Below are positions 1 to 64,000 of a stretch of DNA of 64,000 bases, piece by piece (position 1 is the first letter of the stretch; every line of letters starts with the position of its first letter). The notes below the pieces were generated by a model. That model worked only from the letters and a program-made list of their open reading frames with translations. It ran no database searches and had not been told where the DNA came from. The DNA comes from Longimicrobium sp. (GTDB taxonomy: Bacteria > Gemmatimonadota > Gemmatimonadetes > Longimicrobiales > Longimicrobiaceae), in contig NZ_DATIND010000065.1 of assembly GCF_035474595.1 (NCBI RefSeq), positions 1 to 64,000 on the forward strand, given 5' to 3'. Both the position numbers and the translations under genes were made by a program.

Positions 1-1
1 G

Positions 2-178
2 ATCGAGCGCGAGATGCGCGAGATCAACCGCAGGACCGACGTAGGCAGGAGATGGTCGATCTCCGGTGTCGACCATCTCCTGCGGCTGCGTCACTCGAAG
101 CGCCTCAACCCCGACGACTTCGAGCGCGTCTGGAGCAACGCACGGAAAGCCAGCTTCCAACTGGTGCCTCTTTCCTGA
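2..178 (+). CDS. C-terminal fragment of a probable transposase-like protein (cut by window edge)
   Basis: An open frame enters from the left edge and stops with TGA at 176-178, leaving 58 residues. The visible tail is rich in Arg and ends in a basic segment that contains NRRTDVGRRWS and LNPDDFERVWS. This style resembles the C-terminal end of DDE-type transposases, but I cannot name the family from so short a piece, so the call is tentative. No start codon lies inside the window. It points toward the end of the NRPS operon, so the two are convergent. If it is a transposase, the left flank of the cluster is a mobile-element boundary. Confidence 0.4.
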   Translation: MEREMREINRRTDVGRRWSISGVDHLLRLRHSKRLNPDDFERVWSNARKASFQLVPLS

Positions 179-606
179 TGTCAACGAAAAAGATTGCTAT
201 CAAGGATCTATAGCCAGTCCAGCCCGTGATTCGCGGGTTGGCGGCGATGGCTCTTCCGCCGTGCTCGATCGGGATTCGAAACGGCAGGGCTTACGCTGAG
301 GAGCAGAGGAGCAGGAGAGGATTCCTGTCGGCCTCTGCTTCGGTGCGCGACTCCCGTCATCCACCTGATTTGTGCGTCTCCCTGCCGACGTGCTGTGCCC
401 GCTATGGATCCTTCGGCCTGCAAATGATTGTGTGGACGCAGGTTGCGGTGTGGCCGGCCTCAGGATGACGTCTTTTGGGGTGTGTTGGGGAGGCGTGCGG
501 AGCCGACCATTGGCCCCGCACGTCGTTGAAGTCCGCGAGGCGGACTGCGTGCCTTGTAGCCGCGAGTTCACTCGCATTTTCCCCCAAACGTCCCATTCCC
601 CTCGCC
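179..606. other. Gene-free spacer between transposase-like fragment and NRPS 3' end
   Basis: I see no convincing gene here. The short frames are shadows. The only structured part is a repeat arm near 529-585, listed separately. The 3' end of the NRPS gene carries a GC hairpin at 612-632 (8-bp arms CCCCCGCC and GGCGGGGG) with no T-run beyond it, so termination there is only possible. Confidence 0.5.
529..585. repeat. Partial copy (one arm) of the MITE-like EcoRI-palindrome repeat
   Basis: The segment contains AGTCCGC-GAG-GCGGACT (530-546), followed by a degenerate TTGTAGCCGCGAGTTCACTCGC. Read in reverse, this is the same order of motifs as the left arm of the element at 11057-11253. The GAATTC centre has changed to GAGTTC or GAACTC. 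Only one arm is recognisable, so this is a decayed or solo end. Confidence 0.45.
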
Positions 607-3600
607 TCAATCCCCCGCCGTGAGGGCGGGGGAGGCGACGGCGTCCAGCGCCTCGCGGATCTCGCGGGCTACGGCCTGGACCTCGGGGTCCAGGACGAAG
701 GTGGCGTGGATGCCGGGGACGGTGCGGACCTCCAGGCGGCCGCCGACGTACGGCGCCCAGCCGGGGCCCAGTCCCTCCGCCGGCCGCGGGAGGGTGGGCG
801 AGCCCTGCTCGGACTCGACCACCAGCACGTCGCCCTCGTAGAAGGGCGGGCGCCAGCCGTCCAGCGCGCGCTCCAGGGCCGCCCAGACGCGCACCGTACG
901 GCCGATCTGCCGTGCCATCGAAGCGGGGACGGAGGCATCGGTGCGGGCCAGCCACCGCGCCACCGCCGCCTCGCGCTCTTCCGGCGGGAGCGGGCGCAGC
1001 TCGTCCATCAGCCCCGCGGCCGCCGCCGGGTCCACGCCCACCAGGTCGCACGCCATGCGGTGGTACAGCACCACCTCGTCGAACACCGCGGGCTCGTCGA
1101 TGTAGCCGGGGGCCATGGCGTCGAGGATCACGACCAGCGGCGCATCTTCCCCCATCTCCCGGAGCCGCGCGGCCAGCGCGAAGGCGATGGGGCCGCCCGC
1201 CGACCATCCGCCGACCAGGTACGGGCCCGACGGGAAGGCGGCGCGGATGGCGGCGGCGTAGTGGTCCACCATCTCGTCCATGTCGTCGATGGGCGGCAGG
1301 TCGTCGCTGAAGCCGCGGGCCTGGATGCCGTACAGCGGCTGGTCCGGCCCCAGCGCGCGCGCCAGGTCGGCGTAGCGGAAGACGGTGCCGCCGGCCGGGT
1401 GCACCATGAAGAACGGCGGACGCGTCCCCCGCGCGTGCAGCGCCACGAGGGTGGGCGACGGGCCGCCGTCGCCGGCCGCGTCGACCGCCGCGGCGAGCGC
1501 GGCGAGGGTGGGCGAGCGGAAGAGCTCGGCCAGCGGCAGCTCGCGCCCGAAGCGCTCGCGGATGCGCGCCATCAACCGCACCGCCAGCAACGAGTGCCCG
1601 CCCAGCGCGAAGAAGTCGTCCTCCGCGCCCACCCTGGGCACGCCCAGCACCTCGCTCCACAGGTCCGCCATCTCGATCTCGGTGGGCGAGAACGGCTCCA
1701 CGAACCCGTCGCCGTCGGCGGAGGCGGCGGGGTCGGGGAGGGCGGCGCGGTCCACCTTGCCGCCGGGCGCGAGCGGGAGCGCGTCCATCGTCACGACCGC
1801 CGAGGGGACCATGTGGCGCGGGAGGCGGCGGGCCAGCGCGTCGCGCAGCGCATCTCCCGAAATCTCCGCTCCCTCCGCGGCGACGACCCAGGCGACGAGG
1901 CGCGGGTCGCCGCCGGGGCCGGGGCGCGTGGCCACGACCGCCTCGCGGACGGACGATTCGGACAGCAGCGCGGACTCGACCTCGCCGGGCTCGACGCGCT
2001 GGCCGCGGAGCTTGAGCTGGAAGTCCATCCGGCCCAGGAACTCGAGTGCGAAAGTGGACTCATCGCGAGACTCGCTCCGGCTCGCTTCCGACGCCTCGTG
2101 GGCCCTCTCCCTGGCTCGTTCCTCGCCTGTCCCTCTCCCAAAACTGCCTGGGAGAGGGACGGGGTCGGCGCGGCCTGCATCCGGGGGCGTGAGCGTCGGG
2201 CGATCAAGTGTCGGGGAAACGAAAGCCTCACCTCGCGATGAGTTACTTTCGCACTTTCGCACTTTCGCACTCTCGCACCATCTCACCCGGTCGCCCGTGC
2301 GGTACATCCGCGCGCCCGGCGTCGGGGCGAACGGGTCGGGGACGAAGCGCTCGGCGGTGAGCGCGGGGCGGCGCCAGTAGCCGCGGGCCACCTGCGCGCC
2401 GCCGACGGCCAGCTCGCCGGGGACGCCGAGCGGGGACGGGGCGCCGCGCGGGTCGAGCACGTACGCGCGCACGTTGGGTGCGGGCGGGCCGATGGGGATG
2501 ACGTCGGCCGCCGTGTCGACGAATTGCGCCGTCGCGGTGATGGTGGTCTCCGTCGGACCGTACGCGTTCACCAGCCGCGCGTGCGGGAGGATCTCGGCGG
2601 CGCGGCGGGCGAGCGCGGGCGGCAGCGCCTCGCCGCCGCAGAAGACCAGGCGGAGCGCGCCGCAACCCGCCATCGCCGGCTCGTCGAGCAGCGCGGCGAG
2701 GAGGGTGGGGACGACGTCGATCACCGTCGCCCCGCGCTCGGCGATCTCGCGGGCGAGCGCGGCGGGGTCGGCGTGCGCGCCCGGGGGGGCGACGACGAGC
2801 GCGGCGCCCGCGGCGAGCGCGAGCCAGATCTCGCTTACCGCGGGGTCGAACGCGGAGGGCGTGCGGTGGAGGACGCGGTCCGCGGTGGTGACGGCGAACT
2901 GCGCGCCCGCGGAGTCCGCGTAGCACGACAGCGCGGCGTGGGGGACGGCGACCCCCTTGGGCTTTCCGGTCGATCCCGACGTGTAGATGACGTACGCGAG
3001 CGATTCGGGGGCGATCTCCATCTCCATCGCCGTGGAATCGAAATCTTCCAGCGCGCCGGGGGTGTCGAGCGCGAGGGCGTCGATGCCGGACGGAAGGCGA
3101 TCCATCCACCGCTCCTGCGTGAGAATGAGCCGCGCGCCGGAATCCTCCAGCATCCACGCGATGCGCTCGGCGGGGAATTCGGGGTCGATGGGGACGAGGA
3201 AGGCGCCGGCCTTCAGCGTGGCCACGAAGGCGAGGACGCTTTCGAGCGAGCGCTCCATCACCATCGCCACCGATGTTTCCGGGCCGATGCCGCGCGCGCG
3301 GAGGAGGCGCGCGGCGCGGCTGGTGAGCCGGTCCAGCACGGCGTACGTCAGCGTGCGCCCCTGCAGGTCGATCGCGACGGCCTCCGGCGTTTCCCGCGCG
3401 CGCTCGGCGAAGCGGTGGGCGACGGTGCGCGTGGCGTCGAACGGCGTGGCGGGGCCGGCGGCGAGGCGAAGCATCTCCTCGCGCTCGCCGTCACCCAGCA
3501 GCGGCAGGGCGGAGACGGGGGCGGACGGATCGCGGAGCGCGGCCGCGAGCAGAGTGGCGAAGTGCGCGGCGAAGCGCTCGGCCGTTTCCGCGCGGAATAG

Positions 3601-6600
3601 GTCGGTGGCGTAGTCGAGCGTGCCGTACAGGCCGCCGCCGGTGGCGGCCTCGAGCATCAGCGTGAGGTCCACGTGCGCGGCGCCCGCCTCGCGGGGGATG
3701 CTGGAGACTTCCAGCCCGTGCAGCTCGGCGTGGCCCGTGGGCGCGTTCTGCAGGACGAACATCGCCTGGAAGACGGGCGCGTGCCCCAGGCTGCGCTCTG
3801 GGTGCAGCTCCTCCACCAGCCGCTCGAAGGGGAGCTCCTGGTGGGCGTACGCGCCCAGCGTGGTCTCGCGCACGCGGCCCAGCAGCTCGCGGAATGCCGG
3901 GTCGCCGCCCAGATCGCCGCGCAGGGCGAGGGTGTTGACGAAGAGCCCCATCAGCCCCTCGGTCTCGCGGCGGGTGCGCCCGGCGACCGGGGTGCCGACC
4001 ACCACGTCGTCCTGCCCGGACCAGCGCGCGAGCACGGCCTGGTACGCGGCCAGCAGCACCATGAAGGGCGTGGCGCCCTCGGCCCGCGCCAGCGCGTGCA
4101 CCGCGTCGGCCGTTTCCGGCGTGAGCGCGAAGACGTGCTGCGCGCCGCGGTAGCTCTGCAGCGCGGGGCGGGGATGGTCCGCCGGCAGCTGCAGGAGCGC
4201 CGGGGCACCGGTCAGCCGCTCGCGCCACCACGCCACCTGCCGCTCCAGCACCTCGCCCGCCAGCCAGCGCCGCTGCCACACCGCGTGGTCGGCGTAGCGC
4301 ACCGGCAGCTCGGCCAGCGGCGACGGCCGCCCCTGGGCGAAGGCCCTGTAGACCGCCGCCATCTCGCGGAAGAAGATCCCCTGCGACCAGCCGTCGCTGG
4401 CGGCGTGGTGCGTGAGCGTGAGCAGCGCGTGGTCGCCGTCGCCCAGGCGCAGCAGGAGCGCGCGGAAGAGCGTCTCGCGGGCCAGGTCGAACGGCTGCCC
4501 GGTGAACTCCGCCACGCGCCGGTCCAGCGCCGCCGCGATGTCGTCTTCGCCCGACAGATCCTCGGACGGGAGATGGAAATCCGCATCCAGCACGTGCTGC
4601 ACCGGGTGCCCGTCGCGCTCGGCGAAGACGGTGCGCAGCGGCTCGTGGCGGCGGACGACCTCGGCGAGCGCGCGGGCCAGCGCATCGGCGTCCAGCGCGC
4701 CGCGGAGCCGCATCGCCACGCTCATGTTGTAGGTGGTGGCGCCGGGCTCCAGCCGGTCCAGGAACCACATCCGCTCCTGCGCGAACGAGAGCGGGAAGTC
4801 GTTCCCCTCCCCATGCTCCACCGGCGGGACGTCGGGCGCGTCGCCGTCGCGCATCCGCGATTCCACCGCCGTCGCCATCGCGGCCAGTCTGGGAGATTCG
4901 AAGATGGCGCGCAGCGGAAGCTCCACGCGCAGCCGGTCGCGGACGCGGGAGACGACGAGCGTGGCGAGCAGCGAGTGCCCGCCGAGCGCGAAGAAGTCGT
5001 CGCCGGCGCCGATGCGGTCGCGGTGCAGGACCTCGCTCCAGATCCCCGCCAGCACCTCCTCGACCTGCGTGCGCGGGGCGACGAAGCGCGCGGCCTCGGC
5101 GTCGGGATCGGGGAGCGCCTTGCGATCGACCTTCCCGCTCGCGGTCAGCGGGAGCGCGGGCATCTCCACGAACGCGGCGGGAACCATGTGCTGCGGCAGC
5201 CGCCGCCCCAGCGCGTCCCTCAGCGCCTCCGCGTCGATCCTGCGTCCTTCCGCCGCGACCACCCAGGCGACGAGGCGCGGATCGCCCGTAGGACCCGGAC
5301 GCACGGCCACCACGGCCTCGCGCACGGCGGGCTCGGTGGTGAGCGCGGCCTCAATCTCGCCCGGCTCGATGCGCAGCCCGCGGAGCTTCACCTGGAAGTC
5401 CAGGCGGCCCAGGTACTCGAGAACCGCAGTGCGTGAGTGCGTGAGTGCGTGAGTGCGTCGGGATTCGCGCGGATCCAGCGCACTTCCGCACTCCCGCACT
5501 TCCGCACTTCTCCACCGCGCCCGGTCTCCCGTGCGATACATGCGCGCGCCGGGAGTGCGCGAGAACGGGTCGGGGACGAAGCGCTCGGCGGTGAGCGACG
5601 GGCGGCCGCGATAGCCGCGCGCCACCTGCACCCCCGCGATGCACAGCTCGCCGGGGACGCCCACAGGCGCCAGGTTGCCCGCCGCGTCGAGGACGTGGAT
5701 GCGGGTGTTGGCGATGGGGCGGCCGATGGGGACGGAGCCGCCCTCGCCCGGCGCGCAGGGGTGCCAGGTGACGTCGACCGCGGCCTCGGTGGGGCCATAC
5801 AGGTTGTGCAGCTCCACGCCCGGGAGCCGCGCGAAGAAGCGGTCGCGCAGGTCGGCGGGAAGCGCCTCGCCGCTGCTCATCACGCGGCGGAGCGTCGTGC
5901 AGCTCGCCGCCGATGCATCGTCGACCCAGAGCTGCAGCATGGAGGGGACGAAGTGCAGCGTCGTCACCCCCTCGCGGCGGATGGCGTCGCTGAGGAGGCG
6001 CGGCTCGCGGTGGGCGCCCGGCGCGGCCACGGCCAGGCGCGCGCCCGCCATCAGCGGCCAGAAGAACTCCCACACCGAGACGTCGAAGCCGAACGGCGTC
6101 TTCTGCAGCACCACGTCTCTCTCGTCCAGCCCGAACGTCTCCTGCATCCACAGCACGCGGTTCACCACGCCGCGGTGCGCGTTCCCCGCGCCTTTCGGCT
6201 TGCCGGTCGAGCCGGAGGTGTAGATGACGTACGCCAGCGCGCCGGGATCCGCATCGACATCCACGGGAGATGAGGGGAAGGCGTCCAGCACGCCCGCGTC
6301 GTCCAGCGCGACCGTCGCCGCGGACGCGGGGAGATTCGCCGTCCACCGCCGTTGCGTGAGGACGAGGCGGGCGGCGCTGTCCTCCAGCATCCACGCCACG
6401 CGCTCGGCCGGGTGCTCGGGCTCCACGGGGATGTAGAAGGCGCCCGCCTTCAGCACGCCGTAGAGGGCGACCACCATCTCCAGCGAGCGCTCCATCACCA
6501 CCGCGACGGGCGTCTCCACGCCGATGCCGCGGGCGCGGAGAAGGTGCGCGAGCTGGTTGGCGCGGCCATCCATCTCCGCGTAGGTCAGCGAATCTCCCTC

Positions 6601-9600
6601 GAACGTCACCGCGACCGCGTCCGGGGTGCGCGTGGCCTGCGCCTCGAACATCCCGTGCAGCGTCAGCCCCGGCGCGCGGTCGACGGCCGGGCCGGCGGAG
6701 AGGCGGAGGAGCGAGGCGCGCTCCTCGGGGCGCAGCAGCGGGAGCGCGGAGAGGCGCGTCTCCGGCCTCGCCAGCGCGGCGTCGAGCAGGGTGCCGAGCT
6801 GGCGGACGAGGCGCTCCACCGTCTCCACGTCGAACAGGTCGGTGGCGAACTCGGCCATCCCCTCCACGCCCTCGCCGTGCGGGAAGAGCGCGAGGGAGAG
6901 GTCGAACTTGGCGGCCTGCATCTCCCGCATCACCATCGACACATCCAGCCCGCCGAAGCCGCTGCCGCCGCCGCCGGGAAGGTTCTGCCACGCGAGCATC
7001 ACCTGGAAGACGGGCCCGTGCCCCAGGCTGCGCTCCGGCGCCAGCTCCTCCACCAGCCGCTCGAACGGCAGCGCGGGGTGCTCGAAGGCGCCGAACGCAG
7101 CCTCGCGGGTGCGGCCCAGCAGCTCGCGGAAGGCGGGGTCGCCCGACAGGTCCGCGCGCAGCGCCAGCGTGTTGGCGAAGAAGCCGACCAGCGGCTCCAC
7201 CTCCACCGTCGCGCGCCCGGCGATGGGGGTGCCGACGACCACGTCGGTCTGCCCGGACCAGCGCGCGAGGACGGCGTCGAAGGCGGCGAGGACGATCATG
7301 AACGGCGTCACCGCCTCGCGGCGGGCGACGGAGTCGATGCGCGCCGCCATGCCGGCGGGAAGGGAGAACTGGATGGAGCCGCCGCGGTAGCTCTGCACCG
7401 GCGGGCGCGGCCGGTCGGTCGGCAGCTCCAGCAGCGCGGGCGCGCCGCCGAGCGTCCGCTTCCACCAGCCGACCTCGCGGTCCAGCGCGTCGCCGGACAG
7501 GCGCTCGCGCTCGCGGGCGGCGTGCTCGCCGTACTGCGTGGGGAGCGGCGGGAGCGGCGACGGCTTTCCGGCCGCGAACGCCTCGTACAGCGCCGCCATC
7601 TCGCCGACCAGCACGCCGGTGGACCAGCCGTCGCTGACCGCGTGGTGCACCTGCCACATCAGCGTGTGGTCCTCGGCCCCCGCGCGCACCAGCCACGCGC
7701 GGAAGAGCGGCCCGCGCGCCAGGTCCATCGGCCGCGCGCCCTCTTCGCCCAGCAGCTCCGCCAGCGCCGCGTCGTCCGCGCCGGGAAGGTCGACGATGGG
7801 GAGATGGAGATCGGCCGGCGGCGACACGACCTGCACCGGCTCGTCGCCGTGCGTGTCGATGCGGGTGCGCAGCGTCTCGTGGCGGCGGACGACCTCGCCC
7901 ACCGCGCGCTCCAGCGCGGGGACGTCGAGCGCGCCGCGGAGGCGCACGCCGCCGGCCAGGTTGTACGCCGGGTTGCCGGGCTCCAGCTGGTCCAGCAGCC
8001 AGAGGCGCTGCTGGGCGAAGGTGACCGGGTAGATTTTCTCGGCTTCGCCCGAAGTGCGGGAGTGCGGAAGTGCGTGAGTGCGTGAGTGCGCTTCCTCGCG
8101 CTTCGGCTTGCGCGCGTCGATGTCCGCGGCCAGCGCGGCGACGGTGGGGTGCTCGAAGAGCGCGCGGAGCGGGAGGTCCACCTCGAAGGCGGCGCGGACG
8201 CGCGCGGCCAGGCGCGTGGCCAGCAGCGAGTGGCCGCCCAGGTGGAAGAAGTTGTCCTCGGCGCCCACCTGCTCCGCGTCCAGCAGTTCGGCCCAGATGG
8301 CCGCCAGCGCGCGCTCCGTCTCCGTGCGCGGGGCGACGTACGTCTCGGCCGCGAGCTCCGGGTCGGGGAGCGCGGCGCGGTCCAGCTTGCCGTTGGGCGT
8401 CAGCGGGAGCGCGGGGATGAAGACGAAGGCGGCGGGGACCATCCACTCCGGCACCGACGCGGCCAGGTAGGCGCGGAGCACGGAGGTGTCCAGCCCGTTG
8501 TCCGTTTTGTCCCGCGAGACGATCCACGCCACCAGGCGGCGCGCGTCTCCCTCGCCGCGGGCCAGGACGGCGGCGTCGGCGACGGCGGGATGGGCGCGGA
8601 GCACCGCCTCGATCTCTCCCGGCTCGATGCGGAAGCCGCGCACCTTCACCTGGCGGTCGGCGCGCCCGGCGATCTCCACCACGCCGTCGGCGCGGTATCG
8701 GCCCAGATCGCCCGTGCGGTACATGCGGTCCGCCGCGTCGCCGGTCCAGGGGTTGGCGGCGAACCGGTCCCCCGTCATCTCCTCGTCGCCCAGGTAGCCC
8801 AGGGCGATGTGCGGGCTGCGCATCCAGATCTCGCCCACCTCGCCCACGCCGGCCAGCGCGCCCGCCGGGTTGCGGACGACGAGCTGCACGTCCGGGAGCC
8901 CGATCCCGGCGGGGACCGTCTCCTTGGGCAGGAGCGAGGCGGGTCGGGGGACGGGGAAGAAGGAGACGGCGCGCTGCGTCTCCGTCGACCCGTAGTAGTT
9001 GATGACCTCCAGCCCCGGCGCCAGCGCGTGGAGACGGGCGACGTCGGTGCGCGTGAGCACGTCGCCCACGAAGAAGGCGCGGCGGAGGGTGGAGATGGGC
9101 TCGGCGGCATCGGCGGAGCCCAGCAGCTGCCCCATCGCCGGCGTCAGGTGGGCGATGGTGATCCCGGCCTCGCGCATCCACGCGGCGAGATATCCCGGCT
9201 CGCCGACGGATTCCGGGACGGGGGCGACGACGGAGGCGCCGAGCTGCAGCGGGGTGAAGACGTCGCGGTGCAGCGGGTCGTGCGCCAGACCGCTCAGCAT
9301 GGAGAAGCGGTCGGCGGCGCCCAGGCCGAAGGTCTCCGCCAGCCACGGGGTGAAGTGCGTGAGCGAGCCGTGGCGCCCCATCACGGCCTTGGGCTCGCCC
9401 GTCGTTCCGGACGTGAAGGAGAGGTAGGCGAGCGAATCGGGCCCGATCTCCACCTGTGGCGCCTCGGCGGGGACGCCGAAGAGCCCGTCGCGCTCGGCCT
9501 TTTCGCCCAGCGTGATGGCGCGGCGCACGGTGTCGTCCAGCGCGTCGGCCACGGCGTCGGGGACGGGGCCGGCGGCGGCCACGCGCAGAAAAGCCTTCGG

Positions 9601-12600
9601 CGCGGCGGCGCGGCAGTACGCGGCCAGACGGGCCGGCGGGTACGCGGGGTCCAGCACCAGGAAGGCGGCGCCGGTCTTCAGCGTGGCGACGAGCGCGCGG
9701 ACCAGCGCGGCGGAGCGGTGGCCCCAGATGGCGACCACATCCCCCGGCGCGACGCCGGACTCGGCGAGCGCGCGGGCGATGCGGCTGGTGGCCTTGTCCA
9801 GCTCGGCATACGTCCACCGCTCGCGCGGGTCGGCGGCGGCGAGCGCGTCCGGCGTCGCCTGCGCGTGCGCCGCGAAGAGCGCGGGGACGCTTCCGCGCCA
9901 CTCGGCGGAGAGCGGCGCGGCGGGGTCGGGGAGCGCCGCGCGCGCCTCGTCCGTCAGCAGGGAGAGGGCGGAGACGGGGCGCTCCGGCGCGGCGGCGGCC
10001 TGGCGGAGGACGGAGCCGAGCTGCGCCAGCATCTCCCGCATCCGCTCCGCGGCGAACAGCTCCGCGTCGTAGACCAGGGAGAAGACGAGGGAGCCGTTCC
10101 ACTCCGCCGCGTACAGCGTGAGGTCGAACTTGCTGCCGACCTCCGCCGTGCCCATCGCGGGCTCGACGTCGACGCCGGGGAGGGCCAGCTCGGCGTCGCC
10201 GAAGTTGGCCAGGTTCAGCATCACCTGGAACACCGGCGCGTGCGCCAGGCTGCGCTCGGGGTGCAGGTCCTCCAGGATGCGCTCGAAGGGCACGTCCTGG
10301 TGCGCGTACGCCTCCAGCGTGGTTTCGCGCACGCGGTGCAGGAGCTCGCGGAAGGTGGGATCGCCCCCCAGGTCCGTCCGCAGCGCCAGCGAGTTGAGGA
10401 AGAGGCCGACCAGCGGCTCGGTCTCGCCGCGGTTGCGACCGGCGATGGGGGTGCCGACCACGACGTCGTCCTGCCCCGCCCACCGCGCGAGCACCACGCT
10501 CCACGCGGCCAGCAGCGTCATGAACAGCGTGGCGCCCTCGTGCCGCGTGAGCGCGGCGATCGCGTCGGCCGCATCGGCGGGGATCTCCAGCTGCTCCAGC
10601 CTGCCGCGGTGGCGCTGGACGGCGGGGCGGGGGAGGTCCGTCGGCAGCTCCAGGCGCGGCGGGGCGCCGGCCAGCTTGCGGCGCCAGTAGCCGAGCTGCG
10701 CGTCCAGCACCTCGCCCTGCAGCCACTGGCGCTGCCACGCCGCGAAGTCCGCGTACTGGATGGGGAGCGGCGCCAGCGGCGACGGCTCGCCGCGCCGGAA
10801 GGCGCCGTACAGCGCCGCCAGCTCGCGCGCCAGCACGCCGTACGACCACCCGTCGCTGATCAGGTGATGGAGATTGAGGACGAGGAGATGCTCGTCCTCC
10901 GCCGTCCGCACCAGCACCGCGCGGAAGAGCGGCCCGTTCTCGACGTCGAAGGCGCGCTCGGCCGCGTCGCGGGCGATGATGTCGGCGTCGGCCTCGCTCG
11001 CGAGGGAGCCGGGCTTAACCGGCTCACCAGGGGCACCCGGCTCGACCGCCTCAGCAAGGGCGAATGAATTCGCGGCTACAACGGCCCGAAGTCCGCCTTC
11101 GCGGACTCGCGAGGCACCATCGCCGGCGGGGGAAGATTCATCGCCGCCGATCTTGTCCTTTTTGTCCCACTGGGATGCGGACTCGTGGCGGGAGGGCAAG
11201 GCCGCAGTCCCGAAGGGACTTTGTGCAGTTGTTGCCGCGAATTCATTCGCCCTCGGGCCGCTGAGGTCGTGCACCACGAAGTCCGCCGGCCGGGGCGCGT
11301 GGACGCGCTGGACCGGGGTGCCGTCGACCAGGGGGAAGCTGGTGCGCAGCGACTCGTGGCGGGCGACCAGCTCGTCCAGGGCGCGGCGGAAGGCGTCGGT
11401 GTCCAGCGCGCCGCGGACGCGGAAGGTGAACGGCATGTGGTAGATGGACGAGCCGGGCTCCAGCCGGTCCACGAACCACATCCGCTCCTGCGCGAACGAC
11501 AGCGGCGCATCTCCATCCCGCGCCGTCGCGACGATCGGCGGGGCGTCGGTGCCACCGTCGGCGCGCAGGAGGCGGTCGATCTCGGCGGCCAGCGCGGAGA
11601 GCGTGGGCTGCTCGAAGGTGGCGCGGAGCGGCAGTTCCACCCCGAACGCCTCGCGGACGCGGGACACGACGCGCGTGGCCAGCAGCGAGTGCCCGCCCAG
11701 CGCGAAGAACCCATCGTCCGCCCCCACGCGCTCCACGCCCAGCAGCTCGGCCCAGACGCTGGCCAGCACCTCTTCCGTCTGCGTGCGCGGCGGCACGTAG
11801 TCGCCCGACGCGTCGGTGGCGGGGTCGGGGAGCGCGCGGCGGTCGACCTTGCCGTTGCGGGTGAGCGGGAGCGCGTCCAGCGCCACGAACGCCGAGGGCA
11901 CCATGTACTCCGGCAGGCGCTCCAGCGCGTGCTCGCGCAGCTCGGCGGCGGAGGGCGCATCCCCCTCCGCGACCGTCCAGGCGACGAGGCGCTTCTCGTC
12001 GCCCTCGCCCCGCGCGAGGACCACGGCCTCGCGGACGGCGGGGTGGGCGCGCAGCACCGACTCGATTTCGCCCAGCTCGATGCGGAAGCCGCGGATCTTT
12101 ACCTGGTCGTCGATGCGGCCCAGGTACTGAAGTGCGAAAGTGCGACGAACCGAAGTGCGTGAGTGCGTGAGTGCGAAAGTGGCCTCGTCGCGGGACGAAT
12201 CCCGGTGCGATTCCGCGCCCCCGCGGGCCCGCTCCCTGGCTCGTTCCTCGCCTGTCCCTCCCCCAAAACTGCCTGGGGGAGGGACGGAATCGGCGCGGCC
12301 TGCATCCGGCTGCGCGAGCGTCGGACGCTCGAGTGCCGGTGCGCCGGTGCCGTTCCACTCTCGCACTCTCGCACTTTCGTACTCTCCCACCTCTGTCCAC
12401 CGAGCCCGGTCGCCGCTGCGATACAGACGCGCGCCCGGAATGCCGGAGAACGGGTCGGGGATGAAGCGCTGGGCGGTGAGCGAGGGGCGGCCCAGGTAGC
12501 CGCGCGCCACGCCGGCGCCGCCGACGTGCATCTCGCCGGGGACGCCCAGGGGGACGGGCTCGCCGCGCGGGTCGAGGACGTGGACGGAGAGGTCGGGGAT

Positions 12601-15600
12601 CTGCACGCCGATGGGGCTCACGCCGCCGGTCCGCACGTCGTCCTCCGTGACCACGCGGAAGGTGACGTGCACGGTCGTCTCGGTGATGCCGTACATGTTC
12701 ACCAGCCGCGGCGTATCGATCCCCCGCCGCTCCACCCAGCCGCGCAGCGTGGCCGGGTCCAGCGCCTCGCCGCCGAAGACGACCTCGCGCAGCGCGAGCT
12801 CCGGCGTCCCCGCCTCCTCGTCCGCGCGGATGAGCTGGCGGAAGGCGCCCGGCGTCTGGCTCAGCACCGTCACCCGCTCGTCCGCCAGCAGCCGCAGGAA
12901 CGCTTCCGGGCTGCGCGAGACGTAGAAGGGGACGACCACGACGCGGCCGCCGTACAGCAGCGCGCCCCAGATCTCCCAGACCGAGAAGTCGAAGGCGTAC
13001 GAGTGGAAGAGCGTCCACACGTCGCCCGCGCCGAAGCGGAACCAGCCGTCGGTCGCGTCGAACAGGCGCAGCGCGTTGCCGTGCGTCACCTGCACGCCCT
13101 TGGGCCGCCCGGTGGAGCCGGAGGTGTAGATGACGTACGCCAGCGCGTCCGCCGAAAGCTCGACTTCAGGGGATTCGGGAGATGCGGAGGCGATGACGCC
13201 CGCGTCCGCGTCCAGCCGCACCAGCCGCCGCCCCTCGGCGGGGATGCGCTCGGCGAGCTCGGCCGTGGTGACGACGATCTCCGCCCCCGAATCGTCCAGC
13301 ATGTACGCGAGCCGGTCCGCCGGGTACGCGGGATCGAGGGGGAGATAGCCGCCGCCCGCCTTGAGGATGGCGAGGATGCCGATGACCGTCTCCAGCGACC
13401 GCTCGACGCAGAGGCCGACGAGCGACTCGGGGCCGACGCCGGTCGCGCGGAGGTGGTTGGCGAGGCGGTTGGCGCGCGCGTCCAGCTCCGCGTACGAGAT
13501 CGTCGCCCCCTCGAAAGTCAGCGCGGGCGCGTCCGGCGCCTCGGCGGCGCGCGCGGCGAAGCGGCCGTGCAGCGTCTCGGCCACCGGGAACGACGCGGCC
13601 GCCGCGCCGAGCGCCAGCACCTCGCCTCGCTCCTCGGCGGAGAGGAGCGGGAGCGCGGCGACGGAGGCGTCGGGCGTGGCCGCCGCCGCGCGGAGGAGCG
13701 CGACGAAGCGGGCGGCCAGGCGCTCGACGGTGTCCGGATCGAAGAGGTCGGTGGCGTACTCGATGGCGCCGCGGAGGGAGCCGTCCTCCATCTCCACCAG
13801 CCCCGTGGTCATGTCGACCCGTGCGGCGCGGGTCTCCACCTCGATGTAGTCGATCTCCAGATCGCCCAGCTCCGACTTCTTCTCCGGCGTGTTGAGGAGC
13901 TGGAAGAGGACCTGCACCAGCGGCGCGTGGTTCAGCACGCGGTCGGGCACCAGCTCCTCCACGATCTTCTCGAACGACGCCTCCTGGTGCGCGAACGCGC
14001 CCATGGCGAAGTCGCGCACCTGGCCCACCAGCGCGCGGAAGGCGGGGCCGCCGGAAAGGTCGGCGCGGAGCGGGAGGATGTTGGAGAAGAAGCCGATCAG
14101 CCCCTCCGTGTCGCGGTGCGTGCGGCCCGCGACCGGGGTGCCGACGACGAGATCCGTCTGTCCGCTCCAGCGCGACATCAGCACGTCCCATGCGGCCAGC
14201 AGCACCATGAACAGCGTGGCGCGCTCGCCGTGCGCCAGCGCCCGCAGCGCCCCCGCCACGCGCGCGGGAACGGCGAAGGTGACGGTGCCGCCGCGCTGGC
14301 TGGGGCGCGCGGCGCGGGGGCGGTCGGTGGGCAGCTCCAGCACCGGCGGCGCGCCCGAGAGCGCGTCGCGCCACCACGCCAGCTGCCGCTCCAGCTCGCC
14401 GCCCGCCATGCGCGAGCGCTGCCACACCGCGAACTCGGCGTAGGTGAGCGGGAGCTCGGCCAGCGGGGACGGCTCACCGCGCCGGAAGGCCTCGTACAGC
14501 GCCAGCAGCTCGTGGCGGAACACGCCCATGCTCCACCCGTCGGACACGGCGTGGTGCATGGCGACCAGGAGCGCGTGGTCGTCGGCCGCCAGCCGCAGCA
14601 CCCGCGCGCGGAAGAGCGGGCCGCGCTCCAGGTCGAACGGCGCCCAGCACCAGTCGTCGTTCACCCGCGCGAGCTCTGCCTCGCGCTCTTCCGGCGCCAG
14701 CGCGGACAGGTCGTCCACCCCGGGCTGGAAGGTGTCGGGAGATTCCACGCGCTGCACCGCGTGCCCGTCGGCCACTGCGAAGCGGGTGCGGAGCACGGCG
14801 TGGCGGCGCACCATCTCGCGCAGCGCGCCGAGCAGCGCGTCCAGGTCCAGCGCGCCGCGCAGGCGCACGGGGTGGGGAAGGTTGTAGACGGGCGTCCCGG
14901 GGTCCATCCGGTCGATGAACCAGAGCCGCTCCTGCGCGAACGAGAGCGGCGCGTCGCCCTCGCGCAGGCGCTCGGGCGCGGCCTCGTCGGCCAGGCGCGG
15001 GAGCGCGTCGACGTGCGCGGCCAGGTCGGCCAGGAGCGGGTGCTCGAAGACCTCGGCCAGCAGCAGCTGCACGCCCAGCCGCTGGCGGACGTGCGTGACC
15101 AGCGTCATGGCCAGCAGCGAGTGGCCGCCGGCCAGGAAGAAGTCGTCGTCGGCGTGCACGGCGCCGCGCCCCAGCAGCTCGCCCCAGATCTCCGCCAGCA
15201 CCAGTTCCGTCGGCGTGGCCGGCGCGGTGCCGGTGCGCTCGTCGCCGGCCGGCTCGGCGAGCGCGGCGCGGTCCACCTTGCCGCTGGCGTTCAGCGGCAG
15301 CCGCGGCACCTGGGCGATGGCCGCGGGAAGGAGGTGCGCCGGGAGGCGCGCCGCCAGCCAGCCGCGCAGCGCCGCCGCGGTGGGCGCCTCGTCCCCGGCG
15401 GGCACCACCCAGGCCACCACGCGCGCCGGCGTGCCGCGCACGTCCACCGCGGCGTCGGCCACGGCGGGGTGCGCGCGCAGGGCTTCCTCGATCTCCCCCG
15501 GCTCCACGCGCACGCCGCGGACTTTCAGCTGGCGGTCGGTGCGACCGAGATACTCCAGTGCGAAAGTGCGAGAGTGCGGAAGTGCGGAAGTGCGTCCATC

Positions 15601-18600
15601 GTGCGCGGAGGACGCACTTCCGCACTCACGCACTTTCGCACTTTCTTTCCACCTCGCCCGGTCGCCCGTGCGGTACATCCGCGCGCCGGGCTCGGCGGCG
15701 AGCGGGTCCGGCGTGAAGCGCTCGGCGGTCAGCGCGGGGCGGCCGTGGTAGCCGCGCGCCAGCCCGGCGCCCGCGATCCACAGCTCGCCCGGCGTGCCCG
15801 GGGGAGCGGGGCGCAGCCGCGCGTCCAGCACGTACAGCCGCGTGCCCGCGATCGGCCCGCCGACGGGGACCTCCGGCGCGGCGCCGTCCTCCGCGCGCAC
15901 GTCGTGGGCGGTGGAGGTGACGGTGCACTCGCTGACGCCGTACAGGTTCTGCAGCGTCGCGCCACTGTGCCGCAGCCAGGCGGCGGCCGCGGCGGGGTGC
16001 ATCCGCTCGCCGCCCACCATCACCAGCCGCAGCGCGGGGGGAACGGGCGCGCCGCCGGCCTCCAGCTCGCGCACCCACTCGTGCCAGACGGCGGCGGTGA
16101 TAGCCATCAGCGTCACGCCGCCCGCCGCGACCAGCCGCGCCAGCTCCGCGGGCGCCAGCGGCCCCGGCGGCGCCACGACGACGGCGGCGCCGGCCTCCCA
16201 CGCGCCGAACATCTCCAGCACCGACGCGTCGAAGCTGGGCGAGGCCTGCTGCAGCATCCGGTCGTCCGCGCGGAAGCCGTGGCGCCGCACCGCCGCCCGC
16301 GCGTAGCCCAGCACCGCGCGGTGGGTGACGACCACGCCCTTCGGCTGCCCCGTCGATCCCGAGGTGTAGACGACGTACGCCGCGTTCGCCGCATCCACAT
16401 CCCCCGAGAACGCGGGAGATGCCGACGCGATCGCGTCCCGCTCCACGTCCAGCGCGATGACGGGGACCGTCGCCGGGAGCGCGGGGAGATGGCGCGAGTG
16501 CGTGACGACCGCGACGGCGCCCGAATCCTCCAGCATCCACGCGATCCGCTCCGCCGGGTACGCGGGATCGATGCACACGAACGCGCCGCCCGCGCCGAGG
16601 ATGCCGAGCAGGGCGACGGGCAGCTCCATCCCCCGCTCCAGCACCACCGCCACCCGCGACTCCGGCCGCACCCCGCGCTCGCGGAGATACGCGGCCAGGC
16701 GTCCCGCGCGGTCCGCGACGTCCGCGTAGCTCAGCGTCTCGCCGCCGTAGACGACGGCCGGCGCGTCGGCCCGCTCCGCCGCGACGCGGAGGAAGCGCGT
16801 GGCGAGCGTATCCTCATCTCCCTCGATCTCCCCCGACGGCGCGGCGAGGAGGGCGCGGCGCTCGGCGTCGTCCAGCACGTCGTGCGCGTGCACGGGGGCG
16901 GCGGGGTCGGCCAGCAGCGCGGCGAGCAGGCGCTCCCAGCGCTGCACCAGGCGCAGCGCCGTCTCGTCGTCGAACCGCCCCGTGCTGTACGAGGCGCGCA
17001 CCAGCAGCGCCTCGCCCGTCTCGCGCACGTCGATCCCGAGCTCGAACTCGGTGGAGAAGGGCGCGGGGTCGGTGGGGAAGCCGGACGGATCGTCGTCGTC
17101 CTCCAGCGCCGGGGCGTCCTCGATGCCGCGCGTCTGCAGCGCGAACGAGACCTGGAAGATGGGCGAGTGGCGCAGCGTGCGCTCCACGCCCAGCGCGTCC
17201 ACCAGCATCTGGAAGGGCACGTCCTGGTGCGCGTACGCGTCCAGCGCGCCGCGGCGCACGCGCGCCACCACCTCGCGGAAGCTGGGCTGGCCGGAAAGGT
17301 CGGCGCGCAGCGGCAGCATGTTCACGAAGAAGCCGATCAGCCCCTCCGTCTCGGGACGCGTGCGCCCGGCCACCGGCGTGCCCACCACCACGTCGTCGGT
17401 GCCGCAGACGCGCGCCAGCAGCACGTCCACGCTGGCCAGGAGAACCATGAAGAGGGTGGCGCCCTCGCGCTGGGCCAGCGCCCGCGCCGCCCGCGCCGTG
17501 GCGGGGGGGATGCGGAACCAGCGGTCCGCGCCCTCGAACCCGCGCGAGCCCACGCGCGGCCGGTCGGCGGGGAGGTCGATCGCGGGCGGGGCGCCGGCCA
17601 GCGCGCGCGACCAGAACCCGGTCTGCTCGTCCATCCCCCCTTCGGCCATCCACCGCCGCTGCCACGCCGCCCAGTCCGCGTAGCGCACCGGCAGCTCGGG
17701 GAGGGGGGACGGGAGGCCGCGCGAAAAGGCGGCGTACAGCGCGCGCATCTCGCGGTGCAGCACCGCCATCGACCAGCCGTCGGAGACGATGTGGTGGATG
17801 GAGACCACCAGCCGCGCCTCGCCCGGAACGCGCAGGAGCCGCGCGCGGACGATGGGGCCGCGCTCCAGGTCGAACGGCGTCACGCTCTCGTCGCGGTACG
17901 CGGCCATGACGGCGGCGTCGCGCTCCGCCTCCCCCATCTCCCGCAGGTCCTGCACGGGGAGGGGGATGGAGGACGGCGGAAGCGCCTCCTGCACCGGGCC
18001 GGATTCGGCCGTGCGGAAGACGGTGCGCAGCGGCGGATGCCGGCGCGCGACCTCGTCCAGCGCGCGGGAGAGCACCGCGGCGTCCGCGTCCTCGGGGAAC
18101 TCCTGGACGGAGACGACGGCGTACGCCATCTCCCCCGCCGCCAGCCGGTCCGTCAGCCAGACGCGCTCCTGCCCGAACGACAGCGGCGCGGGTCCGTCGC
18201 CCTCCAGCGGGACCAGCGGCGGCGCCGTCTCCGCCCCGCCGCGGAGCGCATCGATGCGCAGCGCCAGCGCGCGCAGCGTGGGCGCCTCGAACACCGCGCG
18301 CACCGGCACGTCGGCCTCGAAGAGCGCGCGGGCGCGGGAGACCAGGCGCATGGCCAGCAGCGAGTGGCCGCCCAGCGCGAAGAAATCATCGCCCGGACCG
18401 ACGCGCTCGGCCCCCAGCACCTCGCGCCAGATCCCCGCCAGCAGCTCCTCGGTCGGGGTGAGCGGAGTCTCGTCCTTTTCGTCCTGCGCGGGGGCGGACG
18501 GGTCCGGGTCCGGCAGCGCGCGGCGGTCCACCTTTCCGTTCGGGGTGAGCGGGAGCGCGTCCAGTACGACCACCGCGGAGGGGACCAGGTGCTCGGGAAG

Positions 18601-21600
18601 GCGCTCCTGCAGCCACTCGCGCACCCGCGGCGCCAGCGTGCGCAGCTCCGTCCCCCGCGCGGGATCGTTCGCCAGCCCGTCGAGCGCGAGAGCGGGGAGC
18701 GCGCGCGGGGGGAAGGCGGCGTCGACGTCCGGGCGGCGGAAGAGCGCGTCCACGTGCCCCGGCGCCTCGCGGCCGGTGGGGCGGATCTCCACCTCCATCC
18801 CCAGCTCGTCGCCCAGCGCCCACAGCGCCTCGGGGTCGACGGCGCTGACGGGGGCGGAGGCGACGGCGGCGCACACCTCGCCCGCCGTCCCCGGGCATTG
18901 GGGCGACTGGAGAAGCTCCAGCACGCGCAGCTCGGCTTCCACCCGCGCGTCGGGGATGCCGAGCACGGCGAGCGGAGCCGCGTCGGCCGCCAGCCGCGCC
19001 CGCAGCGAGTCGAGCGAGAGCCCGTCCGCGCGCCAGTCGATGGACGGCGCGGCGGCGGGCGCGTCGCCGCGGGCGACGGTGAGGACGACGTCGTAGCGGT
19101 GGCGCGTGAGCTCGTTGTGGTGGCGCCCTCGCTTCACCCGCGCCTCCGCGCGCGCGCCGCGGCCGATGGTGGCGGCCACGGCGGCGAAGAAATCGGGATC
19201 GACCACCAGCTCCTCTTCCTCGTCCGCGGCGTGGCGGGCGCGGCGGAGGACGTCGTGCGCGGGCTCGTCCGCATCCGCGCGACCCAGCTCGACCGCGGCG
19301 CGGAAGGCGGGGAGGGTGGGGAGCGCGCGCACGTCGCCGATGAAGAACGATCCCCCATCCCCCAGCGCCTCGGCGACGCCCTGGACGACGCGCGCCAGGT
19401 ACTCCGCGCCGGGGAAGTACTGCGAGACGGAGTTGAGGATCGCCGTGTCGAAGGCGCGCGGCTCCAGCCCCGAGAAGTCGGCCGCCTCGCGGTGCAGCAG
19501 GGTCACGGGGGGAAGGTGCATCCCCTCCTCGTTGCGGGCGATGCGGCCGCGCAGCGTCTCCAGCACCTGCGCGGAGACGTCGGTCCCCGTGTACGACTCG
19601 GCGTCGGGGGCGATGCGGAAGAGGAGGAGCCCCGTTCCCACGCCGATCTCCAGCACGCGGCGCGGGCCGAGCGCCAGGATGCGGGCGACGGTGGCGTCGG
19701 CCCACTCGTGCATCTCGGCCGCGGTGATGGGCTGGCCGGTGTACGAGCAGTTCCAGCCCACGATGTCGAAGGTCTCGCCCCCGTCCTCCGTCCCCCGGCT
19801 CCCCGCGTACAGGTCGTCGAACAGCCCCTCCCACTGGTGCACCGCCGCGCCCGGGTCGCCGTACGCCGCGCTCTCCAGGTGCGCGGCGGGAACGATCCAC
19901 GCCACGAGCCGCTTCTCGCCCGACGCGTCGGCGCGCACGTCCACCGCGGCGCCGGCCACGGCGGGGTGATGCGCGAGCACCGCCTCGACCTCGCCCGGCT
20001 CCACGCGGAAGCCGCGGATCTTCACCTGCTGGTCGATGCGACCCAGGAACTGAAGTGCGAAAGTGCGAGGGTGCGAAAGTGCGAGAGTGGGTTCGTCGCG
20101 GGACGAATCTCCGTGCGCTTCCTCGCCATCGCTGGTCCTCTCCCTGGCTCGTTCCTCGCCTGTCCCTCCCCCAGAACCGACTGGGGAAGGGACGGGGTCG
20201 GCGTGGCCTGCATCGGCCAGCGCGCGCGTCGGATGCGGGAGTGCCGGGTTTTCACTTCCGCACTTCCGCACTTCCGCACTCACGCACTCACGCACTTCCG
20301 TCCATCTCACCAGGTCGCCGGTGCGATACAGCCGCCCGCCCGTGCCGAACGGATCGGGGACGAACTTCTCCGCGGTGAGCGCGGGGCGGCCCAGGTAGCC
20401 GCGCGCCAGGCCGTCGCCCGCGATCAGCAGCTCGCCGGGGGCGCCGGGGGGGACGGGGCGCAGCCGCGCGTCCACCACGTACACGCGCGTGTTGGCGATC
20501 GGCGCGCCGATGGGGATGGCACCCCGCTCCGCATCTTCCGCCGAGACCGCGTGGCAGCAGGTGAAGGTGGTCGCCTCGGTGGGCCCGTAGCCGTCCACGA
20601 TGCGCGTCTCCGGCAGCAGCTCCATCGCCCGCCGCACGTGCGCGGGGGAAAGGACGTCGCCGCCGGCCAGGAGGTGGCGCACGCCCGCGAACCCCTCCGC
20701 GCCCGCGTCCACCACCTGGTGGAAGAGCCCGGCGGTGAGCCACGCCGAGGTCACGCCGTGGCGGCGGACGAAGGCGCCCAGCTCGCGCGGGTCCGCCGGC
20801 CCGGCGGGGTGGATGGCCACCGCGCCGCCGTTCAGCAGCGCGCCCCAGATCTCCCACGTGGACGCGTCGAAGGCGACGGGGGCGAGCTGCAGGAACACCT
20901 CGTCCGCCGCGAAGCGCGCGTACGTCTGCCCCCGCACCAGCCGCACGACCGCGCGATGCGGCACCGCGGCGCCCTTCGGCGTCCCCGTGGACCCCGACGT
21001 GTAGACGACGTAGGCGATGGAGAGCGGATCGCCGTCGACCGGGAGATCGTCCGCCGCTTCGGCCTCGATCCCCGCGCGCGCGGTGGCGAGCGAGAGGACG
21101 CGCGCGTCGCCCCAATCCCCCCGGTCCCCATCCCCCGCCGCGATGACGACGGAAACGCCGGCGTCGCGGCGCATCATCTCCAGCCGCGCGCGCGGATAGC
21201 CGGGGTCGAGGGGGACGTACGCGCCGCCCGCCTTGAGGATGGCCAGCAGCGCCGCGATCAGCTCCGGCGAGCGCTCCATCGCCACCCCGACGCGCGACTC
21301 GGGGGCGACGCCCAGGGCGATCAGGCGCCGCGCGAGGCGGTTGGCGCGCGCGTTCAGCTCGCCGTAGGTGACGGTGCCCGCGTCCGTCCGCAGCGCGACC
21401 GCATCCGGCCGCGCGGCGGCGACGTGCTCGAAGAGGCGGTGGATGGAAAGGTCGCGCGGATACTCCGTCTCCGTCGCGTTCAGGTCGCGCAGGACGAGGG
21501 CGCGCTCGGCTTCCGTCAGGGGATCCAGGTCCCCGACGGTGCGCGCATCGCCCGCCGCGATCTGGCGGAGGATGGATTCGAAGCCGGCGAGAAGGCGCGC

Positions 21601-22854
21601 CGCGGCCGCGTCGTCCAGCCGCGCCGCGTCCGACGTCGCGGTCAGCACCAGCCCGTGCGGCGCGGGGGTGACGGTGACGGCGAGCGCGAAGTTGGTGCGC
21701 TGCCCCACCGCCTCGGTGGTGAAGTAGGGGATGCGCGGGTCCTCGGGGCCCTCGCCGGAAAGCGGGTCGCCGGCGGGGTGGTTCTCCAGCACGAACAGCG
21801 TCTCGAAGAGCGGCGCCCCCGCGGGAAGCTCCGTCCACGCGCGGATGTCGGTGAGCGGCACGTGCTCGTGGCGCGTGGCCTCGCCCGCGCGGTCCTGCAC
21901 CGCCGCCAGCCACGCGTCCACCGGCGCATCGCCATCGACCGGGATGCGCACGGGGAGGGTGTTCAGGAACATCCCCACCATCCCCTCCACCCCCGGCAGC
22001 TCGGGCGGGCGGCCGGAGACGGTGGTGGCGAACACGACGTCGCCGGTGCCCGTGTGGCGCGCCAGGAGCGCGGCCCAGGCGGCGTGCAGCAGCGTGTTCA
22101 GCGTCACCCGCCGCCGCCGCGCCGCCTCGCGCAGCGCCTCGCCCAGCGCGGGGGCGACGACCTGCTGCGCGCGCCCGTACGCCTCGGGCGACATCCCCGC
22201 GCGCTCCGGCGCCGCGTCCAGCGGGACGGGGGTGGGCGCGCGGAAGCCGGCCAGCCGCTGGCGCCAGAACGCCTCGGCCGCGACCGGATCGCGCCTGGCC
22301 AGCCACGCGATGTACTCGCGGAACGGGCGGCGGGCGGGGAGCTCGGGCTCCACGCCGTCGAGGTACGCGGCGTAGGCGGTGAACAGCTCGCCCAGAACGA
22401 TGGAGAGCGACCAGCCGTCGGTGAGCGCGTGGTGCATGGAGACGGCGAGGACGTGCTCGCCCTCCGGCAGCCGCGCCAGCATCACGCGCAGCAGCGGCGG
22501 GCGCCCGAGGGCGAACGGCCGCTCGCCCTCCTCGCGCAGCATTTCCTCCAGCCGCGCCTCGGCGTCGGGCTCCGCGCTCCAGTCGTGGAAGGCGAAGGGG
22601 AGCTCGGCCTTGCGGAGGACGGCCTGCAGCGGCTGGGGGACGTTCTCCCAGACGAAGGCGGTGCGGAGCGCGGCGTGGCGGTCCACCATGAGCTGCCACG
22701 CACGCCGGAACGCGTCGGCGTCCAGCGCGCCGCGCGTGCGGAGCACCAGCCGCTCGGCGTACGCGCCGGCTTCCGGCGCGTCGAGCGTGTGGAAGAGCAT
22801 TCCCTGCTGCAGCGGAGACAGCGGGTAGACGGCCTCGAGGTCCTTGCGGTTCAT
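607..22854 (-). CDS. Six-module NRPS with N-methyltransferase and terminal thioesterase (modules 8-13)
   Basis: This 7415-residue protein probably builds the last six residues and releases the product. Approximate domain order by residue: module 8 C 8-445, A from 475, MT about 985-1330 inserted between A8 and A10 (SAM motif VLEIGVGTG), T near 1495. Module 9 C 1555, A, T near 2577. Module 10 C 2630, A, T near 3722. Module 11 C 3780, A 4310, T near 4873. Module 12 C 4935, A, T near 5960. Module 13 C 6015, A, T near 7085. TE 7130-7415, with Ser7218 in GWSAGG. The C domains keep HHxxxDG. Codes read by eye: module 8 DAWWLGGTFK (Val-like, N-methylated), 10 DFWSVGMVHK (Thr-like), 12 DVWHMSLVDK (Ser). 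Modules 9 and 13 are unassigned and module 11 is Lys2-like. The start at 22854 was chosen because upstream codons are intergenic repeat. Five A domains carry hinge-loop repeat insertions. Confidence 0.95.
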   Translation of the reverse strand: MNRKDLEAVYPLSPLQQGMLFHTLDAPEAGAYAERLVLRTRGALDADAFRRAWQLMVDRHAALRTAFVWENVPQPLQAVLRKAELPFAFHDWSAEPDAEARLEEMLREEGERPFALGRPPLLRVMLARLPEGEHVLAVSMHHALTDGWSLSIVLGELFTAYAAYLDGVEPELPARRPFREYIAWLARRDPVAAEAFWRQRLAGFRAPTPVPLDAAPERAGMSPEAYGRAQQVVAPALGEALREAARRRRVTLNTLLHAAWAALLARHTGTGDVVFATTVSGRPPELPGVEGMVGMFLNTLPVRIPVDGDAPVDAWLAAVQDRAGEATRHEHVPLTDIRAWTELPAGAPLFETLFVLENHPAGDPLSGEGPEDPRIPYFTTEAVGQRTNFALAVTVTPAPHGLVLTATSDAARLDDAAAARLLAGFESILRQIAAGDARTVGDLDPLTEAERALVLRDLNATETEYPRDLSIHRLFEHVAAARPDAVALRTDAGTVTYGELNARANRLARRLIALGVAPESRVGVAMERSPELIAALLAILKAGGAYVPLDPGYPRARLEMMRRDAGVSVVIAAGDGDRGDWGDARVLSLATARAGIEAEAADDLPVDGDPLSIAYVVYTSGSTGTPKGAAVPHRAVVRLVRGQTYARFAADEVFLQLAPVAFDASTWEIWGALLNGGAVAIHPAGPADPRELGAFVRRHGVTSAWLTAGLFHQVVDAGAEGFAGVRHLLAGGDVLSPAHVRRAMELLPETRIVDGYGPTEATTFTCCHAVSAEDAERGAIPIGAPIANTRVYVVDARLRPVPPGAPGELLIAGDGLARGYLGRPALTAEKFVPDPFGTGGRLYRTGDLVRWTEVRECVSAEVRKCGSENPALPHPTRALADAGHADPVPSPVGSGGGTGEERARERTSDGEEAHGDSSRDEPTLALSHPRTFALQFLGRIDQQVKIRGFRVEPGEVEAVLAHHPAVAGAAVDVRADASGEKRLVAWIVPAAHLESAAYGDPGAAVHQWEGLFDDLYAGSRGTEDGGETFDIVGWNCSYTGQPITAAEMHEWADATVARILALGPRRVLEIGVGTGLLLFRIAPDAESYTGTDVSAQVLETLRGRIARNEEGMHLPPVTLLHREAADFSGLEPRAFDTAILNSVSQYFPGAEYLARVVQGVAEALGDGGSFFIGDVRALPTLPAFRAAVELGRADADEPAHDVLRRARHAADEEEELVVDPDFFAAVAATIGRGARAEARVKRGRHHNELTRHRYDVVLTVARGDAPAAAPSIDWRADGLSLDSLRARLAADAAPLAVLGIPDARVEAELRVLELLQSPQCPGTAGEVCAAVASAPVSAVDPEALWALGDELGMEVEIRPTGREAPGHVDALFRRPDVDAAFPPRALPALALDGLANDPARGTELRTLAPRVREWLQERLPEHLVPSAVVVLDALPLTPNGKVDRRALPDPDPSAPAQDEKDETPLTPTEELLAGIWREVLGAERVGPGDDFFALGGHSLLAMRLVSRARALFEADVPVRAVFEAPTLRALALRIDALRGGAETAPPLVPLEGDGPAPLSFGQERVWLTDRLAAGEMAYAVVSVQEFPEDADAAVLSRALDEVARRHPPLRTVFRTAESGPVQEALPPSSIPLPVQDLREMGEAERDAAVMAAYRDESVTPFDLERGPIVRARLLRVPGEARLVVSIHHIVSDGWSMAVLHREMRALYAAFSRGLPSPLPELPVRYADWAAWQRRWMAEGGMDEQTGFWSRALAGAPPAIDLPADRPRVGSRGFEGADRWFRIPPATARAARALAQREGATLFMVLLASVDVLLARVCGTDDVVVGTPVAGRTRPETEGLIGFFVNMLPLRADLSGQPSFREVVARVRRGALDAYAHQDVPFQMLVDALGVERTLRHSPIFQVSFALQTRGIEDAPALEDDDDPSGFPTDPAPFSTEFELGIDVRETGEALLVRASYSTGRFDDETALRLVQRWERLLAALLADPAAPVHAHDVLDDAERRALLAAPSGEIEGDEDTLATRFLRVAAERADAPAVVYGGETLSYADVADRAGRLAAYLRERGVRPESRVAVVLERGMELPVALLGILGAGGAFVCIDPAYPAERIAWMLEDSGAVAVVTHSRHLPALPATVPVIALDVERDAIASASPAFSGDVDAANAAYVVYTSGSTGQPKGVVVTHRAVLGYARAAVRRHGFRADDRMLQQASPSFDASVLEMFGAWEAGAAVVVAPPGPLAPAELARLVAAGGVTLMAITAAVWHEWVRELEAGGAPVPPALRLVMVGGERMHPAAAAAWLRHSGATLQNLYGVSECTVTSTAHDVRAEDGAAPEVPVGGPIAGTRLYVLDARLRPAPPGTPGELWIAGAGLARGYHGRPALTAERFTPDPLAAEPGARMYRTGDRARWKESAKVRECGSASSAHDGRTSALPHSRTFALEYLGRTDRQLKVRGVRVEPGEIEEALRAHPAVADAAVDVRGTPARVVAWVVPAGDEAPTAAALRGWLAARLPAHLLPAAIAQVPRLPLNASGKVDRAALAEPAGDERTGTAPATPTELVLAEIWGELLGRGAVHADDDFFLAGGHSLLAMTLVTHVRQRLGVQLLLAEVFEHPLLADLAAHVDALPRLADEAAPERLREGDAPLSFAQERLWFIDRMDPGTPVYNLPHPVRLRGALDLDALLGALREMVRRHAVLRTRFAVADGHAVQRVESPDTFQPGVDDLSALAPEEREAELARVNDDWCWAPFDLERGPLFRARVLRLAADDHALLVAMHHAVSDGWSMGVFRHELLALYEAFRRGEPSPLAELPLTYAEFAVWQRSRMAGGELERQLAWWRDALSGAPPVLELPTDRPRAARPSQRGGTVTFAVPARVAGALRALAHGERATLFMVLLAAWDVLMSRWSGQTDLVVGTPVAGRTHRDTEGLIGFFSNILPLRADLSGGPAFRALVGQVRDFAMGAFAHQEASFEKIVEELVPDRVLNHAPLVQVLFQLLNTPEKKSELGDLEIDYIEVETRAARVDMTTGLVEMEDGSLRGAIEYATDLFDPDTVERLAARFVALLRAAAATPDASVAALPLLSAEERGEVLALGAAAASFPVAETLHGRFAARAAEAPDAPALTFEGATISYAELDARANRLANHLRATGVGPESLVGLCVERSLETVIGILAILKAGGGYLPLDPAYPADRLAYMLDDSGAEIVVTTAELAERIPAEGRRLVRLDADAGVIASASPESPEVELSADALAYVIYTSGSTGRPKGVQVTHGNALRLFDATDGWFRFGAGDVWTLFHSYAFDFSVWEIWGALLYGGRVVVVPFYVSRSPEAFLRLLADERVTVLSQTPGAFRQLIRADEEAGTPELALREVVFGGEALDPATLRGWVERRGIDTPRLVNMYGITETTVHVTFRVVTEDDVRTGGVSPIGVQIPDLSVHVLDPRGEPVPLGVPGEMHVGGAGVARGYLGRPSLTAQRFIPDPFSGIPGARLYRSGDRARWTEVGEYESARVREWNGTGAPALERPTLAQPDAGRADSVPPPGSFGGGTGEERARERARGGAESHRDSSRDEATFALTHSRTSVRRTFALQYLGRIDDQVKIRGFRIELGEIESVLRAHPAVREAVVLARGEGDEKRLVAWTVAEGDAPSAAELREHALERLPEYMVPSAFVALDALPLTRNGKVDRRALPDPATDASGDYVPPRTQTEEVLASVWAELLGVERVGADDGFFALGGHSLLATRVVSRVREAFGVELPLRATFEQPTLSALAAEIDRLLRADGGTDAPPIVATARDGDAPLSFAQERMWFVDRLEPGSSIYHMPFTFRVRGALDTDAFRRALDELVARHESLRTSFPLVDGTPVQRVHAPRPADFVVHDLSGPRANEFAATTAQSPFGTAALPSRHESASQWDKKDKIGGDESSPAGDGASRVREGGLRAVVAANSFALAEAVEPGAPGEPVKPGSLASEADADIIARDAAERAFDVENGPLFRAVLVRTAEDEHLLVLNLHHLISDGWSYGVLARELAALYGAFRRGEPSPLAPLPIQYADFAAWQRQWLQGEVLDAQLGYWRRKLAGAPPRLELPTDLPRPAVQRHRGRLEQLEIPADAADAIAALTRHEGATLFMTLLAAWSVVLARWAGQDDVVVGTPIAGRNRGETEPLVGLFLNSLALRTDLGGDPTFRELLHRVRETTLEAYAHQDVPFERILEDLHPERSLAHAPVFQVMLNLANFGDAELALPGVDVEPAMGTAEVGSKFDLTLYAAEWNGSLVFSLVYDAELFAAERMREMLAQLGSVLRQAAAAPERPVSALSLLTDEARAALPDPAAPLSAEWRGSVPALFAAHAQATPDALAAADPRERWTYAELDKATSRIARALAESGVAPGDVVAIWGHRSAALVRALVATLKTGAAFLVLDPAYPPARLAAYCRAAAPKAFLRVAAAGPVPDAVADALDDTVRRAITLGEKAERDGLFGVPAEAPQVEIGPDSLAYLSFTSGTTGEPKAVMGRHGSLTHFTPWLAETFGLGAADRFSMLSGLAHDPLHRDVFTPLQLGASVVAPVPESVGEPGYLAAWMREAGITIAHLTPAMGQLLGSADAAEPISTLRRAFFVGDVLTRTDVARLHALAPGLEVINYYGSTETQRAVSFFPVPRPASLLPKETVPAGIGLPDVQLVVRNPAGALAGVGEVGEIWMRSPHIALGYLGDEEMTGDRFAANPWTGDAADRMYRTGDLGRYRADGVVEIAGRADRQVKVRGFRIEPGEIEAVLRAHPAVADAAVLARGEGDARRLVAWIVSRDKTDNGLDTSVLRAYLAASVPEWMVPAAFVFIPALPLTPNGKLDRAALPDPELAAETYVAPRTETERALAAIWAELLDAEQVGAEDNFFHLGGHSLLATRLAARVRAAFEVDLPLRALFEHPTVAALAADIDARKPKREEAHSRTHALPHSRTSGEAEKIYPVTFAQQRLWLLDQLEPGNPAYNLAGGVRLRGALDVPALERAVGEVVRRHETLRTRIDTHGDEPVQVVSPPADLHLPIVDLPGADDAALAELLGEEGARPMDLARGPLFRAWLVRAGAEDHTLMWQVHHAVSDGWSTGVLVGEMAALYEAFAAGKPSPLPPLPTQYGEHAARERERLSGDALDREVGWWKRTLGGAPALLELPTDRPRPPVQSYRGGSIQFSLPAGMAARIDSVARREAVTPFMIVLAAFDAVLARWSGQTDVVVGTPIAGRATVEVEPLVGFFANTLALRADLSGDPAFRELLGRTREAAFGAFEHPALPFERLVEELAPERSLGHGPVFQVMLAWQNLPGGGGSGFGGLDVSMVMREMQAAKFDLSLALFPHGEGVEGMAEFATDLFDVETVERLVRQLGTLLDAALARPETRLSALPLLRPEERASLLRLSAGPAVDRAPGLTLHGMFEAQATRTPDAVAVTFEGDSLTYAEMDGRANQLAHLLRARGIGVETPVAVVMERSLEMVVALYGVLKAGAFYIPVEPEHPAERVAWMLEDSAARLVLTQRRWTANLPASAATVALDDAGVLDAFPSSPVDVDADPGALAYVIYTSGSTGKPKGAGNAHRGVVNRVLWMQETFGLDERDVVLQKTPFGFDVSVWEFFWPLMAGARLAVAAPGAHREPRLLSDAIRREGVTTLHFVPSMLQLWVDDASAASCTTLRRVMSSGEALPADLRDRFFARLPGVELHNLYGPTEAAVDVTWHPCAPGEGGSVPIGRPIANTRIHVLDAAGNLAPVGVPGELCIAGVQVARGYRGRPSLTAERFVPDPFSRTPGARMYRTGDRARWRSAEVRECGSALDPRESRRTHALTHSRTAVLEYLGRLDFQVKLRGLRIEPGEIEAALTTEPAVREAVVAVRPGPTGDPRLVAWVVAAEGRRIDAEALRDALGRRLPQHMVPAAFVEMPALPLTASGKVDRKALPDPDAEAARFVAPRTQVEEVLAGIWSEVLHRDRIGAGDDFFALGGHSLLATLVVSRVRDRLRVELPLRAIFESPRLAAMATAVESRMRDGDAPDVPPVEHGEGNDFPLSFAQERMWFLDRLEPGATTYNMSVAMRLRGALDADALARALAEVVRRHEPLRTVFAERDGHPVQHVLDADFHLPSEDLSGEDDIAAALDRRVAEFTGQPFDLARETLFRALLLRLGDGDHALLTLTHHAASDGWSQGIFFREMAAVYRAFAQGRPSPLAELPVRYADHAVWQRRWLAGEVLERQVAWWRERLTGAPALLQLPADHPRPALQSYRGAQHVFALTPETADAVHALARAEGATPFMVLLAAYQAVLARWSGQDDVVVGTPVAGRTRRETEGLMGLFVNTLALRGDLGGDPAFRELLGRVRETTLGAYAHQELPFERLVEELHPERSLGHAPVFQAMFVLQNAPTGHAELHGLEVSSIPREAGAAHVDLTLMLEAATGGGLYGTLDYATDLFRAETAERFAAHFATLLAAALRDPSAPVSALPLLGDGEREEMLRLAAGPATPFDATRTVAHRFAERARETPEAVAIDLQGRTLTYAVLDRLTSRAARLLRARGIGPETSVAMVMERSLESVLAFVATLKAGAFLVPIDPEFPAERIAWMLEDSGARLILTQERWMDRLPSGIDALALDTPGALEDFDSTAMEMEIAPESLAYVIYTSGSTGKPKGVAVPHAALSCYADSAGAQFAVTTADRVLHRTPSAFDPAVSEIWLALAAGAALVVAPPGAHADPAALAREIAERGATVIDVVPTLLAALLDEPAMAGCGALRLVFCGGEALPPALARRAAEILPHARLVNAYGPTETTITATAQFVDTAADVIPIGPPAPNVRAYVLDPRGAPSPLGVPGELAVGGAQVARGYWRRPALTAERFVPDPFAPTPGARMYRTGDRVRWCESAKVRKCESNSSRGEAFVSPTLDRPTLTPPDAGRADPVPLPGSFGRGTGEERARERAHEASEASRSESRDESTFALEFLGRMDFQLKLRGQRVEPGEVESALLSESSVREAVVATRPGPGGDPRLVAWVVAAEGAEISGDALRDALARRLPRHMVPSAVVTMDALPLAPGGKVDRAALPDPAASADGDGFVEPFSPTEIEMADLWSEVLGVPRVGAEDDFFALGGHSLLAVRLMARIRERFGRELPLAELFRSPTLAALAAAVDAAGDGGPSPTLVALHARGTRPPFFMVHPAGGTVFRYADLARALGPDQPLYGIQARGFSDDLPPIDDMDEMVDHYAAAIRAAFPSGPYLVGGWSAGGPIAFALAARLREMGEDAPLVVILDAMAPGYIDEPAVFDEVVLYHRMACDLVGVDPAAAAGLMDELRPLPPEEREAAVARWLARTDASVPASMARQIGRTVRVWAALERALDGWRPPFYEGDVLVVESEQGSPTLPRPAEGLGPGWAPYVGGRLEVRTVPGIHATFVLDPEVQAVAREIREALDAVASPALTAGD
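612..632 (-). terminator. GC hairpin at the 3' end of the NRPS operon (weak terminator candidate)
   Basis: The arms CCCCCGCC and GGCGGGGG form an 8-bp stem that overlaps the last codons of the NRPS gene, just before its TGA (607-609). No T-run follows on the minus strand, so intrinsic termination is uncertain. Confidence 0.3.
2047..2277 (-). repeat. Hinge-loop insertion, module 13 A domain (77 aa, long class)
   Basis: These 231 in-frame bases sit between YRTGDRVRW (A7) and LEFLGRMD (A8), replacing the usual short PDG loop. The two ends carry AGTGCGNN and CGCACTNN octamers in inverted orientation. The middle holds a near-perfect palindrome (2129-2160). The encoded peptide is Arg/Glu/Ser-rich and unlike any catalytic motif. 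Confidence 0.9.
5425..5511 (-). repeat. Hinge-loop insertion, module 12 A domain (29 aa, short class)
   Basis: These 87 in-frame bases lie between YRTGDRARW and VLEYLGRLD. The + strand shows AGTGCGTG octamers at 5428-5458 and CGCACTTC/CGCACTCC octamers at 5479-5509, in inverted orientation around a short GGATCC-containing centre. Confidence 0.9.
8053..8090 (-). repeat. AGTGCGNN octamer array in the T-C linker of modules 11/12
   Basis: Nearly five tandem units (AGTGCGGG, AGTGCGGA, AGTGCGTG, AGTGCGTG, AGTGCG) encode the Ser/His/Arg/Thr-rich linker between the module 11 carrier domain and the module 12 condensation domain. Only one arm is present, so no large hairpin forms here. It is the only octamer array found away from the A7-A8 loop. 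Confidence 0.8.
11057..11253 (-). mobile_element. MITE-like element with 19-bp terminal inverted repeats, in frame in module 11 C domain
   Basis: The perfect 19-bp ends AGGGCGAATGAATTCGCGG (11057-11075) and its complement (11235-11253) bound a 197-bp element. Further internal complementarity includes AAGTCC and GGACTT. It encodes about 66 extra residues between the DLSG strand and the AAERAFDVENGP segment of the condensation domain, upstream of HHLISDG. No stop codon results. A related copy lies at 50287-50470 outside genes. It is too short to encode a transposase, so any movement would have been in trans. Confidence 0.8.
12133..12396 (-). repeat. Hinge-loop insertion, module 10 A domain (88 aa, long class)
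   Basis: These 264 in-frame bases lie between YRSGDRARW and LQYLGRIDD. They are the longest of the set. Octamers are present at both ends, and the 32-base palindromic core lies at 12254-12285. Confidence 0.9.
15559..15648 (-). repeat. Hinge-loop insertion, module 9 A domain (30 aa, short class)
   Basis: These 90 in-frame bases lie between YRTGDRARW and LEYLGRTD. They consist almost entirely of AGTGCGNN octamers and their inverted partners around a short centre, so the strand can fold into one long hairpin. Confidence 0.9.
20056..20301 (-). repeat. Hinge-loop insertion, module 8 A domain (82 aa, long class)
   Basis: These 246 in-frame bases lie between YRTGDLVRW and LQFLGRID. The diverged palindromic core is at 20162-20193. 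The same A domain also carries the methyltransferase between A8 and A10, so it is interrupted twice. Confidence 0.9.
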
Positions 22855-23417
22855 CCGGCGATTTCTGTCGCGATCGTGTCCGCGGCGCGCGGGACTTCCG
22901 CGCGGCCGCTCCGTATGTGTGGCTCTCGTCCAACGTGGCCGCTCGTGACGGCACGTGAAGGACGGGGTGATGCGAACTCGGGCGAAACTCTCACGGTGCG
23001 CGGCCCTCTCCCGATTCGGTGCCGATGCAAACCCAGCCCGAACTTCCACCGTGCGCGGAGGCGGAACTCCATGTGGGCTCCGGTGCCGCGGCCCTCTCCC
23101 CCCGCCCCCTCCCCCAAAACTGCCCGGGGGGGAGACCTCAGCGCGGGGATTGGCGGCGGTGCGCGCCCGCGGTGCCGCGCCCTCTCCGGCCGGCTCAGGC
23201 CGTCCACCTCTCCCGTACCGGGAGAGGTAGCTGGATGACATCCGCGCTGGGCGGCTGCATCCTGCCCGCCCAGCGATCCTTCACTCCGCGCTACCAAGCT
23301 TTTCAGTGCCTCTGCGATGCTGGGGTGGGCCCCGCATCACACCACCGTCCGACGCGTGCGCTACGCGGCCTAAGCCGCGGGGGGAGGGCCCCGCGGGCGC
23401 GCACCGTGGCTCGTTAC
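22855..23417 (-). repeat. Intergenic repeat block R1 between two NRPS genes
   Basis: This 563-bp spacer contains no gene. It holds a CCCCCAAAACTGCCCGGGGG-type core near 23110-23134, the palindrome ACCTCTCCCG-TAC-CGGGAGAGGT at 23204-23226, and the downstream CATCC(T)GCCCGCC segment. Blocks near 27000-27360 and 31910-32265 have the same order of motifs. R1 is the most diverged of the three. No T-run terminator is visible. Confidence 0.75.
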
Positions 23418-26400
23418 TCAATCCCTCCCGAGCTGCCCCAGCACCGCGTCGAGCAGCCCGTCGTCGATGCCGTCCAGCCCGTCGCCGAAGAAGGCATCGT
23501 CATCGCCCGCTTCCGCTTCCGTCGCGGGCGATGCCGCCTCCGAGGCCGCGGTTTCGGCGGCGTCGCGGGCGGCGGCGGCTTGCTCGGCTACCGTGTGGAA
23601 GCGGAACATCTGCCAGGGCTGGAGCGCGACCCCGGCCTCGGCGGCGCGGGCGATGGTCTGGATCACCAGGATCGAATCGCCGCCCAGCTCGAAGAAGTTG
23701 TCGTGCACGCCCACGCGGTCGCGCCCCAGCACCCGCGCCCACGCCTGCGCGATCGCCGTCTCCACTTCGTCGCGCGGGGCCACGTACTCCACCGCGTCGC
23801 CCACCTCGGCCTCGGGGGCGGCCAGGGCGCGGCGGTCCAGCTTGTCGGTGGCGGTGCGGGGGAGCGCGTCCATCACCACCACCGCCGACGGGACCATGTA
23901 GTCGGGAAGGCGCTCGCGCAGCGCGGCGCGAACCGCATCGCCCGTCACCCCGTCGCCCGCCGCGTAGGCCACCAGGCGGCGCACGCCGGGGGTGTCCTCG
24001 CGCAGCACCACGGCGGCCTCGCGCACGCCGGGAACGCCCGCGACCGCCGCCTCCACCTCGCCCAGCTCGATGCGGAAGCCGCGGATCTTCACCTGGCGGT
24101 CGAGGCGGCCCTGGAACTCCAGAACCGCAGTGCGTGAGTGCGGAAGTGCGGAAGTGCGGGAGTGCGTGAGTGCGTCAGTGCGCTCGCTCTCGCGCGGATC
24201 CAGCGCACTTCCGCACTCCCGCACTTCCGCACTTTCCTTCCACCTCGCCCGGTCGCCCGTGCGGTACAGGCGCGCGCCGGGGAAGCCGCCGAACGGGTCG
24301 GGGACGAAGCGCTCGGCCGTCATCGCCGGGAGGCCCAGGTAGCCGCGCGCCACGCCGGGGCCGCCGATCAGCAGCTCGCCGGGGACGCCGGGCGGCTGCA
24401 GCCCCCCGGTCTCGTCGCAGACGTACAGCCGCATCTCGGCCAGCGGCCGGCCGATCGGGTGCCCCTCCACGTCGCCGTCGACGGCGTGCGCGGAGGCGAG
24501 GATCGTCCCCTCCGTCGGGCCGTAGAGGACGTGCGCCTCCGCGGCGGGGAAGGCGGCGCGCATCTCGGCCAGGAGCGCGGGCGGCACCGAATCTCCCCCC
24601 GTGAACACGTGGCGGAGGCGCGTCATCCGCGGCGCGGCGCGCTCCGCCTGCGCGATCTCGCGCATCAGCGCGGGAACGGCGTGCAGGAGCGTGGCGTCGG
24701 CGGCTTCCTCCGCCAGCGCGGCCACGTCCAGCAGCCGCTCGCGCGGGACCACCCGCGTGGCGCCGCCGGAGACGAGCGGAAGCAGCGCCTCGAAGAGCCA
24801 GATGTCGAAGGCGTACGAGGCCAGCGGCGGCATCACGTCCCCCGGCCCGGCGCCGAACGCATCGCGCGTGGCGGCAAGGAGATTGGCCAGCGAGCCGTGC
24901 CGCACCTGCACCCCCTTCGGCCGCCCGGTCGATCCCGAGGTGTAGATGACGTACGCCAGATGGTCGGCGGAGATGGGGATCTCCTCCGCACCCGCCGTCG
25001 CATCTCCATCCCCCAGCTCCTCGATGCGGAGAAGCTCCGCGGCGTGTGCGGGGAGCGCGTCCGCGACGTCGCCCGCGGTGACGACGACGGGGAGCGCGGC
25101 GTTGGCGATGGTCCACGCCAGCCGCTCGGCCGGGTACGCCGGGTCGAGCGGGACGAAGGCGCCGCCGGCCTTCCAGATCCCCATCACCCCGGCGAGCAGA
25201 TCCGGCGAGCGCTCCATGGAGAGGCCGACGCGCGTCTCGGGTCCGACGCCCATCTCCCGCAGCCGCCGGGCGATGCGGTTGGCGCGCGCGTCCAGCTCCG
25301 CGTACGACGTCGTCTCCGCGCCGAAGCGGACGGCGTCCGCGTCCGGCGCCGCGGCGGCCCGCGCCTCGAACTGGCGATGGACGGGCGCGGGCTCGGCGGC
25401 GAGCGACGGGCCGCGGCTCCACTCGCGCAGCGTCTCCTCTTCCTCCCGGTCGAGCAGGGAGATGGCGGAGACGGGGAGATGGGCGTTCGCTGCGGCGCGC
25501 CCGGCCAGCGTCACGAAGTGCCGGCAGAAGCGCTCCACCGTGGCCGCGTCGAACAGGTCCGTCGCGTACTCGACGATGGCGGAGAGCTCGTCGCCCTCCT
25601 CCAGCGTGGTGAGGATGAAGTCCAGCTTGGCGAGGCCCGTGTCGACCAGCGACGCCGCGCGGTAGACGGCCTGCGGGTCCAGCTCCCTGACCGACGCCTG
25701 CGCGTGCTGCGGGACGAAGGTGTGGTGGAAGTACATGAGCTGGAACAGCGGGTTGCGGCTGGGGTCGCGGCGGACCCGCAGGTGCTCCACCACCTTCTCG
25801 AACGGCAGCTCCTGGTGGCGCTCGGCGTCCAGCACCAGCCGCTTGGCGCGCCCCACCGCCTCCGCGAACGGCGGGTCGTCCGAGAGATCGAGCCGCAGCG
25901 CCGCGGAGTTCACGAAGCAGCCCACGACCTGCTCCAGCTCCGGCCGGCTGCGGTTGCCGTACAGCGTGCCGAAGACGACGTCGCCGCTCCCGGTGTAGCG
26001 CGCCACCGTCGCGGAGAAGGCGGCGGAGAGCACCATGTTCACGGTCGCCGCCTCGCGCCGGCAGAGCGCGCGGACGGCGGCGCTGGCTTCAGTGGGGAAG
26101 ACGAAGTGGTGCATGGCGCCGCGGTAGCTGGACTGCGCCGGGCGCGGGCGGTCGCCGGGAAGCTCGGTCTCGGGCGCGCCCTCCAGCAGCCCGCGCCAGA
26201 AGGCCACGTGCGCGTCCAGCGTCTCGCCGCGCAGGTGCTCGCGCTGCCACACGGCGTAGTCGGCGTAGCGCAGCGTCGGCTCGGGGAGCGTCACGGGGCG
26301 GCCGTGCAATTCGGCGGCGTACAGCTCCCACAGCTCGTGCAGGATGAGCGGATACGCCCACCCGTCGGTGACGATGTGCTGCAGGGTGATGACCAGCGCC

Positions 26401-26909
26401 GAGCGCTCGTCCGACACGCGCAGCAGCGACAGCTGCACCATGGGCCCGCGCTCGATGTCCATCGTGCGCGCCCCGGCCTCGCTGACGATGCGGCGCACGC
26501 CCGCGTCGAAGTCCGGCCCCACCTCGGCGCGCAGGTCGCGCACGTCGGCGGTCACGGGGTGCGGCGGGAGCACCACCTGCCGCAGCTCGCCGCCGACCGT
26601 GCGGAAGACGGTGCGCAGCCCCTCGTGGCGCCGCACCACCTCGGTGAAGGCGCGCTCCAGCGCCGGCACGTCGGCGTCCGCGCGGACGAGGACGGCCACG
26701 GGGACGTTGTAGATGGCGCGCTCGGGGTCGAGCTGGATGGCCAGCCACATCTGCTCCTGCATGTACGACGCGGGGAACTCCGGCCCCTCGCCGGCGCAGC
26801 GGCCGATGACCTCGCGCTGGCGCGGCGCGTGGGCCTGGCCGCGCATGCGCGCCTCGAGGAGCGCGCGCTTGGCGTCGGAGAGGGTGTCGCGCCGGTTGAT
26901 CGTGTCCAT
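23418..26909 (-). CDS. Single-module NRPS, C-A-T (module 7)
   Basis: This 1163-residue protein probably extends the PKS product by one amino acid. The C domain (about 40-470) has QHIVTDG in place of the standard HHxxxDG, so the first His is Gln while the second, catalytic His is kept. The A domain (about 500-1050) has YTSGSTG near residue 660, the code DIFHFGLILK (partly like hydroxyphenylglycine, weak), and hinge insertion residues 891-928. The T domain near 1075 reads FFELGGDSI, where the other carriers have GGHSL. Its acidic tail ends in a short helix-like DDGLLDAVLGQL, probably a docking segment. The N-terminal LSDAKRALLEARM also looks like a docking helix. The start at 26909 (MDTINRRD) is preferred over an ATG 12 codons upstream because the docking helix begins right after it. 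Confidence 0.93.
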   Translation of the reverse strand: MDTINRRDTLSDAKRALLEARMRGQAHAPRQREVIGRCAGEGPEFPASYMQEQMWLAIQLDPERAIYNVPVAVLVRADADVPALERAFTEVVRRHEGLRTVFRTVGGELRQVVLPPHPVTADVRDLRAEVGPDFDAGVRRIVSEAGARTMDIERGPMVQLSLLRVSDERSALVITLQHIVTDGWAYPLILHELWELYAAELHGRPVTLPEPTLRYADYAVWQREHLRGETLDAHVAFWRGLLEGAPETELPGDRPRPAQSSYRGAMHHFVFPTEASAAVRALCRREAATVNMVLSAAFSATVARYTGSGDVVFGTLYGNRSRPELEQVVGCFVNSAALRLDLSDDPPFAEAVGRAKRLVLDAERHQELPFEKVVEHLRVRRDPSRNPLFQLMYFHHTFVPQHAQASVRELDPQAVYRAASLVDTGLAKLDFILTTLEEGDELSAIVEYATDLFDAATVERFCRHFVTLAGRAAANAHLPVSAISLLDREEEETLREWSRGPSLAAEPAPVHRQFEARAAAAPDADAVRFGAETTSYAELDARANRIARRLREMGVGPETRVGLSMERSPDLLAGVMGIWKAGGAFVPLDPAYPAERLAWTIANAALPVVVTAGDVADALPAHAAELLRIEELGDGDATAGAEEIPISADHLAYVIYTSGSTGRPKGVQVRHGSLANLLAATRDAFGAGPGDVMPPLASYAFDIWLFEALLPLVSGGATRVVPRERLLDVAALAEEAADATLLHAVPALMREIAQAERAAPRMTRLRHVFTGGDSVPPALLAEMRAAFPAAEAHVLYGPTEGTILASAHAVDGDVEGHPIGRPLAEMRLYVCDETGGLQPPGVPGELLIGGPGVARGYLGLPAMTAERFVPDPFGGFPGARLYRTGDRARWKESAEVRECGSALDPRESERTDALTHSRTSALPHSRTAVLEFQGRLDRQVKIRGFRIELGEVEAAVAGVPGVREAAVVLREDTPGVRRLVAYAAGDGVTGDAVRAALRERLPDYMVPSAVVVMDALPRTATDKLDRRALAAPEAEVGDAVEYVAPRDEVETAIAQAWARVLGRDRVGVHDNFFELGGDSILVIQTIARAAEAGVALQPWQMFRFHTVAEQAAAARDAAETAASEAASPATEAEAGDDDAFFGDGLDGIDDGLLDAVLGQLGRD
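24126..24239 (-). repeat. Hinge-loop insertion, module 7 A domain (38 aa, short class)
   Basis: These 114 in-frame bases lie between YRTGDRARW and VLEFQGRLD. Octamers AGTGCGTG, AGTGCGGA and AGTGCGGG run on one side and CGCACTTC/CGCACTCC on the other, giving an inverted repeat. Confidence 0.9.
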
Positions 26910-27425
26910 GTAAAGCTCAGCCCTGTTCGGGATCCGGTTACACATCGGGGACGAGATTCAGGCTCGTCCATCGAACTTCTTCATCGCCTGGCGCCGCGGC
27001 CCTCTCCCCCGGCCCCTCCCCCCAAACTGCCTGGGGGAGGGGAGACCTCATCGTGAGGATGGGCGGCGGCGCGCGCCCGCGGCCTCGCGCCCTCTCCGGC
27101 CGGCCTAGGCCGTCCACCTCTCCCGTACCGGGAGAGGTAGCTGGATGGCATCCGCGCTGAAAATCTCCATCCTGCCCGCCCGGCGGTCCTCACTCCTCAC
27201 TACCAGGCCTCCGAGCCGCTGCGATGATGGGCTCGGGCCACGCATCCCACCACCACCCGAGGCGTGCTCCCAGCCCCGCGCGCCGCTTTCGACGTTACCC
27301 CCTCCCGTTATCGGGACGGGGTACGCGGCCTGAGCCGCGGGGGGAGGGCTGCGGCGCTGCCGAAGCGCACCGCCGCCAATCTCCCGCTGAGTTTCCCATC
27401 GCCGATCCTCGTCTGAGAGGTTCCC
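26910..27425 (-). repeat. Intergenic repeat block R2 between NRPS and PKS genes
   Basis: This 516-bp spacer has no gene. It holds a CCCCCCAAACTGCCTGGGGG-type core (about 27020-27040), the palindrome at 27116-27138, and a second stem TACCCCCTCCCG-TTAT-CGGGACGGGGTA at 27296-27323 with one mismatch. From about 27080 to 27350 it is nearly identical to R3 (32000-32265). Confidence 0.8.
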
Positions 27426-30400
27426 TCACCTGCCCACCATCGCCGCGGCCTCTTCGTCCGTCATGGCCTCGATCTCGGCGAAGAAGGCGTCCTCGACGAG
27501 AACGGCCATCTTCGCCACGGTCGGGGCCTCGAAGATCACGGCCAGCGGCAGCTCCAGCTCGAACAGGTCGCGCAGGCGGCCGACGATCTGCGTGGCCAGC
27601 AGCGAGTGGCCGCCCAGCGCGAAGAAGTCGTCGTGCACGCCGATCCGCTCCAGCCCCAGCAGCTCCTGCCACACCGCCGCGATCCGCTCCTCCAGCTCCG
27701 TCTGCGGCGCCGCGTAATCGATCCCCAGGTCGTCCGGACGGGCGTAGCGCGCGGCTTCGGGGCGATGCGGCTCCGGGTGCGCGGCGCCGCGCAGGCGCGC
27801 CTCCAGCTCCGTCGGCGAGACCAGCACCACCGGCTCGGCGGCCAGCGCGAGCGCATGCCTCAGCACCGCCTCCGCCGCGTCGAGGGGGATGCCGCTCGCC
27901 GATTCTCCCGGCTGCAGCCAGCGGTCGGCGGCGACGCTGGTCCAGCGCGGGCGCGATCCGCGGGCGTGGCGCTGGGCGATGGCGTCCGCCTGCGCGTGCA
28001 GCAGCGCCGCGCGCACCAGGCCGACGCCGCCCAGCACGCCCGCGAGCGACGATTCGGTCAGGCAGAAGTCCATCTCCCGCCCGCCGAGCGCCGTATCGAG
28101 CGCATCCAGCTGCGCGGCGATGCGAGCCAGCTCCGCGCGCCACGCGGGTTTCGCCTCGTCCGCGGCGGCGAGGGAGATGTCCGCGCCGGACGGCGTCCAC
28201 AGCACGCCGTCGATGCGCCCGAAGCGCGCCTCCGCCTGGCCGATCGCGGCGGCGAGCGACGACGCGTCCGCCGGATCGGCCCGGAGCGCGAGGACGGATG
28301 GCTCCTCCGGCCCGGAGACCCGGCCGTCCACCGTGATCGCCGCCAGGCGCACGCCGGGGACGCGGGCGAGCGCGCGGGCGAAGACGGCGTTCTGGCCCTC
28401 GACGCCGCCGACGAGCAGGTACGCGCCGCCTTCTCGCACCGTCGCCGCCGGCGCGGCGGGCTTCGCGGCGCGGAAGCCGCGCGCCCAGCGGTGCGGACCG
28501 CGCAGGGCGATCACCTGGTCGTCCGCGTCCGCGACGAGCTCAGCGGCGAGGCGGGCGAGGTCGCGCGCGTCCGCCTCCACGTCGACCGTGCGGGCGCGGA
28601 TGGGCGCGTGCTCCTGCGTCACCACCAGCGCGGCGGCGGCGACCGCGGCGGCGCCCACGTCCAGCGCCTCGCGGCCGGTGACGTCGTGCGCGTCGCGCGT
28701 GATGGCGATCAGCCGCGCGCGGCTGCCGGCGTGCGCCATCGCCGCGCCCAGCATGAGCAGGGTGACGGGATCGGGGGTGATGACGGCGACCGCGTCCGAA
28801 TCCCCATCCACCACCGCGCGGACGCCGTCTCGCTCCGCGGAGGCGGGGATGCGGCGCACCGTCGCCTCGCGCCCGAGTTGGCGCAGCGCGGTGGCGAGCG
28901 CATCTCCCGAATCATCCTGCGCGAGGACGAGGACGCGGCGGATCTCGGCGGACGACGGCGGGGCGGGGGAGCGGCGCCAGTCGGGGAGATAGGTCCACTC
29001 CGCCGGGTCGGCGCTGGCGCGTGCGGGGTGCGCCGAAGCGGCCAGCGTGGGAGCATCCACCCAGTAGCGCTGCTTCTCCCACGGGTACGTGGGGAGATGG
29101 ACCTTCCGGCGCCGCTCCGGGCCGCGGAAGGCCGTCCAGTCCGGCTTCACCCCGGCCAGCCAGAGCCGTCCCAGCGCCTCCAGCAGCACCCCCTGGTCCG
29201 GCCGCCGGTCGAAGGCGTGGCGCATCGACGGGATGACGGCGACGGGGGCCTCTTCCCCGTCGCCCGGCCGCTGGCGGACGAAGGTGGAGAGCGTCTGCCC
29301 GGGACCCACCTCCAGCAGCACGCGCCCCGGCTCGCGCAGCAGCTCGCCGACGCCGTCCGCGAAGCGCACGGTGCCGAGCATGTGGCGCGTCCAGTACTCC
29401 GGATCGGTCGCCTCCGCGTCGGTGATCCACGTTCCCGTGACGTTGCTGATCATGGGGATGCGCGGCGGGCGCAGCCGCACCGATCGCGCGATCTCCGTCA
29501 GCCGCCCGGCGACCGGGGCCAGCATCGGCGTGTGGAAGGCGTGCGTCGTGGGCAGCCGCCGCGCGACGATCCCCGCATCCCCCAGCCGCCGTTCCAGATC
29601 GGCCACCGCGTCCTCGGGTCCGGCGACGACGCAGAGCCCCGGCGCGTTCACCGTCGCGATCGCGACACCGCCGGCGAGGTGCGGCTGGATCTCCGTGGGA
29701 TCGCGGGAGATGGCGAGCATCGCCCCGCCCGGCAGCGGCTCGATGGTCTTCGCACGCTCGGCGACCAGGGTGAGCGCGTCCTCCAGCGACAGCACGCCGG
29801 CGATGCACGCGGCCGCGTACTCGCCCAGCGAGTGGCCGATCAGTGCGTCCGGAGCGATCCCCCAGCTCATCCACAGCCGCGCGAGCGCGTAGTCCACCAC
29901 GAACACGGCGGGCTGCGCCAGCGCGGTGCGGTTCAGCTGCGCCGCCTCGGGCGTGGGCGCCGAACGCGCCACCATCGCGCGCAGGTCGAGCGCCTGCGCG
30001 GGCGCCGCGTCGGACGGCGCGTGGCCCGGGAAGAGCGCCTCGCGGATGTCGGCGCCGAGCAGCGGGCGCAGGATCTCCGCGCAGCGGTCCACCTCCGCGC
30101 GGAAGGCGGGCTCAGCCTCGTACAGCCCGCGCGCCATGTTGGGGTAGTGATCCCCCAGTCCCGGGAAGAGGAAGGCGACGGAGCGCGCGCCCGCCTCGGC
30201 CACGCCCGCGGCGATCCGCTCGGGGACGGCGCCGCGCAGGATGGCCGCCGCGTCCTCGCCCTGGCGGACGACGGCGATGCGGCGGTGCGCGAAGGCGTGG
30301 CGCCCCTCGCGGAGCGTGTGCGCGACGTCCGCCAGCGGGAGATCGGGATGATTCTGGAGATGGTCCGCCAGCCGCGCCGCCTGCGCCTGCGCCGCGGAGG

Positions 30401-31814
30401 CGCCGCGGGCGCTCACTGCCAGCAGCTGCCACGGGCGCGAGGGGCCGGACGGCGAGGCGGCGGGCGCCTCCTCCAGCACCACGTGCGCGTTGGTCCCGCC
30501 GATGCCGAACGAGCTGACGCCCGCGCGCCGCGGCCCGTCGGCCGCCCAGTCGACCGTCGTCCCCGCGGCGACGCGGAAGGGGCTCCCCGCGAAGGCGATG
30601 CGCGGGTTGGGCGCCGCGAAGTGCACGGTCGGCGGGATGCGGCGGTGCTCCATCGCCAGCACCGTCTTGATCAGCCCGGCGACGCCCGCGGCGGTGTCCA
30701 GGTGGCCGATGTTGGTCTTCACCGAGCCGACGGCGCAGTACCCCTCGCGGTTGGTGAACGCGCGGAAGGCCCGCGTCAGCGCGGCGATCTCGATCACGTC
30801 GCCCAGCTCCGTCCCCGTGCCGTGCGCCTCGACGTACGTCACCGTGTCGGGGTCCACGTCCGCGGCTTCCAGCGCCTCGGCGATGACGGCGGACTGGCCC
30901 TCCACGCCCGGCGCGGTGAAGGCGACCTTGGCTCCACCGTCGTTGTTGATGGCGCTGCCGCGGATGACGGCGCGCACCGCGTCGCCGTCGCGCAGCGCGT
31001 CGGAGAGGCGCTTGAGGACGATGGCGCCGACGCCGCTCCCGGAGACGGCGCCGCCGGAGCGCGTGTCGAAGGCGCGGCAGCTTCCGTCGGGCGAGACGAT
31101 GCCGCCGTGCTGCCAGAGGTAGCCCGTGGTCTGGGGGATGATGACGCTGGCGCCACCCGCCAGCGCCAGCTCGCACTCGCCGCGCAGCAGGCTCTGCGCG
31201 GCGAGATGGATGGCCACGAGGGAGGTGGAGCACCCGGTCTGCACCGCCAGGCTGGGCCCGCGCAGGTCCAGCTTGTACGAGACGCGCGTCGCCAGGAAGT
31301 CCTTCTCGCTCCCCAGGCTCACCTGGAAGCCGCCGGCCGACTCCATCAGCGCGGCGTTCGGCTTCACGTGCCGCTCCGCGTACCCGCTGGACCCCGCGCC
31401 GGCGTACACGCCGATGCGGCCGGCGACCTGGTCCGGATCGACGCCCGCGTCCTCCAGCGCCTCCCACGCGCACTCCAGGAAGAGGCGATGGCCGGGCTCC
31501 AGCACCTCGGCCTCGCGCGGAGAGTAGCCGAAGAAGCCGGCGTCGAAGTGCTCCACGTCGCGGAGGCGGCCGATGGCCTTCACGTAGTCCGGGTTCGCCA
31601 GCTCCGCCTCGGAGACGCCCGCCGCGCGCAGCTCGTCGTCGCCGAAGCGGGAGATGGATTCGATGCCGGCCTGCAGGTTGGCCCAGAACGCGTCCAGGTC
31701 GTCCGCGCCCGGAAAGCGCCCCGCCATCCCGATGATCGCCACCTCCAGGTCGGCGGATTCGGGGATGTCGGGCCCTTCGGCCGTGCCGTTCGAATGCGGT
31801 TCGATGATGCTCAT
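27426..31814 (-). CDS. Type I PKS module, KS-AT-inactive KR-ACP (module 6)
   Basis: This 1462-residue protein adds one ketide unit within the NRPS line. The KS (about 20-450) has catalytic Cys195 in QTGCSTSL, His331 in EAHGTGT and His371 in KTNIGHLD. The AT (about 570-870) has Ser662 in GHSLGEY and the HAFH motif near 762, which in known AT domains indicates malonyl-CoA. The region about 1000-1320 aligns with a ketoreductase fold but is degraded: the nucleotide loop reads LLVGGVEGQNA and the catalytic Tyr of YAAAN is replaced (RAALLHA). The ACP has Ser1404 in GGHSLL. The C-terminal MTDEEAAAM looks like a docking motif. The product should keep the beta-keto group unless it is reduced in trans. 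There is no clear Shine-Dalgarno before the ATG. Confidence 0.93.
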   Translation of the reverse strand: MSIIEPHSNGTAEGPDIPESADLEVAIIGMAGRFPGADDLDAFWANLQAGIESISRFGDDELRAAGVSEAELANPDYVKAIGRLRDVEHFDAGFFGYSPREAEVLEPGHRLFLECAWEALEDAGVDPDQVAGRIGVYAGAGSSGYAERHVKPNAALMESAGGFQVSLGSEKDFLATRVSYKLDLRGPSLAVQTGCSTSLVAIHLAAQSLLRGECELALAGGASVIIPQTTGYLWQHGGIVSPDGSCRAFDTRSGGAVSGSGVGAIVLKRLSDALRDGDAVRAVIRGSAINNDGGAKVAFTAPGVEGQSAVIAEALEAADVDPDTVTYVEAHGTGTELGDVIEIAALTRAFRAFTNREGYCAVGSVKTNIGHLDTAAGVAGLIKTVLAMEHRRIPPTVHFAAPNPRIAFAGSPFRVAAGTTVDWAADGPRRAGVSSFGIGGTNAHVVLEEAPAASPSGPSRPWQLLAVSARGASAAQAQAARLADHLQNHPDLPLADVAHTLREGRHAFAHRRIAVVRQGEDAAAILRGAVPERIAAGVAEAGARSVAFLFPGLGDHYPNMARGLYEAEPAFRAEVDRCAEILRPLLGADIREALFPGHAPSDAAPAQALDLRAMVARSAPTPEAAQLNRTALAQPAVFVVDYALARLWMSWGIAPDALIGHSLGEYAAACIAGVLSLEDALTLVAERAKTIEPLPGGAMLAISRDPTEIQPHLAGGVAIATVNAPGLCVVAGPEDAVADLERRLGDAGIVARRLPTTHAFHTPMLAPVAGRLTEIARSVRLRPPRIPMISNVTGTWITDAEATDPEYWTRHMLGTVRFADGVGELLREPGRVLLEVGPGQTLSTFVRQRPGDGEEAPVAVIPSMRHAFDRRPDQGVLLEALGRLWLAGVKPDWTAFRGPERRRKVHLPTYPWEKQRYWVDAPTLAASAHPARASADPAEWTYLPDWRRSPAPPSSAEIRRVLVLAQDDSGDALATALRQLGREATVRRIPASAERDGVRAVVDGDSDAVAVITPDPVTLLMLGAAMAHAGSRARLIAITRDAHDVTGREALDVGAAAVAAAALVVTQEHAPIRARTVDVEADARDLARLAAELVADADDQVIALRGPHRWARGFRAAKPAAPAATVREGGAYLLVGGVEGQNAVFARALARVPGVRLAAITVDGRVSGPEEPSVLALRADPADASSLAAAIGQAEARFGRIDGVLWTPSGADISLAAADEAKPAWRAELARIAAQLDALDTALGGREMDFCLTESSLAGVLGGVGLVRAALLHAQADAIAQRHARGSRPRWTSVAADRWLQPGESASGIPLDAAEAVLRHALALAAEPVVLVSPTELEARLRGAAHPEPHRPEAARYARPDDLGIDYAAPQTELEERIAAVWQELLGLERIGVHDDFFALGGHSLLATQIVGRLRDLFELELPLAVIFEAPTVAKMAVLVEDAFFAEIEAMTDEEAAAMVGR

Positions 31815-32285
31815 GTAGATCCGTCTATCTCCAGATCGGGGCTGCGATGAGCCCGTGCGTCTACAGAATTCGGTGCTGTTGCTCGGTTACGTTCGTGCTT
31901 TGGGGCTGCGCCCTGCCCGCCCGGCTAGCCCCCTCCGCCCGCTCCGCGGGGGAGGGGGAGAACTCAGCGTGGGGCTGGCGGTGGAGCGTTTCCACGGCCT
32001 CGCGCCCTCTCCGGCCGGCTCAGGCCGTCCACCTCTCCCGTACCGGGAGAGGTAGCTGGATGGCATCCGCGCTGAAAATCTCCATCCTGCCCGCCCGGCG
32101 GTCCTCACTCCTCACTACCAGGCCTCCGAGCCGCCGCGATGCTGGCCTCGGGCCTCGCATCACCACCGCCGACGCGCGCTCCACACGCCGCGCGCCGCTT
32201 TCGACGTTACCCCCTCCCGTTATCGGGACGGGGTACGCGGCCTAAGCCGCGGGGGGGAGGGCTCCGCGGGGACGCGGAGTCGCAC
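31815..32285 (-). repeat. Intergenic repeat block R3 between PKS and NRPS genes
   Basis: This 471-bp spacer has no gene. The palindrome ACCTCTCCCG-TAC-CGGGAGAGGT lies at 32031-32053 and the TACCCCCTCCCG/CGGGACGGGGTA stem at 32208-32235. It is almost identical to R2 over about 260 bp. In place of the AAAACTG core there is a CCCGCTCCGCGGGGGAGG variant near 31935-31955. Confidence 0.8.
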
Positions 32286-35200
32286 CTATCTCCGCCCGCG
32301 CCGCATCAGCTCTCTTCGACTCGCCCCGCGCCCCCGTGCTTCGCTCGGTGCCTGCGTCTCCTCCAGATCGGTGTCGCTGTTCTCCATCGCGCGCGGCGCC
32401 AGGTGCCCGGCCAGCGCGGCGATGGTGGTGAACTGGAAGAGATCGACGAAGGTGAGGGCGCTTCCCATCTCCTCGTTCAGGCGCTCCTGCAGGCGCGCGA
32501 GGAGGAGCGAGTGGCCGCCGATCTCGAAGAAGTTCTCGTCGACGCCCACGTGCTCCACGCCCAGCACCTCGCGCCACACGCGCGCGATCGCCTGCTCCGC
32601 CGCGGTGCGCGGCGCCGTCTCGGTCTGCACGCGCTCGCGCTCGCCGGGGGCGGGGAGGCGCAGGCGGTCGACCTTGCCGTTGGGGTTCAGCGGGAGCGCG
32701 TCCATCGGGACCCACGCAGCCGGGACCATGTACTCCGGCAGCCGCGCCTTCAGGTGCTCGCGCAGTTCCGCGGGCGCGGGCGGGCTGGCCGCGTCCACCG
32801 CGACCACGTAGGCGACCAGGCGCGCGTCGCCCGGCGTGTCCTCGCGCGCGATCACGGCCGATTCGCGGACGCGCGGATGCCCGGCCAGCGTCGCCTCGAT
32901 CTCGCCCGTCTCCACGCGGTGGCCGCGGATCTTCACCTGGTGGTCCAATCTCCCGAGGTAGTCGAGAACCGCGGTGGCCGGCGACGAAGTGCGTGAGTGC
33001 GTGAGTGCGTCAGTGCGTGCGTTCTCGCGCGGATCCAGCGCACTCCCGCACTCCCGCACTTCCGCACTTTCGTCCTTCCAGCGGACGAGATCCCCGACGC
33101 GGTACATGCGTCCCCCCGGTACCGCGCTGAACGGGTCGGGGATGAAGCGCTCGGCCGTGAGCGCGGGGCGATCGTGGTAGCCGCGTGCCAAGCCGTCGCC
33201 CGCCAGGTACAGCTCGCCGGGGACGCCGACCGGCACGCGCCGGAGATGGCGGTCCAGCACGTACGCCCGCGTGTTGGCGACCGGACGGCCGACGTAGACG
33301 CGCGATCCGCCGCGCTCCACGATGGACCACGTGGAGTAGGTCGTATCCTCCGTCGGGCCGTAGAAGTTGCCCACGCGCTCGACAGTCCCCAGCGCGTACA
33401 GCCCCTGCGCCAGCGCGTTGGGCAGCGCCTCGCCGCCCAGGTTGAGGACGCGCAGCGTCGGCGGGATGGCGCGCATCCGCAGCAGCTCCGCGGCGGCGCT
33501 CGGGGCCATGCTGGCGAGGATGACGTCCTCGCCCGCGTCCGGCAGCGCCAGCGCGTCGCGGACCAGGACGAGCGTGCCGCCCCAGCACAGCGTGCCGAAG
33601 ATCTCGGCGATGGAGACGTCGAAGGAGATGGAGGTCGATCCGAGGACCGCCCGCCGCTCGTCGTCCGACACGTGCTCGCGCAGCCAGTGCATCAGCGTGA
33701 CCGCGCTGCGATGCTCGATCTGCACGCCCTTGGGCCGCCCGGTCGACCCCGAGGTGTAGATGGCGTAGGCCAGATTGCGCGGATCGATCGATACGCCGGG
33801 GTTTTCCGGCATCTCCCGCTGGATCTCCGCCCAGTCCGCATCCACCCGCACCGTCGCCGCGGCGTGGGACGGGAGACGTTCGGCGATGCGCGCGTGCGCC
33901 AGCAGCACGGGCGCGCCGGAATCGTCCAGCATGTACGCGATGCGGTCCGCCGGATAGTTCGGGTCGATGGGGACGTAGCCGCCGCCCGCCTTGTGCACCG
34001 CCAGCAGCGCCGCGATCAGCTCCGGCGTGCGCTCCATGCACACGGCGACGCGCACCTCCGGCCCGACGCCGAGCGCGCGCAGGCGGTGCGCGAGGCGGTT
34101 GGCGTTCGCGTTCAGCTCCTGATACGTCACCGCCGCGCCGTTCCAGCGCACCGCGTCCGCCTTCGGCGTCCGCGCCACCTGCGCCTCGAAAAGCGCGGGG
34201 AGGGTGAGACCGCGCGGGTAGTCGGCGACGGCGCCGTGGAACGACTCCAGCCGCGCCTCCTCATCCGCCGGCATCAGCGGCAGCGCGGCGATGGGCGTCG
34301 CGGGGTTCGCCAGCGCCGCGTCCAGCAGCGTGGCGAGATGGGTCGCCATCCGCCGGATCGTGGCCTGGTCGAACAGGTCCGAGGCGTACTGGAACGCCCC
34401 CTCGATCACATCCCCCGCGTCCGTCAGGCCGAGGACGAGGTCGACCTTCGCGGTCCCGTTGTCCATCTCGTCCGTGGAGACGGACAGGCCGGGGAGGTCG
34501 GGCGCGCCGTAGCCGCCGGCGTGCATGGAGAAGATCACCTGGAAGAGCGGGTGCCGGTCCAGGCTGCGCCCCAGCTTCAGCTCCTCCACCAGCCGCTCGA
34601 ACGGCACCTCCTGGTGCGCGTACGCGTCCAGCGTTCCCTCGCGCACGCGCCCCAGCACCTCGCGGAACGTCGGGTCGCCGGAGAGGTCGGTGCGCAGCGC
34701 CAGCGTGTTCACGAAGACGCCCACCAGCGCCTCCGTCTCCTCCGGCACCCGGCCGGCGACGGGGGAGCCGACGACCACGTCCTCGGTCCCCGTCCACCGC
34801 GACAGCAGGACGTCGAACGCGGCGAGCAGCACCATGAACGGCGTGGCCCCCTCGCGCCGCGCGAGTTCGCGGACGCGCCCGGCCGTCTCCGCGCCGAGCG
34901 CGAAGGGGAGAATGGCGCCGCGGAAGCTCTGCACCGCGGGGCGCGGGCGGTCCGTCGGCAGGTTGAGCACGGCGGCGCCCTCCAGCCGCGCGCGCCAGGC
35001 GTCCAGCTCGCGCGCCAGCGCCTGGCCGGTGAGCCGCTCGCGCTGCCAGACGGCGTAGTCCGCGTACTGCACCGCCAGCGGCGCCAATCGCGCGGGCCGC
35101 CGCTCGCGCGCGGCGGCGTACAGCTCGCCCAGCTCGCGGAAGGCCACGGCGAGCGACCACGCGTCGCAGACGATGTGGTGGAAGTTCAGGATCAGCCGGT

Positions 35201-38200
35201 GCTCATCGGGCGAGCGGCGAACCAGCCGCGCCCGCATCAGCGGCCCGCGCTCCAGGTCGAACGGCGCCGCCGCCTCCGCGCGGGTGATGCGCTCCATCTC
35301 CGCATCCCCATTCCCCATAAACGCGGTCAGGTCATGGAGATGCAGGTCCACGGGCGACGCCGGCGCCACCACCTGCACCGGTCCTCCCTGTCCCCCGTCC
35401 CCTGTCCCCTGTCCCCTGAAGCTCGTCCGCAGCGACTCGTGCCGCGCGACCAGCCCGTCCAGCGCCGCCCGGAGCGCATCGGCGTCAAGCTCGCCGCGGA
35501 GGGTGAGGACGATGGGGATGTTGTACGCCGCGCCGGCCGCGCCCATCCGCTCCACGAACCAGAAGCGCTGCTGCGCGAACGACAGCGGCGACCCGGCCCC
35601 GCGCTCCACGGGAACGAGCGGGGGGAGATGGAGATGCGTTCCGCGCCGCGCCTCGGCCGCGCGCGCCGCCAGCCCGGCCACGGTCGGCGCCTCGAACAGC
35701 GCCCGCAGCGGCAGCTCGATGCCGAAGGCGCGGCGGATGCGCGCGATCACCTGCGTGGCCGCGAGCGAGTGGCCGCCCAGCGCGAAGAAGTCGTCGTGCG
35801 CGCCGGGACGCGTGTGCAGCACCGCCTCCCACGCATCGGCCACCAGCTCCTCGGCGGGCGTGCGCGGGGCGACGCGCGCCTCCTCCTCCGGCGCGGCGTC
35901 GGGTTCGGGGAGCGAGCGGCGGTCCACCTTGCCGCTGGGGGTGAGCGGGAGCGCGTCCATCAAGCGCCACGCGCGCGGCACCATGTGCTCGGGCAGCCGC
36001 GCCGCCACGTGCGCCCGCAGCTCGGGGAGCGACGGAGAAGCGCCCGCCGCGGGGACGACGTACGCCGCCAGCCGCCGCTCCGCGCCGTCGCCGCGGGCGG
36101 TGACGGCCGCCTGCACGACCGCGGGGTGCTCGGTCAGCACCGCCTCGACCTCGCCCGGCTCCACGCGGAACCCGCGGATCTTCAGCTGGAAGTCCGTGCG
36201 GCCGACGTACTCGAGCGCGAGTGACGGTGCGAAAGTGCGAGAGTGCGAGAGTGCGAAAGTGGACTCATCGCGAGACGAATCCGGACGCGCTTCGGCACCT
36301 CCCGCGGCCCTCTCCCTGGCTCGTTCCTCGCCTGTCCCTCCCCCAAAACTGCCTGGGGGAGGGACGGGGTTCGCGGGGCCTGCGACCGGCGGCGCGAGCG
36401 TCGGATGCGGGAGTGCCGGGTTTTCACTTTCGCACATCCACCGAACGCGGTCGCCGGTGCGATACAATCTGCTCCCCGGCGCTCCGAACGGGTCGGGGAC
36501 GAACTTCTCCGCCGTCAGCGCCGGGCGGGCCAGGTAGCCGCGCGCCAGGTTGGCGCCACCCGCGAACAGCTCGCCGGGGACGCCGAGGGGGGCGGGCTGC
36601 ATCACCGCGTCCAGCACGTACAGGCGCGTGTTGGCCACCGGCGCGCCGATCGGCGGCAGCGCGGGCCACGCCTCCGGGTCGCCGTCCACCATGTGCGCGG
36701 AGATGACGTGCGTCTCGCTGGGGCCGTAGTGGTTGTCGAGCGTCGCCTGCGGGTTCGCGCGGAAGAAGGCGCGCAGCTGCGGCGTGGAGCGCAGCGCCTC
36801 GCCCGCGGTGATGATCTCGCGCAGGTCGGGGAGACGTGCATCGCCCGCGTCCGCCGCCTCGGCAACGTTCTGCAGCGCGGCGAAGGGGAGGAACAGCCGC
36901 TCGATGCGGTGCTCGCGCAGATATGCGGTCAGTGCCTCGGCATCCCGCCGCGTGTCGTCGTCGATCAGCACCAGCGCGCCACCGCTGGCCCAGGTGGAGA
37001 AGATCTCCTGGAACGAGACGTCGAACGACAGCGACGCGAACTGCAGCGTCCGCGCGGGCGCCGCATCCCCGAACCGCTCCGCCTGCCAGCGGACGACGTT
37101 GGCCAGCGCGCGGTGCGGGAGCGCGGCGCCCTTCGGCCGGCCCGTGGACCCCGACGTGTACAGCACGTACAGCAGGTTGTCGGGATGGAGATGGACCCGC
37201 GGTGCGTCCGTCGGCTCCGCCGCGAGGTCCTCCGCATCCACGCGCACCACCGCCGCGTCCGTCGCGGGGAGACGGGCGGCGACGGGGGAGGTCGTCAGCA
37301 CGACGGCGGCGCGGCTGTCGCCCAGCATGTAGGCGATGCGCTCGGTGGGGTAGTTGGGGTCGACGGCCACGTAGCCCGCCCCCGCCTTCAGCACCGCGAG
37401 CACGGCGACCGTCATCTCCACCGACCGCTCCATCGCCACCGCCACCCGCGCGTCCGGCCGCACGCCCAGCCGGACGAGCCGGTGCGCGAGGCGGTTGGCG
37501 CGTGCCTCCAGCTCCGCGTAGGTCACGCGCTCGCCCGCGAACTCCACGGCGAGCGCGTCCGGCGTCCGCGCCGCCTGCGCGCTCACCAGGTCGTGGACGA
37601 GCGCGGCGTCCCATCCCCGCTCCGTGCGGTTGACGGCGTCCGTCACCGCCGCGCGCTCGTCCGCGTCCAGCAGCGGGAGCGTGGCGACGGGCGCGTCCGG
37701 GTCCGCCGCGGCGGCGCGGACGACGGCGTCCAGGTGCCGCATCATCCGCGCGATGGTGGATTCGTCCCAGAGCGCGGTGGCGAGCTCGGCCTGGCCGGTG
37801 AACGAGCCGTCGGCGCCTTGCGCCAGCATCACCGTCAGGTCGTAGCGCGAGGTGCCGTGCGCGATCTCCACCTCGCCGGCGGTGACGCCCTGCAGCGCCA
37901 GCCCGGCGTGGCCGCCGTGCTGCAGCGCGAGCATCACCTGGAAGAGCGGGGTGTGGCTCAGGCTGCGCTCGGCGCGCACCTCGTCCACCATCCGCTCGAA
38001 GGGCAGGTCCTGGTGCGCGAAGGCGTCCAGCGTGGTCTGGCGCACGCGCCGCAGCAGCTCGCGGAACGCCGGGCGCCCGGAGAGGTCCGCGCGGACGGGA
38101 AGGGTGTTGCTGAAGAAGCCGATCAGCGGCTCCAGCTCGGGCCGCGGGCGGCTGAGCACCGGCGTGCCGACCACCAGGTCGTCCTGCCCGCTCCAGCGCT

Positions 38201-41200
38201 GGAGGACCACGGAGAACGCCGCCAGCAGCACCATGAACGGCGTGGCCCCCTCCGCCGCGGCGAGCGCGCGCACGCCGTCGGCCGCGTCGCCCGAGAGGCG
38301 GAAGGGGAGCAGCGCGCCGCGGAGGTCCTGCACCGGCGGCCGCGGGCGGTCGGACGGCAGCTCCAGCACGGCGGGTGCGCCGGCCAGCCGCTGGCGCCAG
38401 AAGGCGGCCTGCCGCTCCAGCGCCTCGCCGCGCAGCCACCCGCGCTGCCACGCCGCGAAGTCCGCGTACTGCACGGGAAGCGGCGGCAGCGGGCTTGGCT
38501 CGCCGCGGCGGAAGGCGGCGTAGAGGGTGGCCAGCTCGCGCTCCATCACCTCCCACGACCAGGCGTCGCTCACCGCGTGGTGCATCACCAGCGACAGCAC
38601 GTGCTCGCCGTCGGAGATGCGCATCAGCACCGCGCGCAGCACCGGCCCGCGCGCCAGGTCGAACGGCGCCGCGGCCTCGTCCCCCGCCCGCCGCTTCGCC
38701 TCCGCATCCGCCTGGGACTTCGGGAGATGCGACAGATCCAGCATCTCCCACCCGAACGCATCGGCGCCGAGCACGATCTGCTCGATCCCCTCCGTTCCCT
38801 GTCCCCTGTCTCCTGTCCCCTGTTCCCTGAACACCGTGCGCAGCACCTCGTGCCTCCGGACGATCTCCGCGAGCGCACGATGCAGCGCGTTGCCGTCCAG
38901 CGCGCCGGACAGCCGCAGCGCGAGGGCGACGTTGTACGCGGGCGACCGGGGATCGAGCTGCTGCAGGAACCACATCCGCTCCTGCGCGAAGCTCGCGGGG
39001 AGCGGGGCCGCGCGGTCGGCGGGGGGGATGATGCCCGCGGGCGCGCCCTCGCTCTCCACGCGCGCCTCGGCTACGCGGCGGGCCAGGGCGCGCACGGTGG
39101 GCGCCTCGAAGACGGCGCGCAGCGGCAGCTCCACCCCCAGCCGCGCGGCGACACGGGAGACGACGCGGATGCCCAGCAGCGAGTGCCCGCCCAGCGAGAC
39201 GAAGTCGTCCTCCACCCCCACGCGCTCCACGCCCAGCAGCTCGGCCCAGATGGCGGCGAGCGCGGCCTCGTCCGGCGTCTCCGGCGCGGCGAACGCCTCG
39301 GCATCGCCCGCGCCGGGATCGGGAAGGGCGCGGCGGTCCACCTTCCCCGCGGCGCTGAGCGGGATGGCGTCCAGCGCCATGTACGCGGTCGGCAGCATGT
39401 ACTCCGGCACGCGCGTGGCCAGGTGCGCCCGCAGCTCGCCGCCGCTGGGCGCCGCGCCGCGCGGGACGAAGTACGCCGCCAGCCGCAGCACCCCCGCCGC
39501 GTCCGGCCGCGCCGCCACCACGCACTCCGCGACGTTCGGGTGCGTCCGCAGCGCCGCCTCGATCTCCCCCGGCTCCACGCGGAAGCCGCGGACCTTCACC
39601 TGCGCGTCGCCGCGGCCCAGGAACTCGAGAACCCCAGTGCGGAAGTGCGGGAGTGCGGGAGTGCGGGAGTGCGTCAGTGCGTCAGTGCATGCTTCGCGCT
39701 CCGAACCCTCGGCGCCACCGAACCCACGCACTTCCGCACTTCCGCACTCACGCACTTCTTCGAACCATCTCACCCGGTCGCCCGTGCGGTACATCCGCGC
39801 CCCCGGCACGCCGGAGAACGGATCGGGGACGAAGCGCTCCGCCGTGAGCGCGGGGCCGCCGTGGTAGCCGCGCGCCATGATCGCCCCGCCGATGAACAGC
39901 TCGCCGGGGACGCCGGCGGGGACCGGGTGCCGCTCCGCGTCCAGCACCCGCAGCTCGCGCCCCAGCAGGGGCAGGCCGAGGGGGACGCGCGCCGGGTTCG
40001 TGGCCGCGAAGCCGCGCGGGACGGCGAAGGCCGCGGCGACGACCACGATCTCCGTCGGCCCGTAGCCGTTGATCAGCCGCGCCTCGCCGGGGGTCGATTC
40101 CCAGCGCCGCAGCGCGTCGGCGCGCATCTCCTCGCCGCCGGCGATCACCACGCGCAGCTGGCGCTTCACCGCGGCGAGCGCGGTGGTGTCGTGCGTGAGC
40201 TGCGTCCAGTAGCCGGTCGGCAGCAGGGCGATGTTTACGCCCAGCCGCTCCACGCGCTCCGCCAGCTCCGCCGGGCCGGGGACCTCGGGGCCGCGCGGGA
40301 TCACGCATCCTCCCGCCGCGCAGGTGGCGAAGATCTGCTCCACCGAGCCGTCGAAGGTCAGCGAGGCGAAGAGCAGACAGCGGCTGTCCGCGCGGAAGCC
40401 GTACGCCCGCACCGACGCATGCGCGTGCGCCACCGCCCCCGCGTGCGACACGGCCACGCCCTTGGGCATGCCGGTCGATCCGGAGGTGTAGATGATGTAC
40501 GCCAGGTTGTCCGGCCCGGCGGCGAAGCGGGGGAGATCCGCATCCCCATCCCGATCCGCATCTCCATTCCCCGTCTCGAACCACTCGATCGAGTCGATGG
40601 GGATGACGGGGAGGGGCGCCACCCGCGCCGCGTCCGCCGGCCGCGCGACCACGGCGACCGCGCCCGAATCCCCCAGCGCGTGGGCGATGCGCGCGTCCGG
40701 AAAGCCGGGGTCCAGGGGGACGTACGCGCCGCCCGCCTTCAGGATGCCGAGAATCGCCAGGATCCCCTCGGGCGACGACGGGAGCATCATCCCCACCACC
40801 GTCTCCGGGCCGACGCCCAGCGCGCGGAGCCGCCGCGCGAGCACGTCCGTGCGCGCCTCCACCTCCGCGTAGCCCAGCGCGCCGCCGTCCCACGCCAGCG
40901 CGGGGGCATCGGGGCGCGCCGCCGCCCGCGCGGCGATCATCCCGTGCAGCGTCTCCGGCGCGGGAAGCCCCTCGCCGCCGCGCCCCCACTCCGCCACGCG
41001 CGCCATCTCCTCCGCCGAGGCCAGCGGCATCTCCGCCAGCCGCGTGTCGGGCGACGACGCGCCGTGCTCCAGCACCTGCACCACGTGCGCGGCGATGCGC
41101 TCCACCGTTTCGCGCGCGTACACGGCGTCCGCGTACTCGGCGTGGACCGTCACCCCGCCGTCGTCGTCCGGCCAGTTGTCCAGCGCCAGCTCGAAGGGCG

Positions 41201-42461
41201 TGGAGCCGTGCTCGGTGTCCAGCGGCGTCACCTCCGCGCCGGCCAGGCGGAGCAGGTCCACCCGCGCGCTCTGCAGGTTCAGCGCGGCCTGGAACACGGG
41301 GTTGCGGGCCGGGTCGCGCGGCAGGCGCAGCTCCTCCACCAGCCGGTCGAAGGGGAGACCGCTGTGGCTGAACGCCGCCATCGCCGCCGCCTTCTCGGCG
41401 CGCACCAGCTCGCGGAACGTCGCCTCCGGGCGGACGCGCGCGCGCAGCGGCACGGTGTCGATGAAGAAGCCGATCAACCCCTCCAGCGCGCTCCGCGGGC
41501 GGTTGGCGACGGGGGTGCCGATCACCACGTCCTCCTCCCCCGCGTGGCGCGCGAGGACCAGGCGGAAGGCCGCGAGGAGGACGTGGAAGAGCGTGGCCTC
41601 CTCGCCCTGCGCCAGCTCGCGCAGGCGGGCCGCCAGCGCGGGGTGGATGCGGGCGTACACCCGGCCGCCGCGGTGGCTGGCCTGCGCCGGGCGGGGATGG
41701 TCGGTGGGAAGGTCGATGGCCGCCGGGGCGCCCTCCAGCGCGCCGCGCCAGTACGCCACCAGCCGCTCCAGCTCCGCGCCGCGCAGGCGCTCGTGCTCCC
41801 ACGCCGCGAAGTCCGCGTACTGCACCGGCAGCGGGGGGAGATCGGGCGCGCGCCCCTCGCGCAGCGCCGCGTACGCCGCGCCCAGGTCGCGCGCCAGCAC
41901 TCCCAGGCTCCACCCGTCGGTCACCAGGTGGTGCATGGCGACGAAGAGCGCGTGCTCCTCCTCCCCCAGCCGGACGAGGGTGACGCGGAAGACGGGGCCG
42001 GCCACCACGTCGAAGCCCGCGCGCGCGTCCTCGTTCCCCCGCCGCATCAGCTCCGCCTCCCGCTCCTCGCCCGGTAGATGGGAGAGGTCGAGGGTGGCGA
42101 GGGGGAAGGGCGCGGGCGGGTGGACGATCTGCACCGGCACCCCGTCGCGCTCGGCGAAGGTGGTGCGCAGCGTCTCGTGGCGCGCCACGACGGCGTCCAG
42201 CGCGCCCCGCAGCGCGGCGACGTCCAGCGGCCCGCGGATACGGACGGCGAACGAGGCGTTGTAGGCGTTGCCGCCGGTCTCCATCCGCTCCATCACCCAG
42301 AGCCGCGCCTGGCTGGCGGAGAGCGGCGCGACGCCGTCCGGCCGGGCGACGGGGCGCAGCTCGGGGCCGGCGGCCTGCGCCTGGCGCGCGCGCATCCGCA
42401 ACTCCAGCAGGCGGCGGCGCTCGGGGGAAAGCTCGGTCAGCGGGTTCACGACGTCGGTCAT
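32286..42461 (-). CDS. Three-module NRPS, (C-A-T)x3 (modules 3-5)
   Basis: This 3391-residue protein carries modules 3, 4 and 5. Module 3: C from about 45, A with YTSGSTG near 658, T near 1094. Module 4: C from 1159, A near 1771, T near 2230. Module 5: C from 2290, A near 2904, T near 3316. Condensation motifs are MHHLVTDG, MHHAVSDA and FHHIVCDA, so the last two have Ala for Gly. Codes read by eye: module 3 DGEAIGGVVK (unassigned), module 4 DVQFIAHVIK (one change from the standard Pro code DVQFIAHVVK), module 5 DVASNGFTYK (unassigned). All three A domains carry hinge insertions (residues 900-943, 2009-2082, 3129-3164). GGGACAG heptamers sit in the second and third C domains. The gene starts 7 bp after the stop of the upstream NRPS gene. 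The N-terminal LSPERRRLLELRM looks like a docking helix. Confidence 0.95.
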   Translation of the reverse strand: MTDVVNPLTELSPERRRLLELRMRARQAQAAGPELRPVARPDGVAPLSASQARLWVMERMETGGNAYNASFAVRIRGPLDVAALRGALDAVVARHETLRTTFAERDGVPVQIVHPPAPFPLATLDLSHLPGEEREAELMRRGNEDARAGFDVVAGPVFRVTLVRLGEEEHALFVAMHHLVTDGWSLGVLARDLGAAYAALREGRAPDLPPLPVQYADFAAWEHERLRGAELERLVAYWRGALEGAPAAIDLPTDHPRPAQASHRGGRVYARIHPALAARLRELAQGEEATLFHVLLAAFRLVLARHAGEEDVVIGTPVANRPRSALEGLIGFFIDTVPLRARVRPEATFRELVRAEKAAAMAAFSHSGLPFDRLVEELRLPRDPARNPVFQAALNLQSARVDLLRLAGAEVTPLDTEHGSTPFELALDNWPDDDGGVTVHAEYADAVYARETVERIAAHVVQVLEHGASSPDTRLAEMPLASAEEMARVAEWGRGGEGLPAPETLHGMIAARAAARPDAPALAWDGGALGYAEVEARTDVLARRLRALGVGPETVVGMMLPSSPEGILAILGILKAGGAYVPLDPGFPDARIAHALGDSGAVAVVARPADAARVAPLPVIPIDSIEWFETGNGDADRDGDADLPRFAAGPDNLAYIIYTSGSTGMPKGVAVSHAGAVAHAHASVRAYGFRADSRCLLFASLTFDGSVEQIFATCAAGGCVIPRGPEVPGPAELAERVERLGVNIALLPTGYWTQLTHDTTALAAVKRQLRVVIAGGEEMRADALRRWESTPGEARLINGYGPTEIVVVAAAFAVPRGFAATNPARVPLGLPLLGRELRVLDAERHPVPAGVPGELFIGGAIMARGYHGGPALTAERFVPDPFSGVPGARMYRTGDRVRWFEEVRECGSAEVRGFGGAEGSEREACTDALTHSRTPALPHFRTGVLEFLGRGDAQVKVRGFRVEPGEIEAALRTHPNVAECVVAARPDAAGVLRLAAYFVPRGAAPSGGELRAHLATRVPEYMLPTAYMALDAIPLSAAGKVDRRALPDPGAGDAEAFAAPETPDEAALAAIWAELLGVERVGVEDDFVSLGGHSLLGIRVVSRVAARLGVELPLRAVFEAPTVRALARRVAEARVESEGAPAGIIPPADRAAPLPASFAQERMWFLQQLDPRSPAYNVALALRLSGALDGNALHRALAEIVRRHEVLRTVFREQGTGDRGQGTEGIEQIVLGADAFGWEMLDLSHLPKSQADAEAKRRAGDEAAAPFDLARGPVLRAVLMRISDGEHVLSLVMHHAVSDAWSWEVMERELATLYAAFRRGEPSPLPPLPVQYADFAAWQRGWLRGEALERQAAFWRQRLAGAPAVLELPSDRPRPPVQDLRGALLPFRLSGDAADGVRALAAAEGATPFMVLLAAFSVVLQRWSGQDDLVVGTPVLSRPRPELEPLIGFFSNTLPVRADLSGRPAFRELLRRVRQTTLDAFAHQDLPFERMVDEVRAERSLSHTPLFQVMLALQHGGHAGLALQGVTAGEVEIAHGTSRYDLTVMLAQGADGSFTGQAELATALWDESTIARMMRHLDAVVRAAAADPDAPVATLPLLDADERAAVTDAVNRTERGWDAALVHDLVSAQAARTPDALAVEFAGERVTYAELEARANRLAHRLVRLGVRPDARVAVAMERSVEMTVAVLAVLKAGAGYVAVDPNYPTERIAYMLGDSRAAVVLTTSPVAARLPATDAAVVRVDAEDLAAEPTDAPRVHLHPDNLLYVLYTSGSTGRPKGAALPHRALANVVRWQAERFGDAAPARTLQFASLSFDVSFQEIFSTWASGGALVLIDDDTRRDAEALTAYLREHRIERLFLPFAALQNVAEAADAGDARLPDLREIITAGEALRSTPQLRAFFRANPQATLDNHYGPSETHVISAHMVDGDPEAWPALPPIGAPVANTRLYVLDAVMQPAPLGVPGELFAGGANLARGYLARPALTAEKFVPDPFGAPGSRLYRTGDRVRWMCESENPALPHPTLAPPVAGPANPVPPPGSFGGGTGEERARERAAGGAEARPDSSRDESTFALSHSRTFAPSLALEYVGRTDFQLKIRGFRVEPGEVEAVLTEHPAVVQAAVTARGDGAERRLAAYVVPAAGASPSLPELRAHVAARLPEHMVPRAWRLMDALPLTPSGKVDRRSLPEPDAAPEEEARVAPRTPAEELVADAWEAVLHTRPGAHDDFFALGGHSLAATQVIARIRRAFGIELPLRALFEAPTVAGLAARAAEARRGTHLHLPPLVPVERGAGSPLSFAQQRFWFVERMGAAGAAYNIPIVLTLRGELDADALRAALDGLVARHESLRTSFRGQGTGDGGQGGPVQVVAPASPVDLHLHDLTAFMGNGDAEMERITRAEAAAPFDLERGPLMRARLVRRSPDEHRLILNFHHIVCDAWSLAVAFRELGELYAAARERRPARLAPLAVQYADYAVWQRERLTGQALARELDAWRARLEGAAVLNLPTDRPRPAVQSFRGAILPFALGAETAGRVRELARREGATPFMVLLAAFDVLLSRWTGTEDVVVGSPVAGRVPEETEALVGVFVNTLALRTDLSGDPTFREVLGRVREGTLDAYAHQEVPFERLVEELKLGRSLDRHPLFQVIFSMHAGGYGAPDLPGLSVSTDEMDNGTAKVDLVLGLTDAGDVIEGAFQYASDLFDQATIRRMATHLATLLDAALANPATPIAALPLMPADEEARLESFHGAVADYPRGLTLPALFEAQVARTPKADAVRWNGAAVTYQELNANANRLAHRLRALGVGPEVRVAVCMERTPELIAALLAVHKAGGGYVPIDPNYPADRIAYMLDDSGAPVLLAHARIAERLPSHAAATVRVDADWAEIQREMPENPGVSIDPRNLAYAIYTSGSTGRPKGVQIEHRSAVTLMHWLREHVSDDERRAVLGSTSISFDVSIAEIFGTLCWGGTLVLVRDALALPDAGEDVILASMAPSAAAELLRMRAIPPTLRVLNLGGEALPNALAQGLYALGTVERVGNFYGPTEDTTYSTWSIVERGGSRVYVGRPVANTRAYVLDRHLRRVPVGVPGELYLAGDGLARGYHDRPALTAERFIPDPFSAVPGGRMYRVGDLVRWKDESAEVRECGSALDPRENARTDALTHSRTSSPATAVLDYLGRLDHQVKIRGHRVETGEIEATLAGHPRVRESAVIAREDTPGDARLVAYVVAVDAASPPAPAELREHLKARLPEYMVPAAWVPMDALPLNPNGKVDRLRLPAPGERERVQTETAPRTAAEQAIARVWREVLGVEHVGVDENFFEIGGHSLLLARLQERLNEEMGSALTFVDLFQFTTIAALAGHLAPRAMENSDTDLEETQAPSEARGRGASRRELMRRGRR
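32970..33077 (-). repeat. Hinge-loop insertion, module 5 A domain (36 aa, short class)
   Basis: These 108 in-frame bases lie between YRVGDLVRW and VLDYLGRLD. They carry AGTGCGTG octamers on the + strand left arm and CGCACTCC/CGCACTTC on the right. Confidence 0.9.
35384..35418 (-). repeat. GGGACAG heptamer tract in module 5 C domain
   Basis: CCCCTGT-type heptamers on the + strand encode a Gly/Gln/Thr/Asp run directly after LRTSF and before VQVV. This is the turn that normally reads like ERDGEP. The reading frame is kept. Confidence 0.75.
36216..36437 (-). repeat. Hinge-loop insertion, module 4 A domain (74 aa, long class)
   Basis: These 222 in-frame bases lie between YRTGDRVRW and LEYVGRTD. 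They include the 32-base palindromic core at 36334-36365, identical in its CCCCCAAAACTGCCTGGGGG centre to the module 10 copy. Confidence 0.9.
38791..38830 (-). repeat. GGGACAG heptamer tract in module 4 C domain
   Basis: About five CCCCTGT-like heptamers, with single-base variants, encode the extra residues between LRTVFRE and IEQIV. The position matches the tract in the module 5 C domain. Confidence 0.75.
39633..39764 (-). repeat. Hinge-loop insertion, module 3 A domain (44 aa, short class)
   Basis: These 132 in-frame bases lie between YRTGDRVRW and VLEFLGRGD. AGTGCGGG/AGTGCGGA octamers are on one arm and CGCACTTC/CGCACTCA on the other, around a longer unique centre. Confidence 0.9.
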
Positions 42462-42468
42462 CTTCGGT

Positions 42469-45400
42469 TCAATCTCCCGCCGCCGCGGTGCCGTCCCACG
42501 CTTCCTCGGCCTCCAGGAGCGCGCGGACCTCTTCGTCGGTGAGCATCGACAGCTCGGCCTCCAGCTCCGCGCGCAGCGCCGCCATCTCCGCGTCCAGCAG
42601 CGCGCCCAGCGCGGAGACCGTCGGCGCCGCCAGCACCTGCGGGAGGGACAGGGGAACGCCGAACTCCTCGCGCACCCGCGCCGCCATCTGCGCGGCCAGC
42701 AGCGAGTGCCCGCCGATCTCGAAGAAGCTGGCGTCGGCGGGAACCTGCTCCACGCCCAGCAGCTCGGCCCACGTGGCCGCCAGCAGCCGCTCCGTGGCCG
42801 TTTGCGGCTCGGCGCCCGTGGCGGCCGCGTCGCCGCCCAGCTTCGGCGCGGGAAGGGCGCGGCGGTCCACCTTTCCGTTCGCGGTCAGCGGCAGCGCGTC
42901 CATCACCACCACGGCCACGGGCACCATGTGCTCCGGCACTGCGCCGCGCGCGTGCTCCCGCAGCCGCGCCGGAAGCTCCGCCGCCACGCCTTCGTAGCCG
43001 CGCGCGGGAACCACGTGGGCCACCAGCTGCCGGTCCCCCGGCGCCGCCTCGCGTACCGTCACCACCGCGTCGGCGACGGCGGGATGGCGCGCCAGCAGCG
43101 ATTCCAGCTCGCCGGGCTCGGTGCGGTGGCCGCGGATCTTCACCTGCTGGTCCAGCCGCCCCAGGAACTCCAGCACGCCGTCCGCCCGGCGGCGCACGCG
43201 GTCGCCGGTGCGGTACAATCGCGACCCGTCGGCCGCGAAGGGGTTCGGGAGGTAGCGCTCGGCCGTGAGCGCGGGGGCGTTCAGGTATCCGCGCGCCAGT
43301 CCGTCGCCGCCCACGTACAGCTCGCCGGGCACGCAGGCGGGCACGGGGCGCATCTCCGCGTCCAGCACGTACGCGGTGGAGTTGGAGATGGGCGTGCCGA
43401 TGGGGATGGAGACGAGCTCCGCGTCCCCCGGCTCCAGCGTGTGGCAGGTGGAGTAGGTGGTGTTCTCCGTCGGCCCGTAGCCGTTGATCACGCGCAGCGC
43501 GGGATGCGCCTCCATCACCCGCGCGGCGTGCGGCGCGGACACCACGTCGCCGCCGGACATCAGCTGCCGCAGCGGGGCGAAGGCGGCCAGGTCCTGGTCC
43601 ACCACCTGGTGGAAGAGCGCCGACGTCATCCACGCCGAGGTCACTCCGTGGCGGCGGATGAAGGCGCCTACCGCGGCCGGGTCCGGCGTGCCGGCGGGAT
43701 ACAGCGCCATCCGCGCGCCGTTCAGCAGCGGCCCCCACACCTCGAAGGTGGAGACGTCGAACGACGCGGGGACCATCTGCAGCCACGTCTCCCCCGCGCC
43801 CATCTCCGCGAAGCCGCCGTTCATCACCAGCCGCAGCACCGCGCGGTGCGGCACCACCACGCCCTTCGGCCGCCCCGTCGACCCCGAGGTGTAGATGACG
43901 TACGCCGCGTTCTCCGCATCCACCGCGACGCTTGGCGCATCCGCGCTCTCCGCCGCGATCGCCCCCGCGTCCGCATCCACCCGCACGACCGTCACCCTGT
44001 CGTGCCCGATCCCCCCTGTCCCCTGTCCCCTGTCCCTTGTCCCCTCGATCGTCCCCTCAGCCGTCACCAGCACGCGCGCCCCGCAATCCTCCAGCATCAG
44101 CGCGTTGCGGCTGGCCGGGTACTGCGGGTTCAGCGGGACGTACGCGCCGCCCGCCTTCAGCACGGCGAGGAAGGCGATCACCATCTCCGGCCCGCGCGGC
44201 AGCAGCACGGCGACCGGCTGGTCGACACGCACACCGTGGCGGCGGAGATGGTTCGCCAGGCGGCTCGACCGCTCGTCCAGCGCGCCGTAGGTCATCTCCC
44301 CGCCGTCCCAGCGCAGCGCGACCGCGTCAGCCCTGGATGCGGCGACGGCGGCGAATTCGGCGTGGATGGTCGATTCGCGCGGGTAGGGGCGGGCGGTGCG
44401 GTTCCACGCCTCGGCCTCGGCGCGCGCCCGCGGCTCGTCCACCCGTGCGATGGCGGCGGAGAGCGGGAGATCCGCATCCCCCGCGACCGCCTCCAGCAGG
44501 CGGAGATAGAGGGCGACGATGCGCTCCGCGGTGGCGGGCTCCCACAGCCTGGCGGCGTACTCCAGGTCGCCGTGCAGCGCGCCCCCGCTCTCGCGGATCT
44601 CCAGGAACAGGTCGGCCTTGGTGCTGCCGCTGTACACGTCCTCGGGGCGCGCGCGCACGCCGCCCAGGTCCACGGGGTCCATCTCCACGTTCCCCATGGC
44701 GAACGACACCTGGAAGAACGGCGTCACCCCCGGCACGCGCTGCGGGTTCAGCGCCTCGATCACGCTCTCGAACGGCAGCTCCTGGTTCGCGTAGGCGCCC
44801 AGCGTGGCCTCGCGCACCCGGCCGATCAGCTCGCCGATGGTGGGGTCGCCGCGCAGCTCGGCGCGCAGCGCCACGGTGTTGATGAAGAAGCCGATGAGCC
44901 CCTCCGTCTCCGGCCGCGCGCGCCCCGCCACCGGCGAGCCCACGACGAGATCATCCCCCGCGCCCAGGCGGTGGAGGAGGAGGTCGAAGCCGGCCAGCAG
45001 CACCATGAACGGCGTGGCCGCGTGGCGCCGCGCCGCCTCCCGCAGCCGCGCGGCCAGAGTGGCGGGCACGGTGAAGCGGACGATGCCGCCCTCGTGCGAG
45101 GGCGAGGCGGGGCGCGGGCGGTCGGTGGGGAGATCGAGGACGCCCGGCGCGCCGTCCAGCCGGGCGCGCCAGTAGTCCAGCTGCGCCGCGCGCACCTCGT
45201 CCGTCAGCCGCGCGCGCTGCCACGCCGCGAAGTCCGCGTACTGCAGCGGGAGAGGGGGAAGGGGAGATGGACGCCCGGAGACGATCGCCTCGTACAGCTT
45301 CGACAGCTCGCCGAAGAGGATGCCCAGCGACCACCCGTCCGCCGCGATGTGGTGGACGTTCAGCGCCAGCAGGTGCTCGTCCGGGGCGATGCGCGCCAGC

Positions 45401-47721
45401 CGCCCCCGCAGCATGGGGCCGGCGGCAAGGTCGAACGGCTCCGCGGCGACCGCCTCGGAGACGCGCCGCGCCTCGGCCTCGGCCGCATCCCGCGGCAGCG
45501 CGGAGAAATCGTCGAGCGGGAGATCGAAATCGTCCGCCGGGGGATTGACCACCTGCGCCAGCCCGTCGGCGGTGGTGGCGAACACCGTGCGCAGCGCCTC
45601 GTGCCGGCGAACGATCCCGGCCAGCGCCCGCCGCAGCGCGGAGGCGTCCAGCGCGCCCGAGAGCCGCACGGCCAGGGGGATGTTGTACGCCGCGAACCCG
45701 GCCGGCTCCATCTCGTGCAGCAGCCACAGCCCCTGCTGCTGGAACGACGGCAGCAGCGGCGCGCCGTCGCGCGCGATCGGGGCGAGCGGCGGCTCCCCCG
45801 CCGTCTCCGTCCCCGCCGCGGCGTCGATGCGCTCGGCCAGCGCGGCCGCCGTGCGCGCGTCGAACACCGCGCTCACCGGCAGCTCCACCCCCCAGCGCCG
45901 CCGCACGCGCGACAGCACCAGCATCCCCAGCAGCGAGTGCCCGCCCGCCGCGAAGAAGTCGTCGTCGGGCCCCACCGCGGCGCCCAGCACCTCGCGGAAG
46001 ATCTCCATCACCCCGCGCGCCGTCTCGCCCAGCCCGGCAGGGAGATCGGGGGATTCGGGCGATGCGGACGCGGGCGTGGGGAGCGCGCGCCGGTCGATCT
46101 TCCCGTTCGCGTTCAGCGGCAGGGAGTCGAGGAAGGTGAGCGTGGATGGCACCATGTACGCGGGAAGCCGCTCGCCCAGCCACCCTCGCAGCGCCCCGGC
46201 GTCGCCGTCCGCCGCGTCGTCGCGGAGGACGGCCCATGCGTGCAGCCGCATGGCCCCATCCTCCCCGCGCCGCGCGGCAACGGCGGCCGCGGCCACGTCC
46301 GGGTGCTCGGAGAGCACCGCCTCGACCTCACCCGGCTCCACGCGGAACCCGCCGACCTTCACCTGGTTGTCGATCCGGCCCAGGAACAGAAGTGCGAAAG
46401 TGCGAGAGTGTGAAAGTGCGAAAGTGGGTTCGGCGCGCGACGAACCCGGGTGCGCTTCCGTCCATCTCGCCCGGTCGCCGGTGCGATACATCCGCGCGCC
46501 CGGCGCCTCCGCGAACGGGTCGGGGACAAACTTCTCCGCCGTCAGCGCGGCGCGGCCCAGGTATCCCCGCGCCACGCACACCCCGCCGATGCACACCTCG
46601 CCCTCCGCCGCCTGCGATCCATCCTCGCCGACGACGTAGGCGCGCGCGTTGGCGCGGGCGGAGCCGATCGGCGCGTCGCCCTGCCAGCCGTCCGCGGGGA
46701 GCTCCCAGCTCGTCGCCCAGACGGTAGCCTCGGTCGGGCCGTAGCAGTTCATCCACCGCACGCCGGGGGCGATCTCGCGCCACCGGGCGAGCGCCGCGGC
46801 CTGCGGCTTCTCGCCGCCGGTGACCAGGAGGCGCACGGACTCCGGAACGCGCGCGCCGGACGCGGCCATGTCCGCCACCCACGCGTGCCACAAAGCCGTG
46901 GGGGGATTGAGGATGGAGATCCGCTCGTCGGCCACCCAGCGCCAGAACCCCGGCCCCAGCGCCGGGACCGAGCGCGGGCGGAAAAGGAGCGCCGCGCCCG
47001 CCGCCCACGCGGCCCAGATCGGCTCCACGCTCATGTCGAACCCGACGGACGGCAGCTGCCCCACGCGGTCGCCCGGCGCGAGCCCCCACAGGTTCGTCGT
47101 GACGCGCTGCAGGGAGACGAGCGCGCGGTGCGTGACGCCCACGCCCTTGGGCCGGCCGGTCGATCCCGAGGTGTAGATGACGTACGCGAGGTTGTCCGGG
47201 TCCACCTCCGCTGCCACGAACCCACCCCCCGCCGCGGGATCGATCGCCTCGACGTCGAGGACGGGAAGATGGGTCGGGGGAAGGCGATGCGCGGCATCCC
47301 CGTGCGTCAGCACCGCCGCCGCGCCCGAGTCTTCCAGCACGAAGGCGATGCGCTCCGCCGGGTACTCGGGGTCGATGGGCACGTACGCGCCCCCCGCCTT
47401 CAGCACGCCGATCAGCGCCGCCGCGAAGGCGGGGCCGGGCTCCATCAGCACCACCACGCGCCGCTCCGGGCCCACGCCCAGCGCGCGAAGACGCGCGGCC
47501 ACGGCGCGCGCGGTCCGCTCCACCTGCGCGTACGTCGCCGCGCGCCCGCCGCCGGAGACCGCGGGCGCGTCCGGCGTGGACGCCGCGTGCGCCTCGAACG
47601 GATGGTGCGCGCACGCCCACCCGCGCGTGGCGGAAATCGTCCGCGGCGTGGCCCCTTCGCCGCCCGCGCTCAACACTCGCACCCGGTGGACGGGAACGGC
47701 CGGACCGAATCGTAGCGACAC
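42469..47721 (-). CDS. Loading and first elongation NRPS, A-T-C-A-T (modules 1-2)
   Basis: This 1750-residue protein is the likely first enzyme, because it begins with an A domain and has no N-terminal C domain. A1 (about 40-560) has YTSGSTG near 184, the code DMELVGCVWK (unassigned) and hinge insertion 421-443. T1 is near 592. C (about 650-1100) has VHHIAADG. A2 (about 1115-1640) has the code DVFWMGGTYK, close to Val codes, and keeps a normal ADG loop at the hinge, with no insertion. T2 is near 1670. The tail contains MLTDEEVRALLEAEE, a probable docking motif. A GGGACAG tract (44011-44045) encodes extra residues between A2 and A3 of the second A domain. The start is GTG at 47721 without a strong Shine-Dalgarno. 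In-frame starts within the next 30 codons are also possible. Confidence 0.93.
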   Translation of the reverse strand: MSLRFGPAVPVHRVRVLSAGGEGATPRTISATRGWACAHHPFEAHAASTPDAPAVSGGGRAATYAQVERTARAVAARLRALGVGPERRVVVLMEPGPAFAAALIGVLKAGGAYVPIDPEYPAERIAFVLEDSGAAAVLTHGDAAHRLPPTHLPVLDVEAIDPAAGGGFVAAEVDPDNLAYVIYTSGSTGRPKGVGVTHRALVSLQRVTTNLWGLAPGDRVGQLPSVGFDMSVEPIWAAWAAGAALLFRPRSVPALGPGFWRWVADERISILNPPTALWHAWVADMAASGARVPESVRLLVTGGEKPQAAALARWREIAPGVRWMNCYGPTEATVWATSWELPADGWQGDAPIGSARANARAYVVGEDGSQAAEGEVCIGGVCVARGYLGRAALTAEKFVPDPFAEAPGARMYRTGDRARWTEAHPGSSRAEPTFALSHSRTFALLFLGRIDNQVKVGGFRVEPGEVEAVLSEHPDVAAAAVAARRGEDGAMRLHAWAVLRDDAADGDAGALRGWLGERLPAYMVPSTLTFLDSLPLNANGKIDRRALPTPASASPESPDLPAGLGETARGVMEIFREVLGAAVGPDDDFFAAGGHSLLGMLVLSRVRRRWGVELPVSAVFDARTAAALAERIDAAAGTETAGEPPLAPIARDGAPLLPSFQQQGLWLLHEMEPAGFAAYNIPLAVRLSGALDASALRRALAGIVRRHEALRTVFATTADGLAQVVNPPADDFDLPLDDFSALPRDAAEAEARRVSEAVAAEPFDLAAGPMLRGRLARIAPDEHLLALNVHHIAADGWSLGILFGELSKLYEAIVSGRPSPLPPLPLQYADFAAWQRARLTDEVRAAQLDYWRARLDGAPGVLDLPTDRPRPASPSHEGGIVRFTVPATLAARLREAARRHAATPFMVLLAGFDLLLHRLGAGDDLVVGSPVAGRARPETEGLIGFFINTVALRAELRGDPTIGELIGRVREATLGAYANQELPFESVIEALNPQRVPGVTPFFQVSFAMGNVEMDPVDLGGVRARPEDVYSGSTKADLFLEIRESGGALHGDLEYAARLWEPATAERIVALYLRLLEAVAGDADLPLSAAIARVDEPRARAEAEAWNRTARPYPRESTIHAEFAAVAASRADAVALRWDGGEMTYGALDERSSRLANHLRRHGVRVDQPVAVLLPRGPEMVIAFLAVLKAGGAYVPLNPQYPASRNALMLEDCGARVLVTAEGTIEGTRDRGQGTGGIGHDRVTVVRVDADAGAIAAESADAPSVAVDAENAAYVIYTSGSTGRPKGVVVPHRAVLRLVMNGGFAEMGAGETWLQMVPASFDVSTFEVWGPLLNGARMALYPAGTPDPAAVGAFIRRHGVTSAWMTSALFHQVVDQDLAAFAPLRQLMSGGDVVSAPHAARVMEAHPALRVINGYGPTENTTYSTCHTLEPGDAELVSIPIGTPISNSTAYVLDAEMRPVPACVPGELYVGGDGLARGYLNAPALTAERYLPNPFAADGSRLYRTGDRVRRRADGVLEFLGRLDQQVKIRGHRTEPGELESLLARHPAVADAVVTVREAAPGDRQLVAHVVPARGYEGVAAELPARLREHARGAVPEHMVPVAVVVMDALPLTANGKVDRRALPAPKLGGDAAATGAEPQTATERLLAATWAELLGVEQVPADASFFEIGGHSLLAAQMAARVREEFGVPLSLPQVLAAPTVSALGALLDAEMAALRAELEAELSMLTDEEVRALLEAEEAWDGTAAAGD
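44011..44045 (-). repeat. GGGACAG heptamer tract in module 2 A domain
   Basis: Four CCCCTGT-type units on the + strand encode a GTRDRGQGTGG run in the variable loop between the LVTAEG strand and the next conserved VVRVDADAG segment. The frame is intact. It is the third such tract in the cluster. Confidence 0.75.
46393..46461 (-). repeat. Hinge-loop insertion, module 1 A domain (23 aa, shortest)
   Basis: These 69 in-frame bases lie between YRTGDRARW and LLFLGRID. Octamers AGTGCGAA, AGTGCGAG and AGTGTGAA are present on one arm only. The inverted arm is reduced to a trace, so this copy may be a deletion product. Confidence 0.85.
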
Positions 47722-48369
47722 CAGAGTGACAGAGTGTTCATCTCGTGGCTAAAAAGGCGCTCTGCACTCCTCCGGACAAAGCCGTGGAGCGCATGAGCTT
47801 GCATCGCGCGGCTCGGCGAGCCGCTGCGCGCATCCCGTGACAGAACGTGGTGGGACGTGCGGGACGAAGCCACTTCGGGACCGGCGAGCAGCCGCTCGCC
47901 AGTCCGCCTTCGCCCTGCGCCGTCGGGGTGCTGTGGCCGCCAATCTAACACGGCCGTGAGACGAATTGTAGTAGTTTTGGGGTTAGGATAAAATCTGCAC
48001 TTCGTTCACAGGCGTGCACTTGCGCGCACATTGGCGTCCCTGCGGCGCAAAAAGCGCCCGTGGCCGCCTCGCCGCCTTCGGATGCCGGAATCGCTCCCGG
48101 ACCGCCGCCGCGCACACGGAGCGCTCCGCAATCGACATTGCGTTCACAAGTGGACGTGAATTGTTCTGTAACAACGAGCAATTAACCGGGTGCGCGACCG
48201 TACGGTACGGGAGCCGCACGGAAGATGACGCGTCAGAAACGATCCATGTAGAGCGTTATTTGAATTCAGTGGCGGGCGGTGATCCGATCAAGGCAGGGAG
48301 GCGGACGTTTCCGGTCTCGCACTCTGAGCGTGCAGCGATGTCATCCCTCAGGGAACATCACGCCAAAAA
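47722..48369. other. Upstream region of the NRPS operon, no clear gene
   Basis: This stretch is less GC-rich than its surroundings, especially 47940-48250. It separates the NRPS operon (minus) from small secreted-protein genes (plus), so it should hold divergent promoters. The open frames here lack family features and are treated as noise. Confidence 0.55.
47965..47993 (-). promoter_or_regulatory. Possible promoter of the NRPS operon
   Basis: On the minus strand a TACAAT (47965-47970) is preceded at 17 bp by TTTTAT (47988-47993). The -10 matches the sigma-70 consensus at five of six positions and the -35 is weak. It would give a leader of about 235 nt. This is a by-eye guess. Confidence 0.3.
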
Positions 48370-48510
48370 GTGGATACAGATGTGGAAGATTTTCACGCAC
48401 GTACCGCGAAGGTCGTGATCCCGGCGCGGGCTGGGCTGTTCGCGGGAGCACTGGTCCTGAGTGCCTGCAACTACACGGCTTCCAGCCGGGTGAACCGCTG
48501 TGGTTACTGA
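48370..48510 (+). CDS. Possible very small lipoprotein
   Basis: A GTG-started frame (GTG at 48370, 48382 or 48415) ends with TGA at 48508-48510 and gives 31-46 residues. Near its end it reads LFAGALVLSACNYT, a textbook lipobox (LSAC) after a short hydrophobic stretch preceded by Arg and Lys. This would leave a mature peptide of about 15 residues with one more Cys. The gene lies 34 bp upstream of the secreted protein gene at 48545. There is no strong ribosome binding site. It could be a real small membrane lipoprotein or a chance frame. Confidence 0.35.
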   Translation: MDTDVEDFHARTAKVVIPARAGLFAGALVLSACNYTASSRVNRCGY

Positions 48511-48544
48511 GAAACCAGGCCTCTGGCCGGAAGAGAGCCGCCCT

Positions 48545-48961
48545 ATGCGTAACGTACTCCTCGCGGTGATCGGATCTTGCATGATCGTTGGGGCGGCAGC
48601 GTCCGCCGCCGCCGCGCAAAGCACATGTCCTCCCGAGGCCCCTCGGACGCGAGCCACAGTGGGGCGCTTCCTCACCGCGGAGAACTGGGCGACGCCTCGC
48701 CAGCAGTACGGAATCACCGCGGCCGAGTCGAGCCTCGTCCTCCTGACGGATGGATCGGACGCCGCCGCGTGCCAGCGGCTCCGCGCGATGGTCCAGCCCG
48801 TGAATGCGCGTTACCCGCAGGTCTTCAGCTACTACAGGGCAGGTGGCTTCTACTTCGTCGCCTTTACGTGGGTGGTTCCGGACGGCCGTATATGGACCGG
48901 GTTCTCCCCCCTGCTGGTGCTGAACTCCGATTTCACCGTGGTGAATTCCTTCGCGATGTGA
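48545..48961 (+). CDS. Secreted protein of unknown function
   Basis: This 138-residue protein begins with a signal peptide (MRNVLLAVIGSCMIVG followed by an Ala-rich AAAAQ cleavage region). The mature part has two Cys, near the STCPPEAP and AACQRL segments, and a hydrophobic, aromatic C-terminal half (YYRAGGFYFVAFTWVV) that looks like a beta-rich fold. I do not recognise a family. The ATG at 48545 was chosen over one 15 codons upstream because it starts the signal peptide directly and has a GAAGAGAG stretch before it. The thioredoxin-like gene begins 158 bp downstream, so co-transcription is possible. Confidence 0.7.
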   Translation: MRNVLLAVIGSCMIVGAAASAAAAQSTCPPEAPRTRATVGRFLTAENWATPRQQYGITAAESSLVLLTDGSDAAACQRLRAMVQPVNARYPQVFSYYRAGGFYFVAFTWVVPDGRIWTGFSPLLVLNSDFTVVNSFAM

Positions 48962-49119
48962 CCCGGCGGGCGCGGACCCGGCGTGTCCACGCAGATCCGC
49001 GCCGTTCCGCCGGGAACGCCCGTTGTGGCGGAGCGCGTTTTCCTGCATTTTTCGAGGACGCGGTTCGAACGATTCGAAGTCCCCCCTCCCGCCCGCCGGT
49101 GATCCGCAGGAGATCTCCG

Positions 49120-49620
49120 ATGACCCACCGCACCCTTCGCGCGCTGCGCACGCTCGCGGCCGCCGCCGCGCTCACGCTGGCCGGCGCCGCGCACGCCCGC
49201 GCGCAGCAGGCGCAGCGGCCGCTGTACGACCCGCGCGCCGACGCCCACGCCGAGATCCGCGCCGCGCTGGCCTCCGCGGCGCGCGACCGCAAGCTGGTGC
49301 TGCTGGACTTCGGCGCGGACTGGTGCCTGGACTGCGTGATCCTGGAGCGGCTCTTCCAGGACGCCGCGGTGCAGCCGTACCTGCGCGGCCACTTCCACGT
49401 GGTGAAGGTCGACGTGGGCCAGTTCGACCACAACCTGGAGATCGTGCGCAAGTACGGCAGCCCCATCGAGGGCGGCGTGCCGGCGGTGGTGGTGCTGGCG
49501 CCCAGCGGCGCCATCCTGGCCAACACCCGCGACGGCTCGATGGAGGGCGCGCGCCGGATGACCGCCGCCGACGTGCGGCGGCGCCTGGAGCAGTGGGTGG
49601 CCGCCGGGCCGCGCTCCTGA
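49120..49620 (+). CDS. Secreted thioredoxin-like protein (DsbD-gamma-like)
   Basis: This 166-residue protein has an Ala-rich signal peptide, so it acts outside the cytoplasm. The thioredoxin fold shows LVLLDFGADWCLDC, a WCxxC redox motif like the C-terminal gamma domain of DsbD, then VVKVDVGQFD and a cis-Pro loop GGVPAVVVL. The likely role is passing electrons to oxidised or misfolded envelope proteins. AGGAG at 49108-49112 lies 7 bp before the ATG. Its stop is followed after one base by the next gene, a DsbD-alpha-like protein, so the two form an operon. The transmembrane beta domain that links these parts in DsbD is not present in the window. Confidence 0.85.
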   Translation: MTHRTLRALRTLAAAAALTLAGAAHARAQQAQRPLYDPRADAHAEIRAALASAARDRKLVLLDFGADWCLDCVILERLFQDAAVQPYLRGHFHVVKVDVGQFDHNLEIVRKYGSPIEGGVPAVVVLAPSGAILANTRDGSMEGARRMTAADVRRRLEQWVAAGPRS

Positions 49621-49621
49621 G

Positions 49622-50179
49622 ATGCGCCTCTCCCTCCGTCTCCTGATCGCCGTCGTGGCTGCGGCAGGCGCGCTCGGCGTGGGCGGCACCTGGCTCGCGC
49701 GCCGCGGCGATGCCGGCGCGGCGCATGGTCCGTGGGCGCTGGAGAGCTTCACCGCGCGCGACGTGGCGGTGGAGGTGCGGCTGGAACGCGACGCCGCCGG
49801 GAAAACCTGGCTGACGGGGACGTTCACGCCCACCAAGCCCGGCTTCCACCTCTACGGCAAGGACCTGCCGAAGGAAGGGATCCGCGGGATCGGCCGCCCC
49901 ACGCTGCTGGAGATCGCCTCCTCCCCGTCGCTGCGGGCGGCCGGGCCGATGGTGGCGGACAGGGCCGTGAGCGACCTGGTTGTCGGCATCCTGGGGCTGC
50001 GCTTTCCCGTCTATCCCGCCGGGCCGGTCACGCTGCGCCAGCCCGTCACCTTCGCGCGCCCCGGCGCCGCCACCGCCGAGCTGTCGGTGACGTACATGGC
50101 GTGCACCGAGGGCACCTGCCTGGCGCCCGCCATCGACCGGCGCTTCACGGTAACGCTGCCGGACGCCGCGGCGCGGTAA
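49622..50179 (+). CDS. DsbD N-terminal (alpha) domain-like periplasmic protein
   Basis: This 185-residue protein has an N-terminal hydrophobic segment (LLIAVVAAAGALGVGG) acting as signal or anchor. The mature part resembles the immunoglobulin-like alpha domain of DsbD: KPGFHLYGKDLP, then a beta-rich core, and YMACTEGTCLAP, which corresponds to the YQxC...CxxP redox pair of DsbD-alpha (C-x4-C here, C-x5-C in E. coli). It overlaps functionally with the thioredoxin-like gene one base upstream. Together they look like a split DsbD relay that needs a membrane partner from elsewhere. The start ATG at 49622 is coupled to the preceding TGA. Confidence 0.75.
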   Translation: MRLSLRLLIAVVAAAGALGVGGTWLARRGDAGAAHGPWALESFTARDVAVEVRLERDAAGKTWLTGTFTPTKPGFHLYGKDLPKEGIRGIGRPTLLEIASSPSLRAAGPMVADRAVSDLVVGILGLRFPVYPAGPVTLRQPVTFARPGAATAELSVTYMACTEGTCLAPAIDRRFTVTLPDAAAR

Positions 50180-50207
50180 GCCGGTATCGCGAGACGCGGC
50201 AGGGCGA

Positions 50208-50240
50208 GCGGGGGGACTTCGGTCTCCCCGCTTTTGTTGT
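50208..50240 (+). terminator. Intrinsic terminator of the thioredoxin/DsbD-like operon
   Basis: The arms GCGGGGGGAC (50208-50217) and GTCTCCCCGC (50222-50231) pair over 10 bp with one G-T pair around a TTCG loop. TTTTGTTGTT follows. This is a classic Rho-independent form. Confidence 0.85.
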
Positions 50241-50286
50241 TGGTGCTTGCAGGAAGACTTGGAAAAGGCTTGGAAAGCTCGGGGAA

Positions 50287-50470
50287 GGCGAATGAATTCG
50301 CGGCAACAAGGGCACGAAGTCCCTGCGGGACTGCTGCCGATGCTTCGGGGCTGATCTCCGGCACCGGTGCAGCCCGAGTCTTCCAACACCGGTGCTGCCC
50401 ACGCGCGGGGGAGCTGGACGGCAGTCCCGCAGGGACTTTGTGCTGTTGTTGCATGCGAATTCATTCGCCC
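50287..50470. mobile_element. MITE-like EcoRI-palindrome element, intergenic copy
   Basis: The arms begin with GGCGAATGAATTCGCGG (50287 on) and end with GCGAATTCATTCGCCC (50455-50470). Inside them AAGTCCCTGCGGGACTGC and its complement GCAGTCCCGCAGGGACTT extend the inverted repeat. It matches the element inside the module 11 C domain in both ends and order. It lies between the terminator of the redox operon and the sigma-factor gene, and it has no coding content. Confidence 0.8.
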
Positions 50471-50651
50471 TCCACCGCCAGGCATCCGCCCAGCGGGCCG
50501 CTTGCGCCGCGCCACCGCTCGCACCCGCCGAACCTTCTTCAAAGGTAGGAGATCGAAGATCCGGGAACTTTTGGATGTCGAAGCTGTTGCATTCTGCTAC
50601 GCATGCGATCTACCTTGGGGCACCCATCCTCCCGCCCCCTTCGGGTCACCT

Positions 50652-51446
50652 ATGTCCCCTCCGGTGATGCTCGACCGAATGGATCCCCGAACGCTCTTCC
50701 TCGACTCGCTCCCCGCGATCGAGGGCATTGCCGCGTCGATCTGCCGCATGTACAGCGTGTGGGGCGACGACGCCGAGGAGTTCGCCAGCTGGGCCAAGGA
50801 ACGGCTGATGGAGGACGACTACGCCGTGCTCCGGAAATACCGCGGCGAAAGCGAGCTGAACACCTTCCTGACCGTGGTGGTCACGCGCCTCTTCCACGCC
50901 CACACGCGCGAGCGGCTGGGGCGCTGGCGGCCGTCGGCGGTGGCGGAGCGGCTGGGGCAGGTGGCCAAGGACCTGGAGGTGCTGGTGAACCGCGACGGGT
51001 GCACGCTGCAGGAGGCCGGCGAGCGGCTGCGCACCTCGGGGCGCACGGACATGTCCGACATCGAGCTGGCCCGGCTCCTGGCCCGGCTCCCCGCGCGCTC
51101 GCCGCTCCGCCCGGTAGAGGTGGGCGCCGACCCGCTGGACCTGTCGCCCGCCGCCAGCCGCGCCGACGAGCGCATCCAGGCGGAGGAGATGGAGCGGCAG
51201 CGCCGGACCGTGCGCGCCGCGCTCTTCCGCGCCATGCGCACGCTGAAGCCCGAGGAGCGGGTGATCGTGCGCATGAACCTGGCGGACGGGCGCAGCGTGG
51301 CCGACGTGGCGCGCGCGCTGAAGCTGGACCAGCGCGCGCTCTACCGCCGCATCGAGCGGCTGCGCCAGCAGCTGAAGGTGTCGATGGAGAACCAGGGAAT
51401 CTCGGGCGGCGACGTGCACGACATGTTCGAGGAGCCCGGCTCGTGA
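50652..51446 (+). CDS. Sigma-70 family RNA polymerase sigma factor
   Basis: This 264-residue protein would direct RNA polymerase to its own promoters. The N-terminal half resembles sigma region 2 (EFASWAKERLMEDDYAVLRKYRGES, then LNTFLTVVVTRLFHAHTRERL). The C-terminal part is a region 4 helix-turn-helix with LKPEERVIVRMNLADGRSVADVARAL and LYRRIERLRQQL. The middle (about 100-185) is longer than in a minimal ECF factor. The stop overlaps the GTG start of the next gene (GTGA), which encodes a membrane protein likely to control it. In-frame ATGs at 50652, 50667 and 50679 are all possible starts and none has a strong Shine-Dalgarno. The first was used. Confidence 0.8.
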   Translation: MSPPVMLDRMDPRTLFLDSLPAIEGIAASICRMYSVWGDDAEEFASWAKERLMEDDYAVLRKYRGESELNTFLTVVVTRLFHAHTRERLGRWRPSAVAERLGQVAKDLEVLVNRDGCTLQEAGERLRTSGRTDMSDIELARLLARLPARSPLRPVEVGADPLDLSPAASRADERIQAEEMERQRRTVRAALFRAMRTLKPEERVIVRMNLADGRSVADVARALKLDQRALYRRIERLRQQLKVSMENQGISGGDVHDMFEEPGS

Positions 51447-52576
51447 GCGGCGGAATCGGAAATCCCGGGTCTTCGGGGCCATCCAATGACAATGGGACGC
51501 ATGCACCCATGGAGGATGGGGTGAAGGATACTTCGATCGACGACGCGCGGCTCGCCGCCCTGCTCGACGGCCGGCTGGCCGATGCCGAGCGGGAGGACCT
51601 GCTCGCGCGCCTCTCGGATAGCGACGAGGATTACCTCGTCTACGCCGACGCCGCGGCCATTCTCCGCGAGCGCGAGCCGGCATCGGAAGTGCCCGCGCCG
51701 GAGCTCGGGGCGGACGATGGAGACATGGAGACCTTCATCGCGGCTCCCGCCATCGCGTCCACGGACGATATCTCACCGACGCCGGACATCTCACCCGCGC
51801 CGGACATCGCGCCGACGGATGAGGTGGGTGTGGTGTCCGAGGAGGCAGCGGACGCGCGCGTGATTCCGATCCGCTCGCGCCGACGGATTCCGATCGCGGC
51901 CTGGGGCGCGATCGCCGCCGTGCTCGTGGGGCTCGCGCTCATCCCCGTGCTCCGCTCCCGCGGCGGCGACCCGTACGACCCCGCGCGGCTCGCGGCGCGG
52001 CTGCAGACGCCAGCGTCGTCACCGGATGAGCCGTGGACCAGTAACGTCTTCTTCCTCAAGCGCGGCGCGCCGGAGGAGAACATCGAGGACCTGCACCGCG
52101 CCGGCCGGCTCGGCGCGTTGCTGGTGGACCTGGAGCTCGCGGTCAGGGCGGGAGATACCGCTGCCATTCACGCCAGCGCCCAGGCAGCCGCGAACGCCGC
52201 GAACGTGCCCGGCGCAACGTTCCTGGTCCAGATGTTCGACAGCATTGGCAGTAATGCGGATAAGCCGCCCGCGCAGCTGAAGTTGAAATTGGACGAAGCG
52301 CGGCAAAGCACGAAGGAATCCTTCGATGAGGCGTACCTCGCCGCCGGAGCATGGAGCGAGGCGGCGCGGCTCGCGGCGATAGCGCACGACGCGGAGTTCT
52401 TCCGCAAGTCGGACGGCCGCGAGGAGGTGGCGAAGATCCTCGCGCTTCGCGAGCTCTCCGGAACCGCCCGTGCGGAGGCGGAAGGGGTTCGCGCCGCGCT
52501 GCCGGCGGAGGGCGCGCCGAACTGGGCCGTGCTGAAGGATCATCTGAAGAGCCTGGTGAAGGCCCTCGGCGCGTAA
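51443..52576 (+). CDS. Single-pass membrane protein, probable anti-sigma partner
   Basis: This 377-residue protein (from GTG 51443; ATG 51509 would give 355) begins with a short soluble region containing DARLAALLDGRLADAEREDLLARLSDSDE. This resembles the zinc-less anti-sigma segments that pack on sigma factors. A Pro/Asp/Ile-rich low-complexity stretch with repeated DISP/DIAP units follows (about 95-125). One membrane helix (IAAWGAIAAVLVGLALIPVL) lies near residue 160. The outer part, about 200 residues, is helical and Ala-rich, with no family I recognise. The GTGA overlap with the sigma gene implies coupled translation. The role as anti-sigma is inferred from context and layout. Confidence 0.7.
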   Translation: MSGGIGNPGSSGPSNDNGTHAPMEDGVKDTSIDDARLAALLDGRLADAEREDLLARLSDSDEDYLVYADAAAILREREPASEVPAPELGADDGDMETFIAAPAIASTDDISPTPDISPAPDIAPTDEVGVVSEEAADARVIPIRSRRRIPIAAWGAIAAVLVGLALIPVLRSRGGDPYDPARLAARLQTPASSPDEPWTSNVFFLKRGAPEENIEDLHRAGRLGALLVDLELAVRAGDTAAIHASAQAAANAANVPGATFLVQMFDSIGSNADKPPAQLKLKLDEARQSTKESFDEAYLAAGAWSEAARLAAIAHDAEFFRKSDGREEVAKILALRELSGTARAEAEGVRAALPAEGAPNWAVLKDHLKSLVKALGA

Positions 52577-52863
52577 CGGCGAGAACGCGCCCGTAATCTC
52601 ATCCAGCGTTGAACACCGTGGGTTTGCGCGGCCACGGCGGATGAAAAGGGAGGCGTCTTCCGCGGCCGGAACCAGTTGCCGGGCCGAACAGCCTCGCGCA
52701 GTTTGCGAGGCTTCCCGTGGTTGTTGCTGCGGCTTCAGCCGCCGTTGAGGAAGCCGGAGCGCGCACTTCCATTGTGGCAAGAGCGAGGCAGCCCGCGTGC
52801 GCGTGGGCTGCCTCGCTCTTCGTCCATCGGCGCCGGACGCTGATTCCCGGGATCATCCCACGA
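52577..52863. other. Convergent intergenic region with hairpins
   Basis: There is no gene here. A 7-bp stem GCCTCGC/GCGAGGC lies at 52691-52711, and the strong inverted repeat at 52779-52820 is listed separately. Confidence 0.6.
52779..52820. terminator. Perfect 16-bp inverted repeat, bidirectional terminator candidate
   Basis: AAGAGCGAGGCAGCCC (52779-52794) and its exact complement (52805-52820) flank a 10-base loop. The ends give CTCTT on the plus strand and the equivalent on the minus strand. It lies between two convergent genes, which suits a bidirectional terminator even though the T-run is short. Confidence 0.7.
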
Positions 52864-54366
52864 TCAAGACGGGTCGTCGATGCGCTCCATCTCGGGGACG
52901 CGGAAGGCGGCGGCCAGGGTGATGACCGCCATCCCCATGATCCCCCAGAACACCAGCTGCAGGCTGTGCGACAGGCCCGCGCGCAGCGTCGCCGTCACCG
53001 CGGCGGGGAGCGGGGCGGCGGCGCGGGGCGCGGCCTGGCCCATCAACTCCTGGATGCTGTCCAGCGAGACGCGGCCGCGCAGCCCCGTCCGCGCCAGCCA
53101 CCGGCTCATCCCCCAGTTCAGCACCCCGCCGAAGAGCGCCGCCCCCAGCGCGTTCCCCAGGATGCGCATCAGCATGTTCGACGCGGTGGCCACGCCGCGC
53201 TGGCTCCACGGCACGCTGGTCTGGATGGCCACCACGAAGGTCGTGCCCAGCAGCCCCAGCCCCACCCCCAGCACGAACGACCCCGCGCCCGCGCCGAGCG
53301 ATCCGTGCGCCGCCAGCAGCGCGATGGCCAGCGTCCCCGCGAGGGTGGCGGCGCCGCCGAGGCGCGCCAGCCGCCGCACGCCGGCCCGCACGATCAGGTG
53401 GCCCGCCGCGAACGAGGCCAGAGGCCATCCCAGCGTCATCACCGAGAGCGTGAACCCGGCCAGCAGCGCGGAGCCGCCCAGCACCCCCTGCACGAACGTC
53501 GGCAGGAAGGTGATGATGCCGATCATCATGATCCCCGCCGTCAGCGTGGCCAGGTTGGCGTAGCGGATCAGCGGCATGGCCCACAGCTCCATGTGCATCA
53601 GCGGGTCCGGCGCGCGCCGCTCCTGCCGCACGAAGAGCGCGAACGCCAGCGCCGATACGGCCACCAGGGGAACCAGCACGCCGGCGCTCCACTCGCTGGC
53701 CTGCGTGAGCGCCAGCATCAGCGTGCCCACCGCCGCGAAGAGGAGCACCGCGCCGGGGAAGTCGGTGCGCACGCGCGTGCGCTCCAGCCCCTCGTGCAGG
53801 TAGGCCACGATCAGGGCGATGGCTGCGATCCCGAACGGCACGTTGGCCCAGAAGATCCACGGCCACCCCACGCTGTGCACGATGAACCCGCCCGCCAGCG
53901 GCCCCGCGATGGACGAGAACCCCCACACGCTGGAAAGGTAGCCCTGCACGCGGCCGCGCTCCTCCAGCGAGTACAGGTCACCCGCCAGCGTGGTGGTGAT
54001 GGGCTGCACCGCGCCGGCGCCCATCCCCTGCAGGAAGCGGAAGGCCACCAGCATTCCCATCGACCGCGCGAAGCCGCAGAGGATGGAGCCCGCGAGGAAC
54101 ACCACCACGCCGCCGATGAACACCGGCTTGCGCCCGTGCAGGTCCGACAGCTTGCCGAAGATGGGGATGGCAATGGCCTGCGTGAGCAGGAAGGACGAGA
54201 ACACCCAGCTGTACAGGCTGAACCCGCCCAGCTCCGCCGCGATGCTCGGCATCGCGGTCGCGACGATGGTGCCCTCGATGGCCGACATGAACATGGCCAG
54301 CACCAGCGCGGCCAGAACGAGCGGGCGGTGGGTCGTGCGTTCTTCCGTCAAAACCGGAATCATCAT
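52864..54366 (-). CDS. MFS multidrug exporter, DHA2 (EmrB/QacA) type
   Basis: This 500-residue protein should be a 14-helix proton-coupled drug exporter of the inner membrane. Signature segments are MFMSAIEGTIVATAMPSIA in helix 1, LLTQAIAIPIFGKLSDLHGRKPVF (motif A, with GKLSDLHGRK) between helices 2 and 3, and RFLQGMGAGAVQPI in helix 4. Many further hydrophobic stretches follow. Family members are usually near this length. The start at 54366 (MMIPVLTEER) was chosen because the family typically begins a few residues before THRPLVLAAL. A longer form from 54450 is possible but adds a Pro/Arg-rich tail. It is convergent to the sigma operon. It could export the NRPS product, but nothing in the sequence links them. 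Confidence 0.88.
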   Translation of the reverse strand: MMIPVLTEERTTHRPLVLAALVLAMFMSAIEGTIVATAMPSIAAELGGFSLYSWVFSSFLLTQAIAIPIFGKLSDLHGRKPVFIGGVVVFLAGSILCGFARSMGMLVAFRFLQGMGAGAVQPITTTLAGDLYSLEERGRVQGYLSSVWGFSSIAGPLAGGFIVHSVGWPWIFWANVPFGIAAIALIVAYLHEGLERTRVRTDFPGAVLLFAAVGTLMLALTQASEWSAGVLVPLVAVSALAFALFVRQERRAPDPLMHMELWAMPLIRYANLATLTAGIMMIGIITFLPTFVQGVLGGSALLAGFTLSVMTLGWPLASFAAGHLIVRAGVRRLARLGGAATLAGTLAIALLAAHGSLGAGAGSFVLGVGLGLLGTTFVVAIQTSVPWSQRGVATASNMLMRILGNALGAALFGGVLNWGMSRWLARTGLRGRVSLDSIQELMGQAAPRAAAPLPAAVTATLRAGLSHSLQLVFWGIMGMAVITLAAAFRVPEMERIDDPS

Positions 54367-54750
54367 GCGTGGGAAAGGGACGTGAGCGTGGCGGCGGGGC
54401 GTGTGCAGCACCCGTACCGCGCACGCGGCAGGCGCCGCCGGAACGTGCATCTCCGTCTCGCGATCCCCATCTCCCGATTTTCGCGGATCTCGTCACGGTC
54501 GGATCACGTCAGGAGATGCAAAAGCCTATAAAGAGCTTAAGAATGAGGTGAGGAAGATTTGAAAATCCAGCGTCTGCAACAACATCGGTGAGAATGATAC
54601 CGCCTTGCAATCTCTGCGACATGTGTTTATAGTCGGGTAAGGTGATGCATGCGATGGGTGGAAAGGGGTGGGGATGAGGGGCGCGTGCGGCACCGGGGCC
54701 GCGAACCCGATGCGGCGGAATTCCCACCCCGTTTCCCACCAAGGAGCAGG

Positions 54751-56268
54751 ATGAATCGCAACAGCTCGTACGCAGTGCGCGCGACCGTGCTCGCGACGCT
54801 CGCGCTCGTGACGGCGGCCGCGTGCGCGGACCAGGGGCCGCTGGCGCCGGCGGGGCCGCGCCCCGGCGGACCGCAGGCCATCGTGAACCCCGCCGGCTGC
54901 CGGGTGAACGACGGCGCCTTCACCAGCGGGTTCCGCAACGACGTGAACCTGGACCTGAACGACTACGCCCGCATCTTCGCCGACGCCGAGAACGCGAGCT
55001 GCGCCGAGGGCGCCTCCACCGCGCTGACCGCCAAGGTGAAGGCCACGATGGACGCGGCGCCCACCAAGTTCACCGAGTGGCTGCAGGGCGCCAACGTGGC
55101 GCTCATCTTCGCGGCGGCCAACCGCATCGGCGCCAACGGCTTCGCCACGCAGGCGCTGGACACGCAGCTGCGGCGCGTGGAGACGGCCTTCGCCGCCGGG
55201 CGCGACCTGGGGTGCACGAAGGAGAGCGGCAACCAGTGCGTGGACGACTACTCCATCGCCGCCTCGGGGTACGCCTGGATCGCGGCGTACAAGTACCGCC
55301 GCGGCGACGCGTCCACCGGGGTGGAGAGCTTCCGCTCCAAGGCGCGCACCTACATCGACAGCACCTTCACCGCGGTCTGCATCCACCAGAGCGCGGGAAC
55401 GCCCACGCTGTGCAACGGCGTGGCGGGGGTGAACGTGGGCGGCGTGCCGCCGAAGACGCTGAGCCTGAACCACGGCCAGCAGATGCCCTCGTACGGCTTC
55501 GGGCTGATGACCAGCATCGCGGCCACGGTGCTGGGGCTGGAGGCCTCGGGCGCGCCGTACACCTTCAGCAGCACCAAGAAGTACACCGTGAGCCTGCTCT
55601 TCGAGGAGATGCAGCGCGCGGTGCTCTCCACGCCGGCCGACAGCTTCGCCACCAACTGCGTGAGCCCGTACAAGGACGGCAGCGGCAACTGGCAGCTGGG
55701 CCCGGCCACCTACTACTGCGGCGGCCCGGACAAGTACAAGCCGCAGATGTACCGCCTGGACAAGTTCTTCACCACCTACATCACCACCAGCCTGCCCACG
55801 GCGGGCACGTACACGTCCAACAGCTTCAACGACAACGACTTCCTGCTCGGCTCGTTCGACAACGGCTTCTACTCGTGGGGCCGCCACCAGACGTACGGCA
55901 AGCTGGGGTACGACTGGATCCAGACGCCGCGCGAGTACCTGCCGTTCGACTCGTACGACCCCATCGGCTACCTGGACGGGGTGAGCGCCACCGGCGTGGC
56001 CAGCGGCTGGACCTGCGACAAGGACGTGCCCACGAAGTCCAACCGCGTGGACCTGTACTCCGGCGGCACCTTCGCGGCGTACGGCTACGCCAACGGCGGG
56101 AGCGAGCCGGCGGTGAACAGCCTGTGCAACGGCGGCACCGCGCACCGCTTCGCCGTGCAGCTTCCCTCGTGGACCCAGGGGCAGGACATCGTGGCGTACG
56201 GGCTGGACTACACCTGGTTCGGCTTCACCCAGCTCACCTGCCTGCAGAGCCCGCGCTGCGCCTGGTGA
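54751..56268 (+). CDS. Large secreted protein of unknown function
   Basis: This 505-residue protein has an N-terminal signal peptide ([17 protein letters not shown]). A Cys follows the hydrophobic core, so it may be a lipoprotein, although Ala rather than Leu is at -3. The mature part is rich in Tyr, Asn, Ser and Cys, with many aromatic residues ([18 protein letters not shown] and [20 protein letters not shown]). The paired Cys suggest disulfides. I recognise no catalytic motif. AAGGAG at 54741-54746 is 4 bp from the ATG. It is followed by a terminator-like hairpin, so it is probably a single-gene unit. An extracellular or outer-membrane role is inferred from the signal peptide only. Confidence 0.75.
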
Positions 56269-56306
56269 TCCGGATCGGCTGACGGCCGGACGGCACCGGC
56301 AACAGG

Positions 56307-56340
56307 ACCGGAGCACGCATCCCGTGTGCTCCGGTTCTCG
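56307..56340 (+). terminator. Hairpin downstream of the secreted protein gene
   Basis: ACCGGAGCAC (56307-56316) pairs with GTGCTCCGGT (56326-56335) around a 9-base loop. TCTCG follows. The stem is perfect over 10 bp, but the T-run is weak. Confidence 0.6.
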
Positions 56341-56485
56341 CGTTCGTCCCTGCAGCGCGGCGGGGGGCAGGAGTGGCGCGCCGTGGCTTCGGCGCGCAGC
56401 TTGGTGGACATCGTACTTCCGTACTTCCTGTACTTTCGTACGGTTCTCCCGCCCGTGGTCTCCCCCCGCACTGCAGAAGCCACCG

Positions 56486-57793
56486 ATGTCCGAACCGGCC
56501 CGAAAGCTCCCCATCTACCGCTCGCTGTACTTCCAGGTGCTGTGCGCCATCGCGCTGGGAGTGCTGCTGGGCGTGCTGGCGCCGGCCTCGGGCGCGGCCA
56601 TGAAGCCGCTCGGCGACGCCTTTGTGAAGCTGGTGCGGATGATCATCGCCCCCGTGATCTTCTGCACCGTGGTCACGGGGATCGCGGGGATGCAGAACAT
56701 GAAGCAGGTGGGGAAGGCCGGCGGCCTGGCCCTGCTCTACTTCGAGCTCGTCTCCACCCTCGCGCTGATCGTGGGCCTGCTGGTGATCAACCTGGCGCGG
56801 CCGGGCGCGGGGATGCACGTGAACCCCGCCTCGCTCGACGCGGGCGCCGTCGCCAGCTACACGAAGCCGGGGCAGATGGCGGGCCCGACGGACTTCCTGC
56901 TGCACGTGATCCCCGCCTCCCTCGTCGGCGCGTTCGCGGAAGGGGAGATCCTGCAGGTGCTGCTGGTGGCCGTCCTCTTCGGCTTCGCGCTGCACGGGCT
57001 GGGCGAGCGCGGGCGGATCGTGTTCGACCTGATCGACCGCGTGTCGCACGTGCTGTTCGGGATGGTGGGGATCATCATGAAGGTGGCGCCGATCGGGGCG
57101 TTCGGGGCGATGGCGTTCACCATCGGCAAGTTCGGGATCGGCACGCTGGCGTCGCTGGCGGGGTTGATGGCGAGCTTCTACGCGACCTGCCTCCTCTTCG
57201 TCTTCGTCGTGCTGGGAATCATCGCGCGGCTGCACGGATTCTCCATCGTCCGCTTCGTGCGCTACATCAAGGAAGAGCTGCTGATCGTGCTGGGGACGTC
57301 GAGCTCCGAGGCGGTGCTGCCGCGGCTGATCGCCAAGCTGGAGAACCTGGGCGCGGCGAAATCCGTCGTCGGCCTGGTGGTGCCGACGGGGTACTCGTTC
57401 AACCTGGATGGGACGGCGATCTACCTGACCATGGCCGCCGTCTTCATCGCCCAGGCCACCGACACGCCGCTCACGCTGATGCACCAGGTGACGCTGCTGG
57501 CCGTGCTGCTGCTGACCTCCAAGGGCGCCGCGGGGGTGACGGGGAGCGGGTTCATCGTGCTGGCCGCCACGCTCAGCGCGGTGGGGAGCGTGCCGGTGGC
57601 CGGGCTGGCGCTGATCCTGGGGATCGACCGCTTCATGAGCGAGGCGCGCGCGCTGACCAACACCGTGGGCAACGGCGTGGCCACGCTGGTGGTCGCGCGC
57701 TGGTGCGGCGAGCTGGACCGCGAGCGCCTGCACGACGGCCTGCACGGCGAGACGCGGGAAGAGGCGGAGGAGCCGGAGAAGCTGGCGGCGTGA
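56486..57793 (+). CDS. Dicarboxylate/amino acid:cation symporter (DctA family)
   Basis: This 435-residue inner-membrane protein of the DAACS family imports C4-dicarboxylates or acidic amino acids with cations. Family motifs are present: [23 protein letters not shown] near the N-terminus, the serine-rich [12 protein letters not shown] hairpin (HP1), [17 protein letters not shown], and [19 protein letters not shown] (HP2), then [19 protein letters not shown]. Length and order are normal for the family. Whether the substrate is dicarboxylate or glutamate cannot be settled from the motifs I can see. The ATG at 56486 was chosen because the conserved N-terminus ([11 protein letters not shown]) follows directly. 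A 13-bp inverted repeat lies 59 bp after its stop. Confidence 0.9.
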
Positions 57794-57852
57794 GGCCGAT
57801 CGAATGCCAGAAGGTGATTTCGTACCGGATCGGATTAAACAGCAGGAGCCAA

Positions 57853-57896
57853 GCGGAGTCAGCGGAAATACCACTCTGCTGACCCGCTGACTCCGC
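57853..57896. repeat. Perfect 13-bp inverted repeat after dctA-like gene
   Basis: GCGGAGTCAGCGG (57853-57865) and CCGCTGACTCCGC (57884-57896) are exact complements with an 18-base loop. The loop contains another GCTGAC. There is no T-run. It looks like a dispersed repeat as much as a terminator. Confidence 0.65.
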
Positions 57897-57925
57897 GAGA
57901 CCCGGTTATTGGCGCGTGGTTGGAA

Positions 57926-58150
57926 TCAGGTCGTTTGCTGCGGCCCACAGACGGCCGGCCTGGTGCAGCCGATGGCTTGGGTCTGGGGCTCGCACCCACA
58001 GTCGGTGTCGCTCCCGCATGCGAAACAGAACGACCAAGCCGTGGGCTCGATTATCGACTGCCCTTGAACAGTTCCGCGAGCGTCTCCATCCACGTCCGTC
58101 GCGAACGATTCGACCTGCAGGGTGTCGACGTCCAAGTGCAGCTTGTTCAT
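57926..58150 (-). CDS. RiPP precursor peptide with pinensin-like leader (Cys-rich)
   Basis: This 74-residue peptide begins MNKLHLDVDTLQVESFAT, followed by a DARGTVQGQ junction. The same leader pattern is found in the tandem peptides at 59569-60331. The C-terminal half is rich in Cys (six), Thr, Ser and Gly (FCFACGSDTDCGCEP) and would be the core. Pinensin-family lanthipeptide leaders have this KLxLxLxxLxVESF style. GGAGG (58156-58160) lies 5 bp before the ATG, supporting real translation. It stands alone on the minus strand with no modifying enzyme beside it. Disulfide or thioether ring formation is inferred only. Confidence 0.8.
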   Translation of the reverse strand: MNKLHLDVDTLQVESFATDVDGDARGTVQGQSIIEPTAWSFCFACGSDTDCGCEPQTQAIGCTRPAVCGPQQTT

Positions 58151-58179
58151 GTCTGCCTCCGTGGATGGGATTAGAGAGG

Positions 58180-58198
58180 GGGGCGGGGCACCCGCCCC
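58180..58198. terminator. GC hairpin between a membrane protein gene and a RiPP precursor gene
   Basis: GGGGCGGG (58180-58187) and CCCGCCCC (58191-58198) form a perfect 8-bp stem with a 3-base loop. On the minus strand it follows the membrane protein gene and lies 29 bp before the precursor start. It may end the first transcript or act in the leader of the second. No T-run is present. Confidence 0.45.
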
Positions 58199-58416
58199 TG
58201 CCGGATGACGGCCGGGCGCCGATCGCCGGCGCTCGCGCGCCGCGTTTTTGCCTTTCCGCGCGCTACTCCATCATGTGGCTGGCACTCAGGCCAGACCGGG
58301 TCGCATCGGTGCGCCGCCGCTGCCGCACTGGATAATGTAAGTCAGGCCGGATGGCTCGAAGATCGGCTACGCATCCACGGTGCCGCGCGCGCCACGGTTG
58401 CCATTGTTGCTGCGGA

Positions 58417-59142
58417 TCAGCTGCCTTCGCCCACGGGGGCGCCGCCGATCGCGACTGCCGCGGGCTCGGGCTCGGCGCCGAGGAGGACCCGCGCGCGGGC
58501 GGCGACTAGCTCCATCTGCTCCTCGCGCTCCAGCGCCCACGCGGGGAGGCGGAGCGCGTTGAAGGCCAGCGCCGCGCTGCCCATGGCGGCGAAGATGAGC
58601 GGGATCATGAACTCGTCCGGGAGCTGGCCCGAGAGAACGAGCAGCACGAAGACGGCGAGCGCCGCCACGAGGCTCACCGCGCCCAGGCGGTTCAGGGCCA
58701 GCGCGTTGCCCTTGGTGGTTCCCAGCCGCAGGCGGTAGCCGGTCGCGGTGGGCTCGACGTACGCGTGCAGGTTGCCGTGGTTCCACTCGCGGATCCCGCC
58801 TGCCGACCCCACCCGGCCGCGCGCGTTGAAGGTCTCGCGCAGGTCCGCGACCAGCATCTCCCATTCGCGGTCCGTGGGCGCCCGCGGCAGGTCCACGGTC
58901 CGGCGCACCGACACCGGCATCCCGAAGTCGCTCCGGCGGGCGGCTTCGCGGCGGAGGTCCAGCGCCGCCGCCGCCTCGGCGATGCGCTCCGGCGCCAGCC
59001 CCACCTCGCCGCCGATGGCCTGCAGCTCCGCCAGCGTCATCCCCTCCGCGGGCGAGAGCGCGCCCCCGCCGCGCCGGGCCGCGGCCGCCGCCTCGAAGAT
59101 CTCCGCGATCTCTTCGTCCCGGTACTTCCGCTCGTCGGGCAT
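58417..59142 (-). CDS. Two-helix membrane protein of unknown function
   Basis: This 241-residue protein has a soluble N-terminal part that begins with DERKYRDEEIAEIFEAA, a segment often seen in short helical regulators. A charged mixed region follows, then two adjacent membrane helices (VSLVAALAVFVLLVLSGQL and FMIPLIFAAMGSAALAFNAL, about 155-200). The tail is charged and helical (LEREEQMELVAARARVLLG). Both ends should lie on the same side of the membrane. I do not recognise a named family. AGGTGAGAG just before the ATG is a good ribosome binding site. It lies upstream of an orphan RiPP precursor and divergent from the three tandem ones, but no functional link is shown. Confidence 0.7.
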   Translation of the reverse strand: MPDERKYRDEEIAEIFEAAAAARRGGGALSPAEGMTLAELQAIGGEVGLAPERIAEAAAALDLRREAARRSDFGMPVSVRRTVDLPRAPTDREWEMLVADLRETFNARGRVGSAGGIREWNHGNLHAYVEPTATGYRLRLGTTKGNALALNRLGAVSLVAALAVFVLLVLSGQLPDEFMIPLIFAAMGSAALAFNALRLPAWALEREEQMELVAARARVLLGAEPEPAAVAIGGAPVGEGS

Positions 59143-59568
59143 CTCTCACCTGTGGCGGTGGACTCGCGTGCGTGGCCGTCCGCCGAATATCGGCATCCGA
59201 GCCGGGTCCGTCAAAGAACACGCGAGGCTCCATACGGCGGGCGGGCGCCGGGAGATTCCGGCGCCCGCCCGGGGTCCGTCACGCCGCGGCGGCTGCTCCA
59301 TCCCAGGCATGCACTCGAGGGATCGAGGCGCGGAGATGAGGGGGTGTGCTGCCAGTATGCGTCTTCTTTTCATCCAGATGGATCAATGCTGTAGATGATG
59401 GATGGTGGAGGATACAGGAAATTTGCTCATCCAGAGGATTCTCTCGCCACCGCTTCCGATCTTCTTGCGTCTCTGGGAGATGGCAGGAGGTGCGGAATGG
59501 CGATTGCGGGTTTAAGATGGATGCATCCCTGTCATTCTCGCCCAACCCACTGACCAGGAGAGTCGCGC
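59143..59568. other. Divergent intergenic region upstream of the RiPP precursors
   Basis: There is no gene here. The part 59340-59450 is AT-richer than its surroundings (GATGATGGATGGTGGAGGAT and similar) and probably holds the promoter of the precursor operon. I could not fix -35/-10 boxes with confidence. Confidence 0.5.
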
Positions 59569-59772
59569 ATGCGCAAGATCCAGCTCGAAGTGGAGACGCT
59601 GAACGTGGAGTCGTTCGAGACCAGCCAGGTGGAGCCGGCGCGCGGCACCGTGCGCGGGCACTGGAGCCAGGTGGGCACCTGCGATGCCTTCGTGGGCACC
59701 TGCGCGTACGGGGCCACCTGCGGGGCGGGGTGCGCCACCAGGGTGGGATGCACCCGGATCGATTGCATCTGA
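59569..59772 (+). CDS. RiPP precursor peptide 1 of tandem trio
   Basis: This 67-residue peptide has the leader MRKIQLEVETLNVESFETS, a conserved ARGTVRG junction and a Cys/Thr/Gly-rich core. The six core Cys are spaced x6, x5, x3, x5, x4. Leader style and size fit pinensin-like lanthipeptide precursors. AGGAG (59556-59560) lies 8 bp before the ATG. It is the first of three related genes in a row. Thr often precedes Cys (GTC, ATC), which would suit dehydration and ring closure, but no LanB, LanC or LanM gene is nearby. Confidence 0.82.
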   Translation: MRKIQLEVETLNVESFETSQVEPARGTVRGHWSQVGTCDAFVGTCAYGATCGAGCATRVGCTRIDCI

Positions 59773-59847
59773 CGCCGCGGGCGCGTGCCTGGGGCATCCA
59801 TCCCCCGCGCCCCGCTCGTTCCCCACCATTCACGCGGAGAGCCACCG

Positions 59848-60048
59848 ATGCGCAAGATCAGGCTGAACCTGGAGGCGCTGGACGTCGAGGCGTTCGAGAC
59901 CAGCGCGGCGGAGCCCGCCCGCGGCACGGTGCAGGGGCAGTGGAGCCAGCCCGGCACCTGCGATGCCGCCTTCGTGGCCACCTGCCAGGTGAACGGCACC
60001 TGCGTGTGGACCTGCGGCAGCCGCTGCCAGACCACCACGCCCGTCTGA
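59848..60048 (+). CDS. RiPP precursor peptide 2 of tandem trio
   Basis: This 66-residue peptide has the leader MRKIRLNLEALDVEAFETS, then ARGTVQG, and a core with five Cys spaced x7, x5, x3, x3, ending in QTTTPV. The first three core Cys align with those of the neighbours, with the pattern GTC...ATC...GTC. It starts 75 bp after the first precursor. GCGGAGAG precedes the ATG. A 7-bp stem (GGGCGCG/CGCGCCC) lies in the gap. Co-transcription with the other two is likely. Confidence 0.82.
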   Translation: MRKIRLNLEALDVEAFETSAAEPARGTVQGQWSQPGTCDAAFVATCQVNGTCVWTCGSRCQTTTPV

Positions 60049-60058
60049 CGGGCGCGCC

Positions 60059-60087
60059 GGCCGCGCGGCCGGGTGTGCCGCGCGGCC
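60059..60087 (+). other. Hairpin between RiPP precursors 2 and 3
   Basis: GGCCGCGCGG (60059-60068) pairs perfectly with CCGCGCGGCC (60078-60087). It lies in the 70-bp gap and has no T-run, so it may limit read-through or stabilise the upstream mRNA rather than terminate fully. Confidence 0.5.
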
Positions 60088-60118
60088 CAGCCCACTCCCC
60101 CACATGGAGATCCGCTCG

Positions 60119-60331
60119 ATGCGCAAGATCCGCCTGAACCTCGACGCCCTGGATGTGGACACCTTCGCCGCCGGCCAGGGCGAGCCGGCCGAAGGCACCG
60201 TCGAGGCGCAGGAGTACAGCAACCTGGGCACCTGCGGGCTGGCCGTGGCCACCTGCCAGTACAAGGGTACCTGCGTGCAGACCTGCTGGAACGGCTGCAG
60301 CGGCGGCAGCGCCACCAGCCTCTGCGACTGA
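60119..60331 (+). CDS. RiPP precursor peptide 3 of tandem trio
   Basis: This 70-residue peptide has the leader MRKIRLNLDALDVDTFAAG, a diverged junction AEGTVEAQ (Ala-Glu for Ala-Arg) and a core with six Cys spaced x6, x5, x3, x3, x8. The start at 60119 is preferred over an ATG five codons upstream because MRKI matches the other two, and that upstream ATGGAGA supplies the ribosome binding site. A strong terminator follows at 60353. The core shares GTC, ATC and GTC positions with its neighbours but has its own tail (SGGSATSLCD). Confidence 0.82.
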   Translation: MRKIRLNLDALDVDTFAAGQGEPAEGTVEAQEYSNLGTCGLAVATCQYKGTCVQTCWNGCSGGSATSLCD

Positions 60332-60352
60332 TCCGCCGGTTCCGGCGTGATG

Positions 60353-60389
60353 GCGCGGCCCCGGCCACCCGGCCAGGGCCGCGCGTTTT
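60353..60389 (+). terminator. Intrinsic terminator of the RiPP precursor operon
   Basis: GCGCGGCCCCGGCC (60353-60366) pairs with GGCCAGGGCCGCGC (60371-60384) with one mismatch and a 4-base loop. GTTTTC follows. It defines the end of the three-gene unit. Confidence 0.85.
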
Positions 60390-60609
60390 CGGTGATCGTG
60401 AAGATTCGGAGGCGCGAAGGTGGCGAGGCCCGCACCTCCGCGGCTCCGCGTCTCCGCGTGAGATCCAGCGAGGGCGGCGGGCCGCGCGATCGCCGGGCCG
60501 GCGCCGGTCCCCTGCGCATGAGATGGGGCACGCTGGAGACGGCGAACCGCCCCGGCGGTCGCGGGTACGGGGGCGCGATTCGTCCCCCCGTCTCCCGAAC
60601 CGGTGTGTC

Positions 60610-61647
60610 ATGGCGCTGCCGCTGTCCGTTCTCGACCTCGCTCCCGTCGCATCCGGCAGCACGCCGGCCGACGCCTTCCGCAACATGGTGGAGATGGCGC
60701 GCCTGGCCGACCGGCTGGGCTTCGTGCGCTTCTGGCTGGCCGAGCACCACGGGATGCCCAACATCGCCAGCTCGTCGCCCGAGATCCTGATCGAGCACGT
60801 GGCCTCGAAGACGGAGCGCATCCGCGTGGGCTCGGGCGGCATCATGCTTCCCAACCACGCGCCGCTGCGCATCGCCGAGGCGTTCCACACGCTCGAGGCG
60901 CTGCATCCCGGCCGCATCGACCTGGGGATCGGCCGCGCGCCGGGCACGGACCCGGTCACCAGCAGCGCGCTGCGCCCGTTCGACGCCGAGCAGTTCCCGC
61001 AGCAGCTGGCCGAGATGGTGGCGCTCTCGCGCGGCGAGTTTCCTGCGGGGCACCCGTTCCACCGGGTGCGCGTGGTGCCGATGGGGGTGCCGCTACCGCC
61101 GGTGTGGCTGCTGGGGTCCAGCGGCGCGAGCGCGCGGATGGCGGGAGAGATGGGGATGGGGTACGCCTTCGCCAGCCACTTCAGCCCCGCGCCCGCCGGC
61201 CCGCCGCTGCAGGCGTACCGCGACGCGTTCCAGCCGAGCGAGGCCTTTCCGCGGCCGCACGCGATCGTGGCCGCCTCGGTCGTCTGCGCGGAGACGGAGG
61301 ACGAGGCGGAGCGGCTGGCCACGTCCATGCAGCTGGCGTGGGTGCGGCTGCACCGCGGCCAGTTCGGCCCGCTCCCCAGCCCCGAGGAGGCGGCCGCGTA
61401 CGACTACACGCCACAGGACCTGACGGTCGTCGCCAACTACCGCCGCCTGCAGGTCGTCGGCACCCCCGCCCAGGTCCGCGAAAAGCTCGACGCCCTCGTG
61501 GCCGACACCCACGCCGACGAGCTCATGATCATCACCGCCGTCCACTCGCACGAGGCGCGGCTGCGCTCGTACGAGCTGCTGGCGGCGGAGCATGGGATCG
61601 TCGCCCCGTCCCCGGTGACCGAGCGAAAGCAGGGCGTTACGGGATGA
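60610..61647 (+). CDS. Luciferase-like (LLM class) flavin-dependent oxidoreductase
   Basis: This 345-residue protein is a TIM-barrel enzyme that uses reduced flavin. Family features are MALPLSVLDLAPV at the start, FVRFWLAEHHGMPNIASSSPEILI, RIRVGSGGIMLPNHAPLRIAE and HPGRIDLGIGRAPGTDP, which fit the YhbW-type subgroup of bacterial LLM proteins. The substrate is unknown. It follows the RiPP precursor operon after a terminator, so it is probably transcribed alone. The start ATG at 60610 was chosen because the family's N-terminal motif begins there. The 3' end overlaps the convergent small gene at 61637-61831 by 11 bp. A role in modifying the nearby peptides is possible but unsupported. Confidence 0.9.
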   Translation: MALPLSVLDLAPVASGSTPADAFRNMVEMARLADRLGFVRFWLAEHHGMPNIASSSPEILIEHVASKTERIRVGSGGIMLPNHAPLRIAEAFHTLEALHPGRIDLGIGRAPGTDPVTSSALRPFDAEQFPQQLAEMVALSRGEFPAGHPFHRVRVVPMGVPLPPVWLLGSSGASARMAGEMGMGYAFASHFSPAPAGPPLQAYRDAFQPSEAFPRPHAIVAASVVCAETEDEAERLATSMQLAWVRLHRGQFGPLPSPEEAAAYDYTPQDLTVVANYRRLQVVGTPAQVREKLDALVADTHADELMIITAVHSHEARLRSYELLAAEHGIVAPSPVTERKQGVTG

Positions 61648-61831
61648 CCACGCTTCCCGGACCGGGACAATCGCAGGCGCCGGGAATCGTCGACTGCAGC
61701 GTCAGCTCGGTCAGGCGGGGCAGGCCGACGACGGTGGGGCGTACCCAGCGACGAAGCGGCCGGCCTTCGCGGTCTGCGGCCACTTCGGCGGCAGATCCAT
61801 GGATGGTCTCGGAGCGTTTCGGTCGCTTCAT
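61637..61831 (-). CDS. Small RiPP-like precursor peptide
   Basis: This 64-residue peptide has a charged N-terminal part and then WVRPTVVGLPRLTELTLQS, a leader-like segment with a P...G...LT spacing that recalls lasso-type leaders. The short C-terminal stretch IPGACDCPGPGSVVIP would be the core. A strong ribosome binding site (GAGAGGAGAG, about 3-6 bp from the ATG at 61831) supports a real gene. It does not share the MRKI leader of the other peptides here, and I cannot assign it to a class. Its 3' end overlaps the convergent oxidoreductase gene by 11 bp. A promoter candidate lies 50-75 bp upstream. Confidence 0.6.
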   Translation of the reverse strand: MKRPKRSETIHGSAAEVAADREGRPLRRWVRPTVVGLPRLTELTLQSTIPGACDCPGPGSVVIP

Positions 61832-62127
61832 CACGCTCTCCTCTCGCCGGGGATTCCGTCGGAGTGGCTCTGTCCCCGAAATATAAAAGCACAGAACCAG
61901 ACGCAAACGAGCACCGGCCCGTCCTGTCACGCGGCCGGGTCGGTCCCGGTCCACTCGGCCGCGAAGCCGGTGCACTGCGGTTGAAGACGCTGGCTTCGGC
62001 ACCGTCACGGTGCACTCCACCTGGTGGTTTGCCTCCCGAGTGTCGTGCTGTTTCGGATGAGCAGCAAAGACGAGTGTCCTCTGGATCTCGTCTCGATGAA
62101 ACAACACGGGACCGCGGCATCACTACA
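61832..62127. other. Intergenic region between sensor kinase and small peptide gene
   Basis: There is no gene here. It contains the promoter candidate at 61880-61906. I see no terminator after the kinase gene. Confidence 0.5.
61880..61906 (-). promoter_or_regulatory. Promoter candidate for the small peptide gene
   Basis: On the minus strand, TTGCGT (61901-61906) and TATATT (61880-61885) are separated by 15 bp, in the most AT-rich patch of this spacer. The spacing is shorter than the ideal 17. Confidence 0.4.
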
Positions 62128-63447
62128 CTAGGATTCCGCCGGCAGCGTGAGGGTGAACGTGCTGCCGGCGCCGAGGGTGCTGGCCACGCTCAGGTCGCCG
62201 CCCATGCCGCGGGCCAGGTCGCGGCTGATGGCCAGCCCCAGGCCGCTCCCCTCGCTGCGGCGGGTGCTGCTCATGTCCACCTGCACGAACGGGTCGAACA
62301 CCGAGACCTGCTTCTCGGGCGGAATGCCGATCCCCGTGTCGGCCACGGAGAGCCACACCACCCCGGGCCCGGCGCGCCCCGCGTCCACCCGCACCCGCCC
62401 GCCCGGCGGCGTGAACTTCAGCGCGTTGCTGAGCAGGTTGATCACGATCTGCTGCACCTTCTCGCGGTCGGCGCGGGCCACGGTTCGCGGCGGGATCTCC
62501 ATCTCCAGCGCCAGCCCCTTGGAGAGCATCTGCGGCTCCACCATGGGCGTCACGTCGGCCATCAATCCGCCCAGCTCCACGTCTTCCAGCATGTACTCCA
62601 CCCGGCCGGACTCGATGCGCGCCAGGTTCAGCACGTCGTTGATCAGCCGCAGCAGGTGCTTCTGGCTGCGCCCGATGCGGTCCAGCGCCTCGCGCTGCGC
62701 GTCGGTCACCGGCCCGTGGATCCCCATCTCCATCAGCTGCACGTAGCCGGCGATGGCGTTCAGCGGGGTGCGCAGCTCGTGGCTCATCACCGCCAGGAAC
62801 GAGCTCTTCGCCCGGTTGGCGTCGTCGGCCGCCGCGCGCTGCCGCTCCAGCTCGATCCCGCGCTCGGTCAGCTCGTCGTTCAGCGCGCGCAGGTGGTCGG
62901 CCTGCATCTCCAGCTCGGTGGCCTGCTCGCGCAGCTGCTCCTGCGAGAGCTCCAGCTCCACCGCCTGCTCCTCCAGCTGCTCGTTGGCCGCGCGCAGCTC
63001 CTCGGCGTGCTCCTCGGCCTGGGCGCGGGCGCGCTCGGCCTCCTTGCGCGCGGCCAGCAGCGCTTCCTCGAACTTGCGCCGCTCGCGCACCTGCACGACC
63101 ACGCAGTCGTTGGCCCACGCGCCCGCGCGCTCGCGGCGCACCGCGTTGGCCAGCACCGCCACGTCGCCGCCGCCGGCGCCGCGCAGCACCAGGAACACCT
63201 CGTCCGCGCGGCCGTGCATGCGGATGAGGGGGAAGAAGTGCGTCTGCCAGAACAGGCGCGCGCCGGTGGTCAGCACCGTGTCCAGCCGGCGGCCCACCAG
63301 CTCGCCGGGGGCGTACCCCAGCATTTCGGCCAGCGTGGCGTTGGCCAGGGTGATGGTGCCGTCGTCGGCGAACGACAGGAACCCCGCGGGCGCATGGTCC
63401 AGCAGCGGGTCCAGCGCCCGCGCGGGGGCGCCCACCGCCTCGCTCAC
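62128..63447 (-). CDS. PAS-domain sensor histidine kinase
   Basis: This 439-residue cytoplasmic protein has no membrane helix. A PAS domain (about 15-125; GFLSFADDGTITLANATLAEMLGY) senses a signal. A long coiled coil (about 125-210, Glu/Ala/Leu heptads) leads to the HisKA domain with the phosphorylated His223 in SHELRTPL. The HATPase domain (about 320-435) has the N-box INLLSNALKF, G1 DTGIGIP and G2 GSGLGLAI. It probably phosphorylates a response regulator encoded elsewhere. The GTG start at 63447 overlaps the TGA of the upstream RsbQ-like gene (GTGA), so the two are translated together. This pairing suggests the hydrolase product or ligand is the signal read by the PAS domain. Confidence 0.92.
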   Translation of the reverse strand: MSEAVGAPARALDPLLDHAPAGFLSFADDGTITLANATLAEMLGYAPGELVGRRLDTVLTTGARLFWQTHFFPLIRMHGRADEVFLVLRGAGGGDVAVLANAVRRERAGAWANDCVVVQVRERRKFEEALLAARKEAERARAQAEEHAEELRAANEQLEEQAVELELSQEQLREQATELEMQADHLRALNDELTERGIELERQRAAADDANRAKSSFLAVMSHELRTPLNAIAGYVQLMEMGIHGPVTDAQREALDRIGRSQKHLLRLINDVLNLARIESGRVEYMLEDVELGGLMADVTPMVEPQMLSKGLALEMEIPPRTVARADREKVQQIVINLLSNALKFTPPGGRVRVDAGRAGPGVVWLSVADTGIGIPPEKQVSVFDPFVQVDMSSTRRSEGSGLGLAISRDLARGMGGDLSVASTLGAGSTFTLTLPAES

Positions 63448-64000
63448 GCGGCGTGCGCGGGCTGCAGGTACTCGCGGATCAGCTCGATGGTCTCTTCCGG
63501 GTGGCTCATGTGCGGGCAGTGGCCGGTGGCATTCATCTGCCGGAACGTGCTTCCCGGCATCTGCCCGTGCACGTACTCGCCCACCTCGGTGGGCGCCACC
63601 ATGTCGTCCGAGCACTGCAGGATCAGCGCGGGCACCCTCACCCGCGGCAGGTCGTCGCGGTTGTCGGAGAGGAAGGTGGCCTCGGCGAAGCGTCTGGAGA
63701 TGACGGGGTCGGTGGAGCAGAAGCTTTCCGTCAGCTCCTCGCCCAGCTCCGGGCGGTCGGGGTTCTTCATGATGGCGGGCGCCAGGAAGCCGGCCCAGCC
63801 GATGTAGTTGTGCTCCATCATCTCCAGCAGCCCGTCGATGTCGGCGCGCTCGAAGCCGCCCACGTACGGCGGGTCGTTCACGTAGCGGGGGCTGGGCCCG
63901 ATCAGCACCAGCCGCTCGAAGCGCTCCGGCTCCCGGTTGGCCGCCAGCACCGCCACCATGCTGCTGACCGAGTGGGCGACGAGAACCACGTCGCGCAGGT
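63444..64000 (-). CDS. RsbQ-like alpha/beta hydrolase (5' end cut by window edge)
   Basis: The visible 184 residues cover the nucleophile elbow (VAHSVSSMV, catalytic Ser), the conserved stretch PSPRYVNDPPYVGGF, MMEHNYIGWAGFL, FCSTDPVISRRFAEATF, the acid in LQCSDDMVAP and the catalytic His in ATGHCPHMSHPEETI. These closely match Bacillus RsbQ, which activates the PAS phosphatase RsbP in energy stress, and relate to plant KAI2/D14 receptors. Here the coupled partner is a PAS histidine kinase rather than a phosphatase. The likely role is to bind or hydrolyse a small hydrophobic ligand and pass the signal on. The N-terminal third lies beyond the window. Confidence 0.9.
   Translation of the reverse strand, partial: LRDVVLVAHSVSSMVAVLAANREPERFERLVLIGPSPRYVNDPPYVGGFERADIDGLLEMMEHNYIGWAGFLAPAIMKNPDRPELGEELTESFCSTDPVISRRFAEATFLSDNRDDLPRVRVPALILQCSDDMVAPTEVGEYVHGQMPGSTFRQMNATGHCPHMSHPEETIELIREYLQPAHAA

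Follow-up and report, generated by a model that had tools for sequence, protein, structure and literature searches.

The adenylation (A) domains of a nonribosomal peptide synthetase (NRPS) cluster in Longimicrobium sp. carry long, repeat-derived segments at one and the same loop, which raises the question of what this DNA is, how it came to lie in so many modules and whether the enzyme makes use of it. The window, i.e., the whole 64,000-nucleotide stretch analysed, belongs to contig C65 of the assembly G000 (6.57 Mb, 163 contigs) and carries a large NRPS/PKS cluster on its minus strand, consisting of C-A-T modules and one PKS module and closed by a terminal thioesterase; one of its A domains bears a methyltransferase. 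A scan for the A8 motif located 12 minus-strand A domains (A8 at 2034, 5409, 8667, 12120, 15546, 20043, 24110, 32954, 36203, 39617, 43161 and 46380). The A7–A8 segment, measured from YRTGD through the residue preceding GRxD, was long in 10 of the 12, just as a sequence-only reading of this DNA had claimed when it placed inserts at a single hinge loop. The occupied segments measured 36, 43, 43, 50, 52, 58, 87, 90, 95 and 101 residues; in the two insert-free domains (A8 at 8667 and 43161) the segment has 18 residues, the usual length elsewhere in G000 (8668..8721, YRTGDLGRYRADGVVEIA, and 43162..43215, YRTGDRVRRRADGVLEFL, both minus strand).

The ten occupied loops carry 18, 25, 25, 32, 34, 40, 69, 72, 77 and 83 extra residues. 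The long inserts reported earlier are real, but the lengths given for them were about five too high because the replaced turn had been counted in. The canonical segment reads YRTGDxxRW-xxDG-xLEFL, and in the occupied domains everything between W and LE(F/Y)L is exchanged for the insert, so that the W-xxDG-xLE turn is gone. Catalytic motifs were kept in the occupied domains, and a fold search returned an ordinary A domain. Besides carrying the hinge-loop insert, the domain at 20043 is a classical interrupted A domain, with a methyltransferase domain lodged C-terminally between A8 and A9 (window 18372–20043).

The inserts follow the plan of a dispersed hairpin, (AGTGCGNN)n, a short palindromic core and (CGCACTNN)n, and three types could be read by motif screens and class assignments made with our own scripts. 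Class A consists of about four AGTGCGNN units, the core CTGGATCCGCGCGAG and about four CGCACTNN units; class B has class A-like arms around different cores, e.g., AACTCATCGCGCGACGAA; in composite inserts, the arms resemble those of class B and enclose a second hairpin repeat, GTCCCTCCCCCAGGCAGTTTTGGGGGAGGGAC, at mid-insert. In the window, class A is represented on the minus strand at 5422..5511 (4 + 4 octamers, core CTGGATCCGCGCG; A8 at 5409), 24123..24239 (right arm grown to 7 octamers, +24 bp; A8 at 24110) and 32967..33077 (A8 at 32954). On the same strand, two octamer arms surround the core TCCTCCGCGCACGATGGA at 15559..15648 (A8 at 15546; RNA hairpin z = −11.4) and an unlike core at 39630..39764 (A8 at 39617), and the right arm stands alone at 46393..46461 (A8 at 46380). 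The four longest loops, again minus-strand, are composites: 2047..2277 (left octamer arm, nested hairpin repeat, short right remnant; A8 at 2034), 12133..12396 (A8 at 12120), 20056..20301 (A8 at 20043, the domain with the methyltransferase) and 36216..36437 (left arm lost; A8 at 36203). The inserts had been described as octamer arrays mostly paired with inverted octamers; the octamers and the usual inverted arm were recovered, but essentially one arm is left in the loops at 46380, 2034 and 36203, and the four longest loops are mostly non-octamer, with the unrelated second repeat nested in them. The array motif AGTGCGNNAGTGCG has 54 matches in the window versus 0.04 expected from shuffles, and its clusters all lie inside A7–A8 loops with the single exception of an in-frame array in a T–C linker (8053..8090, minus strand).

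The same repeat is frequent in G000 at large (553 + 518 three-unit array matches). According to our own simple codon-bias gene caller, applied to about 1.17 Mb of the 6.57 Mb, 36 of 42 arrays outside NRPS regions (~765 kb, 80% of it coding) were intergenic, five lay at gene edges and one in called coding sequence. The intergenic copies have arms identical in kind to those of the NRPS inserts and a CTGGATCC-type core, so the inserts belong to a family whose copies elsewhere lie between genes. Its termini are loosely conserved. The second hairpin repeat, too, is scattered through the genomes of several species of the genus, and it is nested in 13 of the loops; a second-family copy (CCCTCCCCCAG...TTTTGGGGGAGGG) also stands alone and in frame in an Asub loop between A8 and A10 in the sister genome G008 (C65:53175–53259, L131), so a further A-domain loop accepts repeat DNA. 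Two ideas about the octamer repeat were dropped. One was that it serves as an uptake sequence: AAGTGCGG resembles the Haemophilus uptake signal, but isolated AGTGCG was not enriched (274 occurrences, against 499 as the median of permuted hexamers). G000 also has six Y1 transposase genes, one of which (RAYT-like; G000:C46:148725–149063, L201) has an inverted repeat of its own on either side (GCCTCGCAAACTGCGCGAGGC, GACTGAAGTCGC), which forms a third family; mobilisation of the octamer repeat by RAYT/Y1 was set aside, since a different repeat flanks this inspected locus.

The inserts reach well beyond the window, to other loci of G000 and to sister species. Occupied A7–A8 loops numbered 60 in six of the eight species sampled from the genus (G000 and seven sister genomes), always at the same site and not at random positions, with 9 to 84 extra residues. 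The 59 scored loops comprise 27 in G000, 23 in G008, four in G002, three in G001, one in G007 and one, a short relic, in G009; the 60th, G000 L107:12316, is one that the A8 motif did not catch. Occupancy in G000 (27 of 90 A domains) is nearer to unbiased, while the fractions for G002, G007 and part of G008 are biased by the choice of regions that hold arrays. Within the fetched regions, none of the 22 A domains of G004 and none of the three of G006 was occupied, and the array-poor genomes were nearly free of such loops (0/22 in G004, 1/41 in G009). These regions held 77 array clusters, of which the script placed 69 in an A7–A8 loop; two of the remaining eight are the halves of L107:12316. Elsewhere in NRPS coding sequence only two clusters were seen, the T–C linker array of the window and G000:C152:12067–12088 (L106), an in-frame array in the loop that immediately precedes the HHxxxDG motif of a condensation domain. 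Among 395 genomes of the phylum, the strict A7-plus-array pattern occurred in three species of the genus only, with none in the 387 sampled genomes outside it; the octamer array by itself extends to a few further genera of the family. The one named match in the wider search, on a Planctomycetota contig, was discarded as chance, since its surroundings contain no A-domain sequence. At least ~70 condensation domains were counted in several species of the genus, marking an NRPS-rich lineage; G003 and G005 contain octamer arrays and gave no condensation domain match.

This distribution bears on both conditions under which the sequence-only reading would have been refuted: inserts at random positions in related genomes, which is not what was seen, and arrays that are assembly artefacts. 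Repeats are hard to assemble, and the genomes are drafts of 60–910 contigs; yet independent assemblies of six species carry inserts of different sequence at the same site and in frame, which leaves the artefact with a negligible chance.

The reading frame is kept in 58 of the 59 scored loops (p = 8e-27 vs. 1/3), and the peptides of the inserts vary with frame and class. In composite loops, nucleotide diversity was flat over the codon positions (0.175, 0.170 and 0.190), whereas in the 60 codons upstream of the loops the third position was clearly higher (0.27, 0.25 and 0.39). Selection thus keeps the reading frame of the loops but, in the composites, shows no sign of acting on the amino-acid sequence; class A and B loops have a slight third-position excess, which leaves room for a weak protein constraint. 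AlphaFold models of a class A (24110) and a composite (12120) A domain place the insert, predicted to be disordered (pLDDT ~25–42), between two strands, in keeping with the earlier statement that it has no recognisable fold. By alignment to LgrA, the insert sits at the turn and ends 8–11 residues before the hinge Asp.

Such a position could mean that the loop is functional, tuning the hinge or, as an mRNA hairpin, slowing translation at the Acore–Asub boundary and so aiding folding. As RNA, the octamer inserts form very stable predicted hairpins (−47 to −71 kcal/mol, z −5 to −11), and cpEGFP inserted in the hinge regions of ANL enzymes impaired thioesterification and spared adenylation (PMC10590383). 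However, close homologues exist both with and without the insert, the extra length varies over the whole range given above, codon-position diversity in the composites is flat and the same hairpin is common in intergenic copies; we therefore regard a functional loop as quite improbable.

The octamer, whose 8 bp are not a multiple of 3, could also make each loop a contingency locus in which slippage toggles NRPS frames. One A domain, G001:C218:26525, is indeed frameshifted by one octamer: it has three CGCACT units, compared with four in the neighbouring paralogue (93% core identity), and long frames stay open before and after the shift. This domain apparently belongs to the final module of a large NRPS, whose downstream part (A8, T and more) is open in the other frame to 27946. 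Octamer counts do vary among loops, but this is one case in 59, all other scored loops are in frame, and the shift could stem from decay, from misassembly or from phase switching. Contingency loci are accordingly a long shot, and we give equally little credence to octamer loops as hypermutable frame switches by which clone-mates would differ in their active assembly lines and hence peptides. Among hinge timing, translational pausing and phase variation, direct support extends to phase variation alone, from this one frameshift.

The history of the loops differs from that of the domains that carry them. Loop similarity was unrelated to A-core identity (rho 0.04, p 0.14) and showed a rho of 0.24 with a shared contig. 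Twelve composite loops share a mean DNA identity of 85%, while their hosts have 43% core amino-acid identity and are no closer than random pairs; the flanks of these loops are not elevated in identity, and those of similar loops overall are only slightly raised. For each of the 27 scored G000 loops, a loop of another A domain matched better than any non-loop copy (24 by script, the other three best matching L107:12316), and a whole-genome class A query ranked A-domain loops above intergenic copies in both G000 and G008. Mapped on the core tree, occupancy changed at least 40 times, compared with 52 for shuffled labels, suggesting many gains and losses. Both directions can be read at individual loci. 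In a trio of close homologues (cores 91% identical, flanking DNA 94–95% identical to G000), G008 is occupied and G000 and G009 are empty; the turn CTCGCCGATGGCACG is replaced by the insert in G008, and no target duplication was seen in this one clean empty-site comparison. The trio shows the gain of an insert that takes the place of the PDG turn and is not added to it. Conversely, G000:C151:98683 carries KESAVLEFL, a sequence expected after a class A insert is deleted between TGCGG microhomologies, and this loop reads as a microhomology deletion scar.

Were each loop an independent transposase insertion into preferred A7–A8 target codons, the sharpness of the site, the short flanks and the many occupancy changes would all be accounted for. 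A site-specific mobile element nevertheless seems rather unlikely: the common nested architecture of the 13 composite loops needs common descent, loops are nearer to loops than to intergenic copies, the turn is replaced with no target duplication in the trio, and the Y1 transposase locus inspected in G000 has a different flanking repeat. Taken together, loop kinship, independence from the core, the gain in the trio and the deletion scar point to loop-to-loop copying, most likely by short-tract recombination between modules. The barely raised flank identity would make the conversion tracts very short, which is unusual and is the weak point of a recombination mechanism.

A different role for recombination had been proposed, with the repeats as points at which Acore and Asub are exchanged between modules. 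NRPS evolution often involves Acore swaps (PMC8097286), and many of the pairs compared here are discordant between core and sub. The frequency of discordance (at upstream identity ≥0.75) was 0.44 and 0.45 in pairs with one and two inserts vs. 0.49 in empty–empty pairs, a comparison of low power given only 11 occupied–occupied pairs. The data thus do not support the proposal, which we consider highly unlikely.

Of the sequence-only reading's interpretations, the permissive loop is the better one, and we favour it in an extended form: the inserts are probably a tolerated, selfish-type in-frame repeat in a permissive loop, spread from module to module, and not a catalytic domain. A dispersed, otherwise intergenic hairpin repeat would have inserted into the exposed A7–A8 beta-turn and, from a first loop, spread between modules, likely through short-tract recombination between paralogous A domains, whose conserved A7 and A8 flanks would cause the insert to swap out the W-xxDG-xLE turn each time. 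Arms would grow and shrink by octamer slippage, a further repeat may nest inside the octamer insert, copies may be lost through microhomology deletion, and what remains would be translated as a disordered surface loop. We infer that the insert is neutral for the enzyme, tolerance being assumed from the open frames and conserved motifs.

If so, the lineage has performed a natural insertion experiment, replicated many-fold, right next to the hinge on which catalysis by NRPS A domains depends. The loop seems to accept from ~10 to >80 unstructured residues with an open frame, which would be useful for tagging and engineering, and the natural inserts make the question of hinge length directly testable. 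Our literature searches found no report of such repeat inserts in A domains and none of a selfish-type repeat that has colonised the same homologous position in dozens of paralogous modules.

Among known systems, the Rickettsia palindromic elements (RPE) come closest; these palindromes of ~150 bp encode a conserved peptide, lie in frame in many unrelated protein-coding genes, occur outside genes as well and are translated without an evident role (PMC10969869). Like RPE, the Longimicrobium repeat is palindromic, dispersed in many genomic copies (553 + 518 matches; hairpin z −5 to −11) and inserted in frame in genes (58/59 loops). It differs in its octamer arms of variable length, in coding copies confined almost entirely to the NRPS A7–A8 loop and in peptides that change with frame and class. 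MITEs and REP-type repeats are likewise short non-coding inverted repeats between genes with occasional in-frame fusions, as in the QMITEs of Coxiella (PMC5896051); unlike these, the present repeat has octamer-array arms, and it showed no target duplication at the one clean empty site. Its termini are loosely conserved, and the Y1 transposase locus inspected in G000 for a mobilising enzyme is flanked by a different repeat. Interrupted A domains, such as those with the methyltransferase insertion of TioS and the epimerase insertion of PchE, also carry extra sequence near the Acore–Asub boundary, but theirs are folded catalytic domains, whereas here it is repeat DNA without a predicted fold just before the hinge; the window module at 20043 has both kinds of insertion. 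Phase-variable simple-sequence-repeat loci contain, inside a gene, a tandem unit that is not a multiple of 3. The octamer loops share this property and include one frameshifted copy, a difference between paralogous modules, but unlike such loci nearly every copy is in frame. Finally, the cpEGFP insertions in ANL hinge regions (PMC10590383) provide an artificial parallel to the A7–A8 inserts.
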